45,174 nucleotides of DNA from positions 1 to 45,174 of the forward strand of contig JAQBNO010000058.1 in the NCBI GenBank assembly GCA_028288485.1, read 5' to 3'. The notes beneath the pieces were generated by a model. That model was not told the DNA's origin and ran no database searches. It worked only from the letters and a program-made list of their open reading frames with translations. The stretch is from Segetibacter sp. (GTDB lineage Bacteria; Bacteroidota; Bacteroidia; Chitinophagales; Chitinophagaceae). Of this stretch, positions 1 to 45,174 are shown one piece after another (the stretch's first letter is position 1; every line of letters begins with the position of its first letter). Position numbers and translations under genes: made by a program.

Positions 1-674
1 TTATCAGCCCCCGTAGGACTGCTGTAACCAGTGTTACCTGCTGCTAATGCATCAATTTTTTGCTTTTCTTTTTCAAGCAAATCAATAGCACCTTCTTTTG
101 CGGCTTCGTAAGTGTTGGCAATACCCTCTTTAAGACCGCCTGCTATCTCCGACGCCTTGACTTTAAGATTGCTTGTGAGGTTTTTGCTGCCCTCAACAAC
201 GCGATGTCTTGTTTCCTTGCCTTTTTCGGTAGCAAAACTCCATACTATCGTGCCTGCGACCGATGCGATTAATGCCCCTAATAATATTTTTGATCCTGGG
301 CCCTTTGCATCACCTTCCAGAGCGGTGCTGTAAGCCGTGTTAGCTTTGTACGCGCTGTTACTGGAAGACATCCCAATCTTTTGTTTCCCTTTTGCAATCC
401 AATCGGCAGCAGCTTCTTTTGTAGCCTCAAATTTGTCTGCAACGCTGCCTGTTATACCAGAGGCTTTATCTTTAATATTATTTGCGATACTCCTGCTGCC
501 CTCGCCAACGCGGTTTCTTATTTCAACACCTTTTTGTGTAAATAAACCACCTACCAATGCACCTGCGGCAGCCCCTGCCAGTGCGCCTATTAATACTTTA
601 GTTAGATCATTTGAGCCAGTACCAGTAGCACTGCTATTAGTTTCCTCCCATAATTCTTGTGCTTCTATATTCAT
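1..674 (-). CDS. YtxH-domain protein with two tandem copies (partial, runs off left edge)
   Basis: This minus-strand reading frame starts at an ATG at 674 and stays open through 224 codons to the left edge, so its C-terminus lies outside the window. It carries two similar halves. Each begins with a Gly/Ala-rich hydrophobic segment (about residues 27-46 and 129-147), followed by a basic K-G-x-E-x-R motif (48-54 and 151-158) and a charged helical stretch rich in Lys, Ala and Glu (60-100 and 160-210). This is the pattern of the YtxH family, small membrane-anchored proteins often linked to general stress. A single YtxH unit is usual, so the duplication is notable. No enzymatic motif is visible. 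The family call is by pattern; the cellular role is not known. The plus-strand frames over this region are shadows. Confidence 0.8.
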   Translation of the reverse strand, partial: MNIEAQELWEETNSSATGTGSNDLTKVLIGALAGAAAGALVGGLFTQKGVEIRNRVGEGSRSIANNIKDKASGITGSVADKFEATKEAAADWIAKGKQKIGMSSSNSAYKANTAYSTALEGDAKGPGSKILLGALIASVAGTIVWSFATEKGKETRHRVVEGSKNLTSNLKVKASEIAGGLKEGIANTYEAAKEGAIDLLEKEKQKIDALAAGNTGYSSPTGAD

Positions 675-1196
675 GATAACATTTTTTAGAGTGAACAATA
701 CCTTTATATCGTTTAGAACCATTAAAAAACAATACCATCTAAGGTTAAGGGTTGTTACAGGAAAAAAGATGTTGACGACAATACACAAGAATACAACGAA
801 AGTTGATAAAGCGAACTACCGGGTTGAGTGGCATGGAAACCACGCTTAAAAAGGAAGAATCCGCAGCTAATTTACCTGTCGACCCATGAGGGAAAAAGTG
901 TTTTTGCACTTCTCCCCTGTTACACCGCGAAAGGTTTTGAAAGCTTGAATAAAGGCATCAAGAATGAATACGTGCTTAAGTGAAACGTGCGGTGTAGAAA
1001 GTAAAACAGGGTGATTTATGAAAAAAAAGTATTCAAAGAGCTAATTTTCGATCTCCACATCGCCCATTGCTACTGGGACGAAAGAAATGTTATGAATCGT
1101 TTCTTTCCAGATTTCCCCCAGGTGTATCGCCGCAACACAGCAGGCGCCGAATATTTCCTACATTTAAACCTTCCAGCCAGTTCAAAAATAAAATAA
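675..1196. other. Intergenic stretch, possible gene relic
   Basis: There is no convincing gene in these 520 bases. On the plus strand one frame is open from 828 to the stop at 983. Its residues include Y-L-S-T-H-E-G-K-S-V-F-A-L-L-P, which reminds me of the C-terminal domain of secreted alpha-L-fucosidases, but there is no start codon and the match is from memory. The frame at 1011-1196 shows no family features and probably is not a gene. The start of the GH127 gene follows directly. Confidence 0.3.
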
Positions 1197-3626
1197 ATGA
1201 AAAACGTATTGCTGCTTCTCCTGGTTCTTGGTATCAACTCAACAACTTACTGCAACGACACAGCGCGTGTAAAACCCTTGCACCAACCAAAAATGCACCT
1301 GTTTTCATTGGCTGATGTCCGCCTGCATGACGGCGAGTTTAAACACATCATGGATCTGACACATACTTACCTGCTCTCGCTTGATCCTGACCGTATGGCT
1401 TCATGGTTCAGAAGAGAAGCGGGTCTCTCACCGAAGGCGGCACCCTACCCTTTCTGGGAGTCGGAAGATGTATGGGGGAAAGGGCCGCTTGCAGGGCATA
1501 TAATGGGTTTCTACCTGTCGTCGATGAGTATGATGTACCAGAGCACCGGCGACAGTGCTATTATAAATAAGCTGAATTATACGCTCAACGAATTAAAAGC
1601 GGCGCAGGATGCGCAGGGTGATGGTTACCTCCTCGCTGTAATTAATGGCCGACAGGTATTTAAGGACGTAGTTGCCGGCAAATTCACTACCTCTAACCCT
1701 CTTATAAACGATAGCTGGGAGCCGGTATATATCATGAACAAAGTAATGCTGGGCTTATATAGTGTGTACACCCGCTGCAACCTGCCCCTGGCAAAAGACA
1801 TTTTTATAAAGATGGCAGACTGGTTTGGAGACTCAGTAGTAAATAAATTGTCGCATGAGCAGTTACAGAAGTTATTGGTTTGTGAGCACGGTTCTATTAA
1901 CGAAAATTATATAAACGCCTACCAGTTGACGCAGGATAAAAAATACCTGGAGTGGTCGAAGCGACTGAATGATGAAGATATGTGGGTGCCGATGGCTCAA
2001 GGCAAAGATATTTTGAACGGCTGGCACGCCAATACGCAGATACCTAAATTCACCGGCTTTCAAAATGTGTATGATTATACAGGCGAGCAAAAGTATACCG
2101 ACGCCGCACGTTTCTTTTGGAAGACTGTGGTAAGCAAGCATACTTGGGCCAATGGTGGCAACAGTACAGGAGAGCATTTTTTTCCTGTTACTGAGTTCGA
2201 AAACCGGGTGACCTGGCCGGGGGGAGCTGAATCATGCAACAGTGTAAACATGCTGCGATTAACAGAAATTCTCTATCGGGATTATGCAGAACCAGAGAAA
2301 GTAGACTATTACGAACGGGTATTGTACAATCACATCCTTGCCAATCATGATCCTGAACGTGCAATGACCGTTTACTTTACTTCAATGCGTCCCGGACATT
2401 ATAAAGTGTATGGAACAGAAGATAAAAGTTTCTGGTGTTGTACCGGAACCGGCTTTGAAAATCCTGCAAAGTTTGGACAGATGATTTATGCCCACGATGA
2501 CAATAGCCTGTACGTAAATCTATTTATTCCGTCGCAGGTCAGCTGGAAAGAAAAGAATATAACCTTAACACAAACCACCCACTTCCCCGATGAGGCAACT
2601 GCTGCTTTCACGGTTACGGTGCCGCAACCTGTTTCTTATTCTCTTAAAATCCGGCACCCGTACTGGGTGAATGCACCTTCTTTAATGGTAAGGGTTAATG
2701 GTAAGCTATATAAAACAAAATCAGTTGCAGGAGGTTATGCAGAGATAAACCGTATTTGGAAGACAGGCGACAAAGTAACTATTGAGCTTCCGGGGAAGAT
2801 AGCAGTGACCCCGCTTGTCGCCAGCAACAAATTTGTATCGGTAACATATGGACCACTGTTGCTTGCAGCCAAAGTAGATAATCATGGTTTAACAAAAGAA
2901 GACTTTTTCAGCGAAAGGCAAACTGTTGCCGTTAAAGAAATTCCTCTGTCTGTCGTCGCTTCATTTACAGGCGATAGTACAACAATGGTAGCAGGCATTA
3001 TTAAAGACAAAGGACGTGGTCTTTCTTTTACTACAACGTCTGCCGTTACACGCTGGCCAGTTACCCTGGTTCCTTTTCACCGTATTCACTACAATCGCTA
3101 CGCCCTTTATTTCAGGCATCATAACAATGAGGCAGCAAATAACCGCGAAAAACAAAGAAAACAAAGAGAAGACACCCTCAGGCAGGCAGTAATCGCAGCA
3201 ACAACAGATGCTGTTGTGCCAGGCAATATAGAATCAGAACAACAACATCGCCTTGAAGTAGTAAATTCCTCCACCGGTATTATGGGCAACCAAAAATGGC
3301 GGAATGCAATAAACGGTGGCTATTTCATGTATAGGGCAAAAGTTTCTCCCCGAGAGAAACAACGCCTTTATCTTCTTATGTACAAAAATACAAGAGGAAC
3401 AAAAATGTTTGATGTGCTGGTAGATGGAAAACTGTTGAAGACTATCAGCACTACACAATTAAATGAAGGTGGAAATGAAGAATTTTATACAGACATCATT
3501 GATTTGCCGGCAGCGTTAATTGGTGGCAACGCTGATGTCACAATAAAGTTCAAGGCAAGAGACAAGAATGCTACAGCAGGTTTGTTGGATTTAAGAATAT
3601 TAAGTGGAATGAAAGATTTTAAGTAG
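1197..3626 (+). CDS. Secreted glycoside hydrolase family 127 (DUF1680), beta-L-arabinofuranosidase type
   Basis: An 809-residue protein with a signal peptide (MKNVLLLLLVLGINSTTYC). The catalytic part (about 30-600) matches the GH127 alpha/alpha-barrel family, which removes beta-L-arabinofuranosyl residues from plant glycans. Key residues are visible. The general acid/base Glu lies in G-N-S-T-G-E-H-F (E326). The zinc ligands are E345 and C347 in A-E-S-C, followed by the C414-C415 pair in F-W-C-C-T-G-T-G. In the characterised enzyme HypBA1 the first Cys of that pair is the nucleophile. The C-terminal third has the beta-domains often labelled DUF4986 and DUF6805 (about 600-809). It stands alone, with the SGNH esterase 424 bases downstream separated by two copies of the dispersed repeat. 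The family is secure; the exact substrate is inferred. Confidence 0.9.
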   Translation: MKNVLLLLLVLGINSTTYCNDTARVKPLHQPKMHLFSLADVRLHDGEFKHIMDLTHTYLLSLDPDRMASWFRREAGLSPKAAPYPFWESEDVWGKGPLAGHIMGFYLSSMSMMYQSTGDSAIINKLNYTLNELKAAQDAQGDGYLLAVINGRQVFKDVVAGKFTTSNPLINDSWEPVYIMNKVMLGLYSVYTRCNLPLAKDIFIKMADWFGDSVVNKLSHEQLQKLLVCEHGSINENYINAYQLTQDKKYLEWSKRLNDEDMWVPMAQGKDILNGWHANTQIPKFTGFQNVYDYTGEQKYTDAARFFWKTVVSKHTWANGGNSTGEHFFPVTEFENRVTWPGGAESCNSVNMLRLTEILYRDYAEPEKVDYYERVLYNHILANHDPERAMTVYFTSMRPGHYKVYGTEDKSFWCCTGTGFENPAKFGQMIYAHDDNSLYVNLFIPSQVSWKEKNITLTQTTHFPDEATAAFTVTVPQPVSYSLKIRHPYWVNAPSLMVRVNGKLYKTKSVAGGYAEINRIWKTGDKVTIELPGKIAVTPLVASNKFVSVTYGPLLLAAKVDNHGLTKEDFFSERQTVAVKEIPLSVVASFTGDSTTMVAGIIKDKGRGLSFTTTSAVTRWPVTLVPFHRIHYNRYALYFRHHNNEAANNREKQRKQREDTLRQAVIAATTDAVVPGNIESEQQHRLEVVNSSTGIMGNQKWRNAINGGYFMYRAKVSPREKQRLYLLMYKNTRGTKMFDVLVDGKLLKTISTTQLNEGGNEEFYTDIIDLPAALIGGNADVTIKFKARDKNATAGLLDLRILSGMKDFK

Positions 3627-3670
3627 AAAGATTAAGGACGTGTTCCGCTTAAGTTCAAACATTGTAAAGT

Positions 3671-3736
3671 CTTCTTTTTTATTTTACCAGCTTTAGCATT
3701 TCATAGCGTCATCGTTGTGTCACTCTCTTGTACCGG
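3671..3736 (-). repeat. Dispersed ~60-base intergenic repeat, copy A (variant 2)
   Basis: Read on the minus strand, the head is GTACAAGAGAGTGACACAAC followed by GATGA. The tail contains GCTGGTAAAATAAAAAAG. It has the variant-2 core GTGACAC. It lies 45 bases after the GH127 stop and forms an inverted pair with copy B, 114 bases away. Confidence 0.75.
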
Positions 3737-3850
3737 CATATTTTCATTTCATCTTATTCCATGTTCTACTTTTCTTTCCAACTCCCGGCTCCTCTCTTAG
3801 CCTCGCGGCCTGGCACCGACCCCAGCCTGGTTGCCGAAGCAACCACAACA

Positions 3851-3910
3851 GCACAAGTGTGCGACGCAACAATGACTAACCAGGGAACGACTACTGGTAA
3901 CCAAAAATAT
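3851..3910 (+). repeat. Dispersed ~60-base intergenic repeat, copy B (variant 1)
   Basis: The head is GCACAAGTGTGCGACGCAAC and the tail is ACTACTGGTAACCAAAAA. This copy and copy C (9329-9381) match almost throughout, including the middle TAACCAGGGAAC, so they define the full length of the element. The open frame 3728-3985 across it is not considered a gene. Confidence 0.8.
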
Positions 3911-4050
3911 CTTCCTTGTTCCTTGCGCTTTAATAATTTGCACTTCAAACTCGCCGGTAAGAAGTGTGCTAAATTTATTTTTTAGACTCGGTTCAGCAAA
4001 TTGGTTTTGCATCTCGCTAAAAAACAGGGCCATTTAATGATGAAGAAAAA

Positions 4051-4818
4051 ATGAAAAAGAGCCGTAGAGACTTTATAGCCGGGAGTATTAAATTTGGCGC
4101 AATAGCTTCATTAGCTCCTGGAACGTTGTATGCAGCCACTGTGCAAACAGCTACTGCAGGTAAAGGTGGTGATGGATTTAATTTCCTTTTCCAGGGCGAT
4201 TCTATTACGGATGGAAATAGAACCAGAGACAACGATTGGAATCATGTTATGGGACACGGATACCCATACATCATTGCAAGCAGACTGTGGTTTGATTTTC
4301 CTGCAAAAGGCTTTCATTTTTTTAACCGCGGTATTAGCGGCAACAAACTCACTGACCTGGCAGCGCGTTGGCAAAAGGACACCCTTGATATTAAACCTGA
4401 CCTGTTGAGTATTTTAATAGGTGTAAATGATACTGCTGCCTTCATTAAAGGCGACAAGAATTTCACGGCCGGGGAATATGAAAAGGGGTATCGCGAGCTA
4501 TTGCAGCAAACAAAAGAAAAATTGCCTAATGTTCAGTTGGTACTTTGCGAACCGTTTATTCTTCGTGGTGCAAGGGTAAATGATAAATGGAACGAGTACG
4601 CTGCTGAAATAGCGCAAAGGCAGGAAATAGTAAAACGGTTAAGTACCGAACATAATGCGATCTTCATAGAATTCCAGGCGGCCTTCGATAAAGCCTTACT
4701 AAAAGCACCGGCAGAATACTGGATCTGGGACGGCATACATCCTATGCCGGCAGGCCATGAGTTAATGGCAAGAGAATGGATACAACAGGTGAGGAAGAAA
4801 CTAAAGTTTATCAGGTAA
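4051..4818 (+). CDS. SGNH/GDSL hydrolase with Tat-like signal, probable carbohydrate esterase
   Basis: A 255-residue protein with the four SGNH blocks: G-D-S-I-T-D-G with nucleophile S51, the glycine block N-R-G-I-S-G-N (G94), the asparagine block I-G-V-N-D (N126), and the C-terminal D227-x-x-H230 in D-G-I-H-P. The N-terminus K-K-S-R-R-D-F-I followed by a hydrophobic segment looks like a twin-arginine export signal, so it is probably periplasmic or membrane-anchored. Relatives remove acetyl groups from xylan, rhamnogalacturonan or other glycans. Its nearness to the GH127 enzyme supports a role in pectin or hemicellulose breakdown, but the substrate is inferred. Length and all catalytic residues are normal. 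Confidence 0.88.
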   Translation: MKKSRRDFIAGSIKFGAIASLAPGTLYAATVQTATAGKGGDGFNFLFQGDSITDGNRTRDNDWNHVMGHGYPYIIASRLWFDFPAKGFHFFNRGISGNKLTDLAARWQKDTLDIKPDLLSILIGVNDTAAFIKGDKNFTAGEYEKGYRELLQQTKEKLPNVQLVLCEPFILRGARVNDKWNEYAAEIAQRQEIVKRLSTEHNAIFIEFQAAFDKALLKAPAEYWIWDGIHPMPAGHELMAREWIQQVRKKLKFIR

Positions 4819-5088
4819 AGCGCGGCTCTTACCTAAAATAGTTAGCTCTCTGTTTGTATCAATCAGCATCGACAGCCAATAAATCAAGGATGAATACCAA
4901 TGCGGAAGCCGCAGTAGTACCACAACAAATCAAGCCTCCGGGAAAGAAAAGGGGTATCATCATTTCTTCCTTAATTTTTCACCGGGCACCGAGATTTTAA
5001 TTGCCTTTCGATCAAAGAAAAGAAAGTGACAAAAAGCTGAATAGTCTAAGGAGGCTGCCGTTTAACTATGCTCATGAAATTATAAAAG

Positions 5089-6300
5089 TTATTCTTTCAG
5101 GTCAATAAACACTTTTGCATTTTTCTTTTCTGTGGAAGAGATAAATACTTCGTGTCGACGGCCCCCTGCCGTTACAACCATTACGGAAGTATTAGGTGGA
5201 ATAGAACCGAGGTTGTGTGCAACCATAATTAATTCGTGATGAGGGTTGTTGGCATCTACGGCAATACGGAATGATATAGGTTGTGCGGCAAGCTTCTTAC
5301 GAGAAACCAACAGCAGGTTGTTATGATAGATGCTAACAGTGTCACCATCTATTTCTCCGTTGTCATACACGTCGACCTTGATTTCGCCGGCCTCAGTTTT
5401 AATTTGCTCAACCAATGGATTGGCTCGTAATGCCAATACCGGGGGAAGGTTCGGCAAGACTAACGTTCTTTGTTTTGCAACTGGAGACGGATGTAGTGGT
5501 AAATCTTTCTGCGGCTTTGTAACCTCGCTTATAGTTGTTGGTCTTTTTACCGCAGTTGGCGTTTCTTTTTTCAGTTCCGGCATTTGAGCGGCAGGTTTGC
5601 GTTTTACTGTAACAGGTGCTTTCGCGGCGACTTTTACGGCAATGGGTGTTGGCCGCACACATTCCCGAAAGGTAATATCATCCAATGCAAAGTCGTTTCC
5701 GCAACCACCAGGCGCGTTATCAACCATTATTAGCGTTAAAGCTGTTTGAGAAGGTGGCGTAGTAAAGACAGCGCGATACTTTTTCCATTTGGGTGCCGTA
5801 ACCCGTGCTATTTCACCTGTATGAAACTGTGCTGCCATTTTCCCCTCTGGCGTTTCAAGCCGGATAGTAACCTGGGGTAGCAAGGGAAACGGGCATTTCT
5901 CCGTTATTTTACACACATTCATCATCCATACCGCGAACTCGTAGGTAGTTCCGCTCTTTAATCCATTAATTGTTTTTGTTAGAAACGTGCCGCTGGTTCT
6001 CGCCGCGTTCACCAGCATCATATTGCCGGAACGATCGCCTGGAGTATGATCCTCCTCGAGGGTATGCCAGTCGCCGCGAAAGCAGTCACTTGTATAAGAA
6101 GTATAGGCGTAATGACCATCCGTAGGGCAAGAGCCCGGCACACGATTGTAGTAATAGGGCAACAACGTATTCACCTCGGTTATATCCCCGGCACCAAAGT
6201 GGATTGTGATAGCGGGTGGCTTAAAAGTGCAGTTAGATGGTTGCGCTACAGCTTGGAAAGTGAAGGGGAAAGTGGACAGAAAAATAAGTAGCTTTTTCAT
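5089..6300 (-). CDS. Secreted two-domain protein of unknown function with proline-rich linker
   Basis: A 403-residue protein. I chose the ATG at 6300, because it begins a clean signal peptide (MKKLLIFLSTFPFTFQAVAQ), over a TTG 30 bases upstream. The mature N-terminal part (about 22-220) has several Cys residues, many aromatic residues and the ending F-A-L-D-D-I-T-F, the usual end of a galactose-binding-like jelly-roll domain. A Lys/Pro/Thr-rich linker (about 225-295) follows. The final ~110 residues, starting near L-P-P-V-L-A-L-R-A-N-P, resemble a small beta-domain I associate with secreted Chitinophagaceae proteins (D-V-Y-D-N-G-E-I-D-G-D-T-V). Adhesion or glycan binding at the surface is plausible but not shown. 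Confidence 0.75.
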   Translation of the reverse strand: MKKLLIFLSTFPFTFQAVAQPSNCTFKPPAITIHFGAGDITEVNTLLPYYYNRVPGSCPTDGHYAYTSYTSDCFRGDWHTLEEDHTPGDRSGNMMLVNAARTSGTFLTKTINGLKSGTTYEFAVWMMNVCKITEKCPFPLLPQVTIRLETPEGKMAAQFHTGEIARVTAPKWKKYRAVFTTPPSQTALTLIMVDNAPGGCGNDFALDDITFRECVRPTPIAVKVAAKAPVTVKRKPAAQMPELKKETPTAVKRPTTISEVTKPQKDLPLHPSPVAKQRTLVLPNLPPVLALRANPLVEQIKTEAGEIKVDVYDNGEIDGDTVSIYHNNLLLVSRKKLAAQPISFRIAVDANNPHHELIMVAHNLGSIPPNTSVMVVTAGGRRHEVFISSTEKKNAKVFIDLKE

Positions 6301-6453
6301 CCGGAGTTCTTTGATAGTAAAGCTACTCAAATCCCACTTCGTATGGTAAAAAAGCAGGAATTGTTATTTGAAATTTTAAAGAGTAATGGGGCTGCTACCG
6401 AAACATTCAAGAGCAGCATAAATTATAAACGCTATTGAGCAGTGGCAGGTCAA

Positions 6454-6554
6454 CTTAAAATTGTAGCTTCGAGAAACGTCAGAAGTGAACCCGATAATCG
6501 GGAAAAGGGAGTTTCTCTTTTTTACCTTTGACATTTCATTTTTGACATTTCACG
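6454..6554 (+). repeat. Second dispersed repeat family (~95 bases), copy 1
   Basis: This stretch matches, in the opposite orientation, positions 25769-25863. Shared blocks are CTTAAAATTG, AAGTGAACCC, a CGGGAAAA-GGAGTTT block and CCTTTGACATTTCA. Both copies are intergenic. The rest of the 6301-6737 gap shows only the promoter noted separately. Confidence 0.65.
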
Positions 6555-6722
6555 AACACCAGTATACTACCCATGAAGGGAAACCGAAAATTACAGCTTA
6601 TCTCATACAAATGCCGACCCGGTACTGCTGTTAAGTCGGTCACCGGCGTACCCGCGAAGATCTCCCTGCTTTAATCTTTGCTCTTAGTTCTTCAACTGAT
6701 ATAAAAATTGGAAACTAATTAT

Positions 6723-6730
6723 TAATTTTG
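6723..6730 (+). promoter_or_regulatory. Bacteroidota -7 promoter box, possibly leaderless
   Basis: TAATTTTG fits the TAnnTTTG consensus exactly. It ends only 7 bases before the ATG at 6738, so transcription would begin at or next to the start codon. No good -33 TTG at normal spacing is seen: one TTG ends 12 bases upstream, which is too close. Confidence 0.45.
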
Positions 6731-6737
6731 CGGGGGA

Positions 6738-8072
6738 ATGCACCATCACCAGCCCCGTAAAAAACTTTCTTTATTATTAAGGCCTTTACTGTTGACCTTA
6801 GTTGTATGCACCCAAAGTTATGTTTACGGCCAACTGGCTCCTGTCGATTCCCTTAAGACAGATTCTTCACGCTTCCGGCAGGGAAAGGTCCACAAGTCTG
6901 AAATCCTGGATTTGCAATATGATATTGGCGACCTGGTTCAGCACATTTTTCAACCCGGCAAGAAGCACGATTCACTGCGAAACAGATCGGGGATCACTAT
7001 AATACCTAATGTAGCTGCCAACCCCAGCATTGGTTTCCAGCTAGGCATTAAAGCCGTCGCCGGCATAAAATTAGGGAAAGATCCCAGTACTATCATGTCG
7101 ATTGCCGGAACATCGGCTTCCATTACCACTAAGGGCATTCTCTATTTTTACCTGACCCATAATGTTTTTACTAATGGTAACAAGTGGAACCTGCAGGGTA
7201 GCCTGGTGGCAGCAAAGAGCGTTACGCCTGATTATGGCTTCGGAATTGGCCGGGATGCAGGGGAAAGTGAAGAAGATAAGGTGCTTGCCAATGCGGGCCG
7301 TAAAGGATATGTTCTCCATTCGTTATATTATAACTTCCGGGAAAAGGTATACAAGGAGATATTCTCCAACTTTTTTGTTGGCGGCGGAGTTTCGTTTGAT
7401 ATAAGAAGAAGAATTGAAGAAAGGGCGATTGCAGTAAATGAGTTAACACCATATAATATTTACAGCGACCGTTATGGTTTCAACAGGAATAATTACATGT
7501 CGAACGGCCTTTTGTTTAGTATACAGTATACTACCCGCGACAATTTAAACCGTGCGTATAAAGGCTTTTATGCTGACGCGGGTTTTCGAGTGAATCAAAG
7601 ATGGATGGGAAGCACAAAAAGTGCTGTGCAGTTTACCACAGACTTCAGGAAGTATTGGAGTATTTCTAACAGGAATCCCGAACATGTCGTTGCCTTTTGG
7701 AATTGGGGTTCCTATTTGCTCAGTGGAGCTCTACCCTACCTGGAGTTACCGGGCACAGGTAAAGATCCCGGTGCCCGTAGTGGAAGAGGGTATACCATCG
7801 GATACTTTAAAGGCACGAAATATTCTTACTCAGAAGTAGAATACCGATTTCCGATAACAAAAAACAAGTTTCTAAGCGCCGTTACATTCTTTAATATTCA
7901 AACGGCAAACGACGAATTGGGAACCAGGCTGTTTCAGCAATGGCAACCGGGAGTTGGAGGTGGCCTCCGTGTTCTCTTTAATAAGGTTACACGAACTAAT
8001 TTGTGTCTCGATTATGCCTTCGGTAAAAACGGCTCACGTGGATTCTTTTTGGGTATAAATGAAGCTTTCTAA
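6738..8072 (+). CDS. Omp85/BamA-TamA-family outer-membrane barrel protein
   Basis: A 444-residue protein with a signal peptide (about 1-32) and a short charged region. A C-terminal part of about 350 residues has alternating hydrophobic/polar strands and ends in Phe, as outer-membrane barrels do. The segment G-R-G-Y-T-I-G-Y-F-K-G-T followed by Y-S-E-V-E-Y-R-F-P resembles the conserved strands of the bacterial surface antigen (D15/Omp85) domain. No POTRA domains fit in the short N-terminal part, so it is likely a barrel-only member rather than BamA itself. No later Met could serve as start, so the ATG at 6738 is secure. The Dabb lipoprotein gene follows after 37 bases and is probably co-transcribed. 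The transported or inserted partner is unknown. Confidence 0.8.
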   Translation: MHHHQPRKKLSLLLRPLLLTLVVCTQSYVYGQLAPVDSLKTDSSRFRQGKVHKSEILDLQYDIGDLVQHIFQPGKKHDSLRNRSGITIIPNVAANPSIGFQLGIKAVAGIKLGKDPSTIMSIAGTSASITTKGILYFYLTHNVFTNGNKWNLQGSLVAAKSVTPDYGFGIGRDAGESEEDKVLANAGRKGYVLHSLYYNFREKVYKEIFSNFFVGGGVSFDIRRRIEERAIAVNELTPYNIYSDRYGFNRNNYMSNGLLFSIQYTTRDNLNRAYKGFYADAGFRVNQRWMGSTKSAVQFTTDFRKYWSISNRNPEHVVAFWNWGSYLLSGALPYLELPGTGKDPGARSGRGYTIGYFKGTKYSYSEVEYRFPITKNKFLSAVTFFNIQTANDELGTRLFQQWQPGVGGGLRVLFNKVTRTNLCLDYAFGKNGSRGFFLGINEAF

Positions 8073-8109
8073 TAACCCGGCAAATAATAGTTGTCATTAC
8101 CTTTAAATT

Positions 8110-8499
8110 ATGAAAGAACTAAAATTAACCCTTCTATTGATAATCGTTGTGAGCCTTGTCTCCTGTTTCTCTTCGAAACCAAATGGCACTAAAGAAAGGA
8201 AACTGCGTCATGTGGTAGCTTTTAAATTCAAACCGGGTATAACAACTCAACAAATGAAAAAAGCGACCACCGATTTTCTTAATTTGAAAACGCTTATTCC
8301 GCAGGTAACTGAATTAGAAGGAGGTCCGGATGTAGATTATCAGAAAAAGAATGGCAAGTTCACGCATTGCTTTGTAGTAACTGTAAAAAGCCAGGAAGAT
8401 TTAGCAACTTATGGTGCACATCCCGATCACAAAGCATTCAGCAGCTCGGTGGATCCCCTACTGGCAGAGGTGATGGTGGTAGATTATTGGACAGAATAA
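8110..8499 (+). CDS. Dabb-family (stress-responsive alpha/beta barrel) lipoprotein
   Basis: A 129-residue protein. The N-terminus ends in a lipobox (L-V-S-C, C19), so it should be a lipoprotein. The rest is one Dabb domain: L-R-H-V-V-A-F-K-F-K-P-G near 35-46, a G-G-P-D turn, and Y-G-A-H-P-D-H-K-A-F near 100-109. Dabb proteins are small ferredoxin-like folds, usually dimers. Most have no proven reaction and some act in stress response or as cyclases. It follows the barrel gene at short distance. A frame remnant after its stop (about 8480-8617) is open but has no start and no recognised family. Confidence 0.85.
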   Translation: MKELKLTLLLIIVVSLVSCFSSKPNGTKERKLRHVVAFKFKPGITTQQMKKATTDFLNLKTLIPQVTELEGGPDVDYQKKNGKFTHCFVVTVKSQEDLATYGAHPDHKAFSSSVDPLLAEVMVVDYWTE

Positions 8500-8626
8500 G
8501 CTAAACCAGCCGGTACCGTATGAACGGCTAAAAATTCTAAAGAAATATTATCTTCCGTCGATCACACGGCTTGCAGAAGTTGCTGATCAATCAGGAGGAG
8601 CGCTTCCCGATCATTAAATAAAAACT

Positions 8627-9178
8627 ATGTCGTATTGTAACGCAATCGAAAATATGGCTGAAGATAAAAAGGCCTTGCATAAAGCGTATCACGACAAACT
8701 GTACGGTTTCCCGATACATGATGACAATGAATTGTTTTGCAGGCTTGTTTTAGAAATTAACCAGGCAGGACTGAGTTGGGAAACGATACTGAAAAAAGAA
8801 ACGACGTTTAGGAGCGCTTACCACAATTTCGATATTGAAAAAGTAGCTGCATATACAGAAGGTGACAGGGAAAGACTACTGGCAGATCCGGGCATTATTC
8901 GCAACAGGTTAAAAGTAAATGCAGCCATAGAAAATGCCAAAACGATTCTACAACTTCAAAATGAATATGGCTCGTTCGAAAAATGGCTGGAACATCACCA
9001 TCCGAAATCGAAGGAAGAATGGGTGAAATTATTTAAGAAGGTTTTTAAATTTACCGGAGGAGAAATTGTAAATGAATTTTTAATGAGCATCGGGTACCTG
9101 CAGGGGGCTCATTCACCAGGTTGTAAAATATACCAGGATGTAATAAAGACAAAACCGATGTGGTTACAAACTTCATAA
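8627..9178 (+). CDS. tag: DNA-3-methyladenine glycosylase I
   Basis: A 183-residue cytosolic base-excision repair enzyme that removes 3-methyladenine from alkylated DNA. The features of E. coli Tag are present. The zinc site is C4, H22 and the C-terminal H162-x3-C166 in A-H-S-P-G-C. The base-recognition region is E-I-N-Q-A-G-L-S-W, with E43 and W51, and Y21 precedes H22. Length is normal for the family. It is on the same strand as the Dabb gene but 127 bases away, so it may have its own promoter. Confidence 0.93.
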   Translation: MSYCNAIENMAEDKKALHKAYHDKLYGFPIHDDNELFCRLVLEINQAGLSWETILKKETTFRSAYHNFDIEKVAAYTEGDRERLLADPGIIRNRLKVNAAIENAKTILQLQNEYGSFEKWLEHHHPKSKEEWVKLFKKVFKFTGGEIVNEFLMSIGYLQGAHSPGCKIYQDVIKTKPMWLQTS

Positions 9179-9328
9179 GAAAGAAAACTGCTAATAATTT
9201 TGAAGCTTTAACCTCCGCTCCTGCCACGGCGTTTATCATAGCGGCTGCCGTCATGCAGAAGCAAAAATACTGTCCACAGTTCACGATTAAGCAGAACTGC
9301 AGCAGGCCCATGTAATTACAGGTGTTGC

Positions 9329-9381
9329 AGTGTGCGACGCAACGACGATTAACCAGGGAACAAGTGCCGGCAACCAAAAAA
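9329..9381 (+). repeat. Dispersed ~60-base intergenic repeat, copy C (variant 1)
   Basis: The head GTGTGCGACGCAAC, the middle TTAACCAGGGAACA and the tail GCCGGCAACCAAAAAAA match copy B nearly base for base. The remainder of the 9179-9548 gap has no other gene, only the hairpin at 9492-9542. Confidence 0.8.
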
Positions 9382-9491
9382 ACCACATCGCGGCTTCCTG
9401 CGTGTTTGAGTTGGCAGTACTGTTAATTGAAAGATAAAAGCTGTGGCGGAAATTAAGAGTCGTGGTAAAGAACAATGCTTGTTACTAAAAA

Positions 9492-9542
9492 TACAATACG
9501 ACAAAAGGTGGCACCATTGGTTCCACCTTTTGTCGTATTGTA
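9492..9542 (-). terminator. Strong hairpin, terminator of the 114-residue gene
   Basis: The arms 9492-9511 and 9523-9542 are perfect 20-base complements around an 11-base loop. The hairpin lies 6 bases past the minus-strand stop at 9549, and read on the minus strand it is followed by ATTTTTA. It could also stop plus-strand transcription. Confidence 0.8.
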
Positions 9543-9548
9543 AATACT

Positions 9549-9893
9549 TTATTTTTTATTGACTTCGCGGTTTACATGTACTTCCACCTTTTCCAGTTGC
9601 AATTCCAACACCTCATCTTTAGCTTCTACTTTTTTGAACCTGCTGGGTCTGAAGGAGAACTCTTGCCCGTTAGGATGACTAGGGTTAGGAAGCTCATAGA
9701 ATACCAGTCCTTTCTTGCCATCTATTGAACTAACAACCTCTTCTTTTAGTGTATATGCCTCTCCCTTTACAGGCAAACTTTCAAATATCAACTTTTGCTG
9801 GGTTGTAAACACGTCGTTTATACAAACAAATTCACCTATCATACCCGCGAAATTAAGTCTTTGTTGTTTTATTCTGTTGATCGTCTTCGGCAT
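9549..9893 (-). CDS. Small protein of unknown function (114 residues)
   Basis: A soluble, charged protein without signal peptide or membrane segment. It has a basic N-terminus (M-P-K-T-I-N-R-I-K-Q-Q-R) and a Glu/Lys-rich C-terminus (E-L-Q-L-E-K-V-E-V-H). I do not recognise the family. A clean start, good terminator and coding-like composition make it a likely real gene. It is transcribed alone. Confidence 0.6.
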   Translation of the reverse strand: MPKTINRIKQQRLNFAGMIGEFVCINDVFTTQQKLIFESLPVKGEAYTLKEEVVSSIDGKKGLVFYELPNPSHPNGQEFSFRPSRFKKVEAKDEVLELQLEKVEVHVNREVNKK

Positions 9894-9976
9894 TTAACCA
9901 TTTCTTATCTCCTAATACACACTAGCCATACCTTTAGCCTTGTTACGGCTATTTTTCGGGATAGGTTTCCAAAAGA

Positions 9977-10284
9977 ATGCACCGGTCAATTCATCTCTTG
10001 CTTTTCATTTACTCCACCATCAATTCGTTTATACCGAATGAATTAGAAAAACTGGTAAGAATAGTGTTTGAAAAATACTACATCCGCCTGGAAGAGCGGT
10101 TTGTTAACGCTCAATTTAAGACAGCTACGAACGATATCAAAACCTGTTAATGCAAACACCCCACTTAATTCAACGGGTGCCCTTAGGTTACATCGCATCT
10201 TATCTTGGAATAAGCCAGGAGACACTTAGCCGCCTCGCAGTCGTTTTTAATTGCGACCTGTGCGTAGTAAGATTAACCAAATAA
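9977..10284 (+). pseudogene. Crp/Fnr-family regulator relic with central domain deleted
   Basis: Pieces of a Crp/Fnr-type transcription regulator can be read on the plus strand. An N-terminal-like piece (I-N-S-F-I-P-N-E-L-E-K-L) runs from the ATG at 9977. It joins directly to the region before the helix-turn-helix (L-E-E-R-F-V-N-A-Q-F-K-T-A). After a one-base shift near 10126 comes the helix-turn-helix itself (Y-I-A-S-Y-L-G-I-S-Q-E-T-L-S-R-L). The whole cyclic-nucleotide-binding beta-roll between these pieces is missing, and the first frame ends at 10150. Functional proteins of this family have about 190-200 residues, so this is non-functional. Confidence 0.75.
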
Positions 10285-10426
10285 ATAATAGATTTTGATG
10301 ACTTAAGAAGCCTCTGGCATGGAAATTTAATGATTTCCTGAATTAAAATGCAGGTAGAGGTCTGAAAATCATCCCTTTATAATGGATCAGTCGTTAAATA
10401 CCTGCATAAACATAAAATCAGAGATT

Positions 10427-10987
10427 ATGAAAAAGATTATCGCTATGGCCATTGCGGCCGTTTCACTTGCGGCCTGCAACAACGGAACAGACAGTGCTGC
10501 CGTGGACTCAACAAGTACTACCAGTACAATCACTTCAGTAGACTCAGCCGGTGCTACCAGTTCAACCACCACTTCTTCGGCTTATACTGCTACGGATGGT
10601 GATGTGGTTTATAGGGAAAAAAAGGTGATGGTTATGAAAGGCGGTGAATGGGTTGAAGCGGACAAAGATGTTACATTAGACAATGGTGTAGTAGTTTACA
10701 GGAACGGTAAAGTTAAAAAAGATAACAAAGAAATAGTATTGGAGGATGGTGAAATAGTGAACCGCACAGGAAATTTTTTCGATAAATCTGGTCGCGCTAT
10801 CGAAAACGCGTGGGATGTTACAAAAGAAGGAGCTAAAGACGCCGGGAAAGCTGTTGGAGGAGTTGCAAAAGATGCCGGAGAGGCAGTAGGTGAAGGTGCA
10901 AAAGACGCCGGAAGTGCTGTAAAAAAAGCCGCTAAAAAAGTAGGAGAAAAAGTGAATGACGCAGTGGATAAAGACGAAAAACATTAA
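10427..10987 (+). CDS. Lipoprotein with DUF6799-like repeats and Ala/Lys/Gly helical tail
   Basis: A 186-residue lipoprotein if begun at the ATG at 10427. That start gives MKKIIAMAIAAVSLAAC with lipobox cysteine C17; the upstream in-frame ATG at 10382 would bury it. A Ser/Thr-rich spacer (18-55) precedes two short beta-like units (V-M-V-M-K-G-G-E-W and E-I-V-L-E-D-G-E-I-V), which look like DUF6799. The C-terminal ~60 residues hold repeated units of the type A-K-D-A-G-x-A-V-G, similar to LEA/YtxH-type stress helices and reminiscent of the helices in the protein at the left edge. Role unknown; a stress-related envelope protein is a guess. A strong terminator follows. Confidence 0.8.
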   Translation: MKKIIAMAIAAVSLAACNNGTDSAAVDSTSTTSTITSVDSAGATSSTTTSSAYTATDGDVVYREKKVMVMKGGEWVEADKDVTLDNGVVVYRNGKVKKDNKEIVLEDGEIVNRTGNFFDKSGRAIENAWDVTKEGAKDAGKAVGGVAKDAGEAVGEGAKDAGSAVKKAAKKVGEKVNDAVDKDEKH

Positions 10988-11004
10988 ATTTCTTTTCACC
11001 TGTG

Positions 11005-11037
11005 AAATCCCTGTATACCAAAAGTATACAGGGATTT
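11005..11037 (+). terminator. Rho-independent terminator
   Basis: The arms AAATCCCTGTATAC (11005-11018) and GTATACAGGGATTT (11024-11037) are perfect 14-base complements around CAAAA, followed by TTATTGT. It lies 18 bases after the lipoprotein stop. Confidence 0.9.
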
Positions 11038-11126
11038 TTATTGTACAGTAGTTTTCTTGTTGGTGGAGAAAATGATTTTTCGTCTTCATTCTCACGTGGA
11101 CTTTCAATGCCGTTTACTTGGCTTTT

Positions 11127-11150
11127 GTCACCCTGAGCTTGGCGATGGGT
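11127..11150. repeat. Short dispersed repeat, GTCA..CTGAGCTTG type
   Basis: GTCACCCTGAGCTTGGCGA resembles the copies at 43871, 44342 and, inverted, 44289 and 44409. The same gap (10988-11319) otherwise shows no gene. Confidence 0.5.
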
Positions 11151-11319
11151 TTCTAATTACTCCTATTGTAATAAGCCTCCCGCAGGCTAAGCCTGATATT
11201 AGGGTGCAACTTATGTCAACCCCATTGATGCGCTTTAACCTTTGGGATTTTCATTTTTGATAAATGTCAAAAGGCACAAGCGGGGCCGGTTATAGACTTG
11301 TTTCAATAAAAAAACATTT

Positions 11320-11725
11320 ATGGAACAAAAACACAATCAGCAACCTTCTGCAGCATTTATTGGAACTTCCGGGGCCGCATTATTAATTGGTGTCACTGCT
11401 TACTTGGTCGGCTTATGGACCGCCGAAATGGAATTGAATGAAAAAGGATATTATTTTACCCTATTGATGTCGGGCCTATTCTCGGCTATCTCGGTACAAA
11501 GGCAGTACGCGACCAAATGAAAGCATACCCGGCACGAATTTGTATTACGGCATTGCATGGTTTACAACTATTTTATCAATTGTATTACTTAGGGTTGGTC
11601 TATGGAAGGCAGACCTTTTAAGAACTGAAAAAGGGTTTTATGCTATGGCTTTCGTGCTAAGCATGTTTGCTGAACTTGCAGTACCAAAAAACACCAGGGA
11701 TATGAGGGTATTTCGCCGCCCGTAA
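11320..11725 (+). pseudogene. YiaA/YiaB-family inner-membrane protein gene broken by two small deletions
   Basis: Two consecutive short frames are the two halves of one YiaA-type protein. The first (11320-11520) has one two-helix unit with A-Y-L-V-G-L-W-T-A and L-N-E-K-G-Y-Y. The second (11540-11725) has the other unit with L-R-V-G-L-W-K-A and T-E-K-G-F-Y-A-M-A-F. Between them the expected V-R-D-Q-M-K and I-P-G-T-N-L-Y-Y-G are readable, but each in a different frame. One base is missing near 11497 and one near 11522. Either the gene is decaying or the sequence has two indel errors. Function of the family is unknown. Confidence 0.75.
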
Positions 11726-11811
11726 AGGGAGAAGAAAGTTTAAGAAGATAGTATTTATGCACACGGATTAAATAATAGATCAGCTTTAAAATTGTTCCCG
11801 CAATAGTATTA

Positions 11812-11870
11812 TTTTTTTGGGACCGGCGTTAGAATTTCTGATCCTCACCGGTTGCGTCGCACTCTTGTAC
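11812..11870 (-). repeat. Dispersed ~60-base intergenic repeat, copy D (variant 1)
   Basis: On the minus strand it reads GTACAAGAGTGCGACGCAAC, a divergent middle, then GCCGGTCCCAAAAAAA. It sits in the 11726-12051 gap, which has no gene. Confidence 0.7.
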
Positions 11871-12051
11871 ATCTCAATTTTCCGCAGCAGGAAGTATGGA
11901 AATGTATGCTGGTTTAACTGAATGGACACGTATTAACCGGACAACCAGGGAAAAGTTTTTTTTCGCGCCTGAAAGCAATGTCTTACAACAGGTTTAAACA
12001 GTTGCCGTAATTATCGAGGTAAGATTGAAGATGGATAAGCTATAATATTTT

Positions 12052-13929
12052 TCACTTCATCAATTCAAGTACAAGAACGGTTTTCGCGGGAATTGCTATT
12101 GCAGAAAGATCGCTTAGCCTTTTATTGTTAATCACATCCCTGGCGCCAATAAATCCTTTTAAACGTTCTGTATATCGTGCGGTATTAAGTGATAATTCTT
12201 TGTCTGTTGTATTGGTTGCAATCATTATAGTTTTCGCTGCATTGTATCTGAAGTAAACATAGGTACCGTTTTGCGGAACGTATTGCATCAACTTACCTGA
12301 ATGTAAGGCGGGTGTATTTTTACGATAATTAGCGAGGACCTTCACGTAATTGAAAGCTTCATTTTCTTTTTTGTTGCGTCCGCTGGCTGTAAACTTATTA
12401 TCCTTGTCTCCCGCAAAACCACCTGGAAAATCTTGCCTTACTTCAGCGTCACTCGGATCTCTAAAGTTCTTCATCAGGATCTCGGTACCGTAATACCAGG
12501 AGGGTATTCCTCTTGTTGTTAACAACCAGGTTACTCCAATTTTGTATTTATCAAAATCATTCCCGATAACTGATAAATACCTGTCCATATCATGGTTGTC
12601 AAGAGAGGTTACCATTTTCATAGGGTCTGCGTAAACTGCATCTTCCGCTAATGTCTGGTAAACCCGGTTAACTCCATCATCCCAGCCGAAGTTTTGTTTT
12701 AGCCCGTCAAGAATTGCATAATTCAAAGGAAAATCAAGTGTACCGGGCAGGTTGCTTTTAAAAGGAAAGCCTACATTATTTTTTACAAAATAAGAAAGAC
12801 CAAGCGGACGCGAAGCCGTTGATTCTCCGAAAAGGTGAATGCTTGGATATTCGGTCAACAATGCCTTGTTACAGTCGTTCATAAACGCCTGGTCATTATA
12901 CTTGTAAGTGTCGATGCGCCACGCATCAAGGCTGAACATTTCAGTAGACCAGATGGCATGCTGAATTAAATATTTAGCAAGGAAAGAATTTCGCTGATTT
13001 AAATCGGGCAAAAAAGAAGTAAACCACCCTCCCAGCAATAATTTCCTGTCGGCGTCAGCACTATACTCATCATAAAGCGCTTGTTCTTTATGAGAGCTTC
13101 CTGTATAAGCGGGCCAGTTGTTTAACCAGTCTTTTGCGGGCAGATCCTTGTAGAACCAGTGATCATCGCTGATGTGGTTATAAACTGCATCCTGCACCAG
13201 CTTCATTCCTCTCTGGTGCACTGCTTTAGCAAACTGAATGTAGCCTTCCGTACCACCAAAACGGGGATCAACTTTATAATGATCGGTAAAGTGATAGCCA
13301 TGATAGCCTGCCTGCATACGCTGCGGTCCCTCCTGTTTAAGCAGCTCATCATTTTCAATTACAGGGGTGAGCCAAAGCGCAGTAACACCGAGTTCCTGCA
13401 GGTAGTCCAGGTTATTGATGATCCCTTTAAAATCGCCCCCATGACGTAAATAAGGACTTTTACGATCTGCAAGCGGATCGGCCATTGTAGCAAACTTATC
13501 GTTTGTGGTATCGCCGTTTGCGAAGCGGTCAGGCATAAGCAGGTAGATTAAATCGGCCGATGTAACGCCGGTTCCTTTGGCTTCTTTTGTGCGTGCCTTT
13601 AGTTGGTACAACCGGGTTATGATCTGATTGCCCAATTTACCAACAACTTTTAGTGTTCCTGGTTTTGTTGACGGAGCAATGATAAGATCGAGAAAAGCAT
13701 AATTTGGATTTTCAACTTTACTTGTTTTCGCTAACTTAACGCCGGGATAGTTTATCGTATAGTTTAACATGCCGGCATTGTTACCATATACCATTAATTG
13801 CACGTTCGGATTTTTCATTCCCACCCACCAGTTAGTGGGATCAATTCGTTGGATGGCCGGTTCTGTTTTCTGCGCATAAACTGTGGTAACAGAGGTAAAA
13901 ACGACGAAGAAGGCAAGTAAAAATTTCAT
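12052..13929 (-). CDS. Secreted GH13 alpha-amylase family enzyme (cyclomaltodextrinase/neopullulanase type)
   Basis: A 625-residue protein with signal peptide (MKFLLAFFVVFTSVTTVYAQ). An N-terminal Ig-like domain of the cyclomaltodextrinase type (about 25-112) precedes a GH13 barrel (about 125-530) and a C-terminal beta-sandwich (about 545-625). The GH13 motifs are intact: D-A-V-Y-N-H (247-252), A-W-R-I-D with nucleophile D340, L-F-G-E-S with acid/base E369, and S-L-D-N-H-D with H446 and D447. It should hydrolyse alpha-1,4 links in maltodextrin or cyclodextrin in the periplasm, like SusA-type enzymes. No other starch genes are adjacent. It has its own -7 box upstream. Confidence 0.92.
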   Translation of the reverse strand: MKFLLAFFVVFTSVTTVYAQKTEPAIQRIDPTNWWVGMKNPNVQLMVYGNNAGMLNYTINYPGVKLAKTSKVENPNYAFLDLIIAPSTKPGTLKVVGKLGNQIITRLYQLKARTKEAKGTGVTSADLIYLLMPDRFANGDTTNDKFATMADPLADRKSPYLRHGGDFKGIINNLDYLQELGVTALWLTPVIENDELLKQEGPQRMQAGYHGYHFTDHYKVDPRFGGTEGYIQFAKAVHQRGMKLVQDAVYNHISDDHWFYKDLPAKDWLNNWPAYTGSSHKEQALYDEYSADADRKLLLGGWFTSFLPDLNQRNSFLAKYLIQHAIWSTEMFSLDAWRIDTYKYNDQAFMNDCNKALLTEYPSIHLFGESTASRPLGLSYFVKNNVGFPFKSNLPGTLDFPLNYAILDGLKQNFGWDDGVNRVYQTLAEDAVYADPMKMVTSLDNHDMDRYLSVIGNDFDKYKIGVTWLLTTRGIPSWYYGTEILMKNFRDPSDAEVRQDFPGGFAGDKDNKFTASGRNKKENEAFNYVKVLANYRKNTPALHSGKLMQYVPQNGTYVYFRYNAAKTIMIATNTTDKELSLNTARYTERLKGFIGARDVINNKRLSDLSAIAIPAKTVLVLELMK

Positions 13930-13950
13930 GCTGGGTTATTTGAGGAAGAG

Positions 13951-13958
13951 CAAAGTTA
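13951..13958 (-). promoter_or_regulatory. Bacteroidota -7 box upstream of the GH13 gene
   Basis: TAACTTTG on the minus strand fits TAnnTTTG exactly and lies 21 bases upstream of the ATG. No clear -33 TTG at the right spacing was found. Confidence 0.5.
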
Positions 13959-14252
13959 TGAGAACAAGAGAACCGCGATTATGGAGATTTTTGTCACGAA
14001 CCATAATTATGCTGATTAATGGCGGTTAGGCGGAAATGCCTTGTATTCCGTTGCGCGCTTCGTGATCTCCTGGTGTTCTTCGTGTTCGGCAGCAGCACTA
14101 CCTTGTCCCGTATTCGCGAACGAACACAATGGACGCCAGGAAAAAAGAGCTGTGCTGAAACATTTACTAAAAGCACAAGGGAGTGACAGTAACTGTGAGT
14201 TAACGAAAACGATGGTTAATAGTAGTACGGAGCTAAATACAACAAAACTGCT
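13959..14252. other. Intergenic stretch, no gene seen
   Basis: Between the GH13 start and the histidine kinase stop I see no gene. Near 14068-14100 on the minus strand there are loosely repeated ACACGAAG/ATCACGAAG words, a common type of low-grade repeat. The short open frames here show no family features. Confidence 0.4.
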
Positions 14253-16397
14253 TTATTGAATGCTGGCAGAAAAATTTTCCAGGTGCAGCACTTCTTTTTT
14301 GTACTGCTGCCTGCGAAAGGTAACGGTGAAAGTAGTGCCTTTATCTACCTCGCTTTCTACTGTAATTTCGCCGCCAAGTGCTTCTATCTGTGATTTAATG
14401 ATGAATAACCCTAATCCCTGGCCCTCAGAAGTATCGTGAAAGCGCTGGTACAATCCAAAGATCCTGTCTTTATATCTCTTAAGATCGATGCCGCTCCCAT
14501 TATCAGAAAATTGTAGAATGCAGTTGCCATTGGTATCGCTGCAGCAGTCGATATTTATAACAAGCTTGCGGCTGGTTGAACGGTATTTTATAGAATTTGA
14601 AATAAGATTAATAAACAGGCTTTCAAGATAAACCTTATGGAACCAAACGAAAGGAGCCGAAATATTTGTGCAAATATGACCATCTCCGTCACTTAAGGCA
14701 GTTGAAAAGGACTTTTTAATTTCGTGTAAAGCGTCGTTGATATCGATGCGGGTGATTTCGGCATTCCTGTTATTTTTTATCAGCAGGATATTGGTTAGGT
14801 CATCAATCGTATGTACCAGTTGTTTACCCGAAACTTTTAGCATTTCAAGCATCGCGATGTTATGAGCATCGAGGCTCGAGGTATCGATTAGATCGAGGAT
14901 GGCGGAAATATTTGATAACGGCGCCCTTAAATTATGCGAGGTAATAAAAGAAAATTGCTTAAGGTCGGCGTTGCTTTTTATAAGCTCCTGGATGATCATT
15001 TCCCTTTCCAATTCAACGCCTTTACGTGCCGTAATATCCTGCAGCGCGCCAACAAACCGTATTGGTTGATTTTGCCCGTCACAAACCAGGTAACCCCTGT
15101 CGTACACGTAAGCATAACTACCATCCGATTTCAGGTACTTGTATTCGTCTTCCCAGTAATCGCCGTTATTACCCGAAAGCATGGCAAGTAATCCCTCATT
15201 TACTCTTGCACAATCATCTTTGTGAATCCTGGAAATGTACGTCTCAAAACTCTCCGTTAATTCTTGTGTGGTATAACCAAAAGTATGCTGATAGGCTTCG
15301 TTCCAAAAAAGTTCACCTGTTAATAGATTCCAATCCCAGATTGCATTGCTTGTAGCCTTCGTTGCCAGTTCGTAGCGTTTATTGCTGTTTATAATGGCTT
15401 CTTCTGCTTTTTTACTTTCGGTGATATCCCAATTTGCACCCAGGATCCGTGACGCTTTACCATTGTTACCGGTATGAACTTGTGCAGCTGCTTTTATATA
15501 CCGCGTTGTCTGGTCGTGCCATAGTATACGGTACTCAGTATCAAATTCTTGTTCGTCATTTATAGCCAGTTGTAACTGGCGTTGCAGTTTTTCAACGTCG
15601 GCAGCATGTAATAGGCTCTGCCAGGTGTTACTATTTACAGGAAAGTTAGCGGTAACACCGTGAAGCGAAAACATTGTACTATCCCAGGTAATCAGGTCGT
15701 TTACAATATCGAAATCCCAGACCCCTATTTTAGCTGCACCTGTAGAAAGCTGTAACCTTCCGGAAGCATTGGTGAGTTGCTCATTTTTTAAATGCAAATC
15801 TTTTACAACAACATTTTTGCTTTTCTCGATATAAGTCGATGCTGCAGCTAGTACCAACAGGCTGACCGAAGTAGAAAGTAAAAAATAAACGTTAAGTAAC
15901 GTTTCTCCTTCGCCAACAAAAAGATAACTGACCCAATTGGTACAAGTGGTTACAAAGTAAAAGTATACTACGTGAATTATAGAAAGGGCAGCGGCTATTT
16001 TTCCTCCCTTGCTGCCTAAAAGTATAAAAGCTGTAAGGATAAACGTAGCCAGGTAAAAATTGGCCGAATTTCTTATACCCCCGGAATAATAGGTATTGAT
16101 GTGAATGAGTATAAACCAGGTGCCGAGCAGAATAATATAAGAGACGGCCGGCCTTTTATGCGATGCAAGGGCAAAATAGTTAACAAACAGGCCACAAAAT
16201 AGCAGGAACATAAAAGTCAGCAATAATGGCTTACCGGGAATAGTTACGAAAACCTGGATGAGAAAGCCAACGCAGACAATCAGCGATAACATCGTTGCTA
16301 TCTTAAACAAAAGTAGCCGCTGCTTCGAAACAAGATCTGTGTCGGGCACAGTTTGGGCGAACGGCTTTAAGGATATAAAGTCTCCGAAGTTTTTCAC
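14253..16397 (-). CDS. Membrane-bound PAS-domain sensor histidine kinase
   Basis: A 714-residue protein. About six hydrophobic segments (about 30-190) form an N-terminal membrane sensor of no recognised named type. Two PAS/PAC units follow (about 212-330 and 340-460), each closing in a D-I-T motif (W-D-I-T-E-S and Q-D-I-T-A-R). The dimerisation/phosphoacceptor domain has H488 in I-T-S-H-N-L-R-A-P-L. The ATPase domain has the N box L-I-S-N-S-I-K-Y (598-605), G1 D-N-G-S-G-I-D (632-638), F box I-F-G-L-Y-Q-R-F and G2 G-Q-G-L-G-L (659-664). There is no receiver domain and no response regulator beside it, so it is an orphan kinase. The signal is unknown. A short inverted repeat AAACGT/ACGTTT lies just upstream (16406-16423). 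Confidence 0.92.
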   Translation of the reverse strand: MKNFGDFISLKPFAQTVPDTDLVSKQRLLLFKIATMLSLIVCVGFLIQVFVTIPGKPLLLTFMFLLFCGLFVNYFALASHKRPAVSYIILLGTWFILIHINTYYSGGIRNSANFYLATFILTAFILLGSKGGKIAAALSIIHVVYFYFVTTCTNWVSYLFVGEGETLLNVYFLLSTSVSLLVLAAASTYIEKSKNVVVKDLHLKNEQLTNASGRLQLSTGAAKIGVWDFDIVNDLITWDSTMFSLHGVTANFPVNSNTWQSLLHAADVEKLQRQLQLAINDEQEFDTEYRILWHDQTTRYIKAAAQVHTGNNGKASRILGANWDITESKKAEEAIINSNKRYELATKATSNAIWDWNLLTGELFWNEAYQHTFGYTTQELTESFETYISRIHKDDCARVNEGLLAMLSGNNGDYWEDEYKYLKSDGSYAYVYDRGYLVCDGQNQPIRFVGALQDITARKGVELEREMIIQELIKSNADLKQFSFITSHNLRAPLSNISAILDLIDTSSLDAHNIAMLEMLKVSGKQLVHTIDDLTNILLIKNNRNAEITRIDINDALHEIKKSFSTALSDGDGHICTNISAPFVWFHKVYLESLFINLISNSIKYRSTSRKLVINIDCCSDTNGNCILQFSDNGSGIDLKRYKDRIFGLYQRFHDTSEGQGLGLFIIKSQIEALGGEITVESEVDKGTTFTVTFRRQQYKKEVLHLENFSASIQ

Positions 16398-16576
16398 ATA
16401 TCCCTAAACGTCTTAAAACGTTTAAAATTTTGTACCGAACCGCTTACCGCTAAATGTTTTGCATATTTATAAAAAAAACATCTCAAAACGGCTTTTTATT
16501 AGAATGCCACTTCGAGATGCTTTACGAACTTAATAAAGCCCGTCCAAAAACAAATTAGTCTCCTTCTGTTTCTACA

Positions 16577-19093
16577 CTAAAACGCTTTGCTGGAAGGCAG
16601 CTTCTCTTGTTTATATTGCCATTTGCGATCCAACATTTTTATAAAATATCCTCCAACCACACTCCTGGCCTGGAAACCTACCATTTTACCATTCGTGGTT
16701 TCGTGCCAGTCACTTAGCGGAACCCTGGTATCTGTTTTAATTGCATATTGATAAACGGGGTTTATAAATGCGTTGAAATCATTTTGATTATTTGCCAGGG
16801 TTGCGGTCCATAAGATCCAGTCCGATTTTGTATAGGTTTTCCTGCTATCAAGGGGCAAACCATACTCCCTTTGTTGCGTCAGGTAATATTTTACTTCTGT
16901 AGCGTATACTTCTTTTGCAAATAACTCCAGGTTCAACACTTTATCCCATACAAGATTATACTTCTGGCTCCAGGTGTTGGTACTGTCAAAAGTTAGTTTA
17001 TAATGGTCGCCTGCATTCGCAAGTTCCTGCCATCTTCGGGCCATATACTTGGCACTATCGCCAACTGTTTTTGCGATTTCGTTATAACCCAGTTGTTTGG
17101 CCAGCATAGCATAACCTGCAATACCTACTATTGCTTTTATCGACAGGTTTGTATTCCTTGCGAGGTGTCCTGCAAAATCGTCCGTACACAATTGATTAGA
17201 TGGGTCAAAACCCTCAGTCAAAAGAAAATTTGCCCAGGTAGTTAAAGTTTTCCAATGCTTTCTTGCATACTCAGCATTTCCTTCAGCCTTAGCAATCGCT
17301 GCAGTTAAAATGAGCATATTACCGCTTTCTTCCACCGGCATTGGTTCATTGTATACTACTCCATTAGCCAATGGGTATGTTCCCAAATCATGAGCAGCAT
17401 AAGGCTTATCATATTTTCCACTTTCAGTGTAGTAAAAAATGCCATTCATCATCCCTTTCAATAATTCCGGGTTGTACAAAAGAAAAAGTGGCGCCGACGG
17501 ATAAGTTACATCTACGGTGTTAATACATCCGTTGCTATAATTTTCTTTCGACAGGAACAAAACTTCCCCATCCGGGCTTTTCACCAGCTTATGTGCAGAA
17601 ATACTTTGACGGTAAGCGAGGTCGCAAAGCCTGGCATAGGTTTCTCCACCTGCAGCTACAGCATCTGCGTACATCTTTTTATTAAAAGTCGCACACTTAG
17701 CCATTATTTTGCTGTAATCCGTTGCCGCCTGTTGTAATTCGCCCATTATTGTTTTCGACGAATCGCGGTTCCACCACGGTCTTAAATTCTGGTTGAAATA
17801 TTGAACCGAATAGATGTCATCATATCCAAGCATTATAAACTGCTCCTTCTGAATGGCGGTAACTTTTCCGAAAGGAATGATTGTATTTAACGAAAGATGC
17901 TTGCCTGTAAGTTCAGTATTAGGAACCATCGATGTATTGGCAAATAATTGGTTGAAGGCAGCAGTAGGCGAAGAGATGTATTGAATTGCCCTGGCAGTTT
18001 TAGGAGTGGCTACATACATATATCCCCAGTCTATCCTGAGGTCATCTCCTTTCTTCGCAAGAACCGGTTGTTCAATTGTGCCCGCTTTTAAAATCGATAA
18101 ATTACTCGTCCCTACGTTTTGAGCAATTACTTCCTGATTTGCAAGGTTTGTAGCAATATCTGTTGAGGCTCCGAAAAATAAGCGAACGTCGTGCACTTTT
18201 TTATCGTTCGACTTTACCTTGTACGATATATATGAAATAGGTCTCGACATGAGGTCAAGGTTATCCATCAGCAGAGGTGATGTAAAGGTAACAGTGAGGT
18301 CGGCGCCGCCACAGGTAAAATTGTAGATGGTTTGAGTCGCATTTAGTGAAACTGATTTTTGTACAGCATCCTGGATAAGATCATTTTGCTTCGATTCAAT
18401 TTCTTCTACAATGCCTGCATCAAGCCATTGTCCGCCTGTAGTATTGGTTACGTGAATAGCCAGTACATTATTTTCTTTTTTTAGTTTCGATTTTACATTG
18501 TCGTCAATTGGAAAATACTCGAACTTATTTAACCAGCCGTGCTTATTGTAAATCTTGTCACCGTTTAAAAACACCTCGGTATTATCGTCGTGGTTGATCT
18601 TTAAGAAAAGCTTATTTACTTTCACATCGTCAAGCGAAAAAGTCCTGCGAACCCATATGTCTTTACTTCTCCATCTTGTATTTGCCGGGCGCCTGTTTCC
18701 AAACGGTGCGGCACCGGTTTTCCAGGCAGTATCACTAAAGCTTAAGCTCGTCCAGTCACCTGCAGGTATCTCTTCAGTATACTTTACGCTATAAGCTTGT
18801 GTTTCGGAAGTTGAAATGATTTGGTTGTAAGGCTTGTCTTCTCTCCCCATGAAACGATACACCGTTCCGTCTACTTTCAGCATGCCGATTAGTGAATGGT
18901 CGCTACCGGTCCAATGTTTTGTTGCAGACGCATTTAGTGTATCTGTTACCGACCAGATACTAAAGTATGGATCGTGGGTGATTAATGGATAAGCCGGTGC
19001 TTTTTGCTGTGCAGTAACAACAAAAAAAGAGAAAGTAAGTAGTGCTAAAAGGATTTCTCTTTGTGCATTTCTACAATTTCTGATATTTTTCAT
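16577..19093 (-). CDS. Secreted DUF4965/DUF5127 glutaminase-A-like protein
   Basis: An 838-residue protein with a signal peptide (about 1-29). The opening P-L-I-T-H-D-P-Y-F-S-I-W-S is typical of the DUF4964/DUF5127 N-terminus. Residues about 105-235 form an inserted jelly-roll-like domain (P-F-G-N-R-R, then I-W-V-R-R-T-F-S-L), like those seen in glycosidases. The DUF4965 alpha-toroid region (about 440-680) includes V-D-V-T-Y-P-S-A-P and P-M-P-V-E-E-S-G-N-M. A DUF1793-type C-terminus ends with L-S-D-W-H-E-T-T. Fungal relatives are called glutaminase A, but the toroid resembles glycosidases and the real substrate in Bacteroidota is uncertain. It has its own -7 box. Confidence 0.85.
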   Translation of the reverse strand: MKNIRNCRNAQREILLALLTFSFFVVTAQQKAPAYPLITHDPYFSIWSVTDTLNASATKHWTGSDHSLIGMLKVDGTVYRFMGREDKPYNQIISTSETQAYSVKYTEEIPAGDWTSLSFSDTAWKTGAAPFGNRRPANTRWRSKDIWVRRTFSLDDVKVNKLFLKINHDDNTEVFLNGDKIYNKHGWLNKFEYFPIDDNVKSKLKKENNVLAIHVTNTTGGQWLDAGIVEEIESKQNDLIQDAVQKSVSLNATQTIYNFTCGGADLTVTFTSPLLMDNLDLMSRPISYISYKVKSNDKKVHDVRLFFGASTDIATNLANQEVIAQNVGTSNLSILKAGTIEQPVLAKKGDDLRIDWGYMYVATPKTARAIQYISSPTAAFNQLFANTSMVPNTELTGKHLSLNTIIPFGKVTAIQKEQFIMLGYDDIYSVQYFNQNLRPWWNRDSSKTIMGELQQAATDYSKIMAKCATFNKKMYADAVAAGGETYARLCDLAYRQSISAHKLVKSPDGEVLFLSKENYSNGCINTVDVTYPSAPLFLLYNPELLKGMMNGIFYYTESGKYDKPYAAHDLGTYPLANGVVYNEPMPVEESGNMLILTAAIAKAEGNAEYARKHWKTLTTWANFLLTEGFDPSNQLCTDDFAGHLARNTNLSIKAIVGIAGYAMLAKQLGYNEIAKTVGDSAKYMARRWQELANAGDHYKLTFDSTNTWSQKYNLVWDKVLNLELFAKEVYATEVKYYLTQQREYGLPLDSRKTYTKSDWILWTATLANNQNDFNAFINPVYQYAIKTDTRVPLSDWHETTNGKMVGFQARSVVGGYFIKMLDRKWQYKQEKLPSSKAF

Positions 19094-19136
19094 GTGGCAA
19101 TTCCCCGTTTTTTTCAGGTTTTTTAAATAATGATGT

Positions 19137-19144
19137 CAAAAGTA
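19137..19144 (-). promoter_or_regulatory. Bacteroidota -7 box upstream of the DUF4965 gene
   Basis: TACTTTTG on the minus strand fits TAnnTTTG and lies 43 bases upstream of the ATG at 19093. A -33 element is not evident. Confidence 0.45.
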
Positions 19145-19242
19145 AAACATAACCATATTCGATCGATGTTGAAATAAAATTAAATGGGTTACTGGCTTAT
19201 TCCTTTCTTAAACGAATAGTTATCCTACAGTTTTGACTGCTG

Positions 19243-19294
19243 TTTTATAGGTTACCTGCATTTGTTTTTACCGCGTCATCGTTGCGTCGCATTA
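19243..19294 (-). repeat. Dispersed ~60-base intergenic repeat, copy E (variant 1, left end changed)
   Basis: On the minus strand it reads CGTAATGCGACGCAACGATG, then a divergent middle and TGCAGGTAACCTATAAAAC. The usual GTACAAG start is lost. It lies in the 19094-19498 gap, which holds no gene. Confidence 0.65.
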
Positions 19295-19498
19295 CGTTTA
19301 TCTTCATCTCTTTGAGGAACTTTAGTCTTTGGAGCAAATGTCATTAACGCTATGCCATCCATCTACCATTTATTTGGTGAAGGGGGCCCGGGGAACAACC
19401 TTTGTATTAAAAAGGCAGGACCCGGTGATTTCCGGACTTCAGAAATAACAGGCAGCGGCAGATTTTTAGAAAGATTTGATTAATAAATAAATAGATCC

Positions 19499-20134
19499 AT
19501 GCAATTTTTACTTGAACAGGAAGATTTGATAAGCATCGCCATGTCCATCTTGTGTGGAAGCATTATTGGCTTCGAACGGGAGTATAATAATAAATCAGCA
19601 GGTTTTAGAACCGTGATCCTCATCTGCCTGGGATCTACGATTTTTACAATTGTATCTAAACATGGCTCCGGTAGCGACGACCGTATAGCTGCTAATATTA
19701 TAACCGGTATAGGCTTTATTGGCGCCGGCGTAATCTTCAAAGACAAGCTGTCTGTTTTAGGATTAACCACCGCGGCGGTAATCTGGACGACTGCCGGCAT
19801 TGGTATGCTGACGGGTATTGGTTACCACGCCTTATCCTTCAGCCTAACCATATTTACGATCATCGTACTTGCCCTATTCGGGAAAGTTGAATCCCTGATA
19901 GAACTCTTTCATAACAGTAAGACAATCACTATCACGTTCCAGGATGCTGATATAAATCACCTTTATTCAGTTGAAAAAGCCCTGATAATGAAGAAACTTA
20001 AAAGCAGGCGGTTAATGATGAACAAAAGCAAAGGGAAACTATTTGTAATGCTGAAAGTGACAGGAAGCCAGAAGCAGTTTGTTGAATTAAATGAAGAACT
20101 CATCAAAATGGAAAGTATTGTTGAATACTATTGA
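19499..20134 (+). CDS. MgtC/SapB-family membrane protein
   Basis: A 211-residue protein. The N-terminal ~140 residues have four to five hydrophobic segments with the family signature: G-S-I-I-G-F-E-R-E (20-28), S-A-G-F-R-T and G-I-G-F-I-G-A-G-V-I-F (70-80). The C-terminal ~70 residues are soluble and ACT-like. MgtC-like proteins are inner-membrane proteins tied to growth at low magnesium and to modulation of the F-type ATPase in pathogens. In environmental bacteria the role is less clear. It stands alone; the broken arginase gene follows. Confidence 0.92.
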   Translation: MQFLLEQEDLISIAMSILCGSIIGFEREYNNKSAGFRTVILICLGSTIFTIVSKHGSGSDDRIAANIITGIGFIGAGVIFKDKLSVLGLTTAAVIWTTAGIGMLTGIGYHALSFSLTIFTIIVLALFGKVESLIELFHNSKTITITFQDADINHLYSVEKALIMKKLKSRRLMMNKSKGKLFVMLKVTGSQKQFVELNEELIKMESIVEYY

Positions 20135-20196
20135 TGACTTTCATTGTATAGTTTCTACGCCTGTCACCAAATACTTTAAACCCGTAATCTTTTAGT

Positions 20197-20634
20197 ATGG
20201 CTAAAGCTATTCATTAAATTGCAGCGCCTTATGATTCTGGTCATTTCAATGAACGTATGGGTTCAGGTACATTCCATATTATCGACCGTGGAATAATTGA
20301 ACAGTTCAAGAGCGATGGATATGAGGTCGACTATAAGGAAATCTTACTTGAAGAAGGCTTTCCAACTGAAGTTGCTTCAACCGCGAAACTATTGGATAAA
20401 GTCAGGGTAGTCGTAAATTCTTGTATCCAAAATCAATCTTTTCCCATTGTCTTATCAGGAACTGCAGCGCTACAGCGGGCGTAGTTGCAGGAATTTATGA
20501 ACCTGGCCTGGCAGTTTTTGGTTTAATGCACATGGAGACTTTGAACACCAGAAACAACGGTAACCGGCTTTTTCGATGGAATGGCGTTATCGATGCTTAC
20601 CGGCCGCAGATCAGCTTTACTTAGGCAACCATAG
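20197..20634 (+). pseudogene. Arginase-family gene, broken and C-terminally truncated
   Basis: From an ATG at 20197 the frame reads M-A-K-A-I-H, then an in-frame TAA (where a Leu codon would fit), then A-A-P-Y-D-S-G-H and R-G-I-I-E-Q-F-K-S-D-G-Y-E. Near 20461 one base is missing and the frame continues as S-A-T-A-G-V-V-A-G-I-Y-E-P-G. It shifts again near 20520 to give W-F-N-A-H-G-D-F, the metal-binding motif with Asp changed to Asn. It shifts once more near 20553 to give T-V-T-G-F-F-D-G-M-A-L-S-M-L. It stops at 20634, with roughly half of the usual ~280-300 residues missing. With at least four lesions it cannot make a working ureohydrolase. Confidence 0.8.
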
Positions 20635-20712
20635 CCTCCTATCACCCTTCATTCGACACCGATGGAAAAATGCTTTGGGCAATTAATACAATAATTAGTG
20701 GTTGTGGCTCCG

Positions 20713-20781
20713 CTCAACCGCCGCTAGTCGCTTCGCTCAACCACCGCTAGTCGCTTCGATCAACCGCCGCTAGTCGCTCCG
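20713..20781 (+). repeat. Three tandem 23-base repeats
   Basis: Units at 20713-20735, 20736-20758 and 20759-20781 share CAACCGCCGCTAGTCGCT, with one or two differences each. They contain no spacers and are not a CRISPR array. They follow the arginase relic and precede a hairpin. Confidence 0.85.
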
Positions 20782-20790
20782 ATTAAACCG

Positions 20791-20830
20791 CCCGTTCGTT
20801 GCGCGAGCGTAGCGGAAGGCAACGAACGGG
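20791..20830. other. GC-rich hairpin next to the tandem repeats
   Basis: CCCGTTCGTTGC (20791-20802) and GCAACGAACGGG (20819-20830) are perfect complements around a 16-base loop. No T-run follows, so it is not a typical terminator. Between here and the SDR gene one short frame (to 21001) is open but has no start codon and no known family. Confidence 0.6.
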
Positions 20831-21065
20831 TCGGCTACTGCATTCAATTTTTCTCGTAATTCTGGGCAGATGCTTTTAAAGTATAAATCGCAAAGTCGGC
20901 GAAACATTAGAAGTATTTTCTATAACTGGGTATAAAATTGCAATAACAGGAACAAATATTCCACAAGCAAAAGCGGAAATTACCTCTGAAATAAGGGATT
21001 GAATAAAGGCAATCTCTTGGCATAAAATCTGACTGCCTAACTATCGAACATTAAAAAATTTGATT

Positions 21066-21959
21066 ATGGCTACAGAGAATAAAAAGATGGAAAACCCGGT
21101 AGAGCAATACCCTGCGCCTCCTTTCGCCGGCCAAAAAAAACAGTCGGCTCCGGGTACGGAAGGTGAAATGACACCGAAAGCTGACCACGGAGAGACCTCC
21201 TACAGAGGCTCAGGCAAAATGGCCGGCAGAAAAGCAGTAATAACCGGCGGCGACTCAGGTATTGGCCGTGCAGTGGCCATTGCATTTGCCCGCGAAGGAG
21301 CAGACGTATTAATTTCCTACCTCAACGAGCACGAAGATGCAAAAGAAACTGCAAAATATGTTGAGGAGGCAGGAAGAAAGGCCGTTGTAGTTCCCGGGGA
21401 TATTCAGGATGAACAGCACTGCAGGCAGATAATAGACAGGGCAGTAAAGGAATTGGGTGGAATTGATGTCCTGGTAAATAATGCGGCTTTCCAAATGTCG
21501 CATGAATCACTGCAGGAATTGTCGGCCGAAGAACTGGATCGTACTTTCAGAACGAACATTTATGCAATGTTCTATTTGTGTAAGGCTGCTGAACCTCACT
21601 TTAAACCAGGTAGTACGGTAGTTAATACCACCTCTGTCAATGCCTACAAGCCTTCGCCTGGTTTAGTAGCATATGCAGCAACTAAAGGCGCCATCCAAAA
21701 CTTCACCGCAAGCCTTGGCCAACTATGGGCGGAAAAAGGCATTCGTGTTAACTGTGTAGCTCCCGGCCCTATCTGGACGCCACTCATTCCTTCCACCATG
21801 CCGGAGGAAAAGGTAAAAACGTTTGGGCAGGATGTTCCTTTAAAACGTGCTGGTCAGCCAGCCGAACTTGCACATGTCTTTGTATTGCTTGCTTCACAAG
21901 ACTCAAGTTATATGACTTCGTCAACGGTGCAGGTGACCGGTGGTACGCCAACCATATAA
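21066..21959 (+). CDS. SDR-family oxidoreductase with N-terminal extension (YghA-like)
   Basis: A 297-residue NAD(P)-dependent short-chain dehydrogenase. I use the ATG at 21066, not a TTG two codons earlier. A Pro/Gly-rich extension of about 45 residues precedes the Rossmann fold. The cofactor motif is T-G-G-D-S-G-I-G (60-67), then N-N-A-A (138-141), and catalytic S190, Y203 and K207 in Y-A-A-T-K. The C-terminal V-A-P-G-P-I-W-T-P-L is typical of the group of bacterial stress-related SDRs that includes E. coli YghA. Substrate unknown. A hairpin terminator-like structure follows 35 bases after the stop. Confidence 0.9.
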   Translation: MATENKKMENPVEQYPAPPFAGQKKQSAPGTEGEMTPKADHGETSYRGSGKMAGRKAVITGGDSGIGRAVAIAFAREGADVLISYLNEHEDAKETAKYVEEAGRKAVVVPGDIQDEQHCRQIIDRAVKELGGIDVLVNNAAFQMSHESLQELSAEELDRTFRTNIYAMFYLCKAAEPHFKPGSTVVNTTSVNAYKPSPGLVAYAATKGAIQNFTASLGQLWAEKGIRVNCVAPGPIWTPLIPSTMPEEKVKTFGQDVPLKRAGQPAELAHVFVLLASQDSSYMTSSTVQVTGGTPTI

Positions 21960-21993
21960 TTTCCAAATTAACAGGGGCGTACTTTCTTACGCA

Positions 21994-22031
21994 AATGCCT
22001 GTTCGACATTTATTGTTGTTGAACAGGCATT
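21994..22031 (+). terminator. Possible terminator after the SDR gene
   Basis: AATGCCTGTTC (21994-22004) and GAACAGGCATT (22021-22031) are perfect 11-base complements around a 16-base loop. The sequence after it (CGTATTTCT) is only weakly T-rich. Confidence 0.5.
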
Positions 22032-22223
22032 CGTATTTCTATCGACATCGTTTCAGCGCCACCGAACGTTCCGAGCCTGTCACTGCGTTGTACACATACT
22101 TGCTCCCGGGCAAAACTCCGGTTACTCTGCTTTGTCACATTGCCTTAAATGTTAGCAAAATTTCCCCTGCCCTTACTTTCTTCCCATTTAAGATCTTACA
22201 GTAACTGCAATAGCCAAAACAAT

Positions 22224-22231
22224 TATTTTTG
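22224..22231 (+). promoter_or_regulatory. Bacteroidota -7 box upstream of the 115-residue secreted protein
   Basis: TATTTTTG fits TAnnTTTG and ends 16 bases before the ATG. A GGAGG overlapping its end lies 12 bases before the ATG, rather far for a ribosome site. Confidence 0.4.
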
Positions 22232-22247
22232 GAGGCAAACATAAACA

Positions 22248-22595
22248 ATGAAAAAAGTAACTGGCTTTCTATTGATCTTTTTACCGCTATGTGGCTTTTC
22301 TCAGATGATTAACGATAGCACTTATAAAGCAACCAACGGGATCACTTTTACAAGCGGACAACAGGTAAAAATTGGTTTAGGATCAAGGGACGATGGTTCT
22401 TTTAAATATATAGAACCGGTTACTTTAAGAGGAGAAAAAGTAAGTTCCGATTTCGCTGCTCAACCCGTTAGGATTTGGAGCGTTAGAAAACTAAAAAGCA
22501 AAGAAACAGATGTGGTGTATGGATTTTTTACAACCAACAAGAACGTATACAGGATTAAAATTGATGCCGCTTTATTAGCGAAAGAATTACAGTAA
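22248..22595 (+). CDS. Small secreted protein of unknown function
   Basis: A 115-residue protein with a signal peptide (MKKVTGFLLIFLPLCGFSQ). The mature part begins M-I-N-D-S-T-Y-K and looks like a small beta-domain (F-T-S-G-Q-Q-V-K-I-G-L-G-S, then V-V-Y-G-F-F-T). I do not recognise a family. It is monocistronic by position. Confidence 0.65.
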   Translation: MKKVTGFLLIFLPLCGFSQMINDSTYKATNGITFTSGQQVKIGLGSRDDGSFKYIEPVTLRGEKVSSDFAAQPVRIWSVRKLKSKETDVVYGFFTTNKNVYRIKIDAALLAKELQ

Positions 22596-23050
22596 AAGCA
22601 GTAGTATACGTCTCAACATCAAAACCAGTTCTGCAGTAAGGGTGACAGTTTTTTCGATCGTGCTTTCCTACTTTATTCGACCGCTAAACGTTTTCCTGTA
22701 ATAGATTTACAAAATGCCGGAACACGATAAAAAGAAGGAAAGGCAGGGGTCGTTATACCAGACAAGCTTGTTCTTGTTAACAACCTGCCCCTTATGTGTA
22801 GCATGGTTGACATAAAGCAGGATTTTTCGAAAGAGCGCTTTACTAAGATTACGGGGGTACTAAACTATTTAGATAACAAATACGAGCGATATCGACAACG
22901 AAGCTCAATGGCAACAAAAAAGCTAAGTACAAGCCCTCCTAAATCCTCCCTTAAGGGAGGACTTTAAGAAACCCTTTCTTACAGCGGGAGATTGCTTCCT
23001 CGTCGCAATGACGGTGTTTTTCAACTGCCAGGCGCAACATCAGTAATGAA
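22596..23050. other. Intergenic stretch, no clear gene
   Basis: A frame from the ATG at 22794 to the stop at 22967 has a plausible-looking start, but its end reads through the palindrome TCCTCCCTTAAGGGAGGA (22942-22959), so it is probably chance. The words GCTTCCTCGTCGCAATGACG (22989-23008) are a common kind of interspersed sequence. No RNA gene was recognised. Confidence 0.4.
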
Positions 23051-23075
23051 AAAAGTTCCCCAACCGAGAACTTTT
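23051..23075 (-). terminator. Terminator of the TonB-receptor-like gene
   Basis: AAAAGTTC (23051-23058) and GAACTTTT (23068-23075) pair around a 9-base loop. The minus-strand copy is followed by a T-run, as is the plus-strand copy, so it may act both ways. The gene stop is at 23121. Confidence 0.75.
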
Positions 23076-23120
23076 TTTATTTAAAGTTTATCTTTTTTAG
23101 AATTTTAGAGTTTATTGTGG

Positions 23121-25574
23121 TTAGTTACCTCCCCCGCTTTGTACCCTGCTTTGTTCATCATTTGCGCCGCCGGTTTTTCTGCGGGCAGAAGGAATATTTG
23201 TTTTACCAAAGCGATATGTGAAGCTAACATTAACCTGGCGGCTGTCTCTTCTACCGGCAATCGTAACATCTACATCGCTGTATTTTGCATAACCACTGAA
23301 CTTTTGCGTAAAAAACATATCCCTGATGCCAAGTTTGAAAGTTCCTTTTTTCTTGAATGCCTGCTTGGTAATGGCTGAATTGACCGCGCCCATATTATTG
23401 ATTACCAACAGTCCTTCAACTCCCTTGCTGCGATACCAACCGCTGATTTCTGCATTCCATCCCTTTCCAAGGGTAAAACTATTAGTGATGTTGCCAGTGA
23501 AACTTGTGAACTGAATGTTTACAGGATCGCTTTGGTAAATGCCCTTATAATGGTTATTAAAAACATTGGTATAAATATTAGTATTCAACCATTTTTTTAT
23601 CGGCATGTTTGCCATAACCGCTACACCCATCTGCTCCATACTACTGAAATTCTCCCTTGTCTGGTAAGTCGTTTTCTTTTCAGTATCCTGCTTAAGCAAC
23701 TCAGTAATAATGTCGTTGGTACGGGTATAATTAAGAGTGGTAGTTAAAAATTTATTGTAAGTGTGACTCAACTCGAAATTGTGGGTAAACTGCGGCTGTA
23801 AGTACGGGTTACCCTGCGAATAAGTAAGTGAGTCAAGGAAGTAAACAAAGGGGTTCAGGTCCTGGTAATTCGGACGGGATACCCTGCGACTATAACTTAA
23901 GTTAACCTGGTTTTTATCGTTCGCGCTATAACCTATACCGGCATTTGGGAACAGGTTTGTGTAGTTACGGGTAAATATAGAGTCGTTTTTAACCTGGTGT
24001 CCTTTTGACACTGTATTTTCTAATCTAAGGCCTGCTGTAAGATCCCATTTCTTAATTTTTCCAGAAACGATAGCGTACGCCGCATTAATATTTTCATCGT
24101 ATATAAAATGATTGCTTCTGTCGTCTAGGCTCCATCGGCTGCCGCTATTGCGCAAATACTCAACCTGGTTGTCGGTATGTACAAAACTTGTTTTCAGTCC
24201 ACTTTCCAGCTTGAAGCCGCCTTTGAACGGATGTACGTAATCAATCTTTGCGCTATAAATAGAGATTTTGGAGGGAATATCACCTAACAAATTAACATCC
24301 TGCCCATTTTTTATATCGTTGGCGTTAAAACTTTGCGTATTCAGGTTATTATTACTCCTGTTATTGAAATAAGCATAATCTGCATCTGCACTTATTTCTC
24401 GGCCCGTTGAGTCGAATGTGTGCTTATAATTTGCATTTGCGGAAACGTTCTTATATAACGAGGAGTTATTTGCAAGCGACAGAAGCTTGTAATCAATGTT
24501 TCCCACTGCGTCCCTCACGTTGGAGGTACTGGTCGGCACTTCGCTATGATTACCAAAATTTCCGTTAACCACAAACCCGGCGACGTCTTTTTTTGAAAAA
24601 TAATAATCCATTCCTGCTTTAAAACTTTCATAGTTTCCTTTAGAAAGCCTGTGGGTGAACTGATCTCCGGTTCCTGCAAGGGTTGAATGGTCACTTTCGT
24701 AAAATTTACGGCCTATGTTCAGTTGATTGTAACCTTCATAGGTTCCGCCGTTAACACCGCCAAACAAATTCAGTTTGTTATTACGGTAGTTTAGATTGGT
24801 GCCACCATTGAACCTGGGGTAATAACCCTGCGTATACCCGGCGTTCGCAGTACCATTCATGCCTTTTATATTACCTTTTTTGGTTTTAATATTAATGATG
24901 CCTGAATTTCCGGCAGCATCATATTTTGCAGGAGGATTGGTCATGATCTCGATCTGGTCAAGATTGCTGCTTTGCATATTTCTAAGGAAAGCCGCCAGGT
25001 CGGCCGCACTCATATAAGTTGGTTTACCGTCTAACAACACCAGAACGCCCTGCTTTCCTTTAAGGCTGATATTGCCATCATTGTCTACAGTTACTCCCGG
25101 AGATTTTTCGAGCAACTCGAGTGCATTTAAACCTGCGTTGGTTGGAGATGCTTCCACATTCAGTACCGTCATTCCCGCCCTTTGCTCGATTAACGGCCTT
25201 TTTGAGGTTACGGTAACCGTACCTAATGTTTTTGCTTGCGGTATCAGCCTGATTGTTTTCAAAGTTACTTCGCGGTGTGCTGCACTTAGCTCCACAGTTT
25301 CAGAATAGGCTTTTTGGTGAGCAACCGCTGAAATTGCTACAAAGTATTTTCCCTCAGCTATATTCTCGAAACTGAACTTTCCGGTTTTATCGGAAGCGCT
25401 TAATTTAACCAGTGACGAATCTTTTGCCCGTAACAATGTAATGCTGGCTGCTTCAATAGTTTTAGTATCTCCATCGATAACGTTCCCGTTTATTTTACCG
25501 GTCTTTTGTTGCCCAAAAGCCGGTATTGAAAGTGTGGAGATAACGATTGTCAGTAGGGTAATTAGTTTATTCAT
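23121..25574 (-). CDS. TonB-dependent-receptor-like outer-membrane beta-barrel protein (OMP_b-brl_3 type)
   Basis: An 817-residue protein. After a signal peptide (about 1-22) comes a carboxypeptidase-regulatory-like beta-domain (about 25-110: G-N-V-I-D-G-D-T-K). A plug domain follows (about 120-230, with V-L-V-L-L-D-G-K-P-T-Y and I-E-I-M-T-N-P-P-A-K-Y-D-A), then a barrel of roughly 580 residues with many aromatic strand ends. This arrangement is the outer-membrane beta-barrel protein 3 type rather than a SusC: no SusD partner is present and no TonB box was identified. The substrate is unknown; such proteins take up siderophores, peptides or other small ligands. A dyad (25632-25650) lies upstream and a terminator downstream, so it is its own unit. 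Confidence 0.88.
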   Translation of the reverse strand: MNKLITLLTIVISTLSIPAFGQQKTGKINGNVIDGDTKTIEAASITLLRAKDSSLVKLSASDKTGKFSFENIAEGKYFVAISAVAHQKAYSETVELSAAHREVTLKTIRLIPQAKTLGTVTVTSKRPLIEQRAGMTVLNVEASPTNAGLNALELLEKSPGVTVDNDGNISLKGKQGVLVLLDGKPTYMSAADLAAFLRNMQSSNLDQIEIMTNPPAKYDAAGNSGIINIKTKKGNIKGMNGTANAGYTQGYYPRFNGGTNLNYRNNKLNLFGGVNGGTYEGYNQLNIGRKFYESDHSTLAGTGDQFTHRLSKGNYESFKAGMDYYFSKKDVAGFVVNGNFGNHSEVPTSTSNVRDAVGNIDYKLLSLANNSSLYKNVSANANYKHTFDSTGREISADADYAYFNNRSNNNLNTQSFNANDIKNGQDVNLLGDIPSKISIYSAKIDYVHPFKGGFKLESGLKTSFVHTDNQVEYLRNSGSRWSLDDRSNHFIYDENINAAYAIVSGKIKKWDLTAGLRLENTVSKGHQVKNDSIFTRNYTNLFPNAGIGYSANDKNQVNLSYSRRVSRPNYQDLNPFVYFLDSLTYSQGNPYLQPQFTHNFELSHTYNKFLTTTLNYTRTNDIITELLKQDTEKKTTYQTRENFSSMEQMGVAVMANMPIKKWLNTNIYTNVFNNHYKGIYQSDPVNIQFTSFTGNITNSFTLGKGWNAEISGWYRSKGVEGLLVINNMGAVNSAITKQAFKKKGTFKLGIRDMFFTQKFSGYAKYSDVDVTIAGRRDSRQVNVSFTYRFGKTNIPSARRKTGGANDEQSRVQSGGGN

Positions 25575-25631
25575 GATATTATTTTTATTTCTGCTAGTAC
25601 TTGTTATTAATGATTACATCACAAAGATTAG

Positions 25632-25650
25632 TACTATGCATTATATAGTA
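25632..25650. promoter_or_regulatory. Possible operator upstream of the receptor gene
   Basis: TACTAT and ATAGTA form an inverted repeat with a 7-base spacer, 58 bases upstream of the receptor start. ATGCAT occurs twice nearby. Nothing proves that a regulator binds here. Confidence 0.25.
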
Positions 25651-25768
25651 GTATGCATTCGGATAAACGGGACTATTTTTCGATGAACGGTAAGAAGAAA
25701 AGAATTGGCGTTAAAACCAGCTTTTTGTTACTTGCAAGCTCGGCCAATAGCTTTCAAGAGACTGGCCT

Positions 25769-25863
25769 CGTGTCAAACGTGAAATGTCAAAGGGCAAAAT
25801 CAAAACTCCTTTTTCCCGGTATTGGGGTTCACTTTTGACGTGTCGGGAAGCGGCAATTTTAAG
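25769..25863 (-). repeat. Second dispersed repeat family (~95 bases), copy 2
   Basis: Read on the minus strand it matches 6454-6554 in the same order of blocks: CTTAAAATTG, CGTCA, AAGTGAACCC, CGGGAAAA, GGAGTTT and CTTTGACATTTCACG. The open minus-strand frame 25711-26085 runs through it and is not regarded as a gene. Confidence 0.65.
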
Positions 25864-25963
25864 CGGCTTGTCGCTAGAAGCTTTTTTAATTTTGTTCGAA
25901 TAGATTGAATTAATCGAATGAAAAGTCTTAATGCTCAAACAGTTACAGAAGAAAAATAAAAAA

Positions 25964-26003
25964 AGTTGCTTTACAAGATAGCGGATAAAGTGCCGAAGCA
26001 ACT
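25964..26003 (-). terminator. Terminator-like hairpin with no obvious gene
   Basis: AGTTGCTT and AAGCAACT pair around 24 bases. On the minus strand the hairpin is followed by TTTTTTTATTTTT. No minus-strand gene lies upstream of it on that strand until 29570, so what it would terminate is unclear. Confidence 0.35.
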
Positions 26004-26009
26004 GTGCAA

Positions 26010-26069
26010 GTACAAGAGTGCGACGCAACGGCTGCTCCACAGAAGTACAACGGTCGGCTACCCCAAAAA
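26010..26069 (+). repeat. Dispersed ~60-base intergenic repeat, copy F (variant 1)
   Basis: The head is GTACAAGAGTGCGACGCAAC, the middle is divergent, and the tail is GGTCGGCTACCCCAAAAAC. It lies in the gap before the ABC transporter genes. Confidence 0.7.
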
Positions 26070-26262
26070 CGTCTGTCTTCGCCATTATAAGGAATTGCAG
26101 GAGAAATATCCTTTACGCCTTAACAGTCGCGCAAAGTAATGACGCCGACAGCCGTGCATGGTCGAAACACATTTTCAAAATCTCTCATTTGGCCAACCGC
26201 AGATTCTTTTCGTATATCCAACTAAACGATTTATTTTTCCTGCATCACCAAAACGACTCACC

Positions 26263-27156
26263 TTGTCAAGCATTCTAACCCTCACGGGTATCAGCAGGTC
26301 TTACGGAAGGATTTTGGCTTTAAACAACGTTTCATTTGCTGTTCCCGAAGGGAGCGTGTTTGGGATACTCGGACCGAATGGCAGTGGCAAAACGACTTTG
26401 CTAAGCGTAGTATTAGACGTGCTTAAACCAGATAAAGGAACGTACGAATGGATGGGCAAACCGGGAACTTCAGAAACCAGGAAAAAAATAGGCACCCTGC
26501 TGGAAACTCCCAACTTCTATCATTATCTCTCAGCTGCCGATAACCTCGCTATCACCCATGCTATTAGCGGGCGGGGAAGTAAGGAAGAGATAGACACGGT
26601 ACTTGGTAAAGTAGGATTGCTCGAACGAAAAAGATCAAAATTCAGCAGCTATTCGTTAGGCATGAAACAACGGCTTGCAATTGGAGCAGCGCTCTTAGGA
26701 AATCCACAGGTATTGGTTCTCGACGAACCAACAAACGGTCTTGACCCGGTTGGAATAGCGGAAATCAGGGAACTGATAAAAGACCTTGCAAAGGAAGGCA
26801 AAACCATTATTATGGCAAGCCATTTACTCGATGAAGTGGAGAAAGTTTGTACCCATGTAGCCATCCTGAAGAAAGGAAATCTTCTCACTACAGGACCGGT
26901 AGATGAAGTGATGGTGAATGAAGACATTGTCGAAGTTTCGAGCGAAGACACAGGAGCATTATTATCGACTCTGCGAATGATCGATGGGTCTCTTTCAATA
27001 AAAGAAGATAAGGGAGTGGTGCACATGATTTTTCCATTAGGGCTTGCTGACCTTTCAGCCATCAACCGGCATTGTTTTGATAATGGCGTTGTTCTAAATC
27101 ATCTCCGCCTGAAAAGAAAGAGCCTCGAAACGAAATTCTTCGAACTAACCAATTAA
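26263..27156 (+). CDS. ABC transporter ATP-binding protein (multidrug/antibiotic exporter type)
   Basis: The ATPase of a two-gene exporter. Family proteins begin close to I-L-T-L-T-G-I-S-R-S-Y-G, and no ATG is there, so I place the start at the TTG at 26263 (297 residues). The ATG at 26158 would add 35 residues of non-family sequence. Walker A is G-P-N-G-S-G-K-T (37-44), the signature is the variant S-Y-S-L-G-M-K-Q, Walker B is V-L-V-L-D-E-P, and the switch His is in M-A-S-H. The ~90-residue C-terminal extension is usual for BcrA/CcmA-type ATPases. The permease gene starts 15 bases downstream, so they form an operon. The exported compound is unknown. Confidence 0.9.
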   Translation: MSSILTLTGISRSYGRILALNNVSFAVPEGSVFGILGPNGSGKTTLLSVVLDVLKPDKGTYEWMGKPGTSETRKKIGTLLETPNFYHYLSAADNLAITHAISGRGSKEEIDTVLGKVGLLERKRSKFSSYSLGMKQRLAIGAALLGNPQVLVLDEPTNGLDPVGIAEIRELIKDLAKEGKTIIMASHLLDEVEKVCTHVAILKKGNLLTTGPVDEVMVNEDIVEVSSEDTGALLSTLRMIDGSLSIKEDKGVVHMIFPLGLADLSAINRHCFDNGVVLNHLRLKRKSLETKFFELTN

Positions 27157-27171
27157 CACCCAACCCTGCTT

Positions 27172-27966
27172 ATGTTGAAACTTCTTCAAATAGAATGGCT
27201 GAAACTACGCCGTTATAAAGCCTTCTGGATCTTACTTATCCTTAGTCTCGGCTTCTCTTTTGGATGGAACTATTTCCTGGCTCACCAGATAACTGAGAGT
27301 AAAAAGAGTGCAATGGCCAAAAATCCAATGGCACAAATGATACCTAACCCATATGAAATGCCGAACACTTACCAAATGGTATGTTATGTAAACAGTTACT
27401 TCCTGCTAACCCTTGGAATACTAATGATCTTATTATTAACCAACGAATATAACTACCGAACCAACAGGCAAAACGTTATCGATGGTTTAAGCAGGACCCA
27501 GTTTGCAGCGAGCAAACTCCTGTTAATGACCATTTTTGCAATACTTACCACAGTGGTCACCTTCATCACCGTCATTGTTGTTGGCTTACATGTTTCTCCC
27601 AACACTTCTTCACTTTGGAATAACATTTCATTTATCGGTTATTTCTTCGTGCAAAGTATCATTTACCTGTTGGCTGCCCTGCTGTTAGCCATGCTGGTAA
27701 AACGCAGCGGACTTGCCATCGGCCTGTATTTTTTCCTCATGATTGCCGATACCATTGTTGGTCTCGTGCTTAATAAATATGTTCACCCGCTCGGTTACTT
27801 TTTGCCCATTGATGGTACTGACTGGTTAATTCAAAATCCTGCCAGTAAATTTCTTAAAGACGATGCGCGTCCCGATCAAAACCTTATTCTCGGCTTTTCA
27901 GTTGCCTATATTATTGGGCTCGGCTACTTGTTTATACATTTCTTTAAAAAAGCAGATCTGAAGTAA
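27172..27966 (+). CDS. ABC-2-type transporter permease
   Basis: A 264-residue membrane protein with about six hydrophobic helices. It has the N-terminal L-Q-I-E-W-L-K-L-R-R-Y-K and a cytoplasmic N-V-I-D-G-L-S-R-T-Q-F loop typical of permeases paired with BcrA-like ATPases. The gap to the ATPase gene is 15 bases, so the two are surely made together. No substrate can be named. The gap after it (27967-28284) holds repeat copy G and no gene. Confidence 0.9.
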   Translation: MLKLLQIEWLKLRRYKAFWILLILSLGFSFGWNYFLAHQITESKKSAMAKNPMAQMIPNPYEMPNTYQMVCYVNSYFLLTLGILMILLLTNEYNYRTNRQNVIDGLSRTQFAASKLLLMTIFAILTTVVTFITVIVVGLHVSPNTSSLWNNISFIGYFFVQSIIYLLAALLLAMLVKRSGLAIGLYFFLMIADTIVGLVLNKYVHPLGYFLPIDGTDWLIQNPASKFLKDDARPDQNLILGFSVAYIIGLGYLFIHFFKKADLK

Positions 27967-27994
27967 TTAGATTTCGTGCTGATGCTGAGTGAAA

Positions 27995-28054
27995 GGTTTT
28001 TGGTACATAACTGAAAAACTACTTTTTGGCTTTGGTTGTGTCACTCACTTGTAC
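27995..28054 (-). repeat. Dispersed ~60-base intergenic repeat, copy G (variant 2)
   Basis: On the minus strand it reads GTACAAGTGAGTGACACAAC, then a divergent middle and GTACCAAAAACC. It has the variant-2 core GTGACAC. Confidence 0.7.
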
Positions 28055-28284
28055 TGGTGGATTCTCTATTGGGCTTATTTATACCTCTATAATTATTGAC
28101 AGACTTCAAATATTACGACCTGCTTCAATTTGGTGCGCTCGTATGCCGCGGTATATAAATTGTGTTGTGAAATTAAATAATCAGTGTGGCAACAACGTTT
28201 CTTGTTAAATAGGGTCGTTTAAAGCGGCAAAAACCTTTATTGTAGCTGTCAGCCCCTATCTTACACGTCCAGTTGAAAATACCT

Positions 28285-29394
28285 ATGGAAAAAGTTAAGT
28301 TTGCCGGAAGAAATAAGTCGGAATTATTGTCGTTGATGAAGCAAAGAATAGATGAGTATTTCAGATCGAATAATATTTCGCAGTATGCCAATACTGCTAT
28401 GAAACTTAAGATCGGACTTTGGTTATTGCTGTGGCTTGTTTCAATTGTCGCTCTCTATTTTACTGCCGGCAATGCATGGATTACTTTTTTCGTGGGCTTC
28501 TTTCACATGTTTACACATGTTATGATTGCATTTAACATCGCACACGATGCAAATCATGGAGCCATATCACCGTCAGGAAAAATAAATCGTCTTTTTGCTT
28601 ATTCTTTAGATCTTATTGGAAGCAATAGTGAATTGTGGAGATTTTCGCATAACCAGCAACACCACACTTTCGTAAATATCGAGGGCCACGATGGAAGTGT
28701 GGAAGGATATAAATTATTCAGGTTTTGTCCTGCTGCTCCCCGTTACTGGTATCACCGTTACCAGCATTTGTATGCTCCAATAATTTATGGCATTTCAACT
28801 ATCAATTTTGTGACTGCAAAGGATTTTAAATTACTGAGGCAATATGTGCAAACGAAAGGCGGCCAGGGCGCTGCTACAACTGGCTTTATAGCGCGTTTAA
28901 TTGCGTGGAAACTTTTCTATTTCGGCTACCTGATCATTCTGCCCATATTTGTTTTTAAATTATCAATAGCGGCTGTAGTCGCATTCTTTTTATTAGGACA
29001 CATTTTAGACGGTACCTTACTGGCTTTCATTTTTCAAACCGGGCACATTACCAACGGAACCAGTTATCCGGAAGTTGAAAATAACCAGGTTGATAAAAAC
29101 TGGGCTGTTCACATTGTTGAAACCACCGGCGATTATGCCCCTAAAAGCTATTTAATGCAGTGGTTTTGCGGCGCAATCAATATCCACGTTATTCATCATT
29201 TATTTCCAAAGATCTGTCATGCTCATTATATAAAACTTGCGCCGATAATAAAAAAAGCTGCGCATGACTCGGGTATTGAATACAGGGAATTTCCAACTTT
29301 CTATGACGCAGTTGCTTCGCACTTTAACGAACTCAAAATGTTAGGAACGCTTGACTACTCAATGGAAGAAAAGAAAACAGCAAAAAGAGCATAA
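28285..29394 (+). CDS. Membrane fatty-acid desaturase (acyl-lipid/acyl-CoA type)
   Basis: A 369-residue protein from the ATG at 28285 (a TTG 12 bases upstream is less likely). All three histidine boxes of the di-iron desaturases are present: H-D-A-N-H (87-91), H-N-Q-Q-H-H (122-127) and H-V-I-H-H (301-305). Paired hydrophobic segments lie around 45-85 and 200-250. Together with the H-x-x-x-H-H second box this fits the linoleoyl-CoA/delta-6-like and acyl-lipid desaturase group, which introduces double bonds into membrane fatty acids using O2. There is no fused cytochrome b5 domain. The position of the double bond cannot be told from sequence. Confidence 0.9.
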   Translation: MEKVKFAGRNKSELLSLMKQRIDEYFRSNNISQYANTAMKLKIGLWLLLWLVSIVALYFTAGNAWITFFVGFFHMFTHVMIAFNIAHDANHGAISPSGKINRLFAYSLDLIGSNSELWRFSHNQQHHTFVNIEGHDGSVEGYKLFRFCPAAPRYWYHRYQHLYAPIIYGISTINFVTAKDFKLLRQYVQTKGGQGAATTGFIARLIAWKLFYFGYLIILPIFVFKLSIAAVVAFFLLGHILDGTLLAFIFQTGHITNGTSYPEVENNQVDKNWAVHIVETTGDYAPKSYLMQWFCGAINIHVIHHLFPKICHAHYIKLAPIIKKAAHDSGIEYREFPTFYDAVASHFNELKMLGTLDYSMEEKKTAKRA

Positions 29395-29569
29395 GAAAAA
29401 TTTATTGCCTTCCTTTAAAGGTAATTTTCCTGTAGCCTGTCTTCTTGCAATTAACTACGCTATTAGCATTTAACTACCGTTCGCCACGGGCTTATCTCAG
29501 CGACAGGCGTAGCCGGGTTAAAAGCACATGAGTATTTACTTTGCTGTTAGTATTTACGGCTAAAGATGG

Positions 29570-30715
29570 TTACCACTTCATTTTAATAACCTCCGAACCC
29601 GCAAGCAGGAATGCGCCGGCACCGTAAACCTCCCAGCTTTCCGCACTAAAATTTTTCTGCGGGTCTGCTCCAATCGGCTGCACCCATCCAACTCGTCCTT
29701 CCGCAGATACAAGCGTGTTTAAACCCTCCCACGCTTTTTTTACTGCAGGGCGGTATTTCTCTTTGTCCAATAAACCTTTATTGATTCCCCATGCGAGTGC
29801 ATAACAGAAAAACCCTGAACCGCTTCCTTCACCGCCGGGATAAGAAGCCGGGTCAAGTAAGCTTGCCCGCCAAAGTCCATCAGCCTGTTGAAGGGAGATA
29901 ATTTTTTCTGCCATTTCACGATAGATGTCCAGGTAAAATCCCCTTGTGGGATGATCTTCGGGAAGTTCCTCAAGCAGGCGAACTAAACCTCCCATAACCC
30001 AACCGTTTCCCCTTGACCAAAAGACCAGCTTGCCATTTTTTTCCTTTTTACCTTCGCCTTGCGCATTAACGAGATAGCTTGCATCACGGGCAAAAAGATG
30101 CTCATTCTTATTATAGAGCAAATCATAGGTCTCCCTGAAAAATGAATCATTTACCGCAAAATAAGATGGATCTTTTAACGTAACTCCCAGTTTTGCAAGG
30201 GTTGGCGGTGCCATAAATAAGGCATCACACCACCACCAGGTGATCTTATGCTGCCTAACCTCGCGTCCGGGAACCGTACGAAGTTTTTGTACTGTATCTA
30301 TAGTTGCCTGTATCATTCGTTGGTCCTTCTTGAGCCTGTAAACATCAATATAAGTTTGGCTTATGGTAATATCATCTGCGTGATCATAACGGGGACCCGG
30401 TTGCCATCCTGTTCGTTCGCCAAGCGCAATTAAAGAGTCGAGGACTACCTTTGACTTAGTCGTTTTGTATGCAGCTACTACTCCGGCGTAAAAAGCGCCA
30501 TTGGTCCAGTCGGTAGGTCTATGTTTAGGACTTTTCAGTTGCCAGTCGGTAACCTTCAACATCGTTGCCTTAATGTAATTACGTTTAAAAAGATCCTTTG
30601 CCTGGTGCTGCGACCTCACCGGCGTATTGATAGCAAAAAACAGGAAAAGGGCCAGGGAAAAAGAATAAAAAGGAGTAGACCGTAAGGAACCTTCTATCAA
30701 TAATTGTTTTTTCAT
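29570..30715 (-). CDS. Secreted GH105 unsaturated rhamnogalacturonyl hydrolase-like protein
   Basis: A 381-residue protein from the ATG at 30715. The longer frame needs a GTG and spoils the signal peptide, which covers about 1-36. The body is an alpha/alpha-barrel of the GH88/GH105 type: R-Y-D-H-A-D-D near 109, W-W-W-C-D-A-L-F-M-A-P-P with the likely catalytic Asp D164, W-S-R-G-N-G-W-V, and a late G-S-G-S-G-F-F region. Relatives (YteR, YesR) remove the unsaturated galacturonic acid left by rhamnogalacturonan lyases. It lies 62 bases downstream of the GH51 gene on the same strand, a probable two-gene unit for pectin side chains. Confidence 0.9.
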   Translation of the reverse strand: MKKQLLIEGSLRSTPFYSFSLALFLFFAINTPVRSQHQAKDLFKRNYIKATMLKVTDWQLKSPKHRPTDWTNGAFYAGVVAAYKTTKSKVVLDSLIALGERTGWQPGPRYDHADDITISQTYIDVYRLKKDQRMIQATIDTVQKLRTVPGREVRQHKITWWWCDALFMAPPTLAKLGVTLKDPSYFAVNDSFFRETYDLLYNKNEHLFARDASYLVNAQGEGKKEKNGKLVFWSRGNGWVMGGLVRLLEELPEDHPTRGFYLDIYREMAEKIISLQQADGLWRASLLDPASYPGGEGSGSGFFCYALAWGINKGLLDKEKYRPAVKKAWEGLNTLVSAEGRVGWVQPIGADPQKNFSAESWEVYGAGAFLLAGSEVIKMKW

Positions 30716-30777
30716 TTTAAAGAACCGTTTGGTGTGCGGCACAAATGGGATTGTAGTTGCGGATTGCTATCTAAAAA

Positions 30778-32373
30778 TTACTTTGCCATTTTCGCTTTAA
30801 TCATGGTGAAAGAATGTGGTGGGAAACTATAAGTGATTTTATTTCCGCTGGCATTAACAGGAGCCTTTTCAACCGTTTTCACTTCTTCCTTATTAAAATC
30901 ATTTCCTGATTTAATATCCGGACCATTTACTTCAAAAACTTTTGCAGTTCCGCTAAACGTACCGTTCTGAGAAAGAATATCTGTAGTGATGGCCTGGTCC
31001 TTATTGCGGTTTACCACGCATAACGTTACTTCTCCATCTTTGTAAGTAGCTGAAACATCGAGGTACGGCACTTTTCCTAATTGCGCAGTCGTTTCACTCA
31101 AACCTAAATTAAACCGCGGGGTACTGTATCCTTTGCTGTCAACAAATACATCAAGGGCAGTTCCGGAAACATTGTTGGCAAATAATTGCAGGGGATAAAA
31201 AATCGTCTGTTTAAACATGCCTGTTTCATTGGTAAATATCGGTGCTATTACATTAACCAGTTGCGCCATGTTAGCCATTTTAACTACATCAGCGTTCCTG
31301 ATAAACGCATTCAAGAACCCCGCGATCACAAGCGCATCTTCCAGGTTATATCTTTCCTCGAGTGCATTTTTACCAGTAGCAAATGTACCTCGTCTTGCCC
31401 GGTACCAAACATTGTACTCATCCCAGGCGATGTAAATAGGATCACGATCTCCCCTGGCGGCAGTTTGCATTGCCTGCGTAATCAGCCCTTTGATCATTTT
31501 GGTCCGTTGTTCAAGCACAAGGGGAGTCGAAACAAAATTATAATAATTGGTATCAGGATTACCAACATACATATGGATGGCTATGTAGTCGATCACATCC
31601 TTCAATTCGGTAAGAATAGTCTGGTTCCAATGATCGGGATCAGCGCCGGGGCGATAATTAGATGAACCTGCCGCAATCAGCTTAATACCGGGAGAAGTTC
31701 TTACCATCAGTTTGGCTGCTTCGCGTGCTTTTTTAGTATAGTCTTCGGCGCTCATATGGCCCATCTGCCAGGTGCCGTCCATTTCGTTACCGAGGCTCCA
31801 GTATTTAATATTATGCGGTTCAGCAACTCCATGTTTTTTTCTAAGTTCCGCATAATAAGGTCCTTCCTTTACGTTGCAATATTCTACCCATCGCCGTGCT
31901 TCTTCAATGGTACCGGTGCCCATGTTTACCGAAAAATAAGGTTCTGTACCTATTGCCTTTGCATACTCCATGAATTCGTTGGTGCCAAACAAGTTTGATT
32001 CTAAGGTACTCCAGGCCAACTCCAGGCGTGGAATGCGTTCTGATTTGGGTCCTACCCCATCAAGCCAGTTATAATTAGAAACAAAATTTCCACCGGGATA
32101 CCTGATGATGCTGGGCTTCAGTTCTTTAACAGCACCCATTACATCTCTTCTGAAGCCACTTTTATCTGACAGCTTGTTTCCCGGTTCATAAATACCGCCA
32201 TAAACACACCGTCCCAAATGCTCAACAAAATTTCCATAAATAAGCGGGCTCACTTCAGCTATTGTTCGGTCGAGATCTATTTTAATCCTCGCGTTTTGCG
32301 AATAAAGATTAAATGGGACGTAAAAAAACAGGACAATGATTAGGGTAACCTGTAGTAAAGTTTTCTTGAACAT
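30778..32373 (-). CDS. Secreted GH51 alpha-L-arabinofuranosidase
   Basis: A 531-residue protein with a signal peptide (about 1-25). The GH51 barrel shows G-N-F-V-E-H-L-G-R-C-V-Y-G-G (47-60), R-Y-P-G-G-N-F (91-97), acid/base E197 in L-G-N-E-M-D-G, and nucleophile E319 in A-W-D-E-Y-N-V-W. A C-terminal beta-sandwich (about 400-531) completes the family architecture. It releases alpha-L-arabinofuranose from arabinan or arabinoxylan. Many GH51 enzymes are cytosolic, so the signal peptide suggests periplasmic action. It is likely co-transcribed with GH105. Confidence 0.93.
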   Translation of the reverse strand: MFKKTLLQVTLIIVLFFYVPFNLYSQNARIKIDLDRTIAEVSPLIYGNFVEHLGRCVYGGIYEPGNKLSDKSGFRRDVMGAVKELKPSIIRYPGGNFVSNYNWLDGVGPKSERIPRLELAWSTLESNLFGTNEFMEYAKAIGTEPYFSVNMGTGTIEEARRWVEYCNVKEGPYYAELRKKHGVAEPHNIKYWSLGNEMDGTWQMGHMSAEDYTKKAREAAKLMVRTSPGIKLIAAGSSNYRPGADPDHWNQTILTELKDVIDYIAIHMYVGNPDTNYYNFVSTPLVLEQRTKMIKGLITQAMQTAARGDRDPIYIAWDEYNVWYRARRGTFATGKNALEERYNLEDALVIAGFLNAFIRNADVVKMANMAQLVNVIAPIFTNETGMFKQTIFYPLQLFANNVSGTALDVFVDSKGYSTPRFNLGLSETTAQLGKVPYLDVSATYKDGEVTLCVVNRNKDQAITTDILSQNGTFSGTAKVFEVNGPDIKSGNDFNKEEVKTVEKAPVNASGNKITYSFPPHSFTMIKAKMAK

Positions 32374-32413
32374 TGTAGCGAGCTATTTAATAAGATTAAA
32401 ATATAAAACGATA

Positions 32414-32461
32414 TTTTCTTGTTGTAGGGTACGGTCGCGACCGTACCCTACAACAAGAAAA
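32414..32461. terminator. Perfect 48-base palindrome, probable terminator behind lutC
   Basis: Two 24-base arms meet at TCG|CGA (between 32437 and 32438) without any mismatch or loop. It begins 11 bases after the lutC stop (minus strand) and 41 bases before the GH51 start, and ends in a T-run on the minus strand. It may stop lut transcription before GH51. The perfection is unusual for a simple terminator. Confidence 0.7.
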
Positions 32462-32471
32462 CAACAACATA

Positions 32472-33056
32472 TTATTTCAATATAAAAACGGTCATTGTCA
32501 GAGGCCCATGAGCGCCCAATACGAGCGCCTGTTCTATATCTGCAGTCTTAGATGGTCCGCCTATAAAGCCTCCAAAACCATAATCTCCTGCTCCTATTTT
32601 CTCATAGGCCTCGTGCAGGGTTGGAACAATGCTTTCTGCAGAAATAACTACTGCAAGATGCTGGCAAATATAAGGTATGATCCTTTGCCCCATCATTTCT
32701 TCAGTTAGCCAAACTGCTCCATTTTCAGCTACACAAAAGTGTCCCCTTATTATGGCGAGTTCAACATCTTCATAAGTATGCGGATCAACTGTTGCTGATA
32801 ATAGTTCAGCCCCGTCATTCAATTCAGACAGCGTTGTTACTATTCGCTTGGTAACATCAAAATGTTCGTTGATGAGTGCTTTAACTTCCGCAATGTCGTT
32901 AACGAGATATGATGAGCCGCCAATGGTTTTAAAAACCTCCATGTATTGCTGAACAGAGTCAATATTATTTCCCCTGAACATACTGATGTCAGGTAGCATT
33001 GTTATAGGAGGTTGATTTTTTAAAACGGCCTCCAGTATTTTTTCTCGTGTATTCAT
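32472..33056 (-). CDS. lutC: LutC/YkgG-type lactate utilisation protein (LUD domain)
   Basis: A 194-residue LUD-domain protein. LutC works with LutA and LutB in a flavin-free L-lactate oxidation complex that turns lactate into pyruvate on the cytoplasmic side of the membrane. The conserved C-terminal G-A-H-G-P-L and the segment A-E-N-G-A-V-W-L-T-E near 112-121 are family features. It is on the same strand as lutB but separated by 331 bases containing two kinds of repeats, whereas these genes are usually adjacent. It may still be on the same transcript. Confidence 0.88.
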   Translation of the reverse strand: MNTREKILEAVLKNQPPITMLPDISMFRGNNIDSVQQYMEVFKTIGGSSYLVNDIAEVKALINEHFDVTKRIVTTLSELNDGAELLSATVDPHTYEDVELAIIRGHFCVAENGAVWLTEEMMGQRIIPYICQHLAVVISAESIVPTLHEAYEKIGAGDYGFGGFIGGPSKTADIEQALVLGAHGPLTMTVFILK

Positions 33057-33062
33057 GTAGAT

Positions 33063-33240
33063 GATGGCGCCCGCTTTGAAGGGAGCTATGCCCCCGCCCT
33101 AAAGGGAGCTTTTGGTTTTCAGATATATACTCCATTTAGGGATGAAGCAAGCCCCGCGATAACCGGAGCTACTATGTTTTAAGGCAAATGTTTTCGTTGA
33201 TGCGCCCGTCCTAAAGGAAGCTACTGTGTTTCCATGTATA
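33063..33240 (-). repeat. Degenerate tandem copies of a ~40-base unit between lutB and lutC
   Basis: Loosely repeated blocks can be aligned: CGCCCGCTTTGAAGGGAGCT (33067-33086), CGCCCTAAAGGGAGCT (33096-33111), CGCGATAACCGGAGCTACTA (33155-33174) and CCGTCCTAAAGGAAGCTACT (33208-33227). Each is followed by a TGTTT/GGTTT-rich stretch. Only the spacing and the GGAGCT block are well kept. Confidence 0.5.
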
Positions 33241-33269
33241 TCTTCGTCAGGATGATGTGATCTTTGATC

Positions 33270-33325
33270 GTACAAGTGTGCGACGCAACGATGATCAATA
33301 TAGATTCAACTGCTGGTACCAAAAT
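33270..33325 (+). repeat. Dispersed ~60-base intergenic repeat, copy H (variant 1), inside the lut cluster
   Basis: The head is GTACAAGTGTGCGACGCAAC followed by GATGA, and the tail is CTGCTGGTACCAAAATAAACC. It lies 63 bases downstream of the lutB stop, in the lutB-lutC gap. Confidence 0.78.
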
Positions 33326-33387
33326 AAACCATCCTATCATCTGTATGTTGTGTCAAATGAACGATTATGTCTTCATCTCTCCTCCCT

Positions 33388-34773
33388 TCAGGGCCGGGGC
33401 TCCTCGTTTTTCGCGTACCATTCTGCAAAAGACTCCTTTGGCCCTTCGGGCATTTCACGCTGTTTATACCATGGGTTGAATTTATTATTAACCACAAAAG
33501 GTATGTTGTGTAAAAACCATCGTCCGGCTTTACCCGCTGTTGTAAAAGTTGAAGGTGACGACAAGGTCCATGCCATCGCTTTCATGCCTAGTGCTTTTGT
33601 ATTAGCGGCGTAGCCTTCCTTTACTATCACCTGCCGCCACTTATATAGTTGCTCATGAATATTAATTTTTACAGGGCAAACATTCGAACACGAACCGCAA
33701 AGGGTTGACGCATAAGGAAGATCTGCGTGCTTTTTCATATCTAGGTTAGGAGCAAGAATAGCCCCGATGGGACCCGAAATAGTATTGTGATAACTAAGTC
33801 CGCCGCTTTTCCTGTAAACAGGACAGGTATTCATACAGCCACCGCACTTGATACACTTTAAAGAGTCCCTGAAATCAACACGACCCAATTGCCGTGTTCT
33901 GCCGGCGTCAACTAAAATGAGGTGCATCTCCTGCCCTGCCCGTGGCTTTTTATAATGGCTCGAATAGATGGTAATGGGCTGACCGGTTGCACTCCTGGCC
34001 AGCAATCTCAAAAATATTCCGAGATGCTTTTTTTGTGGAATTAGTTTCTCCAGACCCATCGAGGCAATTTGCACTTCTGACAGGTGAGCCCCCATATCTG
34101 CATTTCCTTCATTCGTACAAACAACGTATTCACCGGTTTCAGCAACTGCGAAGTTTACGCCTGTAAGTGCAGCACGACGGGTAAGAAATACATTGCGCAA
34201 ATGTTTTCGGGCAACTCTTGTTAACTGTGTCGGATCCGATAAGCCTTTTTCGGTTCCCAGGTGTTCATGAAAAAGCTCGCCTATTTCTTCTTTTCTTTTA
34301 TGAATACAAGGCAATACAATATGGCTGGGCGGCTCGTTGTCGATCTGCTGAATGTATTCACCGAGATCGGAATTAATCACACCTATTCCACGTTCTTCCA
34401 GATATTCGTTCAAATGGCACTCTTCGGTAAGCATCGACTTACTCTTCACCATTTGTGTAATTTCCTTTGCTTTTAAGATGGAATATACAATTTCATTGTG
34501 CTCCTGTGCATTATCTGCCCAATGCACTATGATACCGTTCTTTTTCAAGTTTGCTTCAAACTGCAGCAGGTATTCGTGCAAGTTTGAAATCACATTACTT
34601 TTAATTGCCGATGCAGCTTCCCGTAGTTGCTCCCACTCAGGTATTTGCTTTGATGCGATGTCCCGCTTTTCCCTGATGTACCAAAGAGCTCCGTCATGCC
34701 AATCTACACGCTCCTCATCTTTAATAAAAGCTTCCGCTAAGGCGGCATGATCTTTTGTTTCACTTTGCTTCAT
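33388..34773 (-). CDS. lutB: LutB-type lactate utilisation iron-sulfur protein
   Basis: A 461-residue protein: an N-terminal LUD domain (about 60-290), then two [4Fe-4S] motifs, C307-x2-C310-x2-C313-x3-C317 and C359-x2-C362-x3-C366, and a C-terminal DUF3390-like tail. It passes electrons from lactate oxidation towards the quinone pool with LutA and LutC. The start overlaps the lutA stop by four bases (ATGA), a sign of coupled translation. Confidence 0.92.
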   Translation of the reverse strand: MKQSETKDHAALAEAFIKDEERVDWHDGALWYIREKRDIASKQIPEWEQLREAASAIKSNVISNLHEYLLQFEANLKKNGIIVHWADNAQEHNEIVYSILKAKEITQMVKSKSMLTEECHLNEYLEERGIGVINSDLGEYIQQIDNEPPSHIVLPCIHKRKEEIGELFHEHLGTEKGLSDPTQLTRVARKHLRNVFLTRRAALTGVNFAVAETGEYVVCTNEGNADMGAHLSEVQIASMGLEKLIPQKKHLGIFLRLLARSATGQPITIYSSHYKKPRAGQEMHLILVDAGRTRQLGRVDFRDSLKCIKCGGCMNTCPVYRKSGGLSYHNTISGPIGAILAPNLDMKKHADLPYASTLCGSCSNVCPVKINIHEQLYKWRQVIVKEGYAANTKALGMKAMAWTLSSPSTFTTAGKAGRWFLHNIPFVVNNKFNPWYKQREMPEGPKESFAEWYAKNEEPRP

Positions 34774-35507
34774 AATGTAGCGTTTAAAATTTCGGCTATG
34801 TGTAGTACTTTAATTGAACTTTTGTTGCGGTGAAGAATGCCTTCGAGGTGCATCAGGCAAGAGAGGTCGGAGGAAGTAATGTATTCTGCACCATTTTTTG
34901 TATGATCTGTTACCCGGTCTTTTCCCATTTTAACCGAAACCGCTTCTTCGGCAACGCAAAAAGTACCGCCAAACCCGCAGCATTCGTCAGGGCGATCCAG
35001 GGTGACCTGTTCCAATCCCTGCACCATATCTAACAAACGTTGAGGCTTAGAAAAGGGAGGCGCATTCAACTCACTCATTTGTGCCAAATGAAGACCACGC
35101 AGGCCGTGACAACTATGATGAATTCCTACCTTGTGCGGGAAGAACGCATCGAGTTTTTCAACCTTCAATATATCGGTTAGAAACTCCACCAGTTCAAACA
35201 CTTTACTTCTGATGCCTGAAGCTTGCGCTTCATTTGCATGAGAATGGAGATGGTCTTTTACATGTAAAACACAACTGGCAGAAGGTGCGACGATATAATC
35301 AAATTCTGAAAAATTTTCAATAAAAAGGTCATTGCATCCCTGGGAAAGATGCTCGAAACCAGAATTTGCCATAGGCTGGCCGCAACACGTTTGTTTAGGT
35401 GGATAGACTACATCTACCCCTAATTTTTTCAGCAACAGTAAAGTAGCTTTGGCAGCACCGGGGTAAAACTGGTTAACGTAACAAGGTATAAAAAGTCCAA
35501 CGGTCAT
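34770..35507 (-). CDS. lutA: LutA-type lactate utilisation protein (two CCG domains)
   Basis: A 245-residue protein from the ATG at 35507, whose M-T-V-G-L-F-I-P-C-Y is the usual beginning. A TTG 27 bases upstream gives a longer frame but is not needed. The two cysteine-rich CCG domains, as in heterodisulfide reductase subunits, are seen as C41-C42-G-Q-P and C176-C177-G-F-G-G, each with upstream Cys (C9 and C133). It is first in the lutABC order and overlaps lutB by four bases. The likely promoter lies upstream near a dyad at 35581-35597. Confidence 0.92.
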   Translation of the reverse strand: MTVGLFIPCYVNQFYPGAAKATLLLLKKLGVDVVYPPKQTCCGQPMANSGFEHLSQGCNDLFIENFSEFDYIVAPSASCVLHVKDHLHSHANEAQASGIRSKVFELVEFLTDILKVEKLDAFFPHKVGIHHSCHGLRGLHLAQMSELNAPPFSKPQRLLDMVQGLEQVTLDRPDECCGFGGTFCVAEEAVSVKMGKDRVTDHTKNGAEYITSSDLSCLMHLEGILHRNKSSIKVLHIAEILNATL

Positions 35508-35580
35508 ATAGGGGGTCTTTATCGGTTTTTTCAATTGTGATTGTATGTGTGCAACGTTTAGATTCTATTCAAGCCCATTT

Positions 35581-35597
35581 AATAACAAATCGTTATT
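35581..35597. promoter_or_regulatory. Possible operator upstream of lutA
   Basis: AATAAC and GTTATT form a perfect inverted repeat with a 5-base spacer, 74 bases upstream of the lutA start. A regulator gene is not in the window. Lut operons elsewhere are controlled by GntR-type repressors or by carbon source, so this is a guess. Confidence 0.3.
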
Positions 35598-35748
35598 GAA
35601 CAAACATCGGTCTCTTTTACGTACAGAGTTGTCTGGATCGATCTTTTTGGTGATGTCACTTGCCGATAGCTATACCGCGATATTATATCATTTCACGGCG
35701 GCAGCCGGCTCGAATCAATAATTTACCTTTACATCATTTAAATACTAT

Positions 35749-37905
35749 TTACGGCAACGCAAACGCAACATAGCTATCCCCTGCCTGTGCGCCTAGTTTT
35801 GTTCCACCACACGCGATCACAATGTATTGTTTGCCATTTACTTCATACGTACTTGGAGTAGCAAATCCTGCTGCCGGCAATTCCGTTTCCCATAGCAATT
35901 TCCCATTCTTTTTGTCATAAGCCCTGAGCTTTTTATCTTTTGTGCCGGCGATAAAAAGAAGTCCGCTTGCCGTTATAACCGGGCCACCATAATTCTCCGA
36001 ACCTGTTTGAGGAATGCCTTTAGCAGCCAGTTCAGGATATTCACCATAGGGTATCTTCCATTTATATTCTCCGGTGTTTAAATCAATCGCATTTAATGTT
36101 CCCCATGGCGGACTAACTGCGGGTAAGCCGTTTTTATCTAAAAACTTGCTGTAACCCGAGATCTTGTAAGAATATGCTGCACTTGTTTTATTAGCTGAAG
36201 CGACCTTCCTTGTTTTTGCAGTCGACTTAACCGGGCCCTGAACTTTTGCCAGTCCAATTTCATTTCTTTCTTCTCCTAATAAAAATGCAACAAGGGCCTG
36301 CTTCTGCTTGGCACTGAACCTGGGATAGCCGGGCATCATTCCCTTTCCATAAGTGATCATGTTCGAGATGTATTCTCTTGTACGGCGGCTGCCGATACCA
36401 ATCAATGAAGGATACCCGCTTGTTGGGTTTCCTTTGCGTTCTGATCCGTGACACGCTATGCAACTGGTGGTGTATAGTCGATTGCCGGAGCTCATTGCTG
36501 CCATCTGCGCTTCAGAGGCGCTTTCACCGATTGCAATAAGCCAGGGCATCTGGTTGCTGTTCACGTAAAGAACGCCATCGGGATCAGCAGCAGCGCCGCC
36601 CCACTCTGCTCCGCCGTCGAGGCCGGGAAAAATAATAGTTCCCCTTTTACTAAGCGGCGTGAACGGACCATTAAAACGGCTCTTGCGAAAAACACCTATT
36701 AGTGAATCGCGGTTCTCGGCATAAGGGTTAATGTCTGCCTCGGTAAAGGTTTGGCGGGCATACGGTGCAGGCCGCACGGGGAAAGGTTGCGTAGGCCACG
36801 CTTTTTCGCCAGGCACATCTGATGCCGGTACAGGTCTTTCTTCAATAGGGAAAAGAGGTGTGCCTGTAACCCTGTCAAAAACAAATACATACCCCTGCTT
36901 CGTCACCTGGGCAACGGCGTCTATCTTTTTGCCGTTTCGTTTAATCGTAACGAGGTTTGGCGGTGCCGGCGGATCGCGGTCAAGAATATCGTGATGAACC
37001 AATTGGAAGTGCCAAAGCCGCTTACCTGTTTTTGCATCTAAAGCTAGTAAGCAGTTGGCAAAAAGGTTCAGGCCCTTACGATTGCCGCCATAAAAGTCGA
37101 AGGCAGCAGAGCCGGTAGGAACAAAGAGAATTCCACGCTGCCGGTCCACCGACATTCCCGACCAGTTATTTGCGGCACCAACCGAGGTATTCCTGTAGAC
37201 GTTCTTCGGCCAGGTATCGTAACCAAACTCACCCGGCAGCGGTATTGTGTGAAAAACCCACACCAACTTCCCTGTTCTGATGTTGAAGGCCTGGATGTGG
37301 CCCAATGGTGCGTCATTTCCTTCTGAAACCCTTAAAGGCATAATGATCAAATCGCCATAGACAGTACCGGGCGTATTAGAAATTACCATCTTCTCTTTTG
37401 CAGTAGCGCCTAAACCTGCCTTAAGGCTGGTACGGCCACTATCGCCGAATGAAATAATCTTTTCGCCCGTTAAAGCATCCAGGGCAATAAGCCATGGCCC
37501 TTTTGTGTATAAGATTCGTTTATCATTGCCGTTCTCCCAGTATACAAGCCCACGGCTTGAACTCAGCCTGTCATCCGGTTCTTTTTGCTTGCGCCATTTT
37601 TCCTGGCCTGTAGCTGCGTCTATAGCGAAAGGTTGGGTGGAAGCAGTCATCCCGTACAAAACTCCGTTTACTATAATCGGGTTACATTGTATCTGCCCGG
37701 AATCAAGGGTGTGATATTGCCAGGCCATTTTGAGCTCGTTTACATTTGAAACGTTTACCTGCTTTAATGTCGAATAATGGTTTCGGTCACCCCCGCCAAG
37801 GTATTCGGGCCAATCTCCTTTTCCACGAGGAGCTTCCTTATCTAAATGCCACGATAATAAACCGATCCATAAAAGAATTACCAGTGGTAAAAATAATTTC
37901 TTCAT
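35749..37905 (-). CDS. PQQ-dependent dehydrogenase with embedded c-type haem domain
   Basis: A 718-residue periplasmic quinoprotein from the ATG at 37905 (a TTG one codon earlier was rejected). An N-terminal hydrophobic signal or anchor (about 1-20) precedes an eight-blade PQQ propeller, recognisable from W-P-E-Y-L-G-G-G-D-R-N and several A-x-D-A-x-T-G-x-x-x-W repeats. A cytochrome c segment with C482-x-x-C485-H486 (C-I-A-C-H) is inserted in the propeller, about residues 465-560. The propeller resumes and closes with I-A-C-G-G-T-K. The type resembles quinoprotein glucose dehydrogenase-like proteins of Bacteroidota. It oxidises a sugar or alcohol, passing electrons to the haem. PQQ synthesis genes are not in the window. 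Confidence 0.88.
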   Translation of the reverse strand: MKKLFLPLVILLWIGLLSWHLDKEAPRGKGDWPEYLGGGDRNHYSTLKQVNVSNVNELKMAWQYHTLDSGQIQCNPIIVNGVLYGMTASTQPFAIDAATGQEKWRKQKEPDDRLSSSRGLVYWENGNDKRILYTKGPWLIALDALTGEKIISFGDSGRTSLKAGLGATAKEKMVISNTPGTVYGDLIIMPLRVSEGNDAPLGHIQAFNIRTGKLVWVFHTIPLPGEFGYDTWPKNVYRNTSVGAANNWSGMSVDRQRGILFVPTGSAAFDFYGGNRKGLNLFANCLLALDAKTGKRLWHFQLVHHDILDRDPPAPPNLVTIKRNGKKIDAVAQVTKQGYVFVFDRVTGTPLFPIEERPVPASDVPGEKAWPTQPFPVRPAPYARQTFTEADINPYAENRDSLIGVFRKSRFNGPFTPLSKRGTIIFPGLDGGAEWGGAAADPDGVLYVNSNQMPWLIAIGESASEAQMAAMSSGNRLYTTSCIACHGSERKGNPTSGYPSLIGIGSRRTREYISNMITYGKGMMPGYPRFSAKQKQALVAFLLGEERNEIGLAKVQGPVKSTAKTRKVASANKTSAAYSYKISGYSKFLDKNGLPAVSPPWGTLNAIDLNTGEYKWKIPYGEYPELAAKGIPQTGSENYGGPVITASGLLFIAGTKDKKLRAYDKKNGKLLWETELPAAGFATPSTYEVNGKQYIVIACGGTKLGAQAGDSYVAFALP

Positions 37906-38152
37906 CAAATTTTAGTTTTATACAGTCCCATTAAATCTGCGGGAGGATTGGACTGTATTGGCAAAGCAACTGTTGAATATGGTTACAATTGGACTGCAAG
38001 TAAACAAATGCAATTGTGCGTTTAAAATTAAGGGATGCGCCTGAAATAAATCATCTTAATTTCTTTTAACCGTAAGGAATGGTTTTTTTGTCAGGCTGAT
38101 TTGCTTACAAAACACTTACAATCACCGGCTCTACTAACATTATCGTTCAATC

Positions 38153-39202
38153 ATGAAGCTTTCACCGATAGCACAAAACCCACTTGAATGGATCGCACTT
38201 AAATCTGGTCTTGTGCCAACCCCTTTAGCCTACTCGCATTTTGGGTTCATGATCAGCAAATTCCTACTGGAAGCAGTAGACAAAGGAGTTTTTGAAGCAA
38301 TTGGTCATAATAGAGTTAGCCTTGCAGATATCTGTACTGTTTGTTCTCTTGATGAAAAAGCTGTCAAAAGCTTACTAGGTGTTGTGGCAACAATGGGTTT
38401 GGTTAAGCATGAAAAAAACTGTTTTTCATTAACCGCTAAATCGAAAAAGTGGATTTTAAAAGACAGTCCAAATTCGTTGTATTGGCTAATGATGTTCGAC
38501 AACAGGGTTTGTCTTAAATGGATGGATCATGTTGGGCCGTTTCTACAAACGGGGAAGGGACTTCAATACCACGAAACATTTAATGAGGAAGAGTGGTTCT
38601 TATACCAAAAAGCTATGGAAGCTGCTGCGTCGGCAACCTCGAAAGAAGCTGTAAGAAAAATTCCGGTTCCTTCATCTGCGTTTAAAATGTTAGATATTGG
38701 AGGTTCACACGGCTTATACTCAGTTGCACTGTGCAAAAAAAATCCCCGCCTCTCTTCTACCGTTTTAGATCTTCCTCCAGCAGTAGAAAAAGCCAAACCT
38801 ATCCTGGAAAAATTTGGTATGGGAACCCGGGTTGTACATCGTTCAGGAAATATACTTACAGATGAAATCGGTCAGGCAGAATATGATCTCATTTTAATGG
38901 CCAGTGTGGCTCATCATTTTACACCTGAAGAAAACCTTGCGGTAGCACGAAAAGCGTTTACGGCATTAAAACCAGGTGGCGTGTTTACGATAATGGAAGT
39001 ATTAAGGAACGATACAATAAAAAATAATGGCGACATGCTTAGTGCAATCGGTGATTTCTTTTTTGCCCTAAGCAGCACTTCGGGAACGTGGAGCCTGCAG
39101 GAAATTAAAGAGTGGCAAAAGGAAGCTGGGTTTCAAGCGTATCGAAAAAACACTTTCCTAACTATTCCGGGGTATGTAGCGGTTACAGGAAGGAAGCCGT
39201 GA
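38153..39202 (+). CDS. SAM-dependent O-methyltransferase-like protein (Methyltransf_2 fold)
   Basis: A 349-residue protein. The N-terminal ~110 residues form a winged-helix dimerisation domain (L-E-A-V-D-K-G-V-F-E-A-I, then L-L-G-V-V-A-T-M-G-L-V). The C-terminal Rossmann fold has the SAM motif M-L-D-I-G-G-S-H-G-L-Y-S near 180-191, then L-D-L-P-P-A-V-E-K-A and L-K-P-G-G-V-F. This is the layout of plant-type and polyketide O-methyltransferases and of their bacterial relatives. No biosynthetic cluster surrounds it, so the substrate is unknown. It has its own unit; the gap before it (37906-38152) has an inverted repeat TACAGTCC/GGACTGTA (37921-37957). Confidence 0.85.
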   Translation: MKLSPIAQNPLEWIALKSGLVPTPLAYSHFGFMISKFLLEAVDKGVFEAIGHNRVSLADICTVCSLDEKAVKSLLGVVATMGLVKHEKNCFSLTAKSKKWILKDSPNSLYWLMMFDNRVCLKWMDHVGPFLQTGKGLQYHETFNEEEWFLYQKAMEAAASATSKEAVRKIPVPSSAFKMLDIGGSHGLYSVALCKKNPRLSSTVLDLPPAVEKAKPILEKFGMGTRVVHRSGNILTDEIGQAEYDLILMASVAHHFTPEENLAVARKAFTALKPGGVFTIMEVLRNDTIKNNGDMLSAIGDFFFALSSTSGTWSLQEIKEWQKEAGFQAYRKNTFLTIPGYVAVTGRKP

Positions 39203-39287
39203 CGGATGACGGATGACAGATATGACAGTTGACAGATGACAGATGACGGATGACGGAGAATGGATGTGGTTGACAGATATGACAGTT
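39201..39287 (+). repeat. Short tandem heptamers (GACGGAT/GACAGAT) and a 17-base direct repeat
   Basis: From the methyltransferase stop onward GACGGAT and GACAGAT words repeat about seven times. TGACAGATATGACAGTT occurs at 39214-39230 and 39271-39287. A further direct repeat, CTGTGTTCCGTCAACT, occurs at 39577-39592 and 39598-39613. These have no spacers and are not a CRISPR array. The gap 39203-39769 has no gene. Confidence 0.7.
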
Positions 39288-39642
39288 ACGAGTTGTAGGT
39301 TCCAGGTTATCGGCCCGTGGTAACAGATGGAAGTTTTTGCGGATAACAGTTGGCGGTAATATAGGATGAATTATTGCTAAGATGAAGAGATCATAGAGAA
39401 CAGAAGTCGAATGATGCACCCGTGCAATACACGCGAGTGCCGAGTGCCGACCTACTTTTTCATGTTCGATGAAAGACAAGTGTATGTAAGGCTATCGATG
39501 ACTAATAACGAATTGAAGGCATAGCTGTTTAGTGAAGACATTTTGTACTGTTAAAATGAACCTTGCTTGCAGTACCCTGTGTTCCGTCAACTGTCATCTG
39601 TGTTCCGTCAACTTTTAAAGCAGTTGAATAAAGCATCGACAA

Positions 39643-39700
39643 GTACAAGTGAGTGACACAACGATGATGATTAGCATTCCTCCCGCTGGTTACAGAAAAA
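39643..39700 (+). repeat. Dispersed ~60-base intergenic repeat, copy I (variant 2)
   Basis: The head is GTACAAGTGAGTGACACAAC followed by GATGATGA, and the tail is CCGCTGGTTACAGAAAAATT. It sits 69 bases before the M16 protease start. Confidence 0.75.
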
Positions 39701-39769
39701 TTAAAATTTAAATTGTTTTATTGAAACCTAACTACAATAAGTTTACTTGCGGACTAAACTTATTCTCTT

Positions 39770-42580
39770 ATGAAGCTTATTTCTAAAAAGCTTATTGTTT
39801 GTTTTATTTTGATCACCATGGGCATTTCTGTAAATGCTCAAACGCCAGCGGGAAAAAAACTGGCCGTTATGCCGGAGGTTAAAATTGGAAAGCTAGCAAA
39901 TGGCCTAACCTATTACATTCGCAAAAACCAGGAGCCAAAAAACCGCGCTGAGCTTCGACTCGCAGTAAAAGCAGGTTCTATACTTGAAAATGAGCAACAA
40001 TTGGGTCTTGCCCATTTTACTGAGCACATGGCCTTCAATGGCACGAAAAACTTCAAAAAGCAGGAACTGGTTGATTTTCTGGAAAAAAGCGGCGTAAGCT
40101 TTGGCGCCGACTTAAACGCTTATACTTCGTTCGATGAAACTGTTTATATGCTTCAGCTTCCTACTGATAGCCCAACAGTTTTTAAAAAAGGGTTCCAGAT
40201 CCTTGAGGACTGGGCACACAACGTGTCGTTTGAGCACGCTGAAATAGATAAAGAAAGAGGTGTTGTTATAGAAGAATGGAGATTGGGACAAGGGGCAAAT
40301 GAGCGGATGAGGGCAAAGTATTTTCCTGTTATACTGAAGGGTTCACGATATGCCACCCGTCTTCCGATAGGGACTAAGAAGAACCTGGAAACTTTTAAAT
40401 ACGAGACGGTAAAACAATTTTATAAAGACTGGTACCGCCCCGACCTGCAGGCTGTACTGGTAGTAGGCGATATAGACGTAGCAGAGGTGGAGAAGCTGAT
40501 CATCAAACACTTTTCAAGCATTCCTAAAGCCGTAAACGCTAAGCCACGAACGAAATTCGGCATACCTGCTCAAAAAGAAACCCAGGCTGTTATTCTAACC
40601 GATCCTGAGCAGACGTATAATGTCGTTCAGATTTTTTACAAGCAGCCTTCTATTCCTCAGGCAAAAACGGATGTTGAATACAGGGCGTCCATTGTTCGTA
40701 GCTTGTTTAACCAAATGATGAGCGCAAGGCTGCAGGAAATAGCGCAAAAACCAAGTGCGCCGTTCCTGTTTGGCAACAGCAGCTATGGCAAGTTTATCGG
40801 CGATAAAGATGCCCTTACACTGGTAGCGGTTGCAAAAGACGGAAAAGGGATCCCTAATGCAACAGAGGCATTATTGCAGGAAAATGAAAGGGTGCGTCAA
40901 AACGGGTTTACCCAAGGAGAACTCGATCGTGCTAAAGCAGCATCATTATCAGGTATGGAAAATGCCTATAGCGAACGGAGCAAAACAAACTCAGGTCAAC
41001 TAGTTGAAGAGCTTATTCGTAATTTTCTTACCGGGGAACCCATCCCCGGAATTGCCAAGGAATATGAATTGTACCAGCAATATATTCCCGGCATACAACT
41101 TTCTGAGGTTAACAGCCTCATAACCCAATGGTTAAAGCCCCAAGACAGGGCCATCGTTGTAACGGCGCCAGAATCAGAAAAGGCAAACCTGGTAACCGAA
41201 GCCCAAATGCTTGCGCTGGTTAATAAACAACAAGGTAGTTTGACAGCTTATGAAGACAAAGTGATGAAAGGTGACTTGCTGGCAAAACAGCCGGTAGCTG
41301 GTAAAATAACAGCTGAAAAGAAAATTGCTGAATTAGGCGTTACAGAATTAACCCTGTCTAACGGGGCAAAAGTTGTATTGAAACCTACTGATTTTAAAAA
41401 TAACCAAATCCTTATTTCTGCTATCAGCAAAGGTGGCTCCTCTTTATATAGTGATTCAGATTACCTGTCTGCCGCCAATGCTGTCAGCGTTGCTTTGTAT
41501 GGCGGTGTAGGTAATTACGATATAATGAGTCTTCAAAAAGAATTGCAGGCAAAGCAGGTATCGGTATCTCCAAGTATTGGGCAATATACCGAAGGCATCG
41601 GCGGAAGTTCTACTCCTAAAGACCTTGAAACTGCTTTTCAGCTGTTACACGGTTACTTTACTGAGCCTCGTCGCGACAGCTCTATGTTCGAAGTATTGAA
41701 ACAGCAGTTGACTGCTTCGTTAATCAACAAAGGCAAAGATCCTTCTTCTGTTTTTAGCGATTCGGTGAGTTATATTATGGCGAATTACAACCCACGCCGC
41801 AGGCCATTGACGGTAGACAGGCTAAACGAAATAAAGCTTGATAAAGCTTTTTCTATTTACCAGGATCGCTTTAGCGACGCAGGTGATTTCATTTTTACTT
41901 TTGTCGGAAACTTTAATATAGACAGCATTAAGCCAAACATTGAAAAGTATATCGCTTCATTGCCTTCGGCAGGAAGAAAAGAAAGCTGGAAAGATGTGGG
42001 CATTCGTTATCCAACGGGCGTAGTCAATAAGGAGATCAGGAAAGGCCGGGAAAGCAAAAGCTCTGTTCGCATCTCTTTCACCGGAACTACTGAATATAGC
42101 GATCTTGAAGCAACACAGCTCGACCAGGCAGCAAAAGTGTTGGAAATCAGGCTAAGGGAAATTTTGCGTGAAGACCAGGGAGGTGTTTATGGTGTTGGTG
42201 TAAATGCTAACATTAACCGCGAGCCGATCAACAGCTATAGCGTAACCATTTCTTTTGGCTGTGCTCCTGAAAACGTCGACAAGTTAACCGGCCTCATAAT
42301 GGAAGAAATCAAAAACATGAAAGCCAACGGCGGCAATCAAACCAATGTTGAAAAGGTAATTGCAGAAGACACGCGTGGTTTAGAAACAAGTGTAAAAGAA
42401 AACGATTACTGGTTGTACAACCTGCAGGATAAATACTACTTCAACGAAGATCCTAAGATTATCCTGGAAGACGCTTCTATGGTTAAAAAACTAACCGTAG
42501 CAAGAACGAAGGAATTGGCGAATAAATATTTCAACCCCGACAACATGGTAAAATTGGTGCTGATGCCCGAAACCAAATAG
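39770..42580 (+). CDS. Secreted M16-family zinc metalloprotease (pitrilysin/PqqL type)
   Basis: A 936-residue protein with a signal peptide (about 1-24, ending V-N-A-Q). The inverted zinc motif H82-F-T-E85-H86 is intact, with the downstream E-R-G-V-V-I-E-E (162-169) supplying the third ligand, probably E169. The C-terminal half (about 520-936) is a second M16 unit without the zinc motif, as expected for a clam-shell pitrilysin with active and inactive halves on one chain. It degrades peptides in the periplasm. A good terminator follows, so it is a single-gene unit. Confidence 0.92.
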   Translation: MKLISKKLIVCFILITMGISVNAQTPAGKKLAVMPEVKIGKLANGLTYYIRKNQEPKNRAELRLAVKAGSILENEQQLGLAHFTEHMAFNGTKNFKKQELVDFLEKSGVSFGADLNAYTSFDETVYMLQLPTDSPTVFKKGFQILEDWAHNVSFEHAEIDKERGVVIEEWRLGQGANERMRAKYFPVILKGSRYATRLPIGTKKNLETFKYETVKQFYKDWYRPDLQAVLVVGDIDVAEVEKLIIKHFSSIPKAVNAKPRTKFGIPAQKETQAVILTDPEQTYNVVQIFYKQPSIPQAKTDVEYRASIVRSLFNQMMSARLQEIAQKPSAPFLFGNSSYGKFIGDKDALTLVAVAKDGKGIPNATEALLQENERVRQNGFTQGELDRAKAASLSGMENAYSERSKTNSGQLVEELIRNFLTGEPIPGIAKEYELYQQYIPGIQLSEVNSLITQWLKPQDRAIVVTAPESEKANLVTEAQMLALVNKQQGSLTAYEDKVMKGDLLAKQPVAGKITAEKKIAELGVTELTLSNGAKVVLKPTDFKNNQILISAISKGGSSLYSDSDYLSAANAVSVALYGGVGNYDIMSLQKELQAKQVSVSPSIGQYTEGIGGSSTPKDLETAFQLLHGYFTEPRRDSSMFEVLKQQLTASLINKGKDPSSVFSDSVSYIMANYNPRRRPLTVDRLNEIKLDKAFSIYQDRFSDAGDFIFTFVGNFNIDSIKPNIEKYIASLPSAGRKESWKDVGIRYPTGVVNKEIRKGRESKSSVRISFTGTTEYSDLEATQLDQAAKVLEIRLREILREDQGGVYGVGVNANINREPINSYSVTISFGCAPENVDKLTGLIMEEIKNMKANGGNQTNVEKVIAEDTRGLETSVKENDYWLYNLQDKYYFNEDPKIILEDASMVKKLTVARTKELANKYFNPDNMVKLVLMPETK

Positions 42581-42598
42581 TACCGGTTCGTATAATAG

Positions 42599-42630
42599 AA
42601 AATCCTTTTCCCTGACTGGAAAAGGATTTT
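42599..42630 (+). terminator. Rho-independent terminator
   Basis: AAAATCCTTTTCC (42599-42611) and GGAAAAGGATTTT (42618-42630) are perfect complements around CTGACT, followed by TTTT. It lies 18 bases after the protease stop. Confidence 0.92.
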
Positions 42631-42663
42631 TTTTATACCGAACAAGTGATAAGAGTTACAGTG

Positions 42664-42725
42664 TTCTTTTTGAGCCAAACATCATTGCTACTAATGATAC
42701 ATCGTTGCGTCGCACCCTTGTACCG
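42664..42725 (-). repeat. Dispersed ~60-base intergenic repeat, copy J (variant 1)
   Basis: On the minus strand it reads GGTACAAGGGTGCGACGCAA followed by CGATG, then a divergent middle and TTTGGCTCAAAAAGAAC. Beyond it, 42771-42935 is open in one plus-strand frame without a start codon. Confidence 0.7.
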
Positions 42726-42944
42726 TTTTTTCATCTATCAGCAATTTTGAAGTAACTTTTTACGGGTTAGAAAAATAGCTATAGCTTCCTGAAGATTGAA
42801 CAACAAAATGAACGTGATTTTCACCGTCGATTGGTTGTTTCGGAAATAACCGAAAAAGATCTTGAACAGGACGCTGATTTAAGGCGCAAAAAAGAAAAAA
42901 GCCACCCTCCCGGACAGCCTTTCTGGTTCTTTTAGAAAACTCGT

Positions 42945-43385
42945 TTAAATTTTGACAGCCAATGTATCTGAGGTTGAACCTTTTGATAAAATAACGCCGT
43001 CTTCATACGATAGATTCGACTCCCTGGAATCGTAAATAACCCTGTAAGCAGCAACCAATGTTTCTCTACTTTCAAGAACATTGTGAATACTTACCTTTCT
43101 AATTAAAGGCCTATACAACATCGGGTAATTTTTGATATTTCCCTCGTCAATATTACCTTCCCAAACAACCTCTCTACTTTCTCCTGCATATTTATATACA
43201 GTTAAAACAACCCTGGCTTTCGACTTTTTATATAATGAAGCAGAATAATCGCTTCCTGCATACACTGAAAACTCTACAGTTTTTGTTGCCGGCTTCTCAT
43301 AGATCATAAAACTGATCTTTTTGCCATACAACGCGATAGCGCTACTCATTATTAAAACCGCCACTAAAGAAATACCCTTTTTCAT
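42945..43385 (-). CDS. Small secreted or membrane-anchored protein of unknown function
   Basis: A 146-residue protein from the ATG at 43385, which opens M-K-K-G-I-S-L-V-A-V-L-I-M-S-S and so gives a signal peptide or anchor. The longer frame starts at a GTG with unlike sequence. The mature part looks beta-rich (V-E-F-S-V-Y-A-G-S-D-Y, R-V-V-L-T-V-Y-K-Y, T-L-V-A-A-Y-R-V-I-Y-D). I do not recognise a family. It is transcribed alone. Confidence 0.65.
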   Translation of the reverse strand: MKKGISLVAVLIMSSAIALYGKKISFMIYEKPATKTVEFSVYAGSDYSASLYKKSKARVVLTVYKYAGESREVVWEGNIDEGNIKNYPMLYRPLIRKVSIHNVLESRETLVAAYRVIYDSRESNLSYEDGVILSKGSTSDTLAVKI

Positions 43386-43976
43386 AAACACATTTTCGGT
43401 TAAATAAAAAATGGCAGCAATGTTATCAATGTGGAAACACTGAGTGACCACCCTTAGACAAACGTCGTGCCGCAATGTTTTGGTATATGAACGGCAGGTT
43501 TTTTTTAAAAAAAAACCGGGAAATTTGTACACAAATCGTTGATTTACAGATATTCGTGACGTTTTAGCAGCTAACGAACGTTAGTTTGTGGAGGTATTAA
43601 AAGGGGTTCACCCCGGTATTTGAGAGTGACGGACTACCTGAATTTGAGACTTATCCAGATTTTTACGTAATTGTAATTGGAAAACTTTTGATAGACCGAG
43701 CTTAGTATTTAAATTTCCGCAAAACCATGTAAATTGAATTTGAAACAGTTAAGTTTGAAAAAAACGGGCGAATGCATGCAGAGGGGGAAGTGGAATTAGC
43801 TTTTTTGCTGTTGCAGGGCTTTAGGCGCCGACGATCCAATTGGAGTAGAAACGATTGGATGAGCACTACTGTCAGGCTGAACTTGTCGAAGCCCCGGTGA
43901 ACAGAGAACCGAATAATGAACACTAGTGCCGATGCCGACCAACCCACCACAAACTCAAGGCGACAAACAAATAGGT
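43386..43976. other. Intergenic stretch, no clear gene
   Basis: A small dyad CTAACG-AA-CGTTAG is at 43571-43584. One plus-strand frame from 43733 to 43900 is open except for a preceding TAA and could be a relic of an unknown gene. The end contains one copy of the GCTTGTCGAAG-type short repeat (43871-43897). Confidence 0.35.
43871..43897 (+). repeat. Short dispersed repeat, GTCAGGCTGA.CTTGTCGAAG type
   Basis: It reads GTCAGGCTGAACTTGTCGAA. Related copies are at 44342-44364 on the same strand, 44289-44312 and 44409-44432 inverted, and 11127-11150. Confidence 0.65.
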
Positions 43977-44283
43977 ATGAAGCAAAACCATAGCTATTAG
44001 GTTTACATTTTTGAATGCAAAGACGGTAGTTACTATACCCGCATCACAAATGATATCGATCATAGGCTGTGGGACTTAACACAGGAATTGATAAAGACTG
44101 TTATACTTATAGCAGAAAAGCCGTCGAGTTAAAAGTACCTGCAACGCTTCAACAAGTAGAGGAAGCGTTTAAGTGGGAAAAGCAGTTGAAGAATGGTGCT
44201 GGAAGAAGAAACAGGCGTTGCTTAAAGAGGGTTGGAATAAGATTAATCGTTTAGCTAAATCGTCAAAACCGGTCCCAGGGTAA
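43977..44283 (+). pseudogene. GIY-YIG nuclease-family gene, broken
   Basis: From the ATG at 43977 the frame reads M-K-Q-N-H-S-Y, then TAG where Trp would be expected, then V-Y-I-F-E-C-K-D-G-S-Y-Y-T and I-T-N-D-I-D-H-R-L-W, the GIY-YIG core (with the following Gly changed to Arg). A shift near 44075 moves it to N-T-G-I-D-K-D-C-Y-T-Y-S-R-K. A second near 44195 gives W-K-K-K-Q-A-L-L-K-E and W-N-K-I-N-R-L-A-K. The product would be a small YhbQ/UvrC-N-like nuclease of about 100 residues. Three lesions make it non-functional. Confidence 0.8.
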
Positions 44284-44288
44284 AACAA

Positions 44289-44432
44289 CGTTTCGACAGG
44301 CCCAGGGTCACAAGTAGTTAGCGGAACAATAATATTGCTGCCAGGCTGAGCTTGTCGAAGCCTTGATGAACAAAGAATAAATGCCAACAGTATATCAAAT
44401 GCCCTACAACACTTCGACAAGCTAAGGATGAC
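44289..44432. repeat. Cluster of three short dispersed repeat copies
   Basis: Copies at 44289-44312 (TTTCGACAGGCCCAGGGTCA, inverted), 44342-44364 (CAGGCTGAGCTTGTCGAAG) and 44409-44432 (ACTTCGACAAGCTAAGGATG, inverted). The last two form an imperfect inverted pair about 45 bases apart. Confidence 0.65.
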
Positions 44433-44467
44433 AACAACCAATTAAATAACTCTAGACTTATAAACAT

Positions 44468-45174
44468 ATGGCCTCTCTACACACCAATTTCCTCGGCATC
44501 CACTCCCCTAACCCATACTGGTTGGCGAGTGCGCCCCCTACTGATAAGGCGTACAATGTACTACGGGCTTTCGAAGCCGGATGGGGCGGGGTGGTATGGA
44601 AAACTTTGGGAAGCCAGGTAAAGAACGTTTCATCACGATATTCAGCAGTCGACTATGGCGGGCAGCGGGTGATGGGGTTCAACAACATAGAACTCATCAG
44701 CGACAGACCCTTAGATATCAATCTTAAAGAAATTCGTGAAGTAGTTAGGGCGTTCCCCGACAGGGCAATGATTGTGAGCCTGATGGCAGACAACGATAAA
44801 CAGAGTTGGCGCGAACTGATTAAAAAAGTAGAAGACACAGGCGCTCACGGCCTCGAGCTAAACTTCGGCTGTCCGCATGGAATGAACGAACGTGGCATGG
44901 GCTCCGCTGTTGGTCAGGACCCTGAAATTGCACGAATGGTAGTAGAATGGGTGATGGAAGTGGCAACCATACCGGTCATTACCAAGCTTACACCCAATGT
45001 TCACAGCGTAGTACCTACCGGCAAAGCATGCGTAGAAGCCGGAACCAACGCACTATCGCTCATCAACACCATACAATCCGTTACCGGTGTCGACCTCGAT
45101 ACCCTCGTTCCCAACCCCAACGTTGGCGGACAAAGCGCTTTTGGCGGCTACTGCGGACCCGCCGTTAAACCCAT
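44468..45174 (+). CDS. preA: NAD-dependent dihydropyrimidine dehydrogenase subunit PreA (partial, runs off right edge)
   Basis: The ATG at 44468 opens a frame of 235 full codons with no stop before the window ends. The N-terminus H-T-N-F-L-G-I-H-S-P-N-P-Y-W-L-A-S-A-P is the flavin-binding start of a dihydroorotate-dehydrogenase-like barrel. Other marks are G-W-G-G-V-V-W-K-T, the E-L-N-F-G-C-P-H-G-M-N-E-R-G-M-G block, and V-I-T-K-L-T-P-N, all typical of PreA. PreA with PreT reduces uracil and thymine to dihydropyrimidines. The expected C-terminal [4Fe-4S] ferredoxin domain lies beyond the edge. Shadow frames over it in other frames are discarded. Confidence 0.93.
   Translation, partial: MASLHTNFLGIHSPNPYWLASAPPTDKAYNVLRAFEAGWGGVVWKTLGSQVKNVSSRYSAVDYGGQRVMGFNNIELISDRPLDINLKEIREVVRAFPDRAMIVSLMADNDKQSWRELIKKVEDTGAHGLELNFGCPHGMNERGMGSAVGQDPEIARMVVEWVMEVATIPVITKLTPNVHSVVPTGKACVEAGTNALSLINTIQSVTGVDLDTLVPNPNVGGQSAFGGYCGPAVKP

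What the first reader, a model, noticed from the sequence alone, without database searches (positions are those of the whole stretch)
3671..42725. A ~60-base element repeated ten times in 45 kb, always between genes
Copies A-J (3671-3736, 3851-3910, 9329-9381, 11812-11870, 19243-19294, 26010-26069, 27995-28054, 33270-33325, 39643-39700, 42664-42725) share a 20-base head close to GTACAAGTGTGCGACGCAAC, often followed by GATGA, a variable middle, and a tail close to CTGGTAACCAAAAA. Five are on each strand and none lies in an intact gene. The full unit is fixed by copies B and C, which match almost end to end. A density near one per 4.5 kb would mean well over a thousand copies if typical of the genome (inference). 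It encodes no transposase and could be a non-autonomous element, a REP-like sequence or a binding site.
Basis: seen in the sequence. Interest (0 to 1): 0.78.

Follow-up and report, generated by a model that had tools for sequence, protein, structure and literature searches.

The report
Evenly spaced, conserved bacterial intergenic repeat
A two-part DNA motif sits between genes hundreds to thousands of times in some soil bacteria of one family, spaced unusually evenly and kept at the same places in different species, which suggests that it does a job for the whole chromosome that is still unknown.

Summary
Nine of the ten copies match the head with up to 3 mismatches (0.02 expected); copy E is decayed. 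The host genome, apparently Segetibacter, has 579 exact heads (reversed-pattern control 0), about 1,100 estimated in all. Across sampled Chitinophagaceae copy number runs from 0 to 2,371; outside the family it is nearly absent.

The unit is a 20-bp head, a spacer of about 30-31 bp whose length is kept, and an A-tract. Heads come in two discrete types. Two units facing apart, usually one of each type, form an imperfect palindrome; the rest are single halves.

Unlike described REPs and REPINs, single halves do not fold alone and are no more decayed than paired ones. They keep place and orientation between species whose flanking DNA has randomised. Spacing is more even than chance, and close neighbours avoid the same orientation. 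No inspected RAYT gene is flanked closely on both sides.

Best reading: a palindromic element that spread long ago and now serves as a selected, protein-bound DNA site. The protein and its task are unknown.

The parts
3671..3736 (-). Copy A, type V2 head (3714-3733) with tail; left half of the palindromic pair A-B
3851..3910 (+). Copy B, type V1 head (3851-3870) with tail; right half of the pair A-B
9324..9381 (+). Copy C, type V1 head (9324-9343, 3 mismatches) with tail
11812..11870 (-). Copy D, type V1 head (11851-11870) with tail
19243..19294 (-). Copy E, decayed copy that keeps the head core and a tail remnant; not found by the 3-mismatch pattern
26010..26069 (+). Copy F, type V1 head (26010-26029) with tail
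27995..28054 (-). Copy G, type V2 head (28035-28054) with tail
33270..33325 (+). Copy H, type V1; a head sits at the same place and orientation in G098 (head 19 of 20 alike, flanks unlike)
39643..39700 (+). Copy I, type V2; head at 127-128 bp before the same M16 peptidase gene in 4 of 9 Segetibacter genomes examined
42664..42725 (-). Copy J, type V1, after the same M16 gene; G172 and G201 also carry a head on that side in that orientation

Best explanation
The repeat is one half of an imperfect palindrome that spread through intergenic DNA of Chitinophagaceae, probably long ago, and whose copies are now kept as DNA sites. Shown: each site is a 20-bp head, then about 30-31 bp of freely varying sequence, then an A-tract. 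Shown: sites stay at the same place and orientation in sister species whose flanking DNA has randomised, and they are spaced more evenly than chance. Inferred: a protein, or a pair of related proteins for the two head types, binds the head and contacts the A-tract three helical turns away on the same face of the DNA. Inferred: because the site faces gene 5' ends as well as 3' ends, the job is at the level of DNA (chromosome folding, supercoil control or a boundary between genes) rather than of RNA. The protein is unidentified. The way it first spread is inferred from the palindromic pairs and from two whole-unit length differences only.
For: Bipartite form: the A-tract starts at a median of 30 or 31 bp after the head in four data sets; within 28-34 bp in 0.92, 0.67, 0.91 and 0.89 of copies with a detectable tract (278 of 340, 43 of 86, 119 of 134, 148 of 201), against 0.07-0.38 in a control window. 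Two discrete heads: 755 of 761 heads have the diagnostic bases TCG or ATA, six anything else. Persistence: of 33 syntenic intergenic regions over 80 bp in either genome, G141 and G058 both hold a head in 15, G141 alone in 4, G058 alone in 0, neither in 14 (Fisher p 6e-6); all 15 share a same-orientation copy. In 17 matched pairs the head is 82-94% identical while flanks are 19-37%, the same as unmatched pairs (19-23% and 32-37% respectively at the two flank windows); head type agrees in 15 of 17 (p 0.0035), and the distance to the gene on the tail side differs by a median of 7 bp against 49 bp on the other side. Even spacing: gap CV 0.617 against 0.716 in G141 and 0.660 against 0.798 in G000, 1 of 500 shuffles as low in each. 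Intergenic: 0 of 152, 3 of 334 and 1 of 74 heads in called genes. Single halves are no more decayed than paired ones. Facing both gene ends: 54% of 3' and 42% of 5' ends in G141, 24% and 11% in G000.
Against: Copy number jumps within a genus (400 in G103, 0 in G003; 165 and 1 in G004 and G104), which an essential site should not do. In two of the four G141-only regions the G058 region is about 105-119 bp shorter, as if a whole unit had been gained or lost, so block gain or loss still happens. The persistence counts rest on one species pair (280 kb against 800 kb) and on a few Segetibacter loci; only three matched pairs came from G000-G098. Heads were found by similarity, so head identity in matched pairs is biased upwards; the presence counts are less so. 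At the M16 gene only 4 of 9 genomes keep the head at 127-128 bp. The two head types may simply be the left and right ends of an old element. No binding protein was found, and the even-spacing null depends on my gene calls.
Confidence: 0.45

Rival explanations
1. A REPIN- or MITE-like selfish family and nothing more. The paired palindrome is the replicating unit, moved by an enzyme not identified here, and single halves are remnants with no role.
For: Pairs are divergent and of fixed inner lengths (17 of 24 bp, 7 of 31 bp among 71), mostly of unlike types (57 unlike, 14 V1V1, 0 V2V2), and fold strongly (mean z about -4). Same-orientation close pairs are absent (0 of 76 under 300 bp), as reported for REP dimers (PMC3733652 passages). 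RAYT-like genes occur in 13 of 16 genomes tested. Copy number varies widely.
Against: In REPINs single copies decay faster than pairs and lie at random distances beyond 400 bp (PMC3116915 passages); here singles are as intact as paired ones and spacing is over-even. Three genomes with 140, 61 and 34 exact heads show no RAYT match at E 0.1, and none of 19 inspected RAYT-like genes has the head within 200 bp on both sides (2 have it on one side).
Confidence: 0.25
2. An RNA element: a 3' or 5' untranslated hairpin that ends, stabilises or processes transcripts.
For: Pairs fold well as RNA on either strand. Gene 3' ends and convergent regions are favoured: 43 of 54 convergent and 38 of 72 divergent regions occupied in G141, 29 of 62 and 13 of 72 in G000.
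Against: Single halves do not fold (mean z -0.31 to 0.45) yet are as conserved as paired ones. The tail faces 5' ends too, in the sense direction, so both RNA strands would have to work. Left and right tails of a pair show no more complementarity than swapped tails. No Rfam family at gathering score in the window.
Confidence: 0.12
3. A DNA uptake signal of the kind known from Pasteurellaceae and Neisseriaceae, kept by biased uptake of relatives' DNA.
For: Hundreds to thousands of copies, both orientations, even spacing, dialect-like head types, limited to one family and uneven among species. Uptake motifs with hundreds to thousands of copies and dialects are described (PMC2346458 and PMC3630211, start of abstract in listing).
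Against: PilB/PilT-type ATPases (PF00437, E 1e-20) occur in only 5 of 195 family genomes and in none of G000, G098, G172 or G004; G141, G058 and G149 are not among the five either. Heads are almost excluded from genes, and the motif is longer than known uptake signals (recalled).
Confidence: 0.1
4. A site acted on by a recombinase, so that same-orientation neighbours are lost or selected against.
For: Adjacent same-orientation pairs under 3 kb: 2 of 44 in the sampled G000 DNA against 23.3 expected, lowest of 5000 simulations 13. G141 single halves at 1-2 kb: 10 same, 44 opposite.
Against: The total number of pairs per kb at those distances is not lowered in G141 singles (54 per kb at 1-2 kb against about 56 at 4-10 kb), so deletion alone does not explain it. 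No recombinase was sought or found.
Confidence: 0.05

Closest known systems
REP / BIME repeats (repetitive extragenic palindromes and their mosaics)
   Same: Short, intergenic, hundreds to thousands of copies, singles and inverted pairs, heterodimers, tandem-oriented pairs rare; REPs and BIMEs are protein binding sites (PMC3733652 and PMC6006769 passages; PMC2817692 start of abstract).
   Different: A REP unit is itself a palindrome; here the half does not fold. The head is followed by an A-tract at a fixed distance. Copies are held in place between species with the flanks randomised.
REPINs with RAYT transposases
   Same: Inverted pair of conserved short sequences with a variable, often structured spacer that forms a hairpin (PMC3116915 passages).
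   Different: Single halves not decayed relative to pairs, over-even spacing, no RAYT flanked closely on both sides, three carrier genomes without a RAYT match.
CGTC-tagged REP family
   Same: Known from Bacteroidetes among other phyla, predominantly one kind of inverted dimer, no linked transposase (PMC3733652 passages); V1 read on the other strand contains CGTC.
   Different: V2 and V3 heads lack CGTC; no 8-9 bp stem in the half.
DNA uptake sequences (Haemophilus USS, Neisseria DUS)
   Same: Copy number, even spread, both orientations, dialects.
   Different: Longer bipartite motif, nearly excluded from genes, no type IV pilus ATPase in carriers checked.
MITEs such as Correia elements, and ERIC (recalled, not tested)
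   Same: Roughly 150-bp imperfect palindromes in intergenic DNA.
   Different: The conserved part is internal, not terminal; no target duplication established; no parent transposase found between bracketing copies.

Membership tests
REP | Intergenic, high copy number | tested here: met
REP | Each unit is an imperfect palindrome that folds alone | tested here: not met
   Halves fold no better than shuffles: mean z -0.31/0.45 (V1, n 67), -0.20/-0.15 (V2, n 69), -0.58/0.37 (V3, n 16); arms either side of the head not complementary. V3 is a partial exception: a stretch matching the reverse complement of its core lies upstream in 10 of 16
REPIN | Inverted pair forming a hairpin | tested here: met
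   71 divergent close pairs in 800 kb of G141; mean z -3.99 and -3.74 for 68 pairs
REPIN | Singles more decayed than pair members | tested here: not met
   G141 exact heads: V1 0.42 single, 0.46 paired (p 0.45); V2 0.62 single, 0.54 paired (p 0.25)
REPIN | Cognate RAYT gene flanked by the repeat | tested here: not met
   19 RAYT-like loci from 10 genomes inspected; head within 200 bp on one side in 2, on both sides in 0; a further one in G141 also not. Not every RAYT of every carrier was looked at
CGTC-REP | Terminal CGTC and 8-9 bp stem | tested here: not met
   V2 and V3 heads lack CGTC; halves do not fold
DNA uptake sequence | High copy number with even spacing | tested here: met
DNA uptake sequence | Carriers have the type IV pilus uptake ATPase | tested here: not met
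   PF00437 in 5 of 195 genomes; explicit zero in G000, G098, G172, G004
DNA uptake sequence | Preferential uptake of motif-bearing DNA | not testable with these tools
   needs transformation assays
MITE | Terminal inverted repeats and target duplication | tested here: inconclusive
   Ends of pairs look like TTTTTATGNAC / GTNCATAAAAA by eye; duplications not established
MITE | Parent element with transposase between the same ends | tested here: inconclusive
   No recurring transposase-like protein among 215 proteins bracketed by divergent copies; judged by eye from the recurring cluster only
BIME-type topology site | Binds gyrase, IHF or another DNA-binding protein | not testable with these tools
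   needs binding assays
Known structured RNA | Rfam match | tested here: not met
   0 matches at gathering score in the window

The most novel reading that the evidence does not exclude
A family-specific chromosome-wide positional code: a two-part protein site laid between genes every 2-6 kb, in two interchangeable but discrete forms, with neighbours set in opposite orientations over distances of 2-3 kb, kept by selection. Such a system, with an unknown binding protein that reads orientation across genes, has no described counterpart in Bacteroidota that I found.
Probability: 0.35. Interest if true: 0.88.

Novelty: new variant of a known kind. Interest (0 to 1): 0.7.

Why it matters
If the sites are bound and selected, they offer a natural set of over a thousand marked positions for studying chromosome organisation in a large family of soil bacteria, and a case in which a spread repeat has become infrastructure. 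The orientation rule between neighbours across whole genes is, as far as I searched, not reported for REP-like repeats at such distances, and it can be tested directly. The contrast between 400 copies and none in one genus makes comparison easy.

Tried and rejected
Head-and-tail hairpin: one copy (L073) suggested complementary arms around the head, but over 235 copies arms are no more complementary than swapped ones (4.71 against 4.63).

Coding peptide: frame 0 of the unit is open in some copies, but length differences upstream break the frame (seen); dropped.

RAYT absence: from PF01797 alone (144 of 195 genomes, G141 not in the list of matches) I first concluded that G141 had no Y1 transposase and wrote so in the notebook. 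NF047646 then gave seven matches in G141, so that conclusion was wrong and is withdrawn. What stands is that 19 inspected genes are not flanked closely on both sides and that G024, G072 and G052 have no match at E 0.1.

Deletion of direct repeats as the sole cause of the orientation rule: rejected because total pair density stays level in G141 singles.

Gene-strand bias as cause of the orientation rule: simulation conditioned on flanking gene strands expects 23.3 same-orientation pairs, 2 seen.

Parent transposase between divergent copies: none recurring. Literature: head strings matched 16 papers whose titles concern unrelated organisms or primers; none was opened. Searches for Bacteroidetes or Chitinophagaceae intergenic repeats listed nothing that describes this repeat; the library lacks most subscription papers.

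Weak points: gene calls, orthologue calls and spacing nulls are from my own scripts. G000 statistics use 840,828 of 6,375,045 bp; G141 800,000 of 5,528,026; G058 280,000 of about 5.2 million.

Full report
What is in the window. The ten reported copies are real. Nine match GTACAAGNGWGYGACRCAAC within three mismatches, where shuffles expect 0.02; E is decayed but recognisable. A and B face away from each other with 117 bp between their heads. No Rfam family is found at gathering score.

The host and the spread. The twelve-base core occurs 417 times in the genome and its reversal 0 times. The exact 20-base pattern occurs 579 times here and in 82 of 195 sampled family genomes, in 53 of 101 genera, with reversed control 0 in every listed genome. 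Allowing two mismatches, G141 has 2,371 copies, G149 2,266 and G058 1,522; controls are 0 to 4 per genome. Among 395 genomes of the class, 9 of them from the family and 5 from other families of the order, only one genome outside the family has a match, a single one. Twelve viral-contig stretches hold an exact V1 head; they were not followed up.

Anatomy. Position-wise conservation over 235 copies from mixed genomes runs from about -20 to +58 around the head. Heads are of two main types, V1 GTACAAGNGTGCGACGCAAC and V2 GTACAAGNGAGTGACACAAC. Three bases change together: of 761 heads with the otherwise fixed core, 755 are pure V1 or V2. A third type, GTACAAGCGAGCGTGGCAAC, occurs 16 times in the sampled host DNA, with a longer conserved upstream part. 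After the head come 30-31 bp that vary freely in sequence, then an A-tract; the distance has an interquartile range of 30-31 or 30-32 in three of the four data sets and 30-35.5 in the smallest. In G141, variation inside the head sits at positions 1-3 and 19 (counted from 0), and positions 8-18 are nearly invariant (the finder allowed three substitutions).

Pairs and singles. In 800 kb of G141, 76 neighbours under 300 bp are all in opposite orientation, 71 of them facing apart. Of these 71, 57 join V1 to V2, 14 are V1-V1 and none V2-V2. Inner lengths cluster at 24 (17 pairs) and 31 bp (7 pairs); longer inner parts often fold (42 inner parts over 50 bp, mean z -1.4). Whole pairs fold strongly (68 pairs, mean z -3.99 and -3.74), halves do not. 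The two tails of a pair show no excess of complementarity over swapped tails. In sampled host DNA most copies are single.

Where the copies lie. 0 of 152 heads in the host sample, 3 of 334 in G141 and 1 of 74 in G058 are inside called genes. The tail faces 186 of 347 gene 3' ends and 161 of 383 gene 5' ends in G141, and 88 of 364 and 42 of 384 in the host. Convergent regions are the most and divergent ones the least occupied. Gaps between occupied intergenic regions are more even than when occupancy is shuffled among regions of like length: 1 of 500 shuffles as low in CV in each genome.

Orientation rule. In the host sample, adjacent copies under 3 kb have the same orientation in 2 of 44 cases; a simulation that keeps flanking gene strands expects 23.3, lowest 13. 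Taking all pairs under 3 kb, 3 are same and 42 opposite. In G141, single halves at 1-2 kb are 10 same and 44 opposite, at 4-10 kb 184 same and 154 opposite. I have no tested explanation.

Conservation in place. G141 and G058 are of one genus with 78% median protein identity over 94 reciprocal best hits. Of 33 syntenic intergenic regions over 80 bp in either genome, 15 hold heads in both, 4 in G141 alone, 0 in G058 alone, 14 in neither (p 6e-6; 15, 2, 0 and 9 when both must exceed 80 bp). All 15 share a same-orientation copy. In 17 matched copies flanks are as unlike as in unmatched copies, the head is not, and type agrees in 15. Since heads were found by likeness, head identity is biased; presence and absence, orientation and type are less so. 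At the M16 peptidase gene of nine Segetibacter genomes, four keep a head at 127-128 bp upstream with unalignable flank and middle; G201 has one of the other type at 150 bp; G196 seems to keep only a tail remnant, by eye; G172, G197 and G195 show none. G000-G098 added three matched pairs with heads 95% and flanks 27% identical.

Gain and loss. In two G141-only regions the G058 region is 105 and 119 bp shorter, so whole units are gained or lost. Same-genus genomes can have 400 copies and none. This speaks against an indispensable site.

Which mover. PF01797 finds one intact and one broken gene in the host. NF047646 finds RAYT-like matches in 13 of 16 genomes tested, among them G141 (7) and G003, which has no copies (3), and none in carriers G024, G072 and G052. 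Of 19 such genes inspected, two have a head within 200 bp on one side and none on both; at least twelve have other palindromes beside them, by eye. No other enzyme was identified, and proteins bracketed by copies show no recurring transposase by eye.

Reading. REP, BIME and REPIN papers (passages of PMC3733652, PMC6006769, PMC3116915) describe inverted dimers, rare tandem dimers, structured spacers and singles that are remnants. The pairs here fit. The singles do not: they lack a fold, are not more decayed, are evenly spaced and stay in place. I therefore favour an old palindromic element whose halves became protein-bound sites. The step to a protein is inference from the fixed three-turn distance and the sequence constraint. 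Uptake signals share copy number, spacing and dialects, but the pilus ATPase is missing in the carriers checked. An RNA role is weakened by the lack of fold in halves and by the use of both gene ends.

Literature limits. The searches named covered an open-access library only; absence from it does not prove that the repeat is undescribed.

Noticed in passing
L192 and neighbours (G141:C1, about 249,686-300,000): A tandem array of about 750-820-residue membrane proteins that look like MacB/FtsX-type permeases by eye (cluster of 24 in the bracketed set), units about 2.6 kb apart, with paired copies of the repeat between many of them.
   Followed up: no
L072, L075, and G000:C13 near 73,459: A GC-rich hairpin repeat sits inside the head right after GACGC or GACAC, as if another REP-like element used the head as target.
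   Followed up: no
L257, after the RAYT-like gene: The RAYT-associated palindrome (CGCAGAGTC...GACTCTGCG type) also appears inside the loop next to a V2 head.
   Followed up: no
G000: C13 90,714; C54 21,823 and 92,141; C133 53,795: Four copies of a different longer repeat that begins like a V1 head and goes on AAGAAACCTTAGGGG...AACCATGCAAAATGAACTTTT.
   Followed up: no
L009 (G000:C195 8,051-8,395): A 161-residue Y1 protein with motifs recalled from subclass 1.2 in PMC6006769, with other palindromes beside it.
   Followed up: partly
G058 region of IGR 236: Three same-orientation V2 heads in a tandem array of about 112 bp, a rare exception to the orientation rule.
   Followed up: no
window 1197-3626, 12052-13929, 30778-32373: Carbohydrate-degrading enzymes (GH127-like, cyclomaltodextrinase-like, alpha-L-arabinofuranosidase C-terminal domain) in one window.
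   Followed up: no
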